Source: Clavaria fumosa
Lineage: Eukaryota > Basidiomycota > Agaricomycetes > Agaricales > Clavariaceae
NCBI GenBank assembly: GCA_951802425.1
Contig: OX637801.1
Location: 558,001 to 622,000, forward strand
Direction of reading: 5' to 3'
Length of the DNA: 64,000 nt
In this document: one piece after another, positions 1 through 64,000 of the stretch
Layout of the letters: the number at the start of each line of letters is the position of its first letter
Position numbering within the stretch: position 1 is the first letter of the stretch
Translations under genes and position numbers: made by a program
Notes under the pieces: model-generated
Told to the model about the DNA's origin: nothing
Seen by the model: only the letters and a program-made list of their open reading frames with translations
The model's database searches: none

Positions 1-115
1 ACTCATAATTTGTCAAACTCCATACCTGTTATAAGGCAAGGTTCTGTTTGTATATGTAAGTCACATGACTACAAAGTGGCTTAGCAGCTAAGCACTTTGA
101 CCTCAAACCGTCACA

Positions 116-1834
116 ATGCCAAGAATGAAACAATCGGCTTCTAGGTCAACTGGCACTCCATGTGTGAGAGTGACCCTTCACCTGTCTGCTATCAAACAAA
201 ATGCGCAGCCTATCACTCAACCAATTGGAATTAGGGTGAGTTTTCGACTCCACTGTCGATTTGATCGAGCTGATCAAGGGACACAGGCAGGTGACAGAGC
301 CCCAAATGATGAAGTAAGATTACTTAACTCCATCCAATGTAGTACTGACTTCTTGCAGTGGTGCTGCAGCTGTGGCAATGGAGGATTTCTTTTAGACTGC
401 AATTTGTGCAAGCGAGCAGTGTGCGGCAGCTGCCTCACAATTCCCCGATGCTCGGAGTTCATCAAGGAGCCCGACATCAAGTTTGTCTGTATGGCCTGCC
501 ACCTAAGCTCAAGAAATCGTGCAGAACCTTTCTATGTAAGTGATTATTCCTGTCATTACAGGTATATTGATACAACTTGAATCCCAGCCTCTCTATCGCA
601 ATAACAAGCCCATTAGGAGTGTCATCGGTCATATCAAGCCCACAAGTCTTAGGGGCCACTATGCAAGACAAAACATGAGCTTGCTCGCTATCCTCAATTT
701 CCATCTCTGCACAATCCCATCTCCAGGGGATCTGTACATTTCCATTGCCAATTCCTTGGCAGGATGGTTCACCAACCCATCGCAGAAAAGGATGTTATAC
801 ACTCAAGAAATAGTCCTTGACATTGATGCTGCTAATCCGAGGTCATTGCTCAAGCATCAGAAGGAAATAATTGAACTTGTCAAATGCTTTCGAGAGTACA
901 TTGCCTTCATTACTACTTGGACATGGCTGACAATATGGCTGACTGCTCTGAGTAGATAGATTTGGCATCCAAAGGCTCATCATCTTCTTGTTTACCCACA
1001 CCAACCCCGACAATGGGGACCTCCACTGTGCCAATAATGCTGGTATACAAACTGACAGTGTGAGTCCCAATCAATGTTCTTAAATGCTTATTTCTGAGCT
1101 AGTCTGCTAGTTTCTGGCTCAAGTCTTTGGCCAAGAACTTCTCCATTTCGCTAAGGAAGTCCACTTGCTTCTTATTCTTGAGGTTTGTGGCAGTGTTTGG
1201 GACAATGCAGCCTCGTGCAAGGCAATGACAGATTTTGCCCAGCAGTACATCTTTATTTCACTCTTCTCCTTCTAATACTGATATTTGTAGCAGGGCGTGG
1301 TTCAACCACATAATTGGCTTCAGTCAAAGGAACTTTTCTCTGCATCTTGCAATTCCCTTCTTAACCAAACTCCTTATCAAGCATTTTATCGAATGCTTCT
1401 CAATGCTTCGCATACTCCCTGATATTCTCAAGGAGGAGGAGGGTCTTGGTGCTCACAGTTCAATCCTGGTCCTCTCTCACTGGTTTGCCATCAAGTATTT
1501 TTGGGTCCATAAAGACCTTCGCCCATTCGGTGACACCCTCACCCTTCAGTGCCTGAAATGTTTTGCAATTCGGACCCTCACCTTCAAGCTATTGGACAAT
1601 AAGAGTGGGGAATATCAGGCGAGCTGTCATTGCGGCTGGCCTGAACGGAAGCTTTCTGGCAATGGATACATTGATGCTAAGGGGCTCACAGGGATCGATG
1701 GGATGGGCTTCATGCCTTTTGTACAGGACTCCAGCTATTGTCGACGAGGTATGGAAACTTCCCTGGTCCACATACAATACGGTCTAAGAACCTTATGCTC
1801 TGTACATAAAATTTTCTCTGAGTGTTTGATATGA
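116..1834 (+). pseudogene. Degenerate gene of an uncharacterised Agaricomycete cysteine-cluster family
   Basis: The N-terminal part (116-580) has a zinc-finger-like cluster: CCSCGNGG, then C-x2-C, C-x2-C and a final C-x2-C near residue 125. The middle part (540-959) and the C-terminal part (1235-1834) lie in other frames. The C-terminal part has a C-x2-C followed by a run ending in CHCGWPE, an arrangement I associate with hypothetical Agaricomycete proteins often found near repeats. No single frame joins the parts. A GTAAGT at 536 is followed by an AG only 26 bp later, too short for a normal intron, so the reading is broken. Function is unknown; metal binding is the only inference. It lies just upstream of the KDZ remnant on the same strand, but I cannot show they are one unit. 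Confidence 0.5.
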
Positions 1835-1975
1835 TGCAAGCATCCTGTAAATGTTTTGACCTGTAAATATTTTTGACTTGACCCACTGAGAACACGAGAC
1901 ACAGAATCATGTGACCATGGAATCAACAGAATCATATGACTGTAACAAACAAACATAAGCATTAAACAAAATCAT

Positions 1976-4900
1976 GTGACTGTATTCAAGATGTGGTCAG
2001 TCATTGGGAAGGGAGGACGAGCAGTAGAGAGAACATACACAGTAAAAAGACTCTCAAGGGGGAGAAAGGTCAGTAGGAAAGATCAGGAGATCACTCAAAA
2101 CACCAGAGCAGGTTCACCACCTCAACTTAAAAAATGCACAAGGGAGCCCAGTGATCCATATGAAAATTTGGATTTGAGGCAGGAAGATGAACTGCTTGGA
2201 CAGGAAAGTTTGAATTCAAAAAGGCCAAGAAAGGGGAAGGCAGTTGAATTGATTCTAACCAATTTTGATGTACTTTGACATTCTGCAGACACGGAATGAT
2301 TTCCTTCAAGAATGGAAGGACAATGCATGCAATCCGTATCTCTCTGAGATAATGGAGCTTGAGGCACCTCCTGAAAATCAGGACTGCATGCTTTGTCACA
2401 AACCCTTGGCTTTATACTGGTGTTTTGACTGCTTGTACACCACCCAACTTGTCTGCCTTGATTGCTGCCTTCTGCAACACCAGTGCCACCCATTTCATCA
2501 AATCAAAAAATGGACAGGAACTTTTTTTGACAGGAGCAACCTTGGAGATATGGGGCTTACCATCAATCTTGGCCATGGTGGCAATTTGTGCCCTGGATAC
2601 AAGGCTGGACTTCCTCACACCATGATTGATGAACAAAGAATCTGGGATGAGGATTCCAATGATGATGAGTCTTTAGAAGAACTGCTGCCAGGGATGGACA
2701 GCTTTCAACAGACTCATGGATTAACATTTGTAACCAGCTCTGGTGTTTTCAAGCGTCCAGTGAAATGGTGCATCTGTCCAAATGCACCATCTACTCATCT
2801 CCAGCTGCTTCAGATGCGCTTTTTCCCTGCAAGTCTTCAGAAGCCCTCAACTGCATTCACATTCGATGTCCTCAAATTGTTTCATATTGATGTTATGGAG
2901 AGCAAGACTGCAGCATGTAGCTTCTACTCAAAGCTGCAGAGAATGACTAACAGTGGATTTCCTTCTTCACTCCCTGTAAGTAACAAGATTTGCTGATTAG
3001 GATTAGATGCAACATCCTAACCCCAAGGTTTCTAGAATTGCTACCGTGAGCTGATGAGGGTGTCAAGGCAATGGAGGTATTTGGAAATGCTGAAGAGGGC
3101 TGGATTTGCGCATCATCCTGAGCAAGAGCAGACACCTGGTGATCTCGTACTTTTTTGCCCTACCTGCCTGCAACCTGGAATAAATGTAGCAGTTGAAGAG
3201 GTGAAAGAGTCTAGGAATCCATAGGTTTATTAAATTCATTCCAAATGCAAGAATTAATTAAAGATTACAGAAGCATTTATCACCGATCCATTGTAGCTGA
3301 TGGAAACTTTAAACTGGAGAATGTGAAGTCGAAATGCCCTGAGGATGATGTCTCCTTAAGTGATGGAAGAGGTTTTATGGTCAAGGAAAAGCCCTACCAG
3401 GCTCACATCATGGCATCTGTTGAAGCAAAACAGGTGACTCTTCAAGTCAAACACTATTCAGGATACTCACTGATAACATTGCTTAGAATCCAAGATGTCA
3501 CAATCATCGAGCAATTACTCAGGTGAATGGTCATAGTGGACAAAAATGAGATCACCTATGAGCTACTGGGGGTGGTGTATGTGCTTGTGCACATCATGGA
3601 TGCTTTTATCCACACAGCTTTGTTGATTTTGAAAAGGGGGAGAGGTAAGATTGATTTCTCTAAGGTGTCTCAGCTAAGTCTTTTTGATCAGGCAGATGAA
3701 CATTGATTATTCACTTTTCCAAGCCCTCCAGAAGGTAGAAGTCATCAAGAAGGTGCTTTTTGTCTATGACATAGGATGTGAATGGGGAAAGCACTTTTGG
3801 GACTGAGTTGAAGCAAGCAATTACCTGCATCTCGATTTCGACCTGGAGATTATCACGACAGTGGGGAAATTTCACTTGGGAGCACATATCAAGGAGTGCT
3901 TTGCACTTTTCTCCTTGAACTTTGTTCGAGGTGTTGGGCAATTGGATGGTTAAATTTTGGAAAGTCTCTGGTCAACCCTTGGCAAAGCAGCCAGCCATAC
4001 CAGAGGAATGTCTCAAGCTCATCGACAGGAAGTTCTCGACAACCACATGAATGATTCTATTTGGAAGAAGATGATCAAAGCATGTAAGTATGTGTTCTTA
4101 TGGTCATAGATATTTGTTTGATGCATTTAAAACCAGCACATTCAATCCTTACCAAGTGGAAGAATGCGCAACAGCAGCAGGCAGAAACCAAGTCAGCTCT
4201 GGATAAATTGACAGCTAGAATCAGCAATGCATGGGTATCAGAGTGGAGGCAATTGGAAGAAAGAGCAATGAATGAGCAAGGGAATTTGCTCAGAATATAT
4301 GATGTTGCTAACACAAAAAGTGAGCCATGTCCTACCCTTTTGTGCTTTTGATTGAAGTGCTTTAAAGCTCCTAGCTGTGCAGAGATTGAACTAGAGCTAT
4401 TGCGGAAGGAACGGAAAGCAAGTGATTTATCTGGCAATGCCAGTCTTCTAGCTTCAGGCATAAATTTGGAAAACAAACCGTAAGTTCTCATTACTATATT
4501 TGTTTCTTCACATTTTACATTCACATACTAGAGCATCATTAGCAGCTTATGTGAGGACACTGAAAAAGCCTTCAACATCCCAGCAAAGAGAGCTTGAGGA
4601 GAAATGAAGGTGCCTTCAAATCAGGATCACAAATTATGAGAAGTGCTGGTCTGAGTCAACTTTCTTTGTGGGCAGGGCTATTGACTTGGAAGAAAACTAG
4701 GTGAATGAAAGTGAACTTGAGGGCAATTCAGGTGATGAGTGGGAGGATGACAGTGGTGGATTTCAGCCTGAGGTTGTGGCTATATCCCTTCCATCAAAAA
4801 TGGGTTGGGAGAATCACATGGAAAGTGGCTTGGCAGACATGGCAGCCTGTGAAGTGAAACTCCAGGTTGGACAGATGAACGATGCCCTTGAACAAGTTAG

Positions 4901-5594
4901 GATTGCCTTGGGGGAGAAGTCTCTTATATTCAGAGAACAGGTAGGGCTCATAGAGCATCCATATACTGACCGGAACTGAGATATGAATTATTCAGGTCCG
5001 GAACTCCCAGAGTCAATGAATTGCTACGAGAGCCTGGAGCCAAGTGCACTGCATGGAGTCACAGATACAGCAAGCAGTCAGGGAATATAAGAGGGCACGA
5101 AGTGCTGTCCAGAGGCTGGGGTCATTGGATCTTAAGTATCAAGACATCACAAAGGATGACTTGAAAATGCCTGGAGATGTGGTTGAAGAAAACAGAATTG
5201 GTCAGTGATCAGAAAAATTATCCTGGTTGTGGAGGTTGGATAGTGGGATGAAGGATGGAGAATGCAGCAAGAGAATGAAAGAATGTGAGTGGACAGTATG
5301 ATATATTATGTTGGAAAAGCTGAGAAATATTTAGTTTATAAAGTCATTTGGTTGAGGGCAAGTGCAAGGTTCAATCGCTGGGAAGAGGAAGTCATTTTAC
5401 TGCAGCATGAAATGGAGTGGACAGCAGCCTTCTTTAAGCATAAAAGGGATAAATGGGAGCAAATGACGAATGATGTAGGAAATGCAAGAAGTGGGCTGGC
5501 CTGCCATGCTCACAAGCAGAGAGCAGTATGGGAAAAATTTGAAGTGCATGCAAGGAATACGTTGCAGCATAGTATTCAATGGGAGGTGGTGTAA
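1976..5594 (+). pseudogene. KDZ-type DNA transposase with CxC2 cysteine cluster, decayed
   Basis: KDZ (Kyakuja-Dileera-Zisupton) enzymes are RNase-H-fold transposases of basidiomycete DNA transposons. Visible in order: a basic N-terminus (1976-2278); a CxC2-type cluster (2265-2996) with CMLC, CFDC, CLDCC and a following C/H pair; the stretch that precedes the catalytic core (about 3035-3200); a first catalytic Asp in ADGNFKL (near 3300); a C-x-C-x2-H-like stretch (about 3570-3620); a second Asp in YDIGCEW (near 3770); the block ILESLW followed by HRQEVLDNHMND (near 3955-4050), the expected place of the catalytic Glu; and a coiled-coil C-terminal half (4100-5594). Introns with GTAAGT donors are likely at 2975, 4086 and 4479. 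A TAA at 3951-3953 and several frame changes make it non-functional. I did not find terminal inverted repeats. Confidence 0.72.
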
Positions 5595-5640
5595 AGAATG
5601 TGCAGTTAAATTTGATAGATTTGGGTTAATATATCCACTG

Positions 5641-7530
5641 CACATGTCTCATAAAGGAGAGGGATATCCTTATATCCCATTTCCTCTGCTGGACATGTCT
5701 TCTGCAGGAGAGGGATATCCTTATTTCTGTGCTGGACATGTCTCATACAGGAGAGGGATATCCTTATTTCTCTGCTGGACATGTCTTCTGCAGGAGAGGG
5801 ATATCCCATTTACTCCGCTGGACATGTCTTCTGCAGGAGAGGGATATCCCATTTACTCCACTGGATGTGTCTTCTGCAGGAGAGGGATATCCTTATTTCT
5901 CTGCTGGACATGTCTCATGCATGAAAGGGATATCCTTATTTCTCCACTGGACATGCTTCATGCATGAAAGGGATATCCTTATTTCTCTGCTGGATGTGTC
6001 TTCTGCAGGAGAGGGATATCCCATTTACTCCACTGGACGTGTCTTCTGCAGGAGAGGGATATCTCTATTTCTCTGCTGGACATGTCTTCTGCAGGAGAGG
6101 GATATCCTTATTTCTCTGCTGGACATGTCTCATGCATGAAAGGGATATCCTTATTTCTCCACTGGACATGTCTCATGCATGAAAGGGATATCCTTATTTC
6201 TCCACTGGACATGTCTCATGCATGAAAGGGATATCCTTATTTCTCTGCTGGACATGTCTCATGCATGAAAGGGATATCCTTATTTCTCCACTGGACATGT
6301 CTCATGCATGAAAGGGATATCCTTATTTCTCCACTGGACATGTCTCATGCATGAAAGGGATATCCTTATTTCTCTGCTGGACATGTCTCATGCATGAAAG
6401 GGATATCCTTATTTCTCCACTGGACATGTCTCATGCATGAAAGGGATATCCTTATATCTCCGCTGGACGTGTCTTCTGCAGGAGAGGGATATCCCATTTA
6501 CTCCACTGGACATGTCTCATGCATGAAAGGGATATCCTTATATCTCCGCTGGACATGTCTTCTGCAGGAGAGGGATATCCCATTTACTCTGCTGGACATG
6601 TCTCATGCATGAAAGGGATATCCTTATATCTCTGCTGGATGTGTCTTCAGCAGGAGAGGGATATCCCATTTACTCCACTGGACATGTCTTCTGCAGGAGA
6701 GGGATATCTCTATTTCTCCGCTGGACATGTCTTCTGCAGGAGAGGGATATCCTTATTTCTCCGCTGGACATGTCTCATGCATGAAAGGGATATCCTTATT
6801 TCTCCACTGGACATGTCTCATGCATGAAAGGGATATCCTTATTTCTCTGCTGGACATGTCTCATGCATGAAAGGGATATCCTTATTTCTCCACTGGACAT
6901 GTCTCATGCATGAAAGGGATATCCTTATATCTCCGCTGGACGTGTCTTCTGCAGGAGAGGGATATCCCATTTACTCCACTGGACATGTCATCTGCAGGAG
7001 AGGGATATCCTTATTTCTCTGCTGGACATGTCTCATGCATGAAAGGGATATCCATATTTCTCCACTGGACATGTCTCATGCATGAAAGGGATATCCTTAT
7101 TTCTCCACTGGACATGTCTCATGCATGAAAGGGATATCCTTATATCTCTGCTGGATGTGTCTTCTGCAGGAGAGGGATATCCCATTTACTCCGCTGGATG
7201 AGTCTTCTGCAGGAGAGGGATATCCCATTTACTCCACTGGACATGTCTCATACAGGAGAGGGATATCCCATTTCTTCTGCTGGACATATCTTCTGCAGGA
7301 GAGGGATATCCTTATTTCTCTGCTGGACATGTCTCATGTGTGAAAGGGATATCCTTATTTCTCTGCTGGACGTGTCTTCTGCAGGAGAGGGATACCCCAT
7401 TTCCTCCACTGGACATGTCTCATACAGGAGAGGGTTATCCTCATATCTCCGCTGGATGGGTCTCACACAGGAAAGGGATATCCTAATATCTCTGCTGGAT
7501 GTCTCATTCAGGAGAGGGATATCCTCCAGT
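5641..7530 (+). repeat. 43-bp minisatellite, about 44 tandem units
   Basis: Units of 43 bp repeat almost without interruption. Each holds a GGACATGTCT start, either CATGCATGAAAG or TCTGCAGGAGAG, the palindrome GGATATCC and a short T/C-rich tail. At least two unit types alternate in blocks, with CATGCATGAAAG units dominating 6120-6450 and 6770-7130. Because 43 is not a multiple of three and the units lack plus-strand stops, long open frames occur in all three plus frames; these are by-products of the repeat. The array starts about 50 bp after the KDZ remnant and becomes irregular after 7440. Confidence 0.95.
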
Positions 7531-7928
7531 GGACCTGTATTATACTCAGGATATGGATATCTCCGGCAGAATCTGGTATCCTGTTATATACAGGGGATAT
7601 GCAGCGTCTGGTATGTAGTTATATACCACAATATCTGACTGAACTATGTGTGTGTGTCCCCATAAACACCTCTCAGTGGATGACAGTCAGAAGAGCCCTT
7701 ATTCTTCCAGGCCAGACTTCCTGTGTACTCTTGTTTACAGCCAGCAGTTGGAGTCCTGCAAGCAAGTTATTGTAGAGCCAGAGCAGATAGTAGCTCATGT
7801 TGCCTACTATATTTGCTCACCTGGTACATTTGGCATTAAAGAAGGAACAATGGTTTTAATAGACAGTCTGCACCATAACCGATGGTGACATATTCAGCAT
7901 ATACATATCTGTACCCAGTTTACATGAC
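7531..7928. other. Unassigned interval
   Basis: The first 100 bp look like decayed minisatellite units (GGATAT remnants). A short open frame at 7646-7888 has no recognisable domain. I see no other structure. Confidence 0.5.
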
Positions 7929-9949
7929 CTAAGACAAATGTGTGACAAGCTCCTGCCACTTTTCAACCATGTCCTCATCAAACCAGTCATCATCATCATA
8001 AGCACCCAGTCCTTCCTTGTTGTCTGTGATCATCCAGTCATCTTCATTGGAGCCATCAAGCTCACCCTCATCTACAAGATGGTACTTGACCAAAATGGAT
8101 TCCTGATATTTATCCATAAACTTTGCATCACTGATTCTCTCATCTGGATGGCCACTGAAAGAGCGAGATACATCAGGCAAGACAGCGACTTTCCCTGTGG
8201 TGAGGGAATGTCGGAGATGTGGTTGCAAACTGTTGAAAAAGGAAGGGTCAAAATAATCAACAGGCATTCCTGTTGGAAGGACGAGGAATTCCAAGTTCTT
8301 CTGATCATCAGGAACTATTCGCAAACGTTCGCGCCACCTTCTGGATGAGTCTTGGTGAGCATCTTCCTCCCTCTTCTTGTCCAGCAGCTGAATCCAAGTC
8401 TCAAACTCTGCTGAACACTCTTGCTGCTTCTTGATGTGATACTCCTTTGGACCTTTCACCGCAACACCTGAAGGAGCTAGTTCATCATCTGAAGTTGCTT
8501 TTGCATCAATAAGATCCCGGTATCGCTGCGGATAGTTGTTTTCTTTGAGAAAAGTGAGACGAGCTGAAGCAAGCTGACAATTCTTGCAGGTTAATCATTG
8601 TACAAAAGTATGCAAAAAAGGACAGACCCGTGCACATCCACAGTACTGGGGACTCGCTTTATCCACAGCAGTGACACATCCAGGGTTCTGGCTGTCCCTC
8701 CTATACCACAAATACATGTAGTGGTGAACGATGTGGTCATATAAACGAATGAGCAATTCCATCCCCCACACATAGGTTGTGTTCAGTTTCAGATGAGCAT
8801 ACGTATGAGAAACAAGTGCTTGCTTAAAGGTATCAAGTGCTATGACTCAGCATGCCGCATTGTATAACGCATAGGGAGTCTGGTGAAGGTCCGGGCACCA
8901 CGATGTCAGTCCGAACCTTGCGAGACAGGCTTGCATATACTCTAACATATGCTCTTCAACCTGTAGAATTTGAGCTGCAATCTGTCTGCAATCTGTAATA
9001 GACACCAAGGATCCAATTTGAACAAGAGTTGGAGCAATATGCATCAGCCCTTCCCGACACTCGTAAAGGGCCGCTTCTGTCGAGAAACAGCTTGCAAAGG
9101 TCTTGAGGATTTGATCCAAAGGGTCCTGGGGCACTTGCTTTGGGTCAACAAGGCCCCAAAGGATGCGGAGATGGAGGGTCATCGCTTTTTATCAGTATAT
9201 GTTAGCAAGTCCTTTTGACGATGATAAAGCAGGTAAAAACGTACCTGGAGACCTCCCACATCATCTGGTAACTCTGAAGGCAAGAGGCGATGGATATGAG
9301 TGGCGGGTTTTGTAGTTGGCTTATCCTTCTTTGAGTTCTTGACAGCAGTATGGTTTATCTGCAGGGGATTGGAAGGTAAAATCGCTAGGGCTGTGGATTC
9401 GCCGGCAGCAGTGGTGGGGTTGCATTTTGAAGAACAAAGATTCTGTGAGGGGGCAGAATCAGGTATGTGTGTAGGCCATTGATGAGGAGGTTGGCATGGA
9501 GGCTCAGAAAGACGAGACTCTGCAGGCTCAGAGGGACTTGGAGACAAAGAATGAGTTTGTTAGGAGTGAGAAGGGTGAGTATCTGTTGACTTGGAGTGAC
9601 GAGAAGGGATGGCTGTCAAATTCCCATGATTCCTAGTGCTAGATGAAATTCTGCTCAGCATGACAGTGAACAACGAAACTCACCCTGTTCACATCTTCAC
9701 CACAACGAGTTCACTTGCTAACTCCTGCAGCTGAGCCTGCAAAGCAGCCTCTTGCACCTGCCTCTCTCATTCATGTCTCTGTAAAGCCTTGTCATGAGCC
9801 TGTATCTCTAGACGATAGGTTCGCTCCATCTCATCCATCTTCACCCGCACGACATCCTCAAGAGTTGCTAGAAGCTGGGGGTCCATGGTTTTAAGAGCTT
9901 CATTCCGAGAAGGTGGATGGGTGTGTTTATCACCAGTACTCATGGTCAT
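7929..9949 (-). pseudogene. Uncharacterised Agaricomycete hypothetical protein, interrupted by stops
   Basis: From 9182 down to 7929 one minus-strand frame reads as protein throughout, broken only by TGA at 8847-8849 and 8595-8597. The sequence has an LYDHIVHHYMYLWY-like stretch, a PQRYRDL motif and an acidic C-terminus (DDDDWFDED). Upstream lie an S/T/P-rich segment (9547-9245), a probable 60-bp intron at 9185-9244 with a CTAAC branch site, and a coiled-coil N-terminus starting at 9949. The N-terminal part is broken by TGA at 9767-9769. The splice at 9185 does not restore the frame, so a small indel is also likely. I recognise the family as a recurrent Agaricomycete hypothetical, often among repeats; its function is unknown. 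Each of the three TGAs would be CGA (Arg) before a single C-to-T change. Confidence 0.6.
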
Positions 9950-10378
9950 AGAAGGGAGTCAAGGGACAGTAGCAAGTTGACGAGTTGAGGACTGGCCTTG
10001 CACCAGCCATGCGCATCCAGCGCAGCATGTCACACAATGTCGCATATGTACAGGACTAAATCTAAGTTTTGGCAGCGTGCCATGTGACAGGGCTGTCACA
10101 GTGAATGGACAGGTGAATGGACATGACACTTCACCATGTATATGGACAGTTGTTTGCATGTCATGATAGACACATTCTAAGGCCCAAAACCAAATGATAG
10201 AATAGATATATAAAACAGAATTTGTCTCATATGTGAAAGCTGGCCATACAATCACATCTCCTTCATTTCTGGCTCAATTTCTATGAAAATGGTGGGACTG
10301 CCTAGCTTTCATCAAGCAGATTCAGGAAATGACAATTTTGTTCTTATATCTGCAGTAGTTAGTGAGACATTTTGATGA
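9950..10378. other. Unassigned interval
   Basis: No domain-bearing frame and no repeat partner in the window. Possibly the upstream region of the minus-strand pseudogene that starts at 9949; a TATA-like run (ATAGATATATAAA) lies near 10200. Confidence 0.4.
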
Positions 10379-10380
10379 TA

Positions 10381-10647
10381 CTGTAGTTTTTCGACCAGAT
10401 GTTCGTCACAGGTCACAGGAGATCATGAACTGAACTCATTTTCTGTGACTGTCACAGTCTTTTGGCAATGGCAAACTCAGCTCAGTAGTACAATTTGGTG
10501 GCAGCAGTGGCAAACAGTGCCAAGTCTGCCACCATGCCACCACATGAACTTGAGGTCACATATGGAATCTACCACCAAACTCCCATGTAGGTGGTGGCTG
10601 TGATGCTTACATAACTGTGGCTGGAACATCTGGTCAAAAAACTACAG
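10381..10647. mobile_element. MITE with 24-bp inverted repeats and TA duplication
   Basis: The left end 10381-10404 (CTGTAGTTTTT then CGACCAGATGTTC) is the inverse of the right end 10624-10647 with one mismatch, again CG versus TG. The element is 267 bp, has no coding frame, and is flanked by TA on both sides (10379-10380 and 10648-10649). This fits a non-autonomous Tc1/mariner-type element. Confidence 0.8.
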
Positions 10648-10649
10648 TA

Positions 10650-10993
10650 TGGGCAGTCAGGAGGCAGCCGGCATACGATGTGTGCTCCGCTGTTGGTCGT
10701 ATGTGAGTCGTCATTTTCGGTGAGTTGGTGGTGATGATGCGATGCGACTGGTAGGTGGTCGTTGTCGACATATATGAGACAGTGGTTGTGGGGTGAAGGG
10801 ATGGTGCGGGAGAAGAGGGAGAGGCATAGGGGTGGTGCACGGGATGGATATGGAAAGGGATCGCGATGGTGTACACAGTGTCTTCCTCACTGCATTTGAA
10901 TGTTCAGGCCACCTCATCGTGATTTCCAGCTGATGCCTCTCTGCCGGCTTGCCACCCCTCGGATAGCTATTGCTGCCGGTGCGCAAGTGGTGC
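10650..10993. other. Unassigned interval
   Basis: Two minus-strand open frames of 80-91 residues lie here (10634-10986), rich in Pro, Ser and Thr. They overlap the MITE boundary and have no domain. I do not call a gene. Confidence 0.4.
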
Positions 10994-10995
10994 TA

Positions 10996-11641
10996 CAGTT
11001 GATTACCTCATATTGAATAACCCCTTACCGTATAACCATGATAATGTATGAATTTTGGCCTTGACCAACTGCGTTTGTGGGGATTTGGGCTGAAAGATGT
11101 ATAACATATAGTGTATGGGCAAAATCAGACAACTATACAATATGGCAGCCAGGGGGCCAATACAAATCAGCTGGTCTAACAATTATGCTCAGAGTTTTTG
11201 CTCTCCACCAGGGCCCCATCACCCTCCAAAAAGCACCACCCAAGGCCACCTCCTTATAACCAGGGTGGGAGGCCCAGGAAAACACCCAGCGAGGTACTAG
11301 AAGTTGGATCGGAATCCAATGAAGATGAGGGTGGAGAGCCAGAGGTGAGCAGTGCTGAGCTGATACAGCTTTGCTGAAAGCTTGAAGACATTTGCTTGGC
11401 GAAAATTGGTGTGGTGGATAATGCCCAAGCACTTTCTCAAGAGATTCGACATTTTTGAGGGCACATGTGTCAGGCAGAGTTGAGCAAAGCAAAGCAGGTC
11501 ACTCTGGAAGCACTCGGGTTCCAAGTCACATCACAGAAGTCACACATGTGACAAATGTCACGTTCCACTGTATCAAATAACCACAGTACCATATTACTTT
11601 AGACACCTGACAGTCACTATACGTTATGAGGTAATCAACTG
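10996..11641. mobile_element. 646-bp inverted-repeat element with TA duplication
   Basis: The left terminus CAGTTGATTACCTCATA (10996-11012) is the exact inverse of 11625-11641. TA flanks both ends (10994-10995 and 11642-11643). The interior holds only short frames (11077-11259 plus, 11133-11492 minus) without a DDE motif, so this is a non-autonomous or decayed Tc1/mariner-like element. Confidence 0.7.
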
Positions 11642-11643
11642 TA

Positions 11644-12060
11644 GCAGCGGCAGTGCCACTGGCCCCGGATGTGGGCATATGGTGGTGGGCTCATGCTGGG
11701 TGCGGTAATGCGGTGTGGCGGGCACTGGCACTGCTCACACACAATTCCTCTGGGTTTCTCCCTCTGTTGTGAGCCCTGCGCTACTGATCTTGGCGCGAGC
11801 GCAGGTGCATGGGTGAGTAGGCCCGGTTGGTGCAGACAGACGGGCCCCATATGTGCGCGTGTGTGTGCATGGACGAGTTTCACAGCCAGTGGTGTTTGTA
11901 GAGGGCGGGTCAGTGAAAGAAAAGAAGAGAAAAATAATAAGAGCAACACATACCGTGGGCGTGCCAACGCGGCATGTCTGTCCCTTGTGGAACTGTATTC
12001 GCAACAAAGCTAAGATCTTTTAATTTTTCAATTTTGCAACCACTTTATTGCCTGACTGTA
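11644..12060. other. Unassigned interval
   Basis: Overlapping open frames on both strands (about 110 residues) without recognisable features. Nothing else seen. Confidence 0.4.
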
Positions 12061-12068
12061 CTCCAATT

Positions 12069-12361
12069 TAGGGATGCCACGGTTCAGTTCTGAACTTTGG
12101 TTTGAACCTGAACTGGACTGGACCAAACCGAAAATGAGGTTCAGGTTCAGCCAAGTGGGTGAACCGAACCAAAATTGAGGTTCAGAAGCCCAAATTTGGG
12201 TGAACCATTACCTTATTTGGTAAAAGTCCGGTCCAACAAACCGGACTTGGACTGAACTTGGGTTCAAGGTTCGGAATTTGGCCTGAACCGGACCTAAAGT
12301 CCGGTTCTGGGTTCAAAAAAATTGGCCCTGAACCGGACTCAACCGGACCGTGGCATCCCTA
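12069..12361. mobile_element. hAT-type MITE, copy 1
   Basis: The termini TAGGGATGCCACGGT and ACCGTGGCATCCCTA are perfect inverse copies. An 8-bp duplication CTCCAATT flanks the element (12061-12068 and 12362-12369), the length typical of hAT integration. The interior is built from repeated words around GGTTC and CCGGAC and has no coding frame. A second copy lies at 54566-54848. Confidence 0.9.
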
Positions 12362-12369
12362 CTCCAATT

Positions 12370-12761
12370 CTCCCCTCCAAGGCTCCCCTGTCCACCCTCT
12401 CCAGCACTGTCTTCCATGATGCCATCACCCGAAAGAAATTGTTGTCCCTGTTTCCTGGTCTATGTTACACTGCCAAATACAAGGAGCTCTTCTGAACAGT
12501 ATGCAAGATGGCCAGGACAACAGATGAATGCAGGACATGTTATGGTAGTGACTAAGTAGTGACATTGACCGAAAAAGGAAAAACCCAATTATGCCTGGCC
12601 GATTACTCGTCACTGTATTAATCGACAGTTTGTTCCCCGCCACTGATTTCCTCGCCGCTGCCTTCCTTGTCACTGCCTACCTCACCACGGTGCTCTGATA
12701 TCGGTGACGTAAAACGGTGCCTCTGTTTCGGCATGTAGTCGTCAGTATCCGATTTTCTCTT
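12370..12761. other. Unassigned interval downstream of the kinase pseudogene
   Basis: The minus-strand reading of the kinase C-terminus can be followed for a short way past its stop at 12762. Otherwise there are only short frames with no domain. Confidence 0.4.
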
Positions 12762-15050
12762 TCAGCCCGAGGGAGTCTTGTAAGCCAGCGGATTCGGGAA
12801 GGACTTGTCATCTTGTGGCCATGCCTCACGGTTCGCCAAAGCTTCCGCGAAGGTCTCCAACATCCAGTCAGAACTCTCCAGTGCCGCTAATTTGCGTTCA
12901 TACTGCGCTGCCAGCAGAAAATGAAGCATAGCAAGCTCATCGTCACGCTTGGGCTGCATCTTGTGAGATGCAGCAAGCGCGCCATCAGAAGGACGTTCCT
13001 CGTAGCGAACGGCACAGGTTTCAGTAAGATCCTTCAGCAGGTTCCTGAGTATCGGCTGGTGGAATCCGATTTTCGGAACTTGACCTGAAACCAGGTAGGA
13101 CTGCTTGGAAAGCCCTCCTCGGATAGAACCATCGGCACCTCGTAAGAATGGTCGAACATGTTGTTCAGAAGATAGGTTAGGGCCTCAGAGTCTATGTCAT
13201 GAGGTGTGAACCGTAGTGCGACCCAGCTGAGCACATGAAGGAATGACTCCAGATCGTCGGCGAGAGTGTGCACTACCGATGTTGGACTCGAGAGCAATCT
13301 AGCAGCCATAAACTGCCAAGTCCCCTGAAAGTACACGAGGCAAGTCCTTAGGGTCCAAAATTATGCGAATGGAAAAGGAGATTTACCGAGCGTTCCCCTT
13401 GTCAGGCACCTTTTGCGAGGTCCTCAGTGTGTTTAGACAAGTCCCAGTCTATCAGCATTCCATGTCCATCGTTGGTGATCAATATATTGCCGACGCTGAT
13501 GTCACGATGCAGAATTTTCGCTTTTTCGAATGCTTCTTTGTGAGCTACAAGGAGAAGGTGTGATATCAGCATGGGACCATAATTGGTGTAATATTAAAGT
13601 GAACGCACCTTGAAGCGCATCTTTCATAGCATTGACCAGTTCCCAAGTTGAATCAAACGACGTAAGGTCACGGCCGACTTCTCCAAGAACCATTCGATAG
13701 TGCCGATGGGGTCGCAGTGACTTAGCTGCCTTAGCGAGCGGTCGAGCCCACGAGGCAGAAACAAAGTCTTGCGAGCGGGTTCGCTGCTGGGGAACATCAT
13801 CCCCTCGTATGAATGAGGGAATATTCGACACATTAGCTTTGTGAAGAGCGCGGTAAATCGTGCCTTCCTTCATCATATTAGGAAGATCAATTCTCCATGT
13901 ATCCTTCAAAAAAACAACGCTTTCCGTGTCCAGGTCGACGACGACGAAGGTACGAGTGGCTCGTCCCATCGGAGAGGCGTTGCCATTGAATGTCGGCTTG
14001 CTTCCAATATAATAAGAAACGCTGTTGTCGTTTTCGTCGTACACCTCAAATTTGACAAGACGGACACATTGTTCAGGCTTTAGCAGTTTCCTAGTCAAAA
14101 TAGCCTCCTTTTCCGAAGGCTCAGATATGGAACAATCCATTCCCCGGGCACTAGGATCTGAATGATCGTACCGCCAGTAAAAGTCTGCCAAATGCCGTTT
14201 CGTATAGTTGAACGCTTCGGAGACGACGGCCCCTGATCGATCCCAGCGTAGAAGTCTCGCGTATTTGCCACAGATCAGGACGGAAAAGATGTGTGAGCGG
14301 AATTGATTCGCAAGTTGAGCGACGGCGTAAGACGTGATTTGGCCTTTGGTATCTTTGCTCATCTCAGTATTGTGTTCTATTGGCTCGGACGAGTTGTCGC
14401 GAAAAGCATCGTCTCTTTGGTCAAATTTGATCTCTGTATGAATCTCCATCAAAGAGAAGTCCGTCACTTGATTCCTACCGCTGTTCTTGGTGTAGGCGGT
14501 GATGTCGGGTTTAAGCAGGTGTGTATTCAAGATGCTAGATTCGAGGCCGCCATAGTTATGCGTGTCGACGAGTTCGAGGTTGGGACAGAATGGTTTCAAC
14601 GCGTTTATCTAACAACGAAGGCTGTTAGTTAAAATGGATATCGAACGTATTGTTGAAACAAACCAATGGTGTATACATCGCTATTTCGGACATCTGCTTC
14701 GTCACCCGTTGAAAAGCTACTTCATTCTCCTTCGTCCAGGGCATGGTTGGGAAATTACCAGAGGGTAGGAATTCGTCTAGGAATTCGGCAACAGGCATAG
14801 GACCAACGAATTTCCCTTCCATCTCTGAGCCCAGTCGTCGCATCCGGAAATCCCTTTCATGATGAAGTGACGTGTAGGGGTCCGTCCTAGATGCCCTCTT
14901 GCTAATCGGAGAATCTTGGAGAGCAGCTGAAGGAGTGGCAGATGGCGGCGGGGTGGTATCGCGAGCACTGGAAGCAGATGAGGAAGCCAAGGGGCCATAG
15001 AAACTGGAAGGGGATATAGTCGCGAAGTTGTAGACAGGTTTCTTGGACAT
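12762..15050 (-). pseudogene. FunK1-type fungal protein kinase, pseudogene
   Basis: The gene starts at 15050 (MSKKPVYNFATI) and can be spliced by hand. Exons are 15050-14664, 14608-13609, 13544-13387 and 13324-12762; introns are 55, 64 and 62 bp, all GT-AG, the first with a CTAAC branch site. The kinase core shows the catalytic loop [10 protein letters not shown] and the metal-binding motif as IDWDLSK, typical of FunK1 kinases where DFG is altered. After the third intron, GTWQFMAARLL follows as expected. The C-terminal part carries a helical tail (12762-12959). Two lesions are visible: an in-frame TGA at 13402-13404 where CGA fits, and a frameshift near 13120, after which the frame continues through LLKDLTETCAVRYEERP. 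FunK1 kinases are expanded in Agaricomycetes; substrates are unknown. Confidence 0.8.
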
Positions 15051-16253
15051 GATATATGGTGGGATCTAGAGTACAAACGTTGAGTAATGACTAAGCAGTG
15101 GACGACGACCGAGAAAAGACTGGGGGGCAACCTCCACCAAAGCCACGTGACGCTTATGTATGGGGGTGGGCAATCCCTGTAACGGAGGTTTTGACTTTCC
15201 GCCCCCAACTAGAGTCACGTGAGTCACGTCACAGTCACCAAACAAGAGCGAGTAATAAATAAAATAATACACGGTGCACGTGAGGTTGTGTGGATGCAAG
15301 CATGTTTCGCGTCGTACCTTGCTTCCCTGCCCACCAATACCTCTATCGTCTCGACAGTCTGCACCCTCACACGTTGTTGGAAAATCTCAACCCCCCGGCA
15401 CCAAGCAGAAGATCACCAGTCTAACCAAAGGTGCTTCAGGGCTTGGTCTCGTGTGCGCTTGCACTCCCCCCTCACCCCCCTTTTTTTCGCGCTTGCGCTG
15501 GGCAGATTTTGTCATCGCGCTAGAGCGCGGCTACCCGTCCACCGTGTCCACCATTGCACGGACGTGCGGGAAACTCGCGTCCAAGCCTGGCAGCGACGGG
15601 ATGTGTCTGCTCTGCCAACGGTCCGTCCTCCCCCACACAATCCCCCTCCCCTTTGCTCACCAGCTCCTGTTTTAGACCTGCGCAGAGCGGTGCTCTGGCG
15701 TGGAAAGCCCGAATCTCGATACGCGCATTCGACGAGGGGGTGCCCACGCCCGCACCATCGCTGTCTCTGGCACCACACCTATGCTACGCATGCCACACCA
15801 CGCTGACCAGCTGTGGCAGCCGTAGTGGGGCCGCGGCCGCCCTCGGCGAGCCGGCGGCGGTGGACGTGAAGATGCCTATCTGGGTTGGAGCACAGCTGGG
15901 CGGTGGGGTGCTGGGTGCGGAGGTTTGGACAGGGAAGAGATTGGATGAGCGGGTGATGAAGGAGCATATCGGGGAGTATTTACTGGATTCAGCTGGGGAA
16001 TCGGCTTCCACGCAGGATGGACGTTGAAATATTTACATTGCCTGACCCTACTCCATGTCATTCGCATCCCCCGCTGTCAGCCAATTTTTCGACTTGTCTT
16101 TTGCATCTCCCTCTGTCAACCAATCACTGATAAAAAAATATTTTTCAACTGCCACTTAAGTATTTTTTGTTAGACAACTGCTTTGGTACCATACATAACT
16201 AGCTGAATGCTTACATAACTAGTCAGATGCTTATGTACACTGTACTGTACGAA
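15051..16253. other. Intergenic, GC-rich; possible kinase promoter
   Basis: Long overlapping frames occur on both strands at 15219-16027. They are Pro/Arg/Ala/Ser rich, mutually antisense and without domains, so I attribute them to base composition. The first 200 bp may serve as the promoter of the minus-strand kinase. The last 200 bp are AT-rich and form the left flank of Gypsy-A, ending in its target duplication AAAGT at 16254-16258. Confidence 0.4.
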
Positions 16254-16258
16254 AAAGT

Positions 16259-17675
16259 TGTCAGGACCCATTCATTTTTCCCATACCCAAACCGACCTTA
16301 CCAAGACTTCCGAACCTCCCAACGACCCTCTACAACCTCGCAAGCCCCTTCACACGCTTCCGAAACCCGCTATTCCCTTCCGGAAGCCTCTCCAACCTTT
16401 CCCGCACTCACACGACACTCGCGACCACTATGCCATATTCGCGACGCCTCCCTTTATTTCATTCCATACGCATACCTCGCCCAGACCCACCAATCTTACG
16501 CGCGACACGACGTTGCGTGTCTTCTTCCGCCAGCACGTGACTTGCCGCGCGGCACCCCCAGCGCTACCACTACCAGTGCTAATATGTTACCAGCGTTACG
16601 ACCGTTACCCGCGTTACCAGTGTTACCCACGTGACTACCCACCCACAGGTCACCTGCGTCACTAGCGTCACTCACGTGATCGCTCTTATGATCTCGCGAC
16701 CTTAACACTCAAATGCACCACCAACGGTCAGCTGTACGAACACTTCAAATTATGCTTCCTTTCTTCTCCCCAATCGTCTATAACTACTTTACTTATGATC
16801 TGAGAATCCCCCAGTAGTTATAGATACGTATATAATTATTTAACCAGGTCGCGACCCGTGACAGGTCATCTTCGCGACCTTACCTATGCATACCTAACCC
16901 CTCGCGACCTTAGTAGAACACGCGCCTAGTCACTTTACGACTAAACATACCCTGTACTACTATATTCTTGTCGCCTGGCGACCTCTGTACTTTCCCTCTT
17001 TCATTGTACTCTCTGTACGCACGTATATAAGTCTCGCATGTACTTCTCGTACTGTAGACTTGATATTAACACACATTGGTTTAAGCTTGAGGCTATTACG
17101 CCCTTTGAGCTTGGAACCATCGCGATTGATAGGTCTTGTCTCTCTTGGTGACCACAAGATCGCCAAGACACACTCTACTCTGTTCTAACTCGCCCTCTGC
17201 GCTCGTACAACTCGTGCGATCTAGGTATTCTTTATTATTTGTCTTGGTACTGATCTTGGAACCCTACAGGTTCACCCGTCGGTTGGCAAAGTTATCGCCT
17301 TCACCAACACATTTCTCAACACCGTCGCGACCACCGCGACCCTTCCAACATTGTCTATTTCTTTCACCTCGTCTATTCCTTTCTTCACGCTTCGTCGGTC
17401 GACTTCGTGACCCTCTCAGCGTCACTCATTTCCCCCTTCCTTGTCAATTACCTCCTTTACGCTTCATTTATCGACTTCGCGACCTTCCCAACGACGTCTT
17501 CCTCCTCTATACTTGTCTTTCTTCGCTCTTACATCTTCTCAGACGTCTTCGCAACCTTCCGGGACCGAGCATTCTCGACTGTGCTCAACAGTTGATTGGT
17601 CTTAGCGAGTTTCCAGGACTGGTCACCAACAAGTCGATCTCCGGCATTACTATCAAGACGGGACAGGCCCTAACA
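16259..17675 (+). repeat. Gypsy-A 5' LTR
   Basis: This 1417-bp LTR aligns without gaps to 25607-27023. It contains a TATA-like ACGTATATAAG near 17021-17031. By hand I count about 37 differences between the two LTRs, nearly all CG against TG or CA. Confidence 0.97.
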
Positions 17676-17729
17676 TAATATCAAGTCTCCCCCTCGCCCT
17701 ACCACTCAACACCCGGATAACACCCTATT

Positions 17730-19721
17730 ATGTCTTCCAGTCACACTCCTCCCCAACCAATCACTCACCACTTCCAGCCACGTACAGGTAGCCGCGCAAT
17801 CACTCCAATGATCTTGGAGACTACCCGCGAGCCGCCTACCACCGTTCAAGAATGACCCGCGTCCGTCATTCAATCACAGCCCAAAGAACCCGCCCAAATC
17901 GCACCTAGTCACGCCTCGTCCCCACGCGAAGAAGCCGAGACCCTCGTGGAGCAGCTCGGCTACCTGTGCTTCGACTGCCCTCTCCACCGTACTTACCAAA
18001 TTCTCAACAATACTCGCCGCCAATACGAAACTGGAACTCTCGATGAAGAAATAGCGTATCTCATTGAGACGACGAATCTCTATGAGGCATTGGTACGATT
18101 GACGGATGGATTCCGAACTAACCCTCAGAACCGACTCTACGAGAGTCAGCGCCAATATCCAGGCACTACCGACCGAGGAGCCCTGACTCCCCCCGACCTG
18201 GATACTCCCTCGCGACCTCCGAGAGTCGCCCAGCCCACAAGAGGACCCCGAGACATGGCCCCACTTTTCCAAGTGGTGGCACAGTCCCTGCAGAATTTCG
18301 CGAATCCTGCCGCGCCCAATGAACGACCAGCCATTGTCTCCAGGATCCCAAGGTACACCGCCCCTCGCAGCAGCTGGCCTACGTGGACGCAGCCAGCCAC
18401 TACTCCGAGTAGGGCGCTCCCTCGCGACCCTATAGGGACCGAAGCAACCCTTCAACCTGCCCCACGCCTTGAAATTCCGGTCGAGCCCTTCCGCATTCCA
18501 CAACCGGAAGCGCGACCAGTACCCCAGATGGAGACGCGACCAGCATCTCGCCCTCCGTCACAAGCTGAAGCCCCGCAGGCCCCTCCGGTCCTCCCTATGC
18601 CTCCACACCCTGCCGCCGCGCTTCGAGATGAGGCCCCTGGTACCCACCACCACCATTATTATTACCAGGCCCCTCCATCCGAAGGACCATCGACCCGAGA
18701 CGCCTTCGCTCGAGAATCCAAACTCGACACCAGGCGCCCCGAGCCGTTCAATGGTCGCGACTGGCGTAGATGGAAACCCTTTGTCACGGAATGTCTTATG
18801 ACTTTCTTCGCAAAGCCAGTAACCTTCCAAGGTGACCACGAGAAGGTTACTTTCACGGCTTCTTATCTGACGGACACCGCGCAGAGCCACTACACCTCCC
18901 TCCTTCAATTCAATCCCGACCACCCGGCCTTACACTCATGGGAAGGCTTTATCCGCGAGTTTGGAGGGATGTTTGGAGTGGTTAATACACAGATCGAGGC
19001 GGACCAGAACCTCCGCTTGTTGCAAATGGCCGAAAACGAGCGCTTCTCGAACCACATCATCCGCTTCGAGTCGTTTGCCTTCGAATCCAACTGGAATTCG
19101 GCCGCCTTGCAGTCAGAGCTCTACCGCTCGATGTCCACGCATATTAAAGAGGCCATGAAAGTCATTCCGCGACCTACGACGTATCAGGAACTTCGCGATT
19201 TGGCCATGCAGATTGACCAGAGGCACTGGGAATATGAGAGTGAGACTCGCCAAACTCAATTCCGCGCTAACCCTCCTGCTCCTCGTCCCCCTGTTCAACA
19301 AGGCGGAAATCGCCCTTTGGCTCAACAAGGCGGAAATCGCAATTACCAGACGACGTCGCGACCTTACCCAGCCGCTGGCAACAATCCTACGACGCCCCGA
19401 CCAGCCGCAGGGAATCCCGCGACTTCGCCGCGACCTGCTAATCCGCCCCATCAGCCGAATCCGCCCTATGTCCCCCTCAGCGATGAGGAACGAGAACGTC
19501 GTCGTCAGGGAAATCTTTGTTTGAGATGTGGAAAGCCGGGACATTACAGCATTGCATGCCCCGATCGACGATTAGCCGGACGAGCCGTCTTCACGCTGGA
19601 GGAAGGAGAGGAAGAGATCCAGGAAGAGTACGAAGTAGAGGAAGAAGTAGAAGAGGATGTGGATGACCCGCACGAAGAGTTAAATGAGGAAGCGACTCAG
19701 GAGCTTCCGGGGGAACTCTGA
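17730..19721 (+). pseudogene. gag: Gypsy-A gag
   Basis: Gag forms the capsid that packages the element RNA. The ATG at 17730 is in frame with the long open frame from 17946 and is separated from it only by TGA at 17853-17855, where CGA fits. It comes 55 bp after the LTR, and I prefer it as the start. Features: a proline-rich linker, a retrotransposon gag domain in the middle (RPEPFNGRDWRRWKPF onward), a region with two copies of QQGGNR, a zinc knuckle CLRCGKPGHYSIAC (C-x2-C-x4-H-x4-C), and a strongly acidic tail of E, V and D. It ends at TGA 19719-19721, overlapping the pol frame, which is open from 19688. Confidence 0.9.
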
Positions 19722-22700
19722 GTCGCGACGATCCAACCCCCATACTCGCGCGGGCCGCAACTAGTTCCTCTTCCCCTCAGTTTCCTCGCGACTTTTCTAA
19801 TATGCCTATTGCTTCCCAGTCCTCCCAATCCTTCCTCATAAAGACACAAATACCAGATTTCGGCTCAATTCTCCTAAATACTCTTGTGGACTGCGGCGCA
19901 TCCATGAATTTTATCGATTCTGCACTCGCGAACTCCCGTCCAAACCTCTTAATGCCACTTCCGCAACCTCTACCGCTTCAATACTTTGATGGAAGTTCCT
20001 CCAGCTCCAATATAACCCACTACGTCCACGCTAATACAAAATTCCCCGACGATACTATCCAATCCATTAAGTTCCTCGTCACTAAAACTCATCCTCTCAC
20101 CCCTGTGGTTCTAGGGCTCGATTGGTTGCGAACCTGGAACCCTAGGATCGATTGGACCAACCTCACTTTTAGTTTCGGACAGACAGCCCGCTCTGCGACT
20201 ATCCCTCTCACCCTTTTGGACGCGAAACCCCCGAGTAAACCTCCCCCTGACCTCGCGAACTCGGCACTGAAACCCTCTAAACCCCCGCGAGTTCAATTGG
20301 TCAAGGCCACCACGCTTCGCCGCTTGGAGCAACAAGGAGAATTTATAGGTCTCCTATACTTTCAACCTGCGAACAACCCCCACGACGACGGATCCATACT
20401 CGCGAGTTCCGCGACCACTCAACCCCCTCCGAAACCCGAAGAAACAGTTCCGCACGAGTACCACGACTTCCTGGACATCTTTTCCGAAGATCTAGCCCGG
20501 GAATTACCTCCGCACCGCGACTATGACCACCAAATCGAACTCGAGGAAGGTGAAACACCTCCTCACGGGAAGCTATACAACATGTCAGAAGTGGAGTTAA
20601 AGACGTTGAAAGATTATTTGGATGACATGTTGGACAAAGGCTTCATTCGGCCGTCGAAATCCCCCGCAGGTGCACCAGTACTCTTTGCGAAGAAGAAAGA
20701 TGGAGGCCTTCGCCTTTGCGTCGACTATCGAGGTCTCAACAAGATTACTCGCAAAAACCGCTACCCGATCCCTCGAATTGAGACCCTCGTCGACCAATTG
20801 CGCTCGGCCAAAATCTACTCGAAGATCGACCTCTGTGTTGGGTATAACAACGTGAGGATAGCTGAAGGAGACAAATGGAAAACTGCGTTCCGCACTTGCT
20901 ACGGCGCGTTCGAATATCTTGTCATGCCGTTTGGACTCACGAACGCACCCGCGACCTTTCAGCACCTTATGAACGATATCTTTCACGATCTGGTCAACGT
21001 CAACATAGTAGTCTACCTCGACGACATCTTAATCTACTCGGACAACCTCGAACAGCATCGCAACCACGTCCGAGAGGTCCTACGACGTCTACGCAAGGCA
21101 GACTTACACGCGCGACCCAAGAAGTGTGATTTCCACACCGCGACGGTCGAATATCTCGGAGTTATAGTGTCCCCCGACGGAATTGCCATGGACCCTTCGA
21201 AGATACAGGCCATCCTAAGTTGGCCCGTACCCACGAAGATCCGCGACCTTCAGAGCTTTTTAGGCTTTGCTAATTTCTATTGAAGATTCATAGATAACTA
21301 TTCCGGCATCGTTATTCCACTTACACGACTCCTCCGCAAAGACACACCGTGGAAATGGAGCCCGCGATGCCAAGAAGTCTTCGATATACTCAAGCAGGCC
21401 TTCACCGAAGCTCCCGTCCTTCGACACTACGATCCCGACCACCCCATTACCCTCGAATGCGATGCTTCCGACTACGCCATAGCGGCCATCCTTTCCCAAA
21501 CCGATCCCGCGACTAACGAGCTACGTCCCATCGCTTTCCACGCACGTACAATGATCGCCGCAGAGCTCAACTATGATATTTACGACAAAGAGCTCCTCGT
21601 GATACACGATGCGTTCAAGCAATGGAGAGCGTACCTCGAAGGCGCGCGATACCAAATTCAGGTCTTTTCAGACCACAACAACCTACGATATTTCACCACC
21701 ACGAAGCAACTCAGCCGCCGACAAGCCCGCTGGGCAGAGTATCTTTCCAGTTTCGATTATGTAATTCATTATCGAGCAGGAAAGCTAGGCGCAAAGCCAG
21801 ATGCCCTCACGCGACGACCCGACGTCTACCCGAAGAAGTCCGACCAACCTGCGACTAATGCGCAAAACAACAAGGTTGCGATACCGCCAGAACTACTTCG
21901 AGCAGCCGTCATCCTCAACGAAGAAGTCCTGATTTCGCAAATTCGACACGCCCCTCGCGACTCCTACTTCTCCAAAAAATCACAGGGCGCTTCACAAGGT
22001 CGCGACAAGGCGTTCTCGCTCTCGCCCGACAGCTCCCTATTACTTCGCAACGGTAAAATATACGTTCCCGACCACGACTCTCTCCAATTCGATGTCCTAT
22101 GCTCCAACCATGACCACAAACTACGAGGACATCCAGGTATAAGAAAGACAACCCAGCTAATAAACAGGTTGTTTTTCTGGCCAGGACTCCGAAAAGACGT
22201 AACCGTCTACGTCCATGGTTGTCACACCTGCGCAAGGGCAAAACCCGTCCGACACAAACCCTATGGACTCCTCAAGCCCTTGCCCATAGGCGAGCGACCT
22301 TGGTCTTCGATTTCGATGGACCATATCGAAGCCCTCCCTCTCTCCGCGACCTTTGACTCGATCCTCGTCGTTGTCTGTCGACTTACGAAACAAGCGATTT
22401 TCATCTCTACCAATACTACCGACACCGCGAAAGAATTAGCCCAGCATTTCGTCACCCACGTCTTTTCAAAGCATGGGCTACCTGCGGATATAGTGTCGGA
22501 TAGAGGAAGGTTATTCGTTTCTAAGTTTTGGTCTTCGTTATGTCAGGCTTTGGATATTACTTCAAATCTTTCTACAGCCTATCATCCCGAGACCGACGGA
22601 CAAACCGAACGAGTCAACCAGATCTTGGAGCAATATATCCGAATATATACGAACTACCAGCAAGACGACTGGAACTATCAACTCCCACTCGCCGAGTTCG

Positions 22701-23380
22701 TATATAACAACACCCCCCATAGCGCGACTGGTGTCTCCCCGTTCTTCGCGAACAAGGGATACCACCCTAGACTCACGATTTCTCTCAATGACGTACCCGT
22801 GCACGAAGCTCACATGGTCGCGACCGATCTCAAGACGCTTCACCAGCATCTACAAGACCAACTCAAGGTCGCGAACAAGGCCTACTCGCGCTTTGCGGAC
22901 AAGAAGAGAGAGATTACACCGGATTGGAAAGAAGGAACAAAAGTGTGGTTAGATTTGCGGAATGTGAAGATGAAGAGACCAATGAAGAAACTGGACTCGA
23001 AACGAGCCGGACCTTTCCCCATACTCGCGAAAGTTTCGACTCACGCATATCGTCTCCAGTTACCGAAATCAATGCAAGAAATTCACGACGTTTTCCACGT
23101 TTCGTTACTCGAGAAGGTTTACGACGACGCTTTCCCTCAGCGACAACAGCAACCCCCGCCCCCTATCGAGGTCGACGGCGAACAACACTACGAAGTCGCC
23201 GATATACTAGATTCTCGAAGGAGGGGTAGGAAAGTGCTCTACCTCGTACGTTGGGAAGGTTACGGACCCGAGGACGACACCTGGGAACCAATAGAATCAC
23301 TTTCCGGATCGAAGGAACTCCTCCAGGACTTCCACGCGACCTACCCGGAAAAACCTAGCGCGACTCGCACAACTCAATAA
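19688..23380 (+). pseudogene. pol: Gypsy-A pol: protease, RT, RNase H, integrase, chromodomain
   Basis: The frame is -1 to gag and opens at 19688, so expression by -1 frameshifting is likely; the first ATG is 19802. In order: aspartic protease with DCGAS; RT with LRLCVDYRGLNK and an intact YLDDILIYS; RNase H with ECDASDYAIAA and YDKELLVIHDAF; integrase with the HHCC zinc site (HPGIRKT...CHTCARAK), Asp in SMDHIEAL, Asp in VSDRGRLF and Glu in TDGQTERVNQ; and a C-terminal chromodomain (EVADILDSR...VRWEGYGPEDDTWEP). Chromodomains guide chromovirus integration to modified histones. One TGA at 21281-21283 interrupts the motif NFY-[R]-RFI, where CGA is expected. The rest of the frame is open. Confidence 0.95.
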
Positions 23381-23476
23381 TTTTCCTCGCCTCCTTTTCG
23401 TTTTTCTTCACTTTCTCATTTCAGACTTCACAGCAATTTATATACGCAATAAAATTACAACAGGAAATTTTATTAT

Positions 23477-25490
23477 TTACTGGTCGCGAGCCTTCTCTTT
23501 TCCCTTTTGCGACCCCTCCGCCTTCTCCACCACACTCGCGGTTTTCCCCTCCTCCTCCATTTCTTTCTCCTCCTTGTCTTTCTCCAAACCTTTCAACACT
23601 ACTCCATACTGGTCCACCCTTGGAAACTCCAGTAATTCCCGACGCACACGATGCTGTTCTTCCTCTGCCCACTTCTCCACCCACGACGGAAGACCTTGCG
23701 TTGACTTCAACAACAACTCGTCATAGGCAAAGAAAACCGTCTCAAGCCCCTTTCGTCCGCGAAAACGAACGTCGCGAAGCTCGCCGACGGTCGCAGAACA
23801 TTGATTACGCAACCCTGGAAATGAATTGTCAGCCAACTGCCAAGGAATTCGAAAACCCGCAACCACTTACCTTGTTCCCGTTTCCTACCTGCCGACAATT
23901 CCTCCTCCATTCTCCTCACGATCGCGTACAACTCTGAAAGAACAGATTAGTCCACCTTCATACCCGTGATGACTAAAAACTTACTGTTCTCCGACTCTTC
24001 GGTCTCCTCCAACCTTCGCCGGACGTCCCCCAACTCCACCCTCCAACCTAAACCAACAAGAAAATTAATTCGCGATCTCACGGAGTAGAATGATGACTTA
24101 CCTTCCGCCTCCTTTTTCATTGCTGCAATCACCCTGCTCACCTCCTCAAACTCCTTGCGCGTCCCCTCCGCCCCCATTAACAATCCTATAGACGCGAATG
24201 AGTCAACTTCATATTCGCAACTATTTCACTTACCCTCTTTCTCCTTCCGCAACTTCTCCAACTCCCGGCGCGCTTTTCTCAACTCGACTTCTTGGTCTGA
24301 ATCACACGGAAGTCAATCTACAAGGCAACAATTCGAGTGAAAACTTACCTTGCCACTCCCCATGGAGTGCCTCAAACTCCTTTTCCGCTCCCTCAGCCCG
24401 CGTCGTCAATTCCGCGACTTCCGCAACCTCCTTGCCTTTGCCTATAAAGGTCGCGAGCTCAGTATGAAACTACGGGGACCAGGACAAACTGATACTTACC
24501 TTTCTTGCCCCACCACAATACCTCCAACTCACGCTTAGCCGCCACCAATTCCACCTCCAATTCCGTCTCCCGATGCGACTTGTATACCCACGCTATCTTC
24601 TTCGTGGGTTCCGCGACTTGCTGACGGAGCGTTGCGAGCTCCTGTTCCAGATCTGTCCTGGGGACCAGGGTCTCCGCAACCTTTCCTCCTCCCTCCACCA
24701 ACCCCTTCAATGACGACGGCTTCGCCACTCGCCTCCTTGTTGACGGACCAGGCGTCAGCGACCACGACCTTGTCCTTGCTCGCTTTCCGCGTACTGCTCG
24801 CGTTGGGGTCCCCGGAATCGTAATAGTGGGGAGCTTGGCTCCCACTCGACTCGCGACTGTTGGGGTCGCTGTCGCAGCTGATCCTGGTGCCTCTGCCCGC
24901 CGCAGAGCCTCATCAATTCGCGTGTCGCTCCACCCGAGTTCGGCCTTAACGCGCCATCGACGAAATTCCTGGACCCAGGAACACTTCCCATGGTCCTCTG
25001 CGCACTGGCGACACTTGCCGGCAGTGCTGCGCACACACTGTCAGCCCTTTGCGACGCAGTTTTCGCAATCCTGGAATGTAACAATCAGAAGAAACGAATG
25101 GGAATGAGAACCATTATTACGCACCTCTCGCTCCCTTTCATTCCACTCTTTGTTTTCCATCACTGACCCTATTTTCTTCCAAGCTTTTAGGAAGTCCGCG
25201 GGCGACAGGTCAGCCTCGCCCGCGACGTTCTCCACCGCCCCGATTGAGTCCGTGATGTCGCTCGCAGTCTTATTCGTACTCGCGACGTTGCCTCGCGTCT
25301 TGCGGCGACCTGCGACTTCGCGAAGACGTGCACATCGCTCTTGCTCAGCCTTTTGACGGGCCAGCGCGTCTTCCAGGATCCCCCGATTGAGGCTGGGTTC
25401 CGTTTCATCGTATATGCGCATTTCACGCACGACCTCGTTCTCGTCCTTGTTGGTTTCGGTTTCGTGTTGTTTGATGAAAGCGGAGACCAT
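23477..25490 (-). CDS. Gypsy-A antisense accessory gene: cysteine cluster plus coiled coil, 8 exons
   Basis: This gene lies between pol and the 3' LTR, on the opposite strand. Hand splicing gives exons 25490-25125, 25070-24500, 24441-24349, 24296-24234, 24185-24102, 24047-23985, 23933-23871 and 23814-23477. All seven introns are GT-AG, 48-58 bp. The exons join into 1641 nt in one frame, 546 residues counting one internal TGA. Intron 1 is phase 0 and the rest are phase 1. Exons 4-7 are 63, 84, 63 and 63 nt, that is 21 or 28 residues, whole numbers of heptads, and they encode E/K/R-rich coiled coil. A cysteine cluster C-x2-C-x6-C-x7-C-x2-C-x6-C-S-W begins about residue 124. TGA at 25041-25043 sits inside it where CGA fits. 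The start is 116 bp inside the 3' LTR. The protein is unknown to me; nucleic-acid or protein binding is an inference. Confidence 0.8.
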
Positions 25491-25593
25491 GGTGGTTGGA
25501 CTTAGAAAAAAATTTCGGGTGTCGTGACCTGATCAACAAACATCGCGCTGACTAATCATCACATGATCTCCACTCTCGCAGGGCTCGAGGCTT

Positions 25594-25606
25594 GAAGGGG
25601 GGGTAA
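25594..25606 (+). other. Gypsy-A polypurine tract
   Basis: GAAGGGGGGGTAA lies directly before the TG of the 3' LTR, the expected place for the plus-strand DNA primer of an LTR retrotransposon. Confidence 0.85.
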
Positions 25607-27023
25607 TGTCAGGACCCATTCATTTTTCCCATACCCAAACCGACCTTACCAAGACTTCTGAACCTCCCAACGACCCTCTACAACCTCGCGAGCCCCTTCA
25701 CATGCTTCCGAAACCTGCTATTCCCTTCCGGAAGCCTCTCCAACCTTTCCCGCACTCACACGACACTCGCGACCACTATGCCATATTCGCGACGCCTCCC
25801 TTTATTTCATTCCATACGCATACCTCGCCCAGACCCACCAATCTTACGCGTGACACGACGTTGCGCGTCTTCTTCCGCCAGCACGTGACTTGCCGCGCGG
25901 CACCCCCGGTGCTACCACTACCAGCGCTAATACGTTACCAGCGTTACGACCGTTACCCGCGTTACCAGTGTTACCCACGTGACTACCCGCCCACAGGTCA
26001 CCTGCGTCACTAGCGTCACTCACGTGATCGCTCTTATGATCTCGCGACCTTAACACTCAAACGCGCCACCAACGGTCAGCTGTACGAACACTTCAAATTA
26101 TGCTTCCTTTCTTCTCCCCAATCGTCTATAACTACTTTACTTATGATCCGAGAATCCCCCAGTAGTTATAGATACGTATATAATTATTTAACCAGGTCGC
26201 GACCCATGACAGGTCATCTTCGTGACCTTACCTATGCATACCTAACCCCTCGCAACCTTAGTAGAACACGCGCCCAGTCACTTTACGACTAAACATACCC
26301 CGTACTACTATATTCTTGTCGCCTGGCGACCTCTGTACTTTCCCTCTTTCGTTGTACTCTCTGTACGCACGTATATAAGTCTCGCATGTACTTCTCGTAC
26401 TGTAGACTTGATATTAATGCACATTGGTTTAAGCTTGAGGCTATTACGCCCTTTGAGCTTGGAACCATTGCGATTGATAGGTCTTGTCTCTCTTGGTGAC
26501 CACAAGATCGCCAAGACACACTCTACTCTGTTCTAACTCGCCCTCTGCGCTCGTACAACTCGCGCGATCTAGGTATTCTTTATTATTCGTCTTGGTACTG
26601 ATCTTGGAACCCTACAGGTTCACCTGTCGGTTGGCAAAGTTATTGCCTTCACCAACACATTTCTCAACACCGTCGCGACCACCGCGACCCTTCCAACATT
26701 GTCTATTTCTTTCACCTCGTCTATTCCTTTCTTCACGCTTCGTCGGTCGACTTCGCGACCCTCTCAGCGTCACTCATTTCCCCCTTCCTCGTCAATTACC
26801 TCCTTTACGCTTCATTTATCGACTTCGCGACCTTCCCAACGACGTCTTCCTCCTCTATACTTGTCTTTCTTCACTCTTACATCTTCTCAGATGTCTTCGC
26901 GACCTTCCGGGACTGAGCATTCTCGACTGTGCTCAACAGTTGATTGGTCTTAGCGAGTTTCCAGGACTGGTCACCAACAAGTTGATCTCCAGCATTACTA
27001 TCGAGACAGGACAGGCCCTAACA
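25607..27023 (+). repeat. Gypsy-A 3' LTR
   Basis: This is the 1417-bp partner of 16259-17675. It ends in CCCTAACA and is followed by the target duplication AAAGT (27024-27028). Confidence 0.97.
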
Positions 27024-27067
27024 AAAGTATTCAGTTTTATTTGGTCCATATCACATGACCGTGATGT

Positions 27068-27252
27068 GATGGGAGGGTTCGGTCACACAACGTGTGACAA
27101 GAAGACGACGTCTTGGCCAACGAAAGGCCTCATCACGTGCCACTCATCTTTCGTTGAACATTACACTATATAATTTAATACTGCCCTCCTCATCTCGAGA
27201 CCTGACTCGATTCTGTCCCTCTGCACCCAATTCTCCCTTCAATTTTGAACTA
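27068..27252 (+). repeat. 185-bp promoter-like direct repeat, copy 1
   Basis: This segment recurs at 32434-32618 with the same length and only a few differences. It contains CACGTG-like sites and a TATA-like ACACTATATAATTTAA (near 27162), followed by a C/T-rich stretch. The pair could be the ends of a 5.5-kb repeat element, but the flanking sequences differ and I cannot fix LTR borders. Confidence 0.8.
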
Positions 27253-27344
27253 AGGCTATCACGACTCGTCTCGAGACCTGACTCGATTCTGTCCCTCTGC
27301 ACCCAATTCTCCCTTCAATTTTGAACTAAGGCTATCACGACTCG
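27193..27344 (+). repeat. 76-bp tandem duplication
   Basis: Two almost identical 76-bp units starting TCTCGAGACC (27193 and 27269). The first overlaps the promoter-like repeat. Confidence 0.9.
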
Positions 27345-27659
27345 CAACTCCGTGGCTCCTCGTGACTCCGTCCTTCAGGACCAGTCCTCTCAGGACTCCG
27401 GTGCCAGCAACCCTCTGGCTCCTCCTAGGATGGATCCCCCAGTCGGAGGAGGGGGGGTCACAGGTACCGCCAATGAGAATCCATATCCGCCACCTGCCGG
27501 GGAGCGCCCCGGTTATCCCTTCTGCCCCCAGCGGGGTGACGCACGGGCATTCTAGGATGGCTTTGGGGTCTCCTCCGCCACCGGCAGGCAGCTCCGGGCG
27601 TGGCTGGCGCTGGGACGCACTCTCACTCCTGTCGGATGTTTGGGCACCCTGTGTTGCCA

Positions 27660-28650
27660 AAGTGTCCTCTTGGCCTGCCATCATTCCTCTGTCGCATCGC
27701 ATGCGCCTCCGGCCAACCCTCTTGGCCAGCCGGCACCGCTTGTGCCCGCCATTCCTCTTTTGCATCGCATGCATCTCCGGCCAATCCTCTTGGCCAGCAG
27801 GCACCGCTTGTGCCTGCTGTTGCTCCTCTGTTGCATCGCATGCATCTCCGGCCAGCCCTCTTGGCCAGTGGGCACTGCTTGTGCCTGCCGATCCTCCTTC
27901 GCGTCGCATGCGTCTCCGGCCAACCCTCTTGGCCACCGCTTGTGCCTGCTGTCACTCTTCTGTTGCATCGCATGCATCTCCAGCCAGCCCTCTTGGCCAG
28001 TGGGCACCGCTTGTGCCCGCCGATCCTCTTTCGCATCGCATGCGTCTCCAGCCAAACCTCTTGGCCAGCAGGCGCCGCTTGTGCCTGCTGTCACTCTTCT
28101 GTTGCATTGCATGCATCTCCGGCCAGCCCTCTTGGCCGGTGGGCACCGCTTGTGCCCGCCGATCCTCTTTCGCATCGCATGCATCTCCAGCCAACCCTCT
28201 TGGCCAGCAGGCACCGCTTGTGCCTGCTGTCACTCCTCTGTTTGCATCGCATGCATCTCCAGCCAGTCCTCTTGGCCGGTGGGCACCGCTTGTGCCCTCC
28301 AATCCTCTTTCGCATCGCATGCATCTCCAGCCAACCCTCTTGGCCGGCAGGCACCACTTGTGCCTGCTGTCACTCCTCTGTTGCATCGCATGCATCTCCG
28401 GCCAGCCCTCTGGGCCAGTGGGCACCGCTTGTGCCTGCCGATCCTCTTTCGCATCGCATGCGTCTCCAGCCAATCCTCTTGGCCAGCAGGCACCGCTTGT
28501 GCCTGCTGTCGCTCCTCTGTCGCACCGCATGCATCTCCAGCCGGTCCTCTTGGCCAACGGGCACCGCTTGCGCTTGCCGTTCCTCTGTCGCATCGCGTGT
28601 GTCTCCGGCCATCCCTCTTGGCCGGCAGGCACCCCTAGTGCCTTCCGCCA
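27660..28650 (+). repeat. Minisatellite with alternating 68- and 71-bp units
   Basis: About 14 units are recognisable by ATGCATCTCC or ATGCGTCTCC followed by a CTCTTGGCC block. Successive starts at 27701, 27769, 27840, 27908, 27972, 28040, 28111, 28179, 28251, 28319, 28390, 28458, 28529 and 28597 give spacings that alternate 68 and 71 (one 64, one 72). This is a 139-bp higher-order dimer. Open frames up to 458 residues on both strands are by-products of the repeat. Confidence 0.95.
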
Positions 28651-28734
28651 TTCCCCCCAGGCCCTGTTCCCACACTTGAGTGCCGCTCCCCAGTCTCGGG
28701 ACTTGCGCCCAGCTGCGGCTGCGGTCGTTCGGCT

Positions 28735-29095
28735 CTGAGGACTTGCGCCCGGCCGTGGCTGCAGTCCTCCAGTGCATGAGTGGCTGTTCTGGAATTGAAT
28801 TTGAGCTTGCTGTTGTCGCACTCTGCATCTCGCCTCGAGAAGCGCACCCTCGCGTAGCACGCATTGCGAAGAGGATCCACTTGTTTTTCATGCAGGGTCG
28901 CTCAGTATTTGTTATTGCCCTGCTCCCACATGCGGGTGCCACTCCCCACTCTGGGGGCTTGTGCCCGGCCACGGCTGCGGTCCCTCAGTGCGTGTGTGGC
29001 CGTTCTGGAATGAGCTTTGAGCTTGCGGTTGCTGCACTCTGCACTTCGCCTCGAGAAGCACGCCCTCGCGTAGCATGCCTTGCGAGGGGATGTTG
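28735..29095 (+). repeat. Diverged direct duplication, period about 216 bp
   Basis: A block containing CGCCTCGAGAAG, CCTCGCGTAGCA and a TTGAGCTTG motif occurs twice; CGCCTCGAGAAG is at 28831 and 29047. A third weak trace (CGCTTGTTTTCATGCGG) lies near 29568. Confidence 0.75.
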
Positions 29096-29702
29096 GGCTA
29101 GGTAGAGCCGTGTCGTCCTGCGCGGTTAGGACGTCCCCTTGCAGCAGCCTCCCAGGCAAGGTGAAGATCCTCCGTCTCTTGGCTGTGGCTGTGGGCTTGG
29201 ACAGGGCCTGAACCGTCTCAGTCGTAGCGGCCGCTTCCCTGGGGAGCGCCACTGCCGCCTCTTGCCTCGCCTTGCTGTTACCATCGGGGTACTGGAGCGG
29301 CAGCAGCTCGTCGCTGTCCCCGTGCGACAGCGCCTGCCCTGCTACGTGCTCGACCATCTTCAGCCGCGGCTGCGGGAGGATTGGTGTGTCGCACCACGTC
29401 TCCGTAGGCCAGCACTTGTCAGGAAGACGGTGCGCCTGTAAGCGGAATCCGCTTCGCGCCCACTGCCGGTCTCGCGTGCACGCACACGGGCATGGAGGAC
29501 CACGGAGGAGGCGCACGGACCAGTCCCGTCACAGCGCCGTCTCATCACATTCTGATCCTGCGACTGATCCGCTTGTTTTCATGCGGGGTCACTCAGTATT
29601 TGCTATCACAAGAGCGCTCTCTCAGTCTGGCCCTCTGTTATTATATCAATATTATTATTTTGTTTCACAGAACTGTAAGAACCCTGCCTTCCATTTGCAA
29701 CA

Positions 29703-30075
29703 TGCCATCCGTACCTCTTCGTCTGCTGACCTCCCCTCCACATGCACACTCTTTGATCAATGCTGGGGTGGACGGAGGAGTGGGGGAATCGCTTTATCCC
29801 TCTGCCTCCTGGAGCCAGACGTGACGGTTCAGTCGTTTGGCCCTCTTGACCTCTCGACTGACCTGCCACATCTTTCGGTCCGAGCAGCAACTGTCCGTTC
29901 CTCTTCGTCTGCTGACCTCCCCTCCACATGCACACTCTTTGATCAATTCTGGGGTAAACTGAGGGGTGGGGAAGTCGCTTCGTCCCTCCGCTTCCTGGAA
30001 CCTGACGTGATGGTTCAATCGTTTGGCCTTCTTGACATCTTGGCTGACCTGCTATGTCTTTCGGTCTGAGCGGCA
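29703..30075 (+). repeat. Two tandem units of about 186 bp
   Basis: CCTCTTCGTCTGCTGACC occurs at 29714 and 29900, and similarity continues through GATCAAT...TGGGG and the CTTGAC...TCTTTCGGTC end. Frames through it are not convincing as coding. Confidence 0.85.
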
Positions 30076-30777
30076 AACTTTCAATCAACCAGCCGTGGTC
30101 TTCATACACGTCCGACACACCTTCCCTCGTTCCCGTCATCTGGGGTCCTGATCCCGCATCCAGTCATTGGGCACCATATGCGATTTCGCTTCATCGACCC
30201 TCATGCTGTCACAAACCCTTGCCTTCGGGCCACCTGCGGCTCCCTTCTGCGGCTTTCCACCTCCGGAGAATTTGCGGTATCTGCCATGCCTCTCCCGCCT
30301 GCACAACCGCTCCTTCCTTTTCTCGCATAGCCCTGGTCGTGTCCGCGTACCATGGGTGCCGCCTCGTTTTTGTCGCAGGCTGCGTTGCCGTAGTCGTTCC
30401 CATCATAGGCAGCCTTTGATAGCCGCTGATCATGTCCTGTCAACATATTGGTTTTGACTCTTCTCGTCTAGGGGGCAGAGGGCTTCGTTGCAGGCCTTCG
30501 TTTGTTTCATCCTCCCTTGGCACTCCGCTTGTAATGCCCCGACGTCTCGGCGACTGCCCGACTTGTGGCCAGCGGGTCTCCTAGACGAAATGCGAAGCTG
30601 TTAATTTGACATGGGGGGCGAGGATTGCTACTGCCTTGCCTACCTCTACCATCTCTCAGCTTTATTGAGCTGTCAAGCGCCGCAGCACCAAGGATCAAAA
30701 GGTGGCAGGGATCAGGTATGGCTTCATTGGTCGTTCTTTTCCAGACAACGTAGTCAGATATTTCGTGTCATCCTTGA
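30076..30777. other. Unassigned GC-rich interval
   Basis: Overlapping frames of 63-121 residues on both strands with no domains. I see no repeat partner in the window. Confidence 0.4.
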
Positions 30778-31338
30778 TCCCTGGTGAGCGGCCAGTATTC
30801 GCCCTGCCTGGCGCAGGCGCTGGTGTGGCACACCCTTTGTGATCGCAGCCCTCGTGCTCCCTCTGACGGCCCCGAGCTGGCTAAGAAGTTCGCGCTGCCA
30901 ACCTCAGCCTTCTGAACCATGAATGATAGGGTTTTGAACCTAACCTGACGTAAAGTTTCGCAGCTTCGGGTCATGTGGGAGGAGTGTTGCGTCTTTGAAA
31001 CCTTGTGAGCCGCCAGTATTTGCCCTGCCTGGCACGGGCGCTGGTGTGGCATGCCCCTTGCGGTCGCGGCCCTCACGCTCCCTCTAACGGCCCGAGCTGG
31101 CTAAGAAGTGCGCGCTGCCAACCTCAGCCTTCTGATCCGTGCACGGTAGGTTTTGAACCTGGTGGGCCAGGATTTGTCGCATCTTTGAACCCTCGTGAGC
31201 CGCCAGCATTCGCCTGACTGCGATCCTCACGCTCATTCTAACGGCGCCGAGCTGGCTAAGAAGTTCGCGCTGCCAACCTCGGCCTTCTGAACCACGCGCG
31301 ATAGGTTCTGGACCTGGTGGGCCGGGATTCTAACTATC
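30778..31338 (+). repeat. Three tandem copies of a variable 180-230-bp unit
   Basis: Each copy contains a GCCAGTATT/GCCAGCATT start, a GAGCTGGCTAAGAAG block, GCGCTGCCAACCTC and a TTTTGAACCT-like end. Copies start near 30786, 31012 and 31200 and differ by indels. Confidence 0.85.
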
Positions 31339-31529
31339 TGTGCAACGCCGTGGCAAGAACCGTCGCAGACCCGATGGTGCGTTTCGCGGCTTCGGGTCGT
31401 GTGAGAGGAGTGTTGCGTCTCGCGATACAACCTATCAGTGTACCCTTGATGAGTATGGGTTTTGCTTGCAGGCAGGAATGGGTATAGGTCCGAGCCACTT
31501 GGGAGGCCACAACTGCTGCGAGCGGTAGG

Positions 31530-31830
31530 CGCCTCCTCGCGATCTGGACTCATCTGTGCATGAGTATGGGTGACGACAACTGCTGCAAGTGCCCGCGCAT
31601 GGCGTGCCAACGCCTCCCTCTGTCGGTGATTGCTGATAGCATTGGCCGGAGCGGTTGACGCCTCCTCGCGATCTGGACTCATCTGTGCATGGGTATGGGC
31701 GACGACAACTGCTGCAAGTGCCCGCGCACGGCGTGCCAGCGCCTCCCTCTGTCGGTGATTGCTGATAGCATTGGCCGGAGCGGTAGACGCCTCCTCGCGA
31801 TCTGAACTCATCTGTGCGTGGGTATCTGAC
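31530..31830 (+). repeat. 129-bp tandem repeat, about 2.3 units
   Basis: CGCCTCCTCGCGATCTG recurs at 31530, 31659 and 31788, exactly 129 bp apart. Since 129 equals 43 codons, a minus-strand frame (31233-31883) reads a 43-residue repeat containing HAQM, DREE and NHRQREALAR. No domain is recognised and coding status is doubtful. Confidence 0.85.
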
Positions 31831-32271
31831 CTGGCAGCACTACTGAGCAATCCTGTTATCGTCGCTGACAACGTCGAGCCCAAACTTGCTCACATTTGGA
31901 TGACTGCACATTGCCTATCGAACTGCTCGCCGGCACTTGACATCGCAGGATTTCCCTGGGCCCTAGCCCCGAACCCATCCTCTGTGTAGCATGCACGCAA
32001 TGCGGTCTGGCGGAGCGCCCTCCCGGCCCCAAACCCAGAGGGAGACGCAACGTGGTCTGCATGCGTTGCGTTGACTCAGGCCGCCTGTAAGGAATGCATA
32101 GTGGCGTGAGTGAATGCGCATGCTGACATGTCTGAGCTATGGCTGTGTGGTCCGTCACTTGTGGTCGCATGTCTCACTCGCTCGCATTTGATGTCCTCGC
32201 CGCCTAGCGTCCCTCCGGGTTGGGGGGTGCCGTTTCCGCTCCCGCACGTCATCGCCCGTCGGCTCGCTTTT
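31831..32271. other. Unassigned interval
   Basis: GC-rich sequence with short overlapping frames on both strands. Nothing recognised. Confidence 0.4.
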
Positions 32272-32832
32272 GGGTGGTCCTGTCACTCCCCTGGCACACC
32301 CAGCTAAGGGCTCGGACAGTGAGCTTCATTTGTCTGACCCTAGCTCACCCACAACTAGACTCTAGCTTATCACATCATATAGAATCTAGTACATAAATCC
32401 TCCCATTCTAGCCTGGCCTGAGTACAGGGCCAAGATGGGAGGGTTCGGTCACACAACGTGTGACAAGAAGACGACGTCTTGGCCAACGAAAGGCCTCATC
32501 ACGTGCCACTCATCTTTTGTTGAACATTACACTATATAATTTAATACTGCCCTCCTCATCTCAAGACCTGACTCGATTCTGTCCCTCTGCACCCAATTCT
32601 CCCTTCAATTTTGAACTACCCACCCTCCACTCCCTTTTCTTATATTGATAGCTAGTTTCTTCTGTGCTCGGGTGGTCCTGTCACTCCCCCGGCACACCCA
32701 GCTAAGGGCTCGGACAGTGAGCTTCATTTGTCTGACCCTAGCTCACCCACAACTAGACTCTAGCTTATCACATCATATAGAATCTAGTACATAAATCCTC
32801 CCATTCTAGCCTGGCCTGAGTACAGGGCCAAG
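32272..32832 (+). repeat. 163-bp direct repeats flanking promoter-like copy 2
   Basis: 32272-32434 and 32670-32832 are near-identical (GGGTGGTCC...GGGCCAAG), 398 bp apart. Between them lies the second copy of the 185-bp promoter-like repeat (32434-32618). This may be a tandem duplication or the scar of an element with long terminal duplications. Confidence 0.85.
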
Positions 32833-33076
32833 TTGGGGGCAGAAAGTCCTCAACTCTGTAACGGCGTGTTAGCGTGACGTCACGGCCTGTGACAGAATGT
32901 GTGACAAAGCCTGACACAACTCATTCCAAGCATTATTACTCAGTGACCACAAATGGGTTTTTGTTGGTTCTTTCAATGCTGGTACCTTGAGGAATAGTAA
33001 TACTATACTTTCTGAATGTTATTTTACATGTTTAATACAGTGGTCATGGGAAATTTACTCTTTCACAGTCCATGTC

Positions 33077-34263
33077 TCAACACATCAGAGAATAAATCCA
33101 GTCCTCATCAATCCAGTCACTTCCTTCTTGGTCCAGATCAAACACCTCCATTTGAACACCTAATGTAGGCACATCTGTCTTCCAGTGCCCAGCATTTAGG
33201 CCATCAATGGCTTCTAAAAGGGCTGATCTAATCTCATTCACCCTTGTTCTGGTATTAATGGTATTGAGATTAGGAGCCCCTGCTGTTTGATAAGCAAGCA
33301 AATGTGTCTTCAGCTGCTCTCCTTTCAGCTTCTTTATCTCCACCTTATCAGTGATCAATTTGACAGTGGCAATTTCTTCAGCAAGTTTCAATGCCTTGTT
33401 CTTCTTGGCCCTTCTACCTGCTGCCTTCTTGGCATTCTTGGCTTGTTCATATTCAACCTGTGCCTTTCTCCTCATTGCTTCTATGAGAATCAGCATCATG
33501 AGCCATTTTACATAAGAACTTATAGTCCTCAGGTTGGAAATTCTCATCCATGAATTGTTGTGTCTCATTGTGATGAAACATTGCTTGAGCATTGTATTGC
33601 AGCAGGGTAAGCTGAGACTGCTGTCACATGAGAACTTGAAATGAGCCAAGAGCACCCTCATTCACATCATTGGTTGGAGGCATCCAAGCCAATTCACATT
33701 CATCTGCTGTTGCTTCATCAATCAATCCTCCTGGAGCAAACTCTGATATGAAGTGTTTCCAGGTGTCATATGCACCCTGGAAGAATGCAATCATGATACC
33801 TCTGAGATGAGGCAGTTCTGGAGCAATCTGATGGATAGCAGCAACTGTCCTTGGTGAATACCAAGGCTGTCCATCTAATGCTCCTGTCTTATGTGTGACA
33901 GCAGGACCAAGCAGAAAATCTGGATCCTCAAGAATCCTTTTCATGTGGGCATGGACTTGATGATGCAGTGGCCCCAGTTTAAGCATATTTACTCCTGGCT
34001 TGTGAATCTGCTGAATGTATGGATGTGTGATAACTTGGGCATATAATGCCAGCACTACAAGCTCTGTCTTTGTGGCATTACAATGAAGGGCATTCCACAG
34101 GTTCTGTTCCATATGACTGAATCACAATGTCTGCTTTTTCTCTCTGATGAACTCCAGAAATCTCACATAATGTGGAAGATGTAGGATCAGTGTTGCTGCA
34201 GCTTCACAATATGATTGAAAGCAATTGTTAAAAGTGTCTGGGAAAGTCAGATTCTCCTGGACA
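33077..34263 (-). pseudogene. Family X gene 1, 3' part (split by Gypsy-C)
   Basis: This is the C-terminal half of an uncharacterised Agaricomycete repeat-associated protein; the 5' half is at 51008-52857. Readable motifs, minus strand: FPDTFNNCFQSYCEAAA, FSHMEQNLWNALHC, LALYAQVITHPY, MLKLGPLHHQVHAHM, ISEFAPGGLIDEAT and PPTNDVNEGALGSF, then a Lys/Ala-rich helix and a KLKGEQLKTHL tail. TGA codons at 34122-34124 and 33624-33626 are in frame where the family has Arg. A frame change follows near 33480. Removing Gypsy-C plus one copy of its target duplication rejoins the two halves in frame. Confidence 0.7.
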
Positions 34264-34302
34264 TGTCGGGCAGCCTGTAACGAGGTGTGTTGGGTTGTGA
34301 CA
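34264..34302 (-). repeat. Gypsy-C terminal repeat, 3' copy
   Basis: A 39-bp terminal direct repeat that matches 50967-51007. The shared core is GTAACGAGGTGTGTTGGG and what follows; mismatches are mainly CG against TG or CA. Confidence 0.75.
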
Positions 34303-34433
34303 GTACCTCCTCCCTAGGAGCTGAGCTCCTGCGAGGCAGGCCCATACATGACCAGTCACATGATTCCATTCATTTGTGGTGGTGCTCGATTTTCGTTTTC
34401 TGTAGAGTCGCGCCTCTGTTCCATCGCAACACC

Positions 34434-35601
34434 ATGGCACCTACTCTCCACCCCCTCCTTCCCCTTTTGTGTGAAATCATCGCCGAGTTCCAAACCCGGC
34501 ATTTGCTGATGGCAGAGAGGTCTCTCCCCCCCCAAATGGACCTGCGGGCGGAATTTGAGGCAGTGACGGAGGTGAGGGAGCTGCGAGTGTGGGCAGACGA
34601 TGCCCAGCGATTGGTGGTAAGTCACCCAGTCCCCTTGACTCTAATGCTGATATGATAGTGCTGCCATAGGACCACTGTAGGTGGTATATGGCTTTTGCTG
34701 TGGCGGAGGGGGACATCGTCGAGTCCGAGGGGCAGCTGGAGGCAGTGGAGTGGGTGATCGTCAACGCCCACAATTTTCTGAAGAAGGTCGACGATGTGTG
34801 CGTGGAGTGGGCAGCAGAGGTAGAGCAGGCATGCCAAGAGGATGAAGCAGAGGAAGCACAGAGGGAAGAGGAGCATGAGCAGAACACGCAGTGCGAGGAG
34901 GAGGAGGCAGCAGCAGTGGCGACTGAGGCGGCCGCGGCTGCCTGCATTCCCATGTCAGAGGAGCGCAGGCGAAGTGAGGACGTCTGACGACAACAAGATG
35001 CATCGGTGCGTGACGTTGGTGATGCGGAGATTGAGGAAGTTGACGCCGAGGGCTATCAGTATGCCCGCCTCAGGTTCCTTGAGACGTGCACACAGTGGGA
35101 AGGGCGGACATTGGTGGATGGGAAGGTAAGTAGTTTTAATCAAGAGAAAAAAGTTCTAACATAATATTTTGTAGGATAAGGTGTTGGTCTTGCAGGACCC
35201 CCTCTGTGAACACTGCGCATTCATGAGCATACAGTGCATCAGGGTTGCGGAGACATTGTGCGACCGGTGCGCATGGCAAAAATGGTCGTGCAATGCACTG
35301 GGCGGCAAGTTGCTCAAGCGGGGTCGGAAGCGGGTGCGAGGGCCCCATCGCTGGGCCGAGTCGGGTGCAGCGGCTGGTGGTGGTGATACCCCCGGCCCCG
35401 CAGACTGCGCAGCAATGGGAGGCGTGGAGGCAATGGCAGTGGTTCCTGCCCAGTTAAGTGGACAATCTCCGCCTCACCGAGAGCCTGCAGTCAATACAGT
35501 CAGCATGCGTAACGCTCATGCATGGGTTCACCGAGCTGAACGATGCCTTCGGGGACAAGAAGCGGGTGATCGAGGAGCAGGAATACGATGTGTCGGACTA
35601 G
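34434..35601 (+). pseudogene. Gypsy-C antisense accessory gene: double C-x2-C cluster
   Basis: This gene lies between the Gypsy-C pol end and the 3' terminal repeat, on the opposite strand. Exons are 34434-34616, 34670-35125 and 35175 onward; both introns are GTAAGT...AG (53 and 49 bp) and keep the frame. The product has an acidic, Glu/Ala-rich coiled-coil middle, then CEHC-x5-C and CDRC-x5-C (the second near 35260), followed by a basic KRGRKR. An in-frame TGA at 34985-34987 fits a former CGA. After about 35345 the frame appears shifted; a C-terminus ending EYDVSD at 35601 lies in another frame. It starts 132 bp inside the terminal repeat, as in Gypsy-A. Family unknown. Confidence 0.65.
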
Positions 35602-35987
35602 GTTTCCTTTTTCTCTCTCTCTCCTCCCCATTGGCCACTGTATATATATATTTGTATGTACATTAAATTTTTTTGTGGAAAAAAAAACTTGTCTTGTGTG
35701 ATGAAAGGTGAAAACCACAAGGAGTGAGGGTAAACAGAGAGATGAAGGGTGAAGTGGAAATGAATGATAGTGCATACGAGAGGTGGATTTGAAATAGTAG
35801 TTGAGTTTCAAAGTTTTGTAACGAAGCGGAGTATGTGGAATTTGTGCAGGTATTCTGTAGGATGTCTTTAATGTTTTTTTTTTGTTTTTTGTTTTTGTTT
35901 TTTTGTTTTTATAGTGTGTTGTATTGGAAATGAGGAAAAGGAACACAAGTAAGTGAGTAAAAGAAGTAAATTGCATATGTAGGCCCA

Positions 35988-37146
35988 TTAAATGGGGCGG
36001 GGTTTGTGTGGATAATGTCAGTGGAAATCCTGAACATATTCTGTGGCATGCTCGAGGTTCTCAGCGGGTTGCCAGGTGCGGTGTTCCGTTGTCCCTTCAT
36101 AGCCGACCCATTCCACAAGATATTGGAGTTTCTTGTGGTGGAAACAACTGTCCAGGATGGCTGATACCTCATGCTCAACTTCGCCATCAACTTCAACTGG
36201 GGGCAGAGGAGGCTGCTGGCAGTGTGGAATTTCGTTCTCAACATGCAGTTGGAGTAATTTGACAAGACATCATGTAATGCCTTCATGGCCGGGGGTAGTT
36301 TGAGTTGGTATGTGTGGTCAGAGATTTTCTGTGAAATCGTGAGTGGTCTGACATACTTGGAGTCGAGCTTTTTGGATGGGCGCTTTGTTTTAATGTTACG
36401 CGCATCCAGCCAGACCTTGGAGCCAACGCGGAAATCCGGGGGTGGAATTTGGTGGTGCTCTGTAGCCTGGGCATATTGATCAATTGTGACATGGAGCTGT
36501 TCCTTCAGGTAGTCGTGAAGGGCAGTGAGGTCGTCTGCATGTTGTTGAGCCACGTAAGAGCTAACGTCGTCAATCCCAATCTCAAACCTGGGGTGGTACC
36601 CTTTATTCACAAAGAAGGGTGTTACTTGGGTTGCAGAGTGCGGAGTGTTGTTGTACATGAATTCTGCAAGCAGTAAAAGGGGTACCCAATCATCCTGTTG
36701 GTAGTTAACATACAGATGGATATACTGTTCGAGGATCTGGTTGATGTGTTCAGTCTGTCCATCAGTCTCAGGGTGGTAGGCAGTCGAGAGGTTTGCTTTG
36801 ATGTTGAGTAAATGACATAGCGAGGACCAGAATTTGGAAACAAATAGTTTCCCTTGGTCGGAAACTATGTCATGGGGTGCGCCGTGTTTGGCAAAGATAT
36901 GCTTTAAGAACAGTGCAGCCAATTCCATGGCACCGTCTGTCTTGCAGCATTCTACAAAGATCACATATTTTGTTAGTCTGTCCACAACAACTAAACTTGA
37001 ATCGAAGTCAAGAGACTGTGGTAATCCCTCAATGAAGTCCATTGAAATGGAACTCCACAGGCACTGCGGAATAGGTAAAAATTTCATTCGTCCATATGGC
37101 TTGTGTCAGACTGTCTTTGTCTGCATGCATTCAGTGCACAATCGGA
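35988..37146 (-). pseudogene. pol: Gypsy-C integrase (3' part) and chromodomain
   Basis: The minus-strand frame starts at the Gypsy-B1 insertion with the second half of the HHCC zinc site (CTECMQ), passes TGA at 37106-37108, and continues through the integrase core: SMDFIEGLP, VSDQGKLFVSKFW and TDGQTEHINQILEQ (catalytic D, D, E intact). After LHDV near 36275 a frameshift occurs. In the new frame a chromodomain is readable (HEVSAILDSC...YLVEWVGYEGTTEHRTWQP). TGA 36018-36020 lies near the end, and the stop is TAA at 35988-35990. Confidence 0.85.
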
Positions 37147-37151
37147 CATAG

Positions 37152-37454
37152 TGTCAGACTGGGTCTCACAATCACACAGCTTATATAAGGTCAATGATGA
37201 TGATACTAACATAAGGGGAAAAGGGTACAAGTAAGAAAAGGTTGCAGTATATATAGCAGGAAACCCCGGGAGTTGCCAGCATTCCCATGCTCGGACCCAG
37301 ATGTCACGTGATGCGCCCGAGGCCTGGGTCATGTGATGCACCATTATGTAATCTGGCGACTATTCCGATCACGTGACTTTCCCGTGATTTTCCCACAACT
37401 CTTTTGTAATCCTATCCTGACCTTTCTCATGTGCTTATGTAAGCGATCCTGACA
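37152..37454 (-). repeat. Gypsy-B1 3' LTR
   Basis: 303 bp, ends TGTCAG...CTGACA. It differs from 46178-46480 at about 17 positions by hand count, the majority CG against TG or CA. It contains CAGTATATATAGC, a TATA-like site. Confidence 0.95.
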
Positions 37455-37465
37455 TCACCCCCCTC

Positions 37466-40400
37466 TTAAGGCTGGGTGTCCCGACCTGCTAACTTCTCCT
37501 TGTTGGGGTGTTGCTGGAAGAAGTCTCGGAGCAACAGTGTGACATTAGTGAGGTTGTGATGAGGTTCCCAAGTGTTCTCCTCCACAGGGTACCCCAACCA
37601 TTTCACCAAGTACTTCACCCCATGTCCCACGTTCTTGACATCAAGGATGGCTTCAACCTCATACTCCAAGTGGTCATCGTCAATTGTGGGAGGGGGGGGT
37701 GGAGGTAGACTCTGAGAAAGGAAAGAGGGTGCAATATATGGAGTGAGTAGCAGCTCATTGAAGACCCGATGAATGCGCCATGCTCGGGGGAGCTTGAGCC
37801 GGTACGCTGCTGGTCCAACCTTTTCCTCAACCATGAAGGGTCCGGCCTGCTTGTTGTCAAGCTTCTTGGAGGGTTGATCCATTTTTAGGTTCCATGTGTC
37901 CAACCAGACTAAGTCTCCCTTCGAGTATTTCTGACTCAGCTGCTTTCCTTTATCATAACTAGCCTTCATCGCATCTGCTGCTTTCCCCATTGCTTCCCTG
38001 GCTGCTCTCCGAGACTCCGTGAGTTTGGCCATCCACTCATCTGCCGCAGGATTCACCTCCAAGGGTGGCCGAATTCCACCATTCCATGGGTGCCGGCCAT
38101 ATTCTAGGTAGAAGGGTGTGAATCCAGTGGCTGAATGCTCGTGGTTATTGAGCACAAACTCAGCAGTAGACAGCCATTCTGCCCAATCATCCTGTAGGTG
38201 GTCCACATAAGCCCGGAGATATACCTCAACCTCCTGGTTGACCTGTTCCGTCTGTCCATCTGTCTGGGGGTGGAAGGCAGTACTCAGGTTTGCCTTAACC
38301 CCAATCATCCCATAAAACTCCTTCATAAACTTAGACACAAACTGTGTGCCCTGGTCACTCACAACTTTCTGTGGAACTCCATGGTCACGGAAGACCTGGT
38401 CTCGGAGGATACGAGCAGCACCAAGTCCAGTGAGGTCAAGGCTGATAGCCTCAATGAGGGTCTGCTTTGTGAACTTGTCCACAATGACCAGGATGGCATT
38501 GTGCCCACGGGAGAGGGGGAAAGGGCCCACAATGTCCCAAGAGATCACTGCCCAAGGCCCTTTGGGCACAGGGTGAGGGTGGAGTGGAGCGGCACGCCTA
38601 GTGCGGTCAGGCTTCACTTTCTGACACATCTGACACCCTCCCGCATACCAATCTGAATCCTTCGCCATCCCCACCCACCAGTAGGACCTCAGCAACGCTG
38701 CTCTCAGCTTCCGGGGGCCTGGGTGACCAGCAATGGGAAGGTCATGCTCGAAGGCAAGCACTGCCTTGCATGCCTCTGGGGGCACCCAGGTGATTTTGGC
38801 CTTCCGCCAGAGTCCCATTCGATCTCTCGTCCACTCATCATCCACCTCTTCTGGCTTCTGCACATGTACCATGCTATTTTTCTGGAGTAGTGTCTCCATT
38901 TCCGACGTGAATGATGTGTGGGTCTCCACTTCTGGGAAGACTTGCACCAGTGCATCCTCCTCCACCATTTCTCCATAGTCTGGCCTCCATGAGAGTGCAT
39001 CTGCCTTGGTGTTCGATTTTCCTGTGCGGTACTTGATCTCGAAGTCAAAGCACTGGAGCTCGCCAACCCAACAGACCTGCCTCGGCTTCAGCTTCTGGGG
39101 TTTTTGGAAGTACTGAAGGTTTGCGTGGTCTGTCCAGATCTCAATCGTCTCTTCCACTCCAATGAGGTATGCCCACCACTTGCGAAGTGCCCGGATTACT
39201 GCCAAGAACTCTTTGTCATACACATCGTAATTCTTCTCAGCTGCAGTGAGGGCTTGGGAGATGTAGTCCACCACTTTCCAGGTCCCATCCATCTGCTGCT
39301 GTGAGAGCACTCCACCAGTCGCTAGGTTACTCGCATCCGTCTCTACCTTCCATCTCCCTTCATCTTGTGGTAGAGCCAAGACAGGTGCCGATACAAGTGC
39401 TAGGTGGAGGTCCTGGAAGGCCATTTCTTGCTCTGTTTCCCATTTCCATGGAACCTTCCCAGTCAGCCGGAATAAGGGTTTGGCTTGGGCTGAGAGATTT
39501 GGGATGTGCCGATGTAGGTAGTTCAGCATCCCATTAAACCTCTGCACTTCCTTCACATTCCTAGGTTGTGGCCAGTTCTGCACTGCTTCACCCTTCGCCG
39601 GATCGTGTTCCAGGCAGTTGTGAGAGATCTTCATCCCAAGGAAGATAATCTCACTCTTTTCAAACTCACATTTACTGAGTCTGAGGCACAACCCATTCTT
39701 TCCAAACTTCTCCAAAACTCGATCCATCCAGTACTGGTGAGTAGCCAAGTCCTCTGCAAACACTATGACATTGTCGACATAGGCCCAGACATGTCCTCCT
39801 GCAATCTCCTCTCTCAGCACATGATTCATGAAGCGCTGAAAGGTTGCAGGTGCATTCTGCAGCCCAAACCCCATGACAGCTGGTTCAAAGAGTCCACGAG
39901 GTGTTAGGAAAGCGCAACAGTGCTGGTGTTCTGGCCAAACCTGCATCGAGGGGAAGCCACCCTTTGCATCTATCTTGGAGTAGACAGACGCTCCCTTGAG
40001 CACATCCACTGTGTCTCTGATGCGTGGGAGGGGGTATTTGTCTTTGATCAGATGCAAATTTAGCCTTGAGTAGTCGATAATCGGCCGCAGCTTGTCCTTC
40101 TCATGTTTGAAGAAGAATAGGCTTGCATATGGGGATTTCGAGGGTCGGATATGTCCAGATGCTAACTGCTCATCCACCCATCGGTTCATCTCCACCATCT
40201 CTGCCTGTGTTAGTGAGTACAGCTTGGTGGAGAGGTGCCCAGGATCAGTTTTGAACTCGATTTTAATGTCAAAGTCAGGACGGGAGCAGGGGAGCTCATC
40301 CCACTTTGCTTCACTAAAGACCATGGGGTAGAGACTGGGCCAATCAGGTGTGGGGCCAGCATTGGTAAAACAGGTGTCCAGAATACTGGTGGAGGCTAGG

Positions 40401-41110
40401 GTACTTGTTTTCGGGGGTGCAGGGGCTCATTTGGGAGTCGGGCGGCTGTGCGGGGAAGAGGCACACACATGGGGGCAGCGAGTGAGCCTTACTTCTGCTT
40501 TCACCCAGTCAATCTCTGGGTTATGATGTTTTAACCAATCATGCCCAAGGATCACCATGTGGGACTGGGTCTTCCCTAGCAGGAAGTGGATCCGTTCCTG
40601 GTGATCGCCAACCGACATAAGCAGCTCTATCCCATACTGGATCTTGCCATCCCTATTCTGTGTCCCATCCACATTGTACATAGTGATCGGGTTCAACAGG
40701 GGGGATGGCTCTAATCCCACTTTTTTAGCCCACTCCAAGTCCATGATGCAGTTGGTGCAGCCTGAGTCAACAAGGGCTTTTGTGGTTGCCCCCCTGCCAG
40801 TGCTGAGAGCTTCCAGGTGCACCTGGATGGAGAGCTCTTGGGGCATATGCGATAGTGTGTCCTTCAGCACCTCTGCCAGGTGCTTGGTCGGCTCCACTTT
40901 TCTGCTAGTCCCCATTTCCTTTTTCGGTATTTCTCTCTTAGCAGTTTCCGTTTCCACTTTGTCCTTTGACTCAGCCCCAATCCGGGTATGTCTCTGCTTG
41001 TTATGACCCCATCCACTTGCATAAGCACTATCCCCACCCCGGACTCCGAGCTCCGTACCAACTCCAATCCACTCCGCCATAACTCTGTACACTCCACTCC
41101 ACACCTTCAT
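37466..41110 (-). pseudogene. pol: Gypsy-B1 protease, RT, RNase H, integrase, chromodomain
   Basis: One minus-strand frame runs from 41110 to 37466, broken only by TGA at 40427-40429 where CGA fits. The protease has ALVDSGCTN and ILGHDWL. The RT has LRPIIDYSRLN, but its active-site motif is YVDN instead of YVDD: the second catalytic Asp is lost by a change equal to CG to CA. RNase H has ETDASNLATGG and YDKEFLAV. The integrase has HPGPRKL/CQMCQKVK, SWDIVGPF, VSDQGTQF and TDGQTEQVNQ. The chromodomain at the end has YEVEAILDVK...VKWLGYPVEENTWEP. The region 952 residues long from 40324 is otherwise fully open. RT activity is probably lost. Confidence 0.93.
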
Positions 41111-41718
41111 CAGACTTTACTCTGTCGGCCTTTGGATCGTTCGGACTTTGTTCTAGAACCTTCTCCCTCCATCCCCTCATTCTGTTCACCATTGAGAGGA
41201 TACCCTTGACCCATGGGAGTCGCTTTTGTTGTTGTTTCTTTGTTCCATGAAAATTGCACAGGCACATGTGGTGAAACTCTCCTAGTAATTTGATATGTAC
41301 ATTGTTTCACATTACTCCTATACTCTGTCCTTGCAGTATAAGTTTCCACCTGTATCTCCCTGCTCCTCAGTTCGAATATTAACGTCTCTTGATCCTAAAA
41401 ACATCTGAGCTTTCGTCCTCATCATCCTCGACATTCTCCATGTCATCTGACCAACTCCAACCAACTCCGACAGACTCCGATCAACTTCGGAGTTTGACTA
41501 CATTCTGATCCTCTCTTAGGTATTGTTCTTGTTTTATAAATAGGGACAAGTATATATGTGGTGGCACAACACATACGTTGAGGCTGCAGTCCCATAAGTC
41601 TCCTTCCTCTTGTTTACTTCTTCATTTCTACAATATCGGACTCTGACCAGACTCCGATAGAACATCTCCGCTCCGCTACAATAACCCTTTCACCGCTAAC
41701 CTTGTTAGGACCATGACA
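40999..41718 (+). repeat. Gypsy-B2 candidate 5' LTR
   Basis: It begins TGTTATG where Gypsy-B1 sequence ends and finishes CATGACA before gag; these ends are near-inverse, as in the other LTRs here. A TATA-like TTTATAAATAGG lies near 41531. ACTCCGA-type words are frequent. There is no second LTR to confirm the borders. Confidence 0.55.
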
Positions 41719-41758
41719 GTATATTCGAACTTCAAACCTCGTATATACCAACTTAGCA

Positions 41759-42913
41759 ATGCCTACTACACGATCCGGTGCTCGACTTCCACCTACTGTT
41801 GCCGACGACGTCGACATTCCAGAACTGGCCGACAATACTCCGACTCCGAGTGTGTCCGGACCACCAGACCATGATGAAGAGTCAGATCCCTTGGTCACTG
41901 ACGACGATGACGAGCTAAATGAACCTCCGACACCTCGAGCAGAGCACGAACCAACTCCGGCATGTCTCCTTCAGCAAATTATTAATGCCAACAAGCACCC
42001 GGATATCGTTAAACCACACGACCCCAACACATTCAATGGCTCGGATGCTAAGAAGTTGAAAAGCTTCTTGGTCCAATGCCAGTTAAACTTCCTTGATTGC
42101 CCAAGAGCGTTCAAGTCTGATTCTCATAAGGTATGCTATGTCCTTTCCTTTCTCCGGGGCTTCGCCTTGGAATGGTTCAAACCAATGATCCTGGATGGTG
42201 AAGACCATCCGGTTCTTTCGAACTATAAGATGTTCATTGCTCAACTTACTGAGAACTTTGGTCCTTACAATGCGATCCACAAGGCGGAGTTCGAACTCGA
42301 ACGCCTCCAGATGCACAAGGACCAGAAGTTGACGAAATATACCATTTCGTTCAACAGATTCGCGTCCATTGTCCATTGGGATGAGTCCGCGTTGCAGCGG
42401 CAGTTCTACAAAGGACTTGCTAGCCGCATCAAGGATGAACTGGCCCACGTTAACCGCACGGACATGCTCCACGGACTCCGTGAGCAAGCCAGTGCGATTG
42501 ATGGCCATTATTGGGCTCAGCAGCAGGAGATCTCTCAGGACTCCGTTAAGGCTCTGACGCCTAACAACACCATCAAAAAGGAGACTTCGGATAGTCCCAA
42601 GTCCCTGAACACTTCCGGCGCTGATACCAAGTCCGAGAAACCCTCAGAAAAGCGTCCGGTGAACTCCGTTCCAAAGGTCACTGAGGGCTCCGCTAACTCC
42701 GGTAGCTCCAGCGATACAAAGAAGGCCCATCTGGGTCAGGATGGAAAACTGACTCCAGAGGAATGCCAATGGCGTTTTGATAATAATCTGTGCCTCTTCT
42801 GTGGAATAGCAGGCCACAAAGCCAACGAGTGTCATAAGCGGACCTCGCAGGCCAGTGCCAGTGCTGCACGAATCACCTCCGACGGAGATGACTCCGTGCC
42901 AAAAAAAGATTGA
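41759..42913 (+). CDS. gag: Gypsy-B2 gag
   Basis: A complete 384-residue capsid protein starting MPTTRSGARLPP. It has an acidic N-terminal segment, the gag domain (NTFNGSDAKKLKSFLVQCQLNF onward, in which FLRGFALEWFKP is typical), a Ser/Lys-rich linker and a zinc knuckle CLFCGIAGHKANEC (C-x2-C-x4-H-x4-C). It ends with KKD and TGA at 42911-42913. The slippery heptamer A AAA AAA at 42901-42907 directly precedes the stop. This is one of the few intact frames in the window. Upstream LTR and downstream pol are in the usual order. Confidence 0.92.
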   Translation: MPTTRSGARLPPTVADDVDIPELADNTPTPSVSGPPDHDEESDPLVTDDDDELNEPPTPRAEHEPTPACLLQQIINANKHPDIVKPHDPNTFNGSDAKKLKSFLVQCQLNFLDCPRAFKSDSHKVCYVLSFLRGFALEWFKPMILDGEDHPVLSNYKMFIAQLTENFGPYNAIHKAEFELERLQMHKDQKLTKYTISFNRFASIVHWDESALQRQFYKGLASRIKDELAHVNRTDMLHGLREQASAIDGHYWAQQQEISQDSVKALTPNNTIKKETSDSPKSLNTSGADTKSEKPSEKRPVNSVPKVTEGSANSGSSSDTKKAHLGQDGKLTPEECQWRFDNNLCLFCGIAGHKANECHKRTSQASASAARITSDGDDSVPKKD

Positions 42914-42950
42914 GCAGCCCAGAGAGCATAGTACGACTCTCTGGCTGCTC
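42901..42950 (+). promoter_or_regulatory. Gypsy-B2 -1 programmed frameshift signal
   Basis: The slippery heptamer A AAA AAA (42901-42907) is in gag phase. A stem of 14 pairs with one bulged C forms between 42912-42926 (GAGCAGC, CAGAGAG) and 42937-42950 (CTCTCTG, GCTGCTC), 4 nt after the heptamer. A -1 shift there enters the pol frame exactly. Confidence 0.8.
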
Positions 42951-45046
42951 CGACTCCAATCGTACTAAACCGATACTCGATACCCTTTCCTTTCATCATT
43001 CTCTTTCCCTTCTTGCCTCCTCTCCTTCTATTTCTTCTCCGTTCAAAGCTATGATAGACTCCGGTGCTGAACTTTGTTTCATTGATGCCAAATTTGCTTC
43101 TTGTTTCCGTCTTCCAAAAACTCCAGTGACCCCTCGGGAGGTCGTTTTTATTAACGGGACCACCTCCATATGGGTTACCGAAGCGGTCTGGTTATCCATT
43201 TGGCTCTCCGCCATGGATCCGACCGATGTCTTGTGTGTAGTTACAGATCTTGATCCCTCTAGTGATGTGATCTTGGGAATGAATTGGCTGTTCCAAAACA
43301 ACCTGCTGGTTGACTGGACTACTGGCCAGATAAAGCCCAGACCATCCACGAATGAGGAAAAAACTCCGAAATCTGATCTGGAGGGTGCACTGGCCAGCAC
43401 TCTCCACTCTGTCCCTCTGTCCACCTCTGTCCCTCTGTCTGTCTCCGCTCTGTGTGCTCCGGTTCAAATGTCATCTGCAGCAACTCCGAACCAGACCCGA
43501 ACTCCGTCTCCATCTCTGCTTCTGTCTCCATCTTTGACTCAGTCTCTGACCTTTCCATCTACTCCGTCTCTCCAGGAGACACCCAAAGTTTCTTTTGTGA
43601 ATGCTGCCGCATTCGTCACAGCTTGTGGACTTCACGGGTCCCAAGTCTTTGGCATGACGTTGTTGAGCAAGTCTGCGCACGCGGCCTCTGCTTCGTTCAA
43701 TGTCCCTGACACCACCTCCCAGGACCTCCTCTCCGTTCCGGAGGAGTACAGGGACTTTCCAGATGTCTTCAGTAAAAAGAAGGCAGATACCCTTGCTCCG
43801 CATTGACTGTATGATCTAAAGATCAACCTGCTGGATGGCCAATCCCCTCCACCAGGTGCGGTCTACTCTCTGTCGCAGTCCGAACTCAGCGAACTCTGTG
43901 AGTTTTTGGACGAGCACCTCCACATCGGATTTATCCATCCAAGCCATTCTCTGCACGGAGCACCTGTGCTCTTTGTCCGGAAGAAGAATGGAACGCTCCG
44001 ATTATGCGTTGATTTCTGTGGTCTCAATAAAGTGACCAAAAAAGACTGTTATCCGCTTCCGCTGACTAAAGATCTTCTCGATGTTCCAGGAACAGCCTGA
44101 ATCTATACAAAACTCGACCTCCAACACGCATATCACCTGGTCCGTATCGCTGAGGGTGACGAATGGAAGACCGCATTCCGCACCCAATACGGATCCTTTG
44201 AATGGTGTGTGATGCCCTTTGGGCTCACAAACGCGCCTGCCACATTCCAGCACTTCATGAACGATATATTCTCTGACCTCCTCGACACGTTCATGGTCAT
44301 CTACCTTGACAACATCCTCATTTACTCTGAGGATCCAGAACAACACATTGAGCATGTCCATGAGGTACTCCGAAGGCTCTGGAAGAACGGTCTCTTCCTG
44401 AACCTGGCTAAGTGTGAATTTCATGCTGAAACCGTGGAGTATCTTGGATTTGTTTTATCTCCGTCCAGACTTTCTATGGACACGGCTAAAGTGAAAACTA
44501 TACAGGATTGGCCAATTCCATGGAAGGTCAAGGATGTCCAGTCCTTCCTTGGGTTCGCCAATTTCTACCACCGCTTCGTCCATGGCTATTCCGAGATCGT
44601 CGCTCTGATGAACCGCTTGATGCATAAAAACATCGAGTGGCATTGGTCTGGCGATTGCCAGTCCGCGTTTGACTATCTGAAAACTGCATTCTCCACGGCT
44701 CCGATCCTCTCACACTTCATTCCTGGAGCTCCGCTGATGCCTCAGACTACGCTGTCGCTGCGATACTCTCTACAGTCGCCCCTGACAGTGAAGTCCATCC
44801 TATCGCTTTTCATTCCCGCACCCTAGGCGTCTCCGAACTGAACTATGACACCCACGATAAGGAACTCCTCGCTATATTTGAGGTGTTTACCGCTTGGAGG
44901 CACTATCTCGAAGGTTCTGAAATTCCGGTCGATGTTGTTACCAACAATAAGAACCTCGAGTACTTCTCCACGGTCCGCCTGCTCACCTGGCGTCAAGCCA
45001 GGTGGTCGGAGTTCCTTTCCCAGTTCAATTTCATGATCCGATTCTG
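42910..45046 (+). pseudogene. pol: Gypsy-B2 pol (protease, RT, partial RNase H)
   Basis: The frame is -1 to gag and has no ATG near its start, as expected for a frameshift fusion. The protease shows AMIDSGAELCFID and ILGMNWLF. RT follows with [22 protein letters not shown] and YLDNILIYS, where YLDD is expected; the Asp-to-Asn change equals CG to CA. In-frame TGA codons at 43804-43806 and 44098-44100 fit CGA. Near 44735 a small deletion and frame change occur in RNase H; ELNYDTHDKELLAIFEVF is readable in another frame. Sequence ends at 45046 in the RNase H C-terminal part. RT is probably inactive. Confidence 0.9.
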
Positions 45047-45675
45047 GGTCGATTCACCATGGGCGGGGCAGGGCAGGTAGTGTTCTGGTGGGCCACAACA
45101 CCCTCAAAGTGTCGCTGCTGGGCATCCAGCCTCTCAGCAAGTGCTTTCCATTCCCCATAGGTTCCCGGCATTGGGGAGACATTGTATATCTTTGCCACCA
45201 ATCTCCTGCTGAGGTTCTGCTCTAACCAGTGGACCAGAATGTCCAAGTCGGCTACTTCTGTCATCCCTGCTCGGTGAAGCATTGTCTCAAACTTGGCGAA
45301 GAACTCTGGGGCTGTCATGGTGCCCTGCTTTAACCCAGCGATGTCTGCAAGGGCAGTCGTACAGTCGTTCGGGTCATCAAAGGCCCGCTTCATTTCCTCC
45401 ATGAACTCCACCCAGGTTCCAGCTTCACCACTCTCTAGGATCTCTTCAGCTTTCATGTTTGCCCACTATGTGGCGAATCCCTCTCCAGTAATTTTGCTTA
45501 GAGCAAAAAGGACCTTTGCCAGGTCCGTGGCATAGACTGCCGGATTCACCATAAACAGGAGGCGAATTGACCGGAGGAACATGTGGAAGTTCCTTTTCTG
45601 CCCATTGAAGGGGGCAACAGATAAGTCCAGCCTCGTGGCTTGGACTACAGGCGGGGCAACATGGTCTGCCATCAC
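45031..45675 (-). pseudogene. gag: Gypsy-B1 gag (5' part)
   Basis: Starts MMADHVAPPVVQ, followed by a gag domain (SVAPFNGQKRNFHMFLRSI onward, with WVEFMEEMKRAF and APEFFAKFETML). TAG at 45466-45468 interrupts at ATxWANMK, where CAG fits. The frame ends at the Gypsy-B2 boundary near 45046; the zinc knuckle is not visible. The remaining Gypsy-B1 sequence resumes at 40998 with the segment before the protease. Confidence 0.82.
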
Positions 45676-45900
45676 AGACCCTGGTGGCAGTGATGGGGTT
45701 TCGGGGACGTTGGTAACAGGGGGATCAGGGGGGAGCAGGGCTCAATCCGGTCTCGGTCTCAGATGCTGTAAATAAGGTACCAGGCTTGGTGCCCTTGGTA
45801 TTGCTTGGGAGGGGTCACGGAGGTCGTCCTCCAGTTTGGGTCACGTGTATCTACACACAGTAAAATTCTCTTGTGGTTCTGTTACACACCACAGGCAAGG

Positions 45901-46080
45901 TTGGATTATCTGAAGTTTCTGTTAATCACCACAGACAGAGTGGGAACACCACAGGCAGGATTGGATTATCTGAAGATTCTGTTAATCACTTCAGGCAGGA
46001 TGGGAACACCACAGGCAGGATTGGATTATCCAAAGTTTCTGTTAATCACTTCAGGCAGGGTAAAGAAAAGAGGATGATAG
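45901..46080 (-). repeat. Three 60-bp tandem repeats in the Gypsy-B1 leader
   Basis: TTGGATTATC occurs at 45901, 45961 and 46021, each followed by an AAG-TTCTGTTAATCAC segment. The array lies between the 5' LTR and gag. Confidence 0.92.
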
Positions 46081-46177
46081 GGCTGAGCTGTGGTGGGATA
46101 TCACAGTTTGAGTCAGGGGCCCAGGCTAACCAGGTATGAGATACAGGGTTAGGGTGGACAGAGGGATGTTAGTATTG

Positions 46178-46480
46178 TGTCAGACTGGGTCTCACAATCA
46201 CACAGCTTATGTAAGGTTGATGATGACAATACTAACATAAGGGGAATAGGGTACAAGTAAGAAAAGGTCGCAGTATATATAGCAGGAAACCCCGGGAGTT
46301 GCCGGCGTTCCCACGCTCGGACCCAGACGTCACGTAATGCGCCCGAGGCCTGGGTCACGTGACGCACCATTATGTAATCTGGCGACTGTTCCGATCACGT
46401 GACTTTCCCGTGATTTTCCCACAACTCTTTTGTAATCCTATCCTGACCTTTCTCATGTGCTTATGTAAGTGATCCTGACA
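46178..46480 (-). repeat. Gypsy-B1 5' LTR
   Basis: 303-bp partner of 37152-37454, followed on the plus strand by the target duplication CATAG (46481-46485). Confidence 0.95.
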
Positions 46481-46485
46481 CATAG

Positions 46486-48709
46486 GTCATAACGAATTGT
46501 CGGATTTTGGGCCAGAAGTAGTGCTGGTGGATCTGCTGAATTGTTTTGCAGATCCCTGGGTGTCCGATGAGCTTATGGTCATGGTAGGTGCATAAGATTT
46601 TGAGTTGAAGGTTGTCGTGGTCAGGAACGTAAATCTGCTTGTCGCAGAGTAGGAGTTTGTCATCGGAGAGTGAGAAGGGCTCTTTGTCAGAATTAACTCC
46701 CACATTGCTTTTGAGTTGTTGGAGGTGTCCTTGGCGTAAGAGTTGTGGGCAAGTGCATTCCGGATTTGGTGGTGCATTGCCACCAGGTCCATTGTGACTG
46801 CTGTGAGGACCTGTCTAGGGTTAAACAAAGGTTGGAAATTTTGTGGGTTAGCTTGGGTGTAAGCCCTATCTTCCCCTTCAGGGTAAATGTCCGAGTGGCG
46901 AGTGAGTGTGTCGGGCTTAGTCCCAAGGCGACCCAGATGGTATTTAATCATGAAGTCGAAGCTGGAAAGAAATTCTGACCAGCGGGCTTGCTGTCAGGGA
47001 AGTTGTTTGGGGGTCATAAAGTACTGCAAATTGTTATGGTCTGTTACCACCAGTACTGAATGTCAAGCTCCCTCCAAATAGGGCCTCCATTGGTGGAAGG
47101 CTTCGTAGATGGCAAGGAGTTCGTTGTCAGAATAAATTAAAATATCGTCAAGATAGACGACCACAAAGGAGTCAACCATGTTGGTGAAGATGTCGTTCAT
47201 GAACTGCTGGAACGTTGCTGGAGCATTGGTTAGCCCAAATAGCATTACCAAGTACTCAAAAGTGCCGTATCAGGTGCAGAAGGCAGTTTTCCACTCATCA
47301 CCATCCTTGATGCAGATGTTGTTGTATCTGGCACAGAGGTCGATTTTTGAGTAGATCTGTGCACCCTGTAAGTGGTCAAGCATATTGTTGATTAGTGGGA
47401 TTGGGTAGCAGTTTTTGATCATCACCCTGTTTAAACCATGGTAGTCAACACAAAGATGGAGTGAACTGTCCTTCTTTTTTGCAAATACAACAGGGGCTCC
47501 TGCAGGGGATTCAGAAGGGCAAATAAATCCCTTCTGGAGCATATCGTCAATATAGTTGTGCAAAACCTTTAATTCCGGCTCGGACATGTTGTACAACGAA
47601 CCCCAAGGGGCTTTGGTGTCCAGTTCGAGTTGTATTGCGTGGTCATAAGTCTGGTGGGGTGGAAGGGTGTGGGCCTCTTCCTCAGAGAAGACATCGATAA
47701 AGTCCGCATATTGCAGCAGTAGGTTCACCCTTGCTTCTGGGGGTTCAGAATTGGTCAGTGCAGCATTAGCTTGGAGTGAGTCTTCAGGTGTGGGGAAAAA
47801 ATGATAAACAGCATGGAGAATTATATCCTCACCCACTAGATGGTTGGCAAAGTGGGTGGGATCCAAAATTTGAATGTCGATAGGTGCTGGTTCGGGCAAC
47901 AGGGCAGCAGAATTTTCCTGTGACCCCATTCTCTGTAAATTCGTGTTGGATAAAGTTTTATCAGCAGCAACAATGGTGGGAAAAGGTGGCAAAGGCTCCT
48001 CAGGTAGGTTTCCCCAGTCCTGTGTAGTGGAGTTCAAAGTTCCCGACATAGCAGAATTGCTATCGGGCGTGGTGGGGTTCGACTCTGACAGTGGATTTCC
48101 AGTGGTTGCTGTGGGTAGTCCTCGGCTCAGTGTCAACCAGTCCTTAGGAGTGAGCTCCTTCAGGACCCTGAGTTCATCGGTGGTTGGGTTGTGAGACCCT
48201 GCAGGCCTTGCCATGTCAGTGGCCACGGCAGACAAGGGCTTCATTGTCAGTGGTTGGGTATCAGAATTGCAGAATCGTATTGAGAGGGTTGGCCAATCAA
48301 TGTCCAGGTTGTGTTTCCAAAGCCACGACAGTCCAAGTACAACTTTCACATCCAAATGGAGTTGGGTAATGTAGAAATGTTCAGTATGCATCATGCCATC
48401 CTCGAAGTGGAATTGTTGGTCAGTCGCTTGGGTGATCAGTCCTGCAACGGACCTGTCAAATAGCCTAAGTTGTATAGGGCAGGTTAGTGTTGAATGGAAT
48501 TTCAAAGGTGCAAAGTCAGGTGAAACAAAACATTCAGTAGCTCTGCAATCTACAAGCATGGGTACAGGGGTATTGATAATTTGCAGAATAACAACAGAAA
48601 TCAAAAAGGCAGTGGAAGAAATAGACAACAGAACAGTGTATAAGGGGAGTTCGTCCATGGTACAGGTATCAGTATTGGTATTGGTATCTACAGCAATATT
48701 GCGACTCAA
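46486..48709 (-). pseudogene. pol: Gypsy-C protease, RT and RNase H remnants
   Basis: The minus-strand frame is -1 to gag. The protease shows LVDCRATECFV: the Gly of D-S/T-G is Arg, so activity is doubtful. RT has LHLCVDYHGLNRV, YSKIDLCARYNN and intact YLDDILIYS, with TGA at 47270-47272 (CGA expected). Directly after LIYSD the sequence jumps to [17 protein letters not shown], which is RNase H; the rest of the RT thumb and early RNase H, probably 400-500 bp, is deleted. The integrase N-terminus with HDHKLIGHPG follows and ends at the Gypsy-B1 insertion. Confidence 0.88.
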
Positions 48710-48717
48710 GAATCTCC

Positions 48718-49989
48718 CTACATGCCTTGAGACACTGGAGTGTTTCCTGACTTGTTGCTGGCTGAGGGCTCGGCTGTGGTTGTGGTAAATGTGAGGGTGG
48801 CATGGGCAGTGGATTTGCAGTTAGCGGGTATCGACGGGCACATATTTGAGAAATGCCCTTGACCTGCGCAATATAAGCAAAGTCCAGTGGCCTGGTGGTG
48901 GTTTTTCTCCTTGGCAGAGAGTGGTCCATGAGGAGTGGATTTCTCCGCCTTACCCTCCTTCGGCTTCATTACAGGGGTCGAGGCGGGTTTGGCTGGAGCA
49001 GATGTTGTGATGGGGGTGGTTACTGGAGTGGGCGCAGGGCAGTTTGAGGATTGGTTGTTGGCGGGTTTCGTGTTGCAGTCTTTCATCGGGTTTGATGAAT
49101 TTCCATGTGATGAGTCGCCAGGTTGCTTTCTGTATTGGATGGACATTGGAAAGCGGCCTCGTTCTTCCTTGCATTGCCAGTACCACTCGTCAAAGGCCAA
49201 AGCTTGTTGATGGAGTCCGGTGAACTCCTGCTCTCGACTCATGTATTGAAACTGGTCTTTGATGTGGTTGGCGAGCCCCTGATAAAAGGCCTTGGCAAGC
49301 GCAGCATTGTTGTATCTGGTGTAGGGTGCATGCGAATTGAAGGCGATGATGTATTCTGTGACACGGGAATTGTCGGGCATCTTCAAATTATGCAGTGCAC
49401 TCTTCAAAGTCATGTGTAGGTGGGGGTTTCCGAATACCAGAAATAATTCTGCAGTGAAGTTGTCCCAATTGTCCAACATCTTGGGGGGCGGTTGTTGGAT
49501 GAGGTATGGCATCCACCAGGTGTTTGCTTGGTCTCAGAGGTACAACGTGGCAAATAGGATGCAATCCTGATCAGTAGCAAATTTCTGTGGCTTCCCCAGA
49601 AACCACGTAACACACTGCGAGATGAACATTGTTAGCCATGCTGGGTCCTTACCCATGAAGACATCAGGCTCCTTCAGTTTGGGGCTGTCGTCTCCAGGTG
49701 CTGGGTAGTAGATGTAGTGTGGCAGACCGGCAGGCGGATTTCTGAAGGGTACCGCAGGGGGTACCGCCCTGTGGAATTCCTCGTGGAATCCCCAGAATCT
49801 CGAAAGGTCGTGGCAGCAACTGCGGCATGAGGTTTGGGGTTGGCGGCAGTGGATGTCGCAACCCTCATGCTGAGGATGGTGGGTTGACACCGGGTATCGA
49901 GAAAGGAAGTGCTGGTAGCACTCCAGAGTAGTTAGTTGTGAGTGGGGATAGTGGGGGTAGTACCGGTGTAAGTGTATATCTCGACCCAA
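48718..49989 (-). pseudogene. gag: Gypsy-C gag
   Basis: The capsid domain starts near 49700 (DSPKLKEPDVFMGKDPAWL onward), passes TGA at 49534-49536 (CGA expected) and continues through FNSHAPYTRYNNAALAKAFYQGLA to a zinc knuckle CLYCAGQGHFSNMC. It ends at TAG 48718-48720. A proline-rich N-terminal region continues upstream to about 50173-50249 in shifted frames. Near the end AGGAAAC is in gag phase, and CTCAAG/CTTGAG can pair downstream; the pol frame is open from there. This is weaker than the signals in Gypsy-B2 and Gypsy-D. Confidence 0.85.
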
Positions 49990-50249
49990 GAGCAGGGACT
50001 GAGGGTTGAGGTAGCGGAGTAGGGCTTGGAGGCATCATGGGTGGAGCGGGAGGATAAGGGGGTACTGGGGCCAAGGGGTTGGAGCTCCCCGAGGAAGCCA
50101 GACCTGGTCCAAGCATCCTCCCTAACGAAGCGGATGCAGAGGCTGGGGTCTGGGGACCCAAAGGGCCTTGCAAGGTTGTTGGTCAGGTGTCTATGGATGG
50201 CAAGGGGGCCTGATGCGGCACCGTTTCGTCCTGATGGGACCTCAAGCAC

Positions 50250-50966
50250 ATCCTCGGCGGGTTGGGTTGGGGCATCTGTGGCACAGCATATGACATACTG
50301 TCAAGAGTAGGTCAATTCCACCAAAATACAAATGTAGACGACAGCGAGGGAGGGCATAGTGGTAATTCTGATGGTGAAAGGAAATTCCGCATGTGAGCCG
50401 CATCAACGGGAAGAGGTGTGGGTGCAACAGGAGAAGGTGGGAGGTAGCAGGATGACACAAGGAGGGGTTTTGACCCAGAGACTGCATGAGAGGGTGGCTG
50501 CTATGCAACACCCAGTCAAGTACCTGAGGCAGCTCTTGACAGCGATCCTTACATGTAAGCAGGTAATCGAGTTTATGTCATGTGCTGTAGTATCTACTAC
50601 AGCTCTGGGGTTTATATAGTAGGTAAATATCTAAAATGGGATAGTATCAAAGAAGATCTACAAAGAAGAAGTCATAAAACAAATATTAAGAAATTGTCTG
50701 GAAACATGTTTCAGCCACTGTATCCAGACCCCAAAGCCTAATATCGTCGGTGTGCCTTCGTTAGCTCGTCTAGAGGCCACCTTGCAGGTCCTAAACCGAC
50801 TCCACTCATTTCCAAGGCTTCCCAATGTTGGCTGAACAACAGTGAAGCCCGCGGAGTCCGTCCGACTCTGTCGGAATTATGGTCTGTGTGCGGAATTGCC
50901 GATTGTAGGTTCAGAGCGATCGTCGAGCAGCGGAATTGAGTCAGGAGCGGTCGTCGAGTGTGAAGA
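50250..50966 (-). other. Gypsy-C leader
   Basis: Non-coding region between the 5' terminal repeat and gag. Short frames only. It contains repeated GCGGAATTG and CGTCGAG words near 50890-50960. No clear primer-binding site is seen. Confidence 0.5.
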
Positions 50967-51007
50967 TGCATTGGGCGGCCCGTAACGAGGTGTGTTGGGT
51001 TGTGACA
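50967..51007 (-). repeat. Gypsy-C terminal repeat, 5' copy
   Basis: About 41 bp, matching 34264-34302 except for CG/TG/CA mismatches and a 2-bp indel near the inner end. Confidence 0.7.
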
Positions 51008-52857
51008 GACATTTGCTTTCCACTACCAACAAAAAGTATCATGACGACCCTTCTTGTCATTTTTGTTGTTGAAGATGTCACCTGCAAGCTTAGCTGCTTT
51101 AACACCACCACAAGTCACTCTCTCCAATGACTGCTCCTGAGCAGCTGTAACAGCATCTGATTCTGGTGCATAGCCCTTCAATACAGCTGCATTGTCTCGA
51201 TTTGCCAAAAGAACAGGTCCTGGAATATTGTTCTCTCCCCACCAAGCCATCATTCTTGAGTTTCCTCCTCTTACTGTGTTCAAGTCCTTATGACAGCCAC
51301 AGCCTGCCCAGATAAAAAGCTTCAATATGTGCTTCTCATCAGTTGATAGCATCTCAAATGCATCCTTTCCAGGCTCTATTACTTGCTTTTCCATCATGGC
51401 AGCCTCCCTTTCAGATTGCGCACTTTGTGGTAATCTGCTCCACTTTTCATCTCCTCCAGCAGCATCAATCATTTTTTTTCTTGCCTCCATGAATGAAGGA
51501 AGAAGCTCCTGGTTAGATTTATTGAGCATCTCATCTTCACCAAGGGACTGATACGTGGCTAACAGCTTCTCCTGCTGGAGAAGTTGGGCATCTCTTTTTT
51601 CCTTTGCACAGTGATCTGACATCATCCCATTCAACTTGACAAAAATATCAATGACTCAAAGGAGGTTCCCTGAACGTTTTGCCAGGGGACTCTGATTGTA
51701 GATATCAGATATGCCACCTAAAAGCTCTTTCCAGGATTTGATGGATTGCTCACTGCTTCCATCAAGAGGGGCACAAATGCCCAGGAAGCGTGTTTTTTGC
51801 TTTGTGGTAATGCTTCCATCTGCAGCCTGGGATTCCACTTTGTAGTTCACATGTCTTGTGTTGTAATTGATATTACGGTGCATTGTCCCATCAGCACTGA
51901 AGGTCATGCCCAATGTATCTCCCATCTCATGGCCTAATTGGACCTGGGCTGCATAATATCCCTCCAAGACAACTCTGGAAACTGTGCGTCTGCTGATGTT
52001 TCCTTTGGCTACAATGCCAGCAGCCTTTAAAGTGGCATAGATGATATTATGGACTGATTCTCTGGAGCATCCTGCTTGTACCAGCAGACGAATGAGATTT
52101 TTGGTCTTCTCTGTATAAATGCCTTTGTGGAGGAGGTGGTGAACTGTGTGTTTCTTGTGCACCTCTTCCACTGCTCTCTTCACTGCATTCTCCTTGGAGG
52201 TGACAGCTCTTTTATAAGATATTTTCAACTGAGCTATCAGCTTTCTTGACTCTTTGAGCTTCTGGTCAACTTGAGCAAGCTTCTTTTGAGAATGAGCTGC
52301 TTCTGCAGTAAATCTTCCCAAGGCACTTGTCAACTCATTCCTGAGGACAGCATTTTGCCTCTCAACCTTCATCAAGTTAAGTTATCCACAGTTGCAGATG
52401 CCCTGCCAACAACTTGCTTAAAATCCTTGGATCTCTTGGAGTCTGCAGACTGCAAGATTTTGATCTGCTGCTCCAGAAATGTTTTTCTGATTTGTCCCCT
52501 TTGTCATGCATGTTGCTCAACTCAAAGCCTCTTGTAAAGTTCCTTTGCATGCTCTGCCTTGGCATTGAAAGCTTTGGCCAGCTCCTCAGATTTTGCCTGT
52601 TCAGCATGCAGTTTCTTCTCTAGCCCTGCAGAGTTCTGCTTCTCTGCCTTCAAGGCTGCCTCCAATGAGGTAATGGATGCCCTCAGAGTCTCTGCCGCAT
52701 CTGGAAACTTTGTATTATCACCAACTAATCCAATCCCCCCCTCTCCTTCCAACACAGCCCTAGCCTGGGCAAGACTCCACAACTGAGCAGACTTCCTGGC
52801 TGATTTTGGCATTTGACACTGAGTGTGCAAAATATGCCAAAACTTGAAGAAAGGCAC
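51008..52857 (-). pseudogene. Family X gene 1, 5' part
   Basis: The N-terminal half of the family X protein. From 52857: a coiled-coil region (AETLRASITSLEAALKAEKQ onward), broken around 52522-52377. Then, from 52375, comes more coiled coil, a helix-turn-helix-like GNISRRTVSRVVLEG, FSADGTMHRNINYNTRHVNY with a candidate first catalytic Asp, and a C-x-C-H-K-D-L-N motif (GCGCHKDLNTVRGG) that resembles the C-x2-H motif of hAT transposases. GPVLLANRDNAAVL and FNNKNDKKG follow. The reading runs into the Gypsy-C border at 51008; the remainder is at 33077-34263. A TAG near 51021 sits where the second copy has no stop. No function is established; a transposase is my inference. Confidence 0.7.
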
Positions 52858-53164
52858 TCAAACAAGAAATCTAGAAGTTGGGAATTAGTCATATATACCA
52901 GAAATACACACGATCTTACCAGTAAGCTGGGGAGGTATGAAAAGGGTGTCCTCCCTAGGGTGAGAGGTGCCAAAGGTGGTTGAGGGTTGTGATAAGGCAA
53001 AATCAAGGAGAGGAACAGAGAGAGAGTTTGTAGAAGAGACCAGGATAGGCAGATAGTGTATACAAAGGTGCCCAGGGTGCAATGAGAGAGATAGAATGTG
53101 CACTGCCGCACAAGCTGTGGCTGTGCCACACCCAGGTCATGGCTATGCTGCACCCAGCCTACAC
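52858..53164. other. Upstream region of family X gene 1
   Basis: No convincing gene; a Ser/Leu-rich minus-strand frame is probably chance. It may hold the promoter of the minus-strand gene. Confidence 0.4.
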
Positions 53165-53462
53165 TCAAACTTGTAATGCTATAGACTCACTCAGATTTGA
53201 GATTCAGTCTTCGGTTTAGTGAGCAGGATTACTCAGAACAAGCTGTTCTACAAATGTTATTGACTAGAAATTTAAAATACTTTCCCAAAACCTAGATATG
53301 GGCTATTACTGTGTCATAACTCAAAATCTAAGTGTAATAAAAATATTTTGGTCAATAACTTTTGTAGAATACATGCCTCTGAGTAATTTGTTTCACCAAG
53401 GCTTACACTCAATCTCAATATCCAATGAGCCTATAGATTTACAGTTTTTGTGTCACTGTTTG
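53165..53462. mobile_element. Foldback-like long inverted repeat
   Basis: The left arm (about 53165-53270) and the inverted right arm (about 53345-53462) match over roughly 100 bp with substitutions. Shared words include CTATAG, GATTACTCAG/AATTACTCAG and TTCTACAAA-GTTATTGAC. The short spacer is AT-rich. Exact borders and a target duplication are not clear. Confidence 0.55.
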
Positions 53463-53995
53463 AGCCTGTGACACCTGCACGAGCCTGTGTGACTGCTTGT
53501 CATGCATCACGGGGATTGCCCACCCCCATTATGTAATCAACTCCACACCTAAAATCCTCATTTGAGTGACACAACACATAATAAAATTGTTTCTCAATGA
53601 ATTCTGAAGCTATACACTCAGTTTTTTTTTTAAACATACACTAAAATTGCTGGAGTATTTGATGGTATAATTAAAATCAAGATCCCTTTACATGTGCTCA
53701 AGATATTGATGAAATTAATGACAGTTGATGTTGTTAATTCACCTCTGGGAGATTGTCCAGTGACAGACTAAGTTATATGACTAGAAACCTTCAAGACATT
53801 GTTCAAGGTGTGATTTTTGTATCAGGGACCTTACCTAAATGATCACAGTAGTATATATGTGAAAATACTCTGAAGCCCAAGTCAACATGTTGCAACTAAG
53901 TTTACACTATGTACATCAGCCTAAGGACAACCTTGACATTTATACAGCATATCAGATATGCTCCACATCATAATTTCAAGATGATGACCATTCCA
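53463..53995. other. Unassigned AT-rich interval
   Basis: No coding frame and no internal repeat recognised. It lies downstream of family X gene 2. Confidence 0.45.
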
Positions 53996-56365
53996 CTAGG
54001 AATGATGAACTTTGTACTTTTCAATGGCCACCTTGAGTGCATCAATCATTGCTGCTTTGGTTTTTAGATGACTCTTGAGGGGAATTCCATCCACTAACTT
54101 CCTGTAGATCTCTAACTGGTCCCTCAGCTGTGCAACAGTCATATCAACAGTGACATGCTCTACCTCTTGCACTAGCCTAATGCCAGCAAGTCACTGTTCC
54201 TGCTGAGACTTCTGCTGCTGCTTCTGGGCCATTTTATCTCACTTTTCCACAACTTGATTGCAACAATTGCATGTTTGTGGTCTCTTTCAAGATGACCACT
54301 ATCCATTTTACATGCCTCCTGATTCATGGGAGTCATGTGGTGAGGGAAGAAGATCAAGATTCTCAATAATCCTTTCCATATGTTCTTGAACTTTGAAATG
54401 AATAGGACCTAGATCAAGCATATTGATTTGCTCTGTGCCAGGTCCCCTCACATGTCTCATGTATGGATGACTGATTGCCTGTGCATATAATGCAAGTGTG
54501 GCCAATTCTGTAAGTGTTGCAGGATCCTGAAGACCACTATGGATATTTCTCTCCACATTGGTGAGTAGGGATGCCACAGTCTGGTTAAGTCTGGTTCAGG
54601 GCTGATTTTTTCGAACCCAGAACTGGACTTTAGGTCTGGTTCAGGCCAAATTCTGAACCTTGAACCTGAGTTCAGTCCAAGTCCAGTTCGTTGGACCGGA
54701 CTTTTGCTAAATAAGGTAATGGTTCACCCAAATTTGGGCTTCTGAACCGAAAATTTGGTTCGGTTCACCCACTTGGCTGAACCTGAACCTCATTTTCAGT
54801 TTGGTTCAGGTTCAAACCAAAGTTCAGAACTGAACCATGGCATCCCTATTGGTGAGTCTAGATTGGTCCTTTCCATCCTGGATCCATTCCATAAACTCAA
54901 TATAGAGTTTAAGATCTACTAGGAGTTCAGCAGCAGTGGCACAATGAGATTGATAACATATGTTGCTTGTATCTGGAAACTTATTCTTCTTGATACCCCT
55001 GTAGAGAAAAAATTGCTGGTGCATGTCCTGCTGTCCAATCTTGTCATTCTTGTTGTTGAAGACTATTCCAGCAAGGGCAGACAATTCCACACCTCCACCA
55101 GTTGAAGCATCATGTGCTTTTTGTTCAGCAGCTGTGTACTCCTCAGTGTCTTCAGCCTGCTCCAATACAGCTGCATTGTCTTTGTTTGCAAGCAGAATAG
55201 GCCCTTGCACTTCATTCTCATCCCACCATGCCATCATTGCCTCATTGCCTACCTTGACACAATACAGATCTTTATGCATTGCACATCCAACCCAAATAAA
55301 TTGATCTGCTCTCTGCTTCTCATCATCTGGCAAATGAGCATATGCATTATGTCCTAGTTTGAGAAGAACTGCAGAGACCATTTGTGTATCTTCTTTCAGC
55401 CTCTCTGCATCAGTCATGGCATTCCACTTGTGAATGCTACCTAACCTTGCTATCTTCTGTGCATTAGCCTCTGATAAAAGTGCCTGCATCTCTGGAAAAC
55501 TCATTTGTATAAGTTTCTCTCCTCCAAGTGACTCATGTAACAAGGCTTGCTTGATCTCCTTTAGAAGCTCTGCAAGCTTCTTCTGATCTTTAGCATGATC
55601 ACTATTCATCCCTTGGAGGCAAGCAAAGAAGTCTGCCAGTCTCAATGCACTCTGTGAACACTTTCCAAGTGGACTTTCATTATAAATATCCAGCTTCTCC
55701 TGCACTTTGGCTTTCCACCCATCAGCCTGTGCCTGACTAGAATGATCTGGAGCTGAGTTGACACCAACCAGATGACTTCGATGCTCCATGGTATTGGCAC
55801 CTTCATCTGACTCATATATTGGAACCAGCATGTTTACATGCCTTGGTTCATAGCCAACATTTTTATGTGTTGTTCCATCACCACTCACAGTTAAACTCTG
55901 AGCCTTTGCAATCTCATGGCCCATTTGAATATCAGCCATAATCCCTCCTTCCAGGACTGCTCATCCAACTGTCCTCCTGCTCATTGTTGGTCCATCAACA
56001 GAGATACCAGCCAGAGCTAATACCTCATCAATTATATTGCCAACAAAATCCTTGGAGCAGCCAGCATTGACAAGAACTTGACACAGCTCTCAGGCTTCAT
56101 CTGTGTAGACACCTTTTTCCATTAAGGCAAACTTCTCTCTTGCAACCTTGTTCTCTCAGCTGCTTTCCTGAAGACATCTGGAGCACATCGACACTTCTCT
56201 TGCAGAGCTCTAACTCTCTTTCTGAGCTCTTGGTGTGTCTCATTTGCTAGCTTCTTCTTCTGCAGTCTCATCTACAGGCAAGTGCCCAGGCCCTCCCTCT
56301 TGATGCTGGCAAGCCCTCATGGCTGCAAGAAGTTCCCTTTGTGCTTTTGATCTTCTGGGTGCCAT
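53996..56365 (-). pseudogene. Family X gene 2, interrupted by a hAT MITE
   Basis: Starts near ATG 56363-56365 (MAPRRSKAQRELL) with a decayed coiled-coil part. The main frame (55939-54849) has MGHEIAKAQSLTVSGDGTTH (candidate first Asp), a DHSSQAQ stretch, GCAMHKDLYCVKVGNEAMMA, GPILLANKDNAAVL, FNNKNDKIGQQDMH and FPDTSNICYQSHC. It stops at a MITE (54566-54848). After the MITE the protein continues in the same reading (VERNIHSGLQDPATLTELA, LALYAQAISHPYMR, INMLDLGPIH). The region holding NDVNEGALG in gene 1 is deleted. A Lys-rich tail with VAQLRDQLEIYRKL ends at TAG 53996-53998. Same family and strand as gene 1. Function unknown. Confidence 0.7.
54566..54848. mobile_element. hAT-type MITE, copy 2
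   Basis: Inverse-oriented copy of 12069-12361, 283 bp, with termini TAGGGATGCCAC and GGCATCCCTA. The 8-bp duplication TTGGTGAG flanks it (54558-54565 and 54849-54856). Removing the MITE and one duplication restores the family X frame at RLTN-VERN. Confidence 0.93.
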
Positions 56366-56504
56366 ATCTGAGCAAGAACATGAGGATCAGATAAAATAGA
56401 CAAAATCTGTCAAGAAAATGAAATTATTCTTACCTTTGATCCTCCCACTTTCTGTAACTCCGAGCAAAGTCTTGTCTCCCGATGTCACTACCCCAACCAG
56501 CTGA

Positions 56505-57482
56505 GACCCCGCAGCAGCTCCGCCTAATCTCACTGAAGCCATCCGAGCCCTCGCAGAGTCCACCAAGGACAAGGGCTTGTCATGGTCACGAGTTAGGGAA
56601 CCCGAACCCTTTGACAGGTCCGACCCCTGCAAACTCTGTAGTTTTCTGGTCCAATGTGAATTAAATTTCCAGGACCAGCCAAACAACTTCCAGAGGGACA
56701 TGGTAAAAGTTAATTTCGCCGTCTCCTTCCTCCAAGGTATGGCCCTCGAATGGTTTGAACCGGCCCTCCTTGGAGAAGCTCCAGAAGAAGACTGGCTTGA
56801 AGACTGGAGCCTGTTCCTTCGGGAACTCAAAAACAATTTCAGCCCTTTTGACCCAACCAGAGACACGGAAGCAGAGATTGACCATCTCCGCATGAAGGAT
56901 TCGCACCACGTCACCAAGTACAATGTCGAGTTTAACCACATTTCTGCATGCCTTCACTGGGATGAAGCTGCACTCTGCCACAACTATTACCATGGCCTCC
57001 TGAACTGGATCAAGGAGGAAATCACCCAGATTGGGAAACTGACCTCGCTCCTGGAACTCCGGAAGCTCACTCACAACATCGACTGATGTTACTGGGAACG
57101 CCGCTGGGAGCTTGCATGCGGGGCTCTGAAGGGGGATAACTCCTCAAAAACTGAGAAAAAACTGCAGAACCAGAATCAGAACTGCTCTGGACAGTCCGGG
57201 GCAAATAAGTCCGGAAAATCGAATTCCAGCAATTCACCGAGTACCTCCAACCAGGCGAAAAAGTCTGATCCCCTTGAAGGAAAGATTGGCAAAGACAGGA
57301 AGTTAACCCCGGAAGAGTGCCAGTGGTGCTTTGATAATAATTTGTGCCTAGTTTGTGGAGGCACCAGACATGTTGCAAAGGACTGTCTGAAGACCACCCA
57401 GAATCAGAAGGGTAAGGTGCACATGGCTGCGACTTCCAAACTGCAGTCTGAAGCCAAACCTAAGGCGGCAAAAAACTCATAA
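56505..57482 (+). pseudogene. gag: Gypsy-D gag
   Basis: Readable from DPAAAPPNLTEAIRAL through the gag domain (EPEPFDRSDPCKLCSFLVQC onward, with FLQGMALEWFEP) to TGA 57084-57086 at HNID-[R]-CYWERR, where CGA fits. The frame continues through an Asn/Ser/Lys linker to the zinc knuckle CLVCGGTRHVAKDC and ends KNS at TAA 57480-57482. A TGA at 56502-56504 precedes the readable part, so the start is lost or upstream. The product is closely similar in layout to Gypsy-B2 gag, including the LTPEECQW block before the knuckle. Confidence 0.85.
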
Positions 57483-57518
57483 GCAGCCCTTCGAACTCCG
57501 AACAGCTGGAGGGTTGCT
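57470..57518 (+). promoter_or_regulatory. Gypsy-D -1 programmed frameshift signal
   Basis: Heptamer A AAA AAC (57470-57476) is in gag phase, just before the gag stop. A 9-pair stem forms between AGCAGCCCT (57482-57490) and AGGGTTGCT (57510-57518), 5 nt after the heptamer. The -1 frame is open from here into the protease. Confidence 0.82.
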
Positions 57519-60500
57519 CTGAAGCAGCCTGTGTAACTTATGAGTTCTGCCTCAGCGCATCTGCCATTTCCGACTCCACTGACTCCCTGTACATTAATTT
57601 GACAGTGCCAAATTTATCTGGTTCCCCATACATCTGCACCCTGATTGACTCGAGGTCTTCACACTCATTTATAAATCCAAAATTTGTCTGGGAACACCAA
57701 CTCCACACATTCCCGATCCCACCCCAAAAGCTCCTTATGTTCGATGGATCATCAACATCCATTGTATCAACTCGAGTTACTCTCCTGATCTGTTTCCCAA
57801 CTGGAGAAACCTTTAAGATGAAATTCTTGGTTGCCCCAATGATGGATTGCTCTGCTGTCCTTGGATACAATTGGCTCACCCGCTACAACCTGATGGTTGA
57901 CTGGGCCAAAAGCACTATCAGTTTCCAGACTCTGGAAAAAGAAAGCTGCAATATTCCAACCCTGAAACCCAAACCCAAACCCAAGACTGCTGCATTGGAC
58001 ATTCAATTCATCGATGCAGCAACACTTTCCGAAATCGCCAAACTAAAGGGATCAAGAGTCTTCATTCTAGACTATGTCTAAGATGAAACTTCCATACATT
58101 CCATTGCTACAGAACCAGTGGATCTATCTGGCATTCCAGAAACATATCACGATTTCGCCAATGTGTTCAGCAAGACCAAAGCCAACACATTGGCCCCACA
58201 CCATCCATACAATCTAAAGATCAATCTGGAAGAAGGAAAGACACCGCCGCATGGTCCAATCTATTCCCTCTCCCAGACGGAACTCCGTGCTCTCCAAGAT
58301 TTCCTTGATGAGCATCTCCAAATCAGTTTTATCTGTCTGACCAGCTCCTCGCATGGAGTACGCATTATCTTTGTTGGCAAGAAAGATGGCAGTCTCCACC
58401 TTTGTGTTGACTTCTGGCCCCTTAACTGGATAACCTGGAAAGACCGTTATCTGATCCTGCTCACCCAGGATTTATTGGACGTAGCTGGACGCACGAAGAT
58501 CTATATGAAAATCGACCTCCGGCACGCCTACCACCTCGTCTGCATCACAGAAGGCAATGAATGGAAAACTGTGTTTCAGACCCACTATGAATCTTTTGAG
58601 CAGCTTGTAATGCCATTCAGTCTAACCAATGCCCCAGCAGCATTTCAACACTTCATTAACGATGTGTTTTCCGACCTCTTGGACAGGAATGCCATTGTCT
58701 ATCTAGATGACATTCTCATGTATTCCAACAACCCAGACAAGCATGTCTATCATGTCCAGGAAGTCTTCCAACATCTCCGGGCTTATGGACTTTACGCACA
58801 CGCCGGGAAGTGCTTCTTCCATACCAAGGAAGTTGAATACCTCAGTTTCCTACTGTCCCCAAAAGGCCTCACTATGGACCCCAGAAAGTGAAAGTCATCT
58901 GGGAATGGCCCGAGCCCCGAAAGGTCAAGGACGTCCAATCGTTCCTTGGCTTCATGAACTTCTACTGGAGATTTATTCTCTGATATTCCAACATTGTGGT
59001 ACTGCTAACCCAACTAACCCAGAAATCTGCTACCTTTAACTTTTCCACAAAATGTCTCAAAGCTTTTGAAGCATTGAAAGAAGCATTTACCACAGCCTCT
59101 GCATTGGCAACATTTGTTCCCAATGTTCCAATCATAGTTGAAACGGATGCATCAGATTACGCGATTGCTGCAATCCTGTCCATCGAATTTCCAGCAGGAG
59201 AAATTCACCCGGTCGCATTCCATTCCTGAACTATGCATGCCGCGGAATTGAATTATGACACCCACAACAAGGAACTCTTAGCAATATTCAAAGCTTTCAT
59301 CAAGCCCAGTGGTCGGAGCACCTTTCTGCATTTAATTTGGAAATCCATTTCCACCTTGGAAAGCTGGGAGCCAAACCCAACACCCTGACCCGACGATGGG
59401 ACATCTACCCTAAGGAGAGGGAAAGCGGCTATGCCGATGTAAATCCGCACAACCTCTGACCCATATTCATACCAGAAAAGCTCACAGACACCCTCCAGGA
59501 AGCACAAACTATGCTCCAATCAGTCCTCATTATGGACGAAGAACAACTCCGATCTGACATTCAGGACTCCCTTAGGAGTGACTCGATTGCCTGCGTGTGA
59601 CTTGACGAAGTTCTCACAGACCCGCACAGCAAACCCTGATGGTCCATAGATGATACTGGACTTCTCTGATTGGACAACTGGATTTATGTTCCCGATGTCC
59701 AAGACCTCCAACTTCGAGTCCTGTTGTACTGACATGACCACCTGGTCTCCAGCCACTTTGGACTCAACAGGACACTACACCTGATCCGCTGGGAATATAT
59801 GTGGCCCAGCCTCCGAAGTTCGTCATGGAATACTGCAATTCCTGCACGAACTGCGGGAGATCCAAGGCCCCCCAGCACAAGCCCTACAGACTTCTCCAGC
59901 AACTTCTGATCCCAGAGAAACTGTGGAATTCAATTTTCATGGACTTCATCAAAAAGCTACCCGAGTCCAGAGGATTCACTTCATCCTTGTAGTTGTTGAC
60001 TGGCTGTCCAAGCAAGGGATCTTTATCCTGACGCATGACACCATTACCTCTTTGGAATTGGCAAAACTTTTTGTCACACATGTCTTCTCCAAACATGGGA
60101 TTCCATCTCACGTTATGTCCGACTGAGGACCGGAGTTTGTCTCCCACTTTTTCCAGTCCCTCGGAAAAGTGCTCAGCATGAAATTACATTTCTCATCTAG
60201 GCATCACCCAGAAGCTGACAAAACTGAGTGTACTAACCAGACCCTGGAACAGTATCTCCAAGCATACTGTAATTACCAACAGGATGACTGGTCCGACCTA
60301 CTCCTGCTTGTGGAATTTGTGTATAATAATGACAACCAGAATTACTTCGTTCTTTGTGAACAAGGGATTCCATCTGAATATTTCCATTTCCGTTTCTGGC
60401 ACCTTCTCTTCTGCCCGGGCCAAGGACTTTGCATTGGACTTGGATAAGTTACATCAGGAACTCTGAGCCCACATCGCCACAGCCCAGGAAAGGACTCAGA

Positions 60501-60994
60501 AGTTTGCCAATAAGAAATGAATACCCACTCCAGAAATCCGACCTGGACAACAAGTTTTTGTCTGAGCTGAATATCTTCACACCACTCGACCATTGAAGAA
60601 AATGCTAGGACCCTTCGAAGTGTTGTCTCAAGTCGGCCGGAGTTTGTTCGTACTCCGGCTTCTGATGAATTTCCGAGCCGTTCACCTGGTCTTCCACATA
60701 TCCATGCTGGAACCAGCAAAACCCAGCAATATCCCAAACCACGTCCAACTGCCCCCGCCTCCAGTCGAGATTGACGGAGAACTGGAATACAAAATTTCCG
60801 AAATCCTCGACTCAAGGATTGACAAGCGACATTGTCCTTGTCAATTATTGTACTTGGTATGCTGGACCAGTTACGAAGGAACTGACGAAGTAACTTTGTG
60901 GATTCTTGCCATGGAGCTTGCCCGCACATCAGAGCTGGTTGCGGACTTCCATGCCACGTATCCGAACAAGCCTGGACCTTACACCGGACCCTGA
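57477..60994 (+). pseudogene. pol: Gypsy-D pol: protease, RT, RNase H, integrase, decayed chromodomain
   Basis: The protease (about 57599-58081) has TLIDSRSSHSFIN, with Arg replacing Gly of D-S-G. RT (58118-58891) has LHLCVDFWPLNWITWKDRY and an intact YLDDILMYS. A frame change follows near 58890. RNase H is readable with ETDASDYAIAA and ELNYDTHNKELLAIF. Integrase has CTNCGRSK, FMDFIKKLP, VMSD-[R]-GPEFVSH and HPEADKTECTNQTLEQYL, where DGQTE is replaced by DKTEC. The end has a damaged chromodomain (EYKISEILDSR...). In-frame TGAs at 59227, 60124, 60518 and 60563 all fit CGA. Non-functional. Confidence 0.88.
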
Positions 60995-61089
60995 TGATTC
61001 TGCACCCGACTTAACTCACACAAAGAGTTCCAGAGCATGCAGAAAAATACATTGAAAAATATAAAGAAGCAAAAAAAATAATTATGTAT

Positions 61090-62250
61090 TTATGTGGGCA
61101 ACAACAAGTCATTGCCCACAGAGGCTTTGTCCGCAGGAGCCGGCTCCGACCCTTTCTCCGACCCCTTCCCCGCATCTGCCTTCTTCATGGGTCCCGGACC
61201 CCCGTCCACCTTTTTCCCACACCCGTTCCTTTCTCTGCTCCCACTTTCTTTACTAGCTCCGCATCCGGCATCTCTGCGTCTTCCGTGTCCTGCATGTCCT
61301 CCTCTAACTCCGGGACTTCGAACCCAGACCTCGCAAGACTCTCACAGATGTTGCCTTCAACACTGTCCAAGATCTGTTCAATAATCTGGGACCACCTCTT
61401 CGACATCACTTCCCAGTTTAGGGCCTGGTAAAGGGCCCGACCATTGGCAGCAGCCGCTTCCTTCACAAAACCTTGCCCCGTCTCCTGGACGGTGGCTCGG
61501 AGGGCCCGCAACTCTCACACAATCCATTGCACCGCCTGCAGGAACGTAGCCCCCGCAGGCATTTCCAACAGCATCGCTCCCGGCTTCAGCACCGCTGCCC
61601 ACTGTTTTTTCCGCACAACTGCCTCCTCCATCTCCACCGCAGAATCCAACTCCGAACCCACAGGCCATTTCTCCACCTTTCTCTTCTCCTTCCCCCGTGG
61701 TGGCTCCCCCGGCCAGCTGCACACCACATGCTTGTCGCAACATTTGTCGCAGCTTTTGACCCGACCGGGTCCAGTATGCTGGCACAGCTGCCAGAACCTG
61801 AGTATGCCCAGAAGCCAAAAGCAGAAACCTGACTTACCAAGTTGCATTTGGCACACCAAAGGCACACCTCATCGGAGGCCCGCTGGGCCGACTCAATTTT
61901 TTCTGCCCACCTCCGGGCCTCCTGCTCCTCCCACTCAACTGCCACCCGTGACGACTCAGCCTCCTGCCGCAAGGCCACCGCCTCAGCGGCAGTCCCCCAA
62001 CTCTCTTAATCGCCGGCCTTGCGGCCGTGATTTCCTCCCACTCACCCGCCTCCGCCTCTTTCCGTGCCCGCTCCTCCTCTTGGCGCCACCTCTCGGCCTC
62101 CTCCTTTTTACGACGATGCTCCGCCTCCTCCCGCTCCTTCCTCTCCGCCTCCTCCGCCTCTGCCTGGGCTTTTTCCCAAGCTGTGATCCGCTGTGCTATC
62201 GCCTCTTGTTGAGCTTTTAATTCTACAAGTTCAACATCTTCATCAGACAT
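61090..62250 (-). pseudogene. Gypsy-D antisense accessory gene: cysteine cluster plus coiled coil
   Basis: Between pol and the 3' LTR, on the opposite strand. It starts at 62250 (MSDEDVELVELKAQQ) with a long E/A/R/K coiled coil, then frame changes. A segment ending CLWCAKCNL (near 61840) meets a GTAAGT donor; after a probable intron CDKCCDKHVVCSW follows, close to the CRQC-x6-CSW of the Gypsy-A gene. Next come the VQWIV-[TGA 61515-61517]-ELRALRATVQ segment, an acidic stretch (PELEEDMQDTEDAEM) and a C-terminus ending GNDLLLPT at 61090. It starts 226 bp inside the 3' LTR. Family unknown; more decayed than the Gypsy-A copy. Confidence 0.65.
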
Positions 62251-62461
62251 GCCTGATGGTGGTGGTTCAGGTCTAAGGAGAAAGAGACCGGGCTGAGGCA
62301 GTGGCTCAGGTTTATATATCCGGCCATGGAAATTTCAAACTCTGCCCAAATTCCCAATCTGGATTTCCATGTGGAACATTCTGATCCCATCACAGACTGA
62401 TCCGGATCCGATCATCTCTGATGTACACAGGTCCCAAACAAAAGGTTTCAGGGGTTCAACC

Positions 62462-62476
62462 TTAAAGGGAAGGCAC
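62462..62476 (+). other. Gypsy-D polypurine tract
   Basis: TTAAAGGGAAGGCAC lies directly before the TG of the 3' LTR. Confidence 0.65.
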
Positions 62477-63608
62477 TGTCATGCCCATGCCACTCCCTCT
62501 GGGTCCGGACCGGAAATACTATCTCCGGTTCTGGATCTCCGATAGTTTGTACCTTGCACCTTGGTACCTGAGGGTACCTGCCCCTGGCACAGGGCAGGCA
62601 CCAAGTCCACTTCCAGGGACAAGTCCCCACATGGCAATTCTGGATCCCATTCCATAGTGAATGGCAGGGATTTTGGTAAACCTGGGGTGTTAGATATAAG
62701 GTGTTGGGGGGTAGGGGTAGGGTTTTGAAAATAGAAACCCCTCATACCCCCAGGGTTGAAAGGGTTATGACTAAGCAGGCACATCATTACTATATATGGG
62801 AATATAATTGAAAACTAATCTAACACGTTGGGAGAACAGAAATTGTAATGATGTGAAAAATGGTAACCAAGCATAATACAACATGTTAAATTAGTAAAAT
62901 TACTGCTTATGTAATAACCCTTTCAACCCCTACCCCTGGGAAAAGGGGTAGGGTTTTTGAGGGTGAGGGTAGGGGTTGATGGATTCAAACCCCTTTCCAA
63001 CCCCTGCCATTCACTACCATTCCAAGATCCTGATCTGTTGTCACAGACTTCTGTAGTTACTTGTCAGGAACTGGCTTGATGTAGTTTACTTCCAATCTAT
63101 TAAGTACCATCTGCATAGTTGCTTGGTGGCGAAGCCACCAACTTGATAGTAGTAGTCCACAAATTCCAGATCATGATCCTGATCCCGGTCTCCACCCCAA
63201 TGTTCTGTAACCAGTCTCGCAACATATCTCCAAGACAGATCCCATAGTTACTATCTTTGATCCCAGTAGCTAGTTATGCCTGGGATTCGTAGTATATAAG
63301 CCCTGTACTTTCGTAGTTCATCCAGCAGTCCGGATACTTCATTTTACACCCTTGTCTGTAATCTACCTGTTATCTCTTCTCACTGTCTGGACACTAAGTC
63401 AAACCCAATCACCTCCATCCAGAAACTATTCTCTGATATTCCATAACTCCGAAAACTGGGACACTCAGACTATGTAGGGGTGTCATTTCGATACATTCAC
63501 CAAGTCCCACCCAAATCTCGAAGTCCAAATTCTGGCAGGCCTGGAATCCCGACCAACATCCGACCAGACTTTGCTCTGCCCTCTGACCCTCCAAGCACAA
63601 TCATAACA
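62477..63608 (+). repeat. Gypsy-D candidate 3' LTR
   Basis: Begins TGTCATGCCC and ends CATAACA (near-inverse ends, as in the Gypsy-B2 LTR). TATA-like AGTATATAAGCCC lies near 63290. Length is 1132 bp including a MITE at 62655-63016, or about 762 bp without it. There is no second LTR in the window. Confidence 0.7.
62655..63016. mobile_element. hAT-type MITE inside the Gypsy-D LTR
   Basis: Termini TAGTGAATGGCAGGG and the inverse CCCTGCCATTCACTA; 362 bp. The 8-bp duplication CCATTCCA flanks it (62647-62654 and 63017-63024). The interior has G-rich words (GGGGTAGGGGTAGGG) near one end and C-rich inverse words near the other. Not the same family as 12069-12361. Confidence 0.9.
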
Positions 63609-64000
63609 GTCTGAAACAAATTACTATCATAGGTCCTTGAGTATTAGCCAGTCTGAAGATTTCACCATATCTACATGTGTAACAATTCATGCACCTCCCC
63701 CTTTTCACACACACCTCGACTTCACCACATGCCCTCACACCCCTATGCCGTCATCACCACCCTCGTGCCTCACCACATGCATCCTCCGTCCGATCTCCAT
63801 GCGGCCACCTCGTCGACCCTGCGCATACCCCTCGTGTTTGTACATTGCCCCTTTCCCCTTTATGATATGTGCCCTCTGCCCTACATAGTATAAGTACGGA
63901 CCTCATCTGTCGGTAGTACCTTAGGTTACTACCTTTTCTCCAATATACTTCTATGCTCTCATTTGGCTGGACACCACCCAAGTCCCCTCGAATATCCGGA
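63609..64000. other. Right flank, unassigned
   Basis: C-rich sequence with short open frames (63637-63981) and a TATA-like AGTATAAGTACG near 63888. It could be the start of another LTR or promoter that continues outside the window. Confidence 0.35.

Follow-up and report, generated by a model that had tools for sequence, protein, structure and literature searches.

Antisense genes between pol and the 3' LTR are already known in plant and fungal LTR elements, but most of them are unexplained. In fungi, Zhao et al. (2011, Virology) reportedly described brtn, an antisense additional gene of the Boty-like elements of Botrytis cinerea. The gag-pol of Boty-like elements contains a chromodomain, according to the relevant passage of PMC4227169. 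In plants, Gypsy elements carry genes termed aORF-3R (Grande gene23, RIRE2, Retand, and PvRetro13), which are antisense, lie between pol and the 3' LTR, occur in most copies of a family, and have a product proposed to be nuclear or DNA binding, as stated in passages of PMC7264820 and PMC11963269. Roles in nuclear import and regulation have been proposed there for plant antisense products, and antisense transcription alone as a regulatory possibility (passages of PMC7264820). Outside retrotransposons, HBZ of HTLV-1 and APH of related deltaretroviruses are antisense, spliced, DNA-binding or dimerizing proteins that lower sense transcription (passages of PMC8622228).

The genes that we describe here were first noted in a window of 64,000 nucleotides of Clavaria fumosa DNA. 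They have in common with plant aORF-3R, as portrayed in those passages, the place, the orientation, the presence in most family copies, and a proposed nuclear or DNA-binding product. The plant genes encode TRP28 (Retand) or SMC-like domains, with Retand found in non-chromovirus lineages, whereas ours belong to chromodomain elements of a fungus and encode a Zn2Cys6-like cluster; introns go unmentioned in the passages of PMC7264820 and PMC11963269, whereas up to 7 conserved introns are found here. As for brtn, both cases involve an antisense additional gene in a fungal chromodomain Gypsy element, a likeness of description, and the PMC4227169 passages mention neither a zinc cluster nor an intron. 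The parallel with HBZ and APH is functional; those are bZIP proteins, ours has a zinc cluster, and HTLV-1 is a retrovirus of people. Pfam scans of the products of families A, D, E, and F found no bZIP domain, so that an HBZ type was rejected for them: they are perhaps like HBZ in work, not in kind. An earlier note on this DNA took the gene to be undescribed, while mentioning additional ORFs, some antisense, in plant LTR elements. No antisense Zn2Cys6 gene of an LTR retrotransposon appeared in the literature searched (subscription papers being mostly outside its coverage), but antisense genes as such are known, in Botrytis (brtn) as well as in plants.

In the window, Gypsy-A, -C, and -D each harbor, between pol and the 3' LTR, a gene antisense to pol. 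The ATGs are located 116 (A), 131 (C), and 226 bp (D) inside the 3' LTR edge TGTCA and the genes run toward the pol 3' end, which bears out the single place and orientation first noted, and the three products contain coiled-coil-like stretches and six cysteines, again as first noted. All three window copies are disabled, with open relatives elsewhere in the genome. The Gypsy-A gene splices cleanly, with 7 introns of 48 to 58 bp, and is interrupted by a single in-frame TGA within the cysteine cluster. A Pfam scan gave no matches for the first frame of the element (17946-19721).

16254..16258, no strand, Gypsy-A left target-site duplication AAAGT, identical to the 5 bases after the 3' LTR
16259..17675, + strand, Gypsy-A 5' LTR (TGTCA...TAACA), 97% identity to the 3' LTR
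17946..23380, + strand, Gypsy-A gag-like and pol frames (Pfam: protease, RT, RNase H, integrase, chromodomain)
23477..25490, - strand, Gypsy-A antisense gene of 546 codons in 8 exons, with one in-frame TGA
25125..25490, - strand, exon 1 of this gene
24500..25070, - strand, exon 2, with the six cysteines
24349..24441, - strand, exon 3
24234..24296, - strand, exon 4
24102..24185, - strand, exon 5
23985..24047, - strand, exon 6
23871..23933, - strand, exon 7
23477..23814, - strand, exon 8
24981..25067, - strand, Gypsy-A cysteine cluster C-x2-C-x6-C-x7-C-x2-C-x6-C, then SW
25491..25606, - strand, Gypsy-A upstream block from gene to 3' LTR, with polypurine tract and conserved E-box-like site (7-copy alignment)
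25607..27023, + strand, Gypsy-A 3' LTR
27024..27028, no strand, Gypsy-A right target-site duplication AAAGT

The Gypsy-C window copy has one frameshift and two stops (L037 is an intact relative), and that of Gypsy-D, for which no LTR pair was found within the window, has two frameshifts and one stop (L030 and L033 are intact relatives). Gypsy-B1, nested in Gypsy-C, has no antisense gene, and 12 bp separate the end of its pol from its LTR, in agreement with the earlier observation.

34434..35601, + strand, Gypsy-C antisense gene of 3 exons, separated by introns at 34617-34669 and 35126-35174; broken copy
35205..35291, + strand, Gypsy-C cysteine cluster C-x2-C-x6-C-x7-C-x2-C-x6-C
34268..34302, - strand, Gypsy-C 3' LTR edge, 35 bp, 94% identity to the 5' LTR edge at 50973-51007
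35909..37087, - strand, Gypsy-C pol integrase end, interrupted by the nested B1 (Pfam: rve, SH3_Tf2-1)
37147..46485, - strand, Gypsy-B1 with CATAG duplications, nested in Gypsy-C, without antisense gene
61090..62250, - strand, Gypsy-D antisense gene, intron 61788-61837 within the cysteine cluster, broken copy
61719..61864, - strand, Gypsy-D cysteine cluster C-x2-C-x6-C-x10-C-x2-C-x6-C, then SW, split by the intron
62312..62318, - strand, TATATAA box upstream of the Gypsy-D antisense gene, in 6/6 D and 3/3 E aligned rows

Beside B1-type pols, we found none of the A, D, and E genes (0/100, with 100 of 150 rows taken) and no F gene (0/50, 50 rows taken). The C gene was found beside 1/100, which is the window locus itself and is explained by the position of B1 inside Gypsy-C.

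Carriers go beyond the three elements first noted and form five families in the genome, A, C, D, E, and F. An antisense gene converges on pol in at least 61 of 90 A pols, in 16/19 C pols, in 9/9 E pols, and in 29/38 F pols. The A count is a lower bound because 150 of 193 matches were entered and second matches of one gene were omitted. The E pol group consists of nine rows aligned over query positions 8 to 193/194 and was defined after the list had been inspected, the F group of the 38 rows remaining at 40 to 43%; in E and F the arrangement scored is a gene converging on pol, the LTR pair having been scored in A loci, where the order pol, gene, 3' LTR was found in 16 of 20. An antisense coding frame, in A loci set between pol and the 3' LTR, thus occurs in many copies per family (at least 99 merged places for the A gene, 112 places for the F gene) and is not a one-off capture. 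Family F itself was found in DNA fetched downstream of two pols where no gene had been seen before.

The exon structure of the A gene is kept in subfamilies at 60 to 71% protein identity and about 70% DNA identity, with splice sites conserved among copies. In 8/8 pairs tested, differences amount to 0.17 to 0.23 at codon positions 1 and 2 versus 0.34 to 0.48 at position 3, and dN/dS is 0.17 to 0.31 (pairs with dS > 0.5), well below 1, the outcome that the earlier note had named as a check of purifying selection. Its claim of a selected, intron-bearing accessory gene is therefore upheld for selection and for the retained introns, but the window copies themselves are broken. Family F has open frames of 335 aa; among the 66 matches in which 300 or more residues are aligned, 44 contain no stop (counted by eye, near-identical duplicates included). 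The models that an unsupervised splice caller produced for broken copies, such as window C and D, step round stops and are not counted as evidence. These results confirm that the antisense gene of A, C, and D is real and more than chance, and firmly identify it as protein coding; they demonstrate coding, conserved splicing, purifying selection, occurrence in five families, and a converging association with pol.

Zn2Cys6 domains follow the consensus C-x2-C-x6-C-x5-12-C-x2-C-x6-8-C. All 12 segments from the five families have a single spacing within it, C-x2-C-x6-C-x7/10-C-x2-C-x6-C, with a middle spacer of x7 in A and C and x10 in D; the D cluster matches once the sixth-residue cysteines are chosen. 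Three spacing variants had been described, with x5 in C, a reading that we correct, as C also has x6 and the spacing is uniform and Zn2Cys6-like; its conservation across copies, another check proposed at the time, extends to all five families. Within the A product, conservation over 30 residues peaks at the cluster. A five-family profile searched against the PDB at E values up to 10 retrieved 7 distinct sequences, all of them LEU3, LAC9, PPR1, AlcR, or GAL4 (best E value, 0.039), and Zn_clus (PF00172) was among the Pfam matches of 12/12 segments at E values up to 1. One D segment scored 23.4 bits against a cutoff of 21, whereas the C, E, and F segments (17.6 to 19.2), A (10.9), and full-length D (16.6) stayed below it; the full-length A product gave no Zn_clus match at E values up to 1 and weak coiled-coil-type matches only. 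Foldseek with a model of the A cluster listed Zn2Cys6 proteins for 13/17 chains, none of them significant, a profile-profile comparison with three Zn2Cys6 domains reached a probability of 53, and one further comparison contained no Zn2Cys6 rows. The structure model of the C cluster (pLDDT 49) was not used. Compared with Gal4-type fungal factors, the products share the cysteine spacing, a neighboring basic run, and a coiled coil but are mostly under the Pfam cutoff, lack the usual basic residues in the first half of the cluster in A and F, and are encoded antisense in retrotransposons.

An antisense promoter at the 3' LTR, as suggested in the earlier note, is unsupported: the TATATAA box of D and E, 63 to 67 nt before the ATG, is in the internal region. 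Two candidate motifs were rejected. CGG/CCG enrichment upstream of the gene was reached by 145 (E), 33 (D), 646 (C), and 937 (A) of 1000 shuffles, with one copy each, and the E-box CACGTG common to A and C is not telling because 53 to 54 of 1000 shuffles also have it. We compared distances in 13 of the 17 A loci with pol, gene, and LTR, leaving out L009, L015, L019, and L020 (truncated pol, gapped gene or LTR). The gene distance correlated with the distance of the LTR U3 (Spearman 0.61, p 0.0005) and not with that of pol (Spearman -0.03), demonstrating that the gene and U3 share ancestry and that pol does not.

From these data we infer the function of the gene. We propose that this accessory gene of a group of chromodomain Gypsy elements probably encodes a Zn2Cys6/coiled-coil regulator. 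Its predicted product, with a Zn2Cys6-like cluster and long heptad-rich stretches, has the layout of Gal4-type fungal regulators. The gene would be transcribed from its own promoter near the 3' LTR, and the antisense mRNA would be spliced while the sense genomic RNA would not. The dimeric product would enter the nucleus and bind element DNA (LTR/U3 or the upstream block), tuning sense transcription much as HBZ does in HTLV-1. An unlikely but serious alternative is that the product is a selected accessory with a structural or RNA-binding role in the particle or pre-integration complex, acting as a chaperone or in nuclear import or integration targeting, with the cysteines forming a knuckle. The coiled-coil-rich product, the weak Zn_clus scores of A, C, E, and F, the lack of CGG enrichment, and the nuclear import proposed for plant products (passages of PMC7264820) would suit such a role, whereas six cysteines kept at Zn2Cys6 spacing in five families and best PDB matches that are all Zn2Cys6 regulators argue for a regulator, and linkage to U3 but not to pol is more natural for a factor acting on the LTR.

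Capture of a host Zn2Cys6/coiled-coil gene, with some copies now host resident, appears improbable. Zn2Cys6 regulators are fungal proteins, and four loci (L010, L011, L012, and L016) carry an open A gene near contig ends together with some 200 bp of pol, and lack an A LTR match within 10 kb. However, these four, the exceptions to the pol, gene, 3' LTR order, are near-identical blocks that keep a pol remnant and hence derive from an element, and pol-flanked copies abound in A alone; capture may be the ultimate origin, not the present state. That the antisense RNA matters instead of a protein, by pairing with genomic RNA and causing silencing or titration, is very improbable: antisense transcription alone has been proposed as regulatory (passages of PMC7264820), but the third-position excess, the low dN/dS over spliced exons, the kept splice sites, and the open F frames point to a protein. 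Hardly credible at all are chance frames in which noise was taken for splice sites, a view for which the three interrupted window copies and a splice caller able to step round stops might be invoked; it is contradicted by the bias between codon positions, by the conservation of splice positions and of the cysteines, and by the blind discovery of family F.

Returning to the regulator, we tentatively suggest, as a possibility that goes further, that a fungal chromovirus lineage encodes a Gal4-type, HBZ-like antisense factor that forms a cassette with its cognate U3 and is exchanged together with it between elements of near-identical pol, that regulatory specificity would thereby evolve apart from the replication machinery, and that at least one such gene may persist near chromosome ends after the loss of its element. 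The genome offers five families with one predicted zinc cluster in common; copies number in the hundreds, open frames occur, selection is strong, and the gene-U3 cassette is naturally reassorted against pol. The function of antisense genes therefore becomes testable, as recognition by each protein of its own U3. Many unnamed predicted zinc-cluster proteins of fungi may likewise be retrotransposon genes. No relatives of the Gypsy-D product were found in the protein database, nor of this product or P0001 in viral contigs. The Gypsy-A product has one protein-database relative, P0001, and the family F product has 11, of which P0011 is without the sixth cysteine and the other 10 keep all six.

The antisense gene of Gypsy-A, read on the minus strand from 25490 to 23477, comprises 8 exons (546 codons after splicing) and 7 introns of 48-58 bp each. 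Spliced alignment of 28 loci, corresponding to 24 distinct places (four were fetched twice, and the window is included), recovered splice sites at positions 1 to 7 in 27, 22, 27, 23, 25, 18, and 23 of the 28 loci, mostly in the forms GTRNGT and YAG. The introns were kept in subfamilies at 60-71% protein identity; some were not kept in L020 and L021 (55-58% identity). A public relative of the product, P0001, has 18 extra residues matching intron 1 in place and length. The window copy contains one in-frame TGA, within the cysteine cluster (C-x2-C-x6-C-x7-C-x2-C-x6-C), and 6 of the 24 places had no stop or frameshift over the full length: L010, L011, L012, and L016, which are near-identical blocks, and L002 and L004, where an irregular intron pair bridges one stretch near codons 414-420.

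The pol domains of the window are of the Gypsy/chromovirus type. Two elements were delimited by their LTRs:

16259-27023, Gypsy-A, LTRs 97% identical, AAAGT duplication
34268-34302 and 50973-51007, LTR edges of Gypsy-C, 35 bp remaining

No LTR pair was found in the window for Gypsy-D. Gypsy-B1, which has no antisense gene, is nested within Gypsy-C and surrounded by a CATAG duplication. A gag/RT/RNase H fragment on the plus strand (42023-45044) sits between the B1 LTRs; it is related to Gypsy-A (58% in RT), and the B1 pol is on the minus strand. Since pairwise RT identities are 62% for A-C and 40% for A-D versus 36% for A-B1, the gene carriers seem closer to one another than to B1.

We then searched the genome (48.8 Mb in 17 contigs, the window being C8:558001-622000) with the proteins and obtained 193 A-type (best 150 of 193 used), 89 D/E, and 40 C matches, which were compared with pol C termini; genes converging on a pol within 3.5 kb were counted. 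The gene converged on pol in at least 61 of 90 places for A, 16/19 for C, and 9/9 for the further family E, and no same-strand gene was found within 3.5 kb of an A, C, or E pol among the places compared. None of 100 B1-type pols examined had an A, D, or E gene and one had a C gene, this being the window's own nested pair, in agreement with the absence initially reported for B1. Genes of A, C, D, and E types were not found beside 38 pols of another family, F. The F gene was discovered blind, by fetching 2 kb downstream of two F pols, the content of which was not known beforehand: the antisense frame in L051 is open, lacks introns, encodes 335 residues, and has its cysteines spaced as in the other families; L052 carries a decayed relative of it. 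This gene occurs at 112 places in the genome; it converged on 29/38 F pols, with one same-strand neighbor, and was found at 0/50 B1 pols and 0/17 other long chromodomain frames. Its product has public relatives (P0002-P0012). The Gypsy-borne antisense gene is real and wider than the three elements in which it was noticed.

The dN/dS of the A gene (NG86) was 0.17-0.31 in pairs with dS above 0.5 and scattered from 0.15 to 1.2 in closer pairs, which have few changes; because copies with stops were included, the estimate is if anything too high. Differences were about twice as frequent at codon position 3 as at positions 1 and 2. Values were 0.22-0.49 for C and 0.22-0.65 for D (with E), where two pairs were saturated. 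Across nine A representatives, all six cysteines were invariant apart from a single position (0.89). Conservation over 30-residue windows of A was highest at the cluster and its C-terminal flank. The purifying selection and shared cysteine spacing that the earlier note named as supporting evidence were both found, and the analysis shows, at the level of sequence, a selected protein gene with predicted splicing.

The order pol, antisense gene, 3' LTR was found in 16 of 20 ten-kilobase loci. L010, L011, L012, and L016 lie near contig ends and consist of near-identical blocks with an open A-type gene and ∼200 bp of pol; a match to the A LTR was sought in these ten-kilobase loci and none was shown, and the gene there is possibly one that outlived its element. 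Three other near-identical A-type copies at contig ends (L045, L046, and L047) have flanks that are 99% identical; therefore, such copies spread via block duplication, not transposition. An unclassified open frame of 644 residues lies beside end-of-contig antisense genes (L010:7083-9063 and L016:7627-9607).

Among 13 A elements, pol differed by 3-12% and gene types by up to 41%. Pol distance predicted neither gene distance (Spearman, -0.03) nor U3 distance (-0.09), and the LTR-side half of the gene correlated with U3 distance (0.61, P = 0.0005). Pol and gene dS were 0.26 and 1.32 between the window copy and L013, and 0.45 and 0.11 between L013 and L018. This coupling of gene and U3 is incomplete and could be due to adjacency alone.

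Upstream of the gene, A and C copies keep a polypurine tract and an E-box-like site in the LTR-ATG interval, and D and E copies keep a TATATAA box there, 63-67 nt from the ATG. Because the E-box occurred in ∼5% of shuffles and CGG/CCG triplets showed no clear enrichment over shuffles, we claim no binding site. We propose that antisense transcription would start near the 3' LTR and that the product, a predicted nuclear dimeric zinc-cluster protein, may act on the LTR of its own element; as the introns are antisense to the genomic RNA, retrotransposition should keep them. The nearest functional parallel is HBZ, the antisense protein of HTLV-1 (PMC8622228). The nearest structural class comprises the plant antisense frame aORF-3R and the reported brtn of Botrytis Boty. 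The function of the antisense gene is now open to testing.

The window also contains a tandem array of ∼43 copies of a 43-bp unit (5672-7525, 86% matches) and, just past Gypsy-A, another whose periods of 68, 139, and 279 bp are nested (27669-28643). Adjoining the right end of Gypsy-A, a 185-bp sequence (27068-27252) is repeated 5 kb away at 32434-32618 with 98.9% identity.
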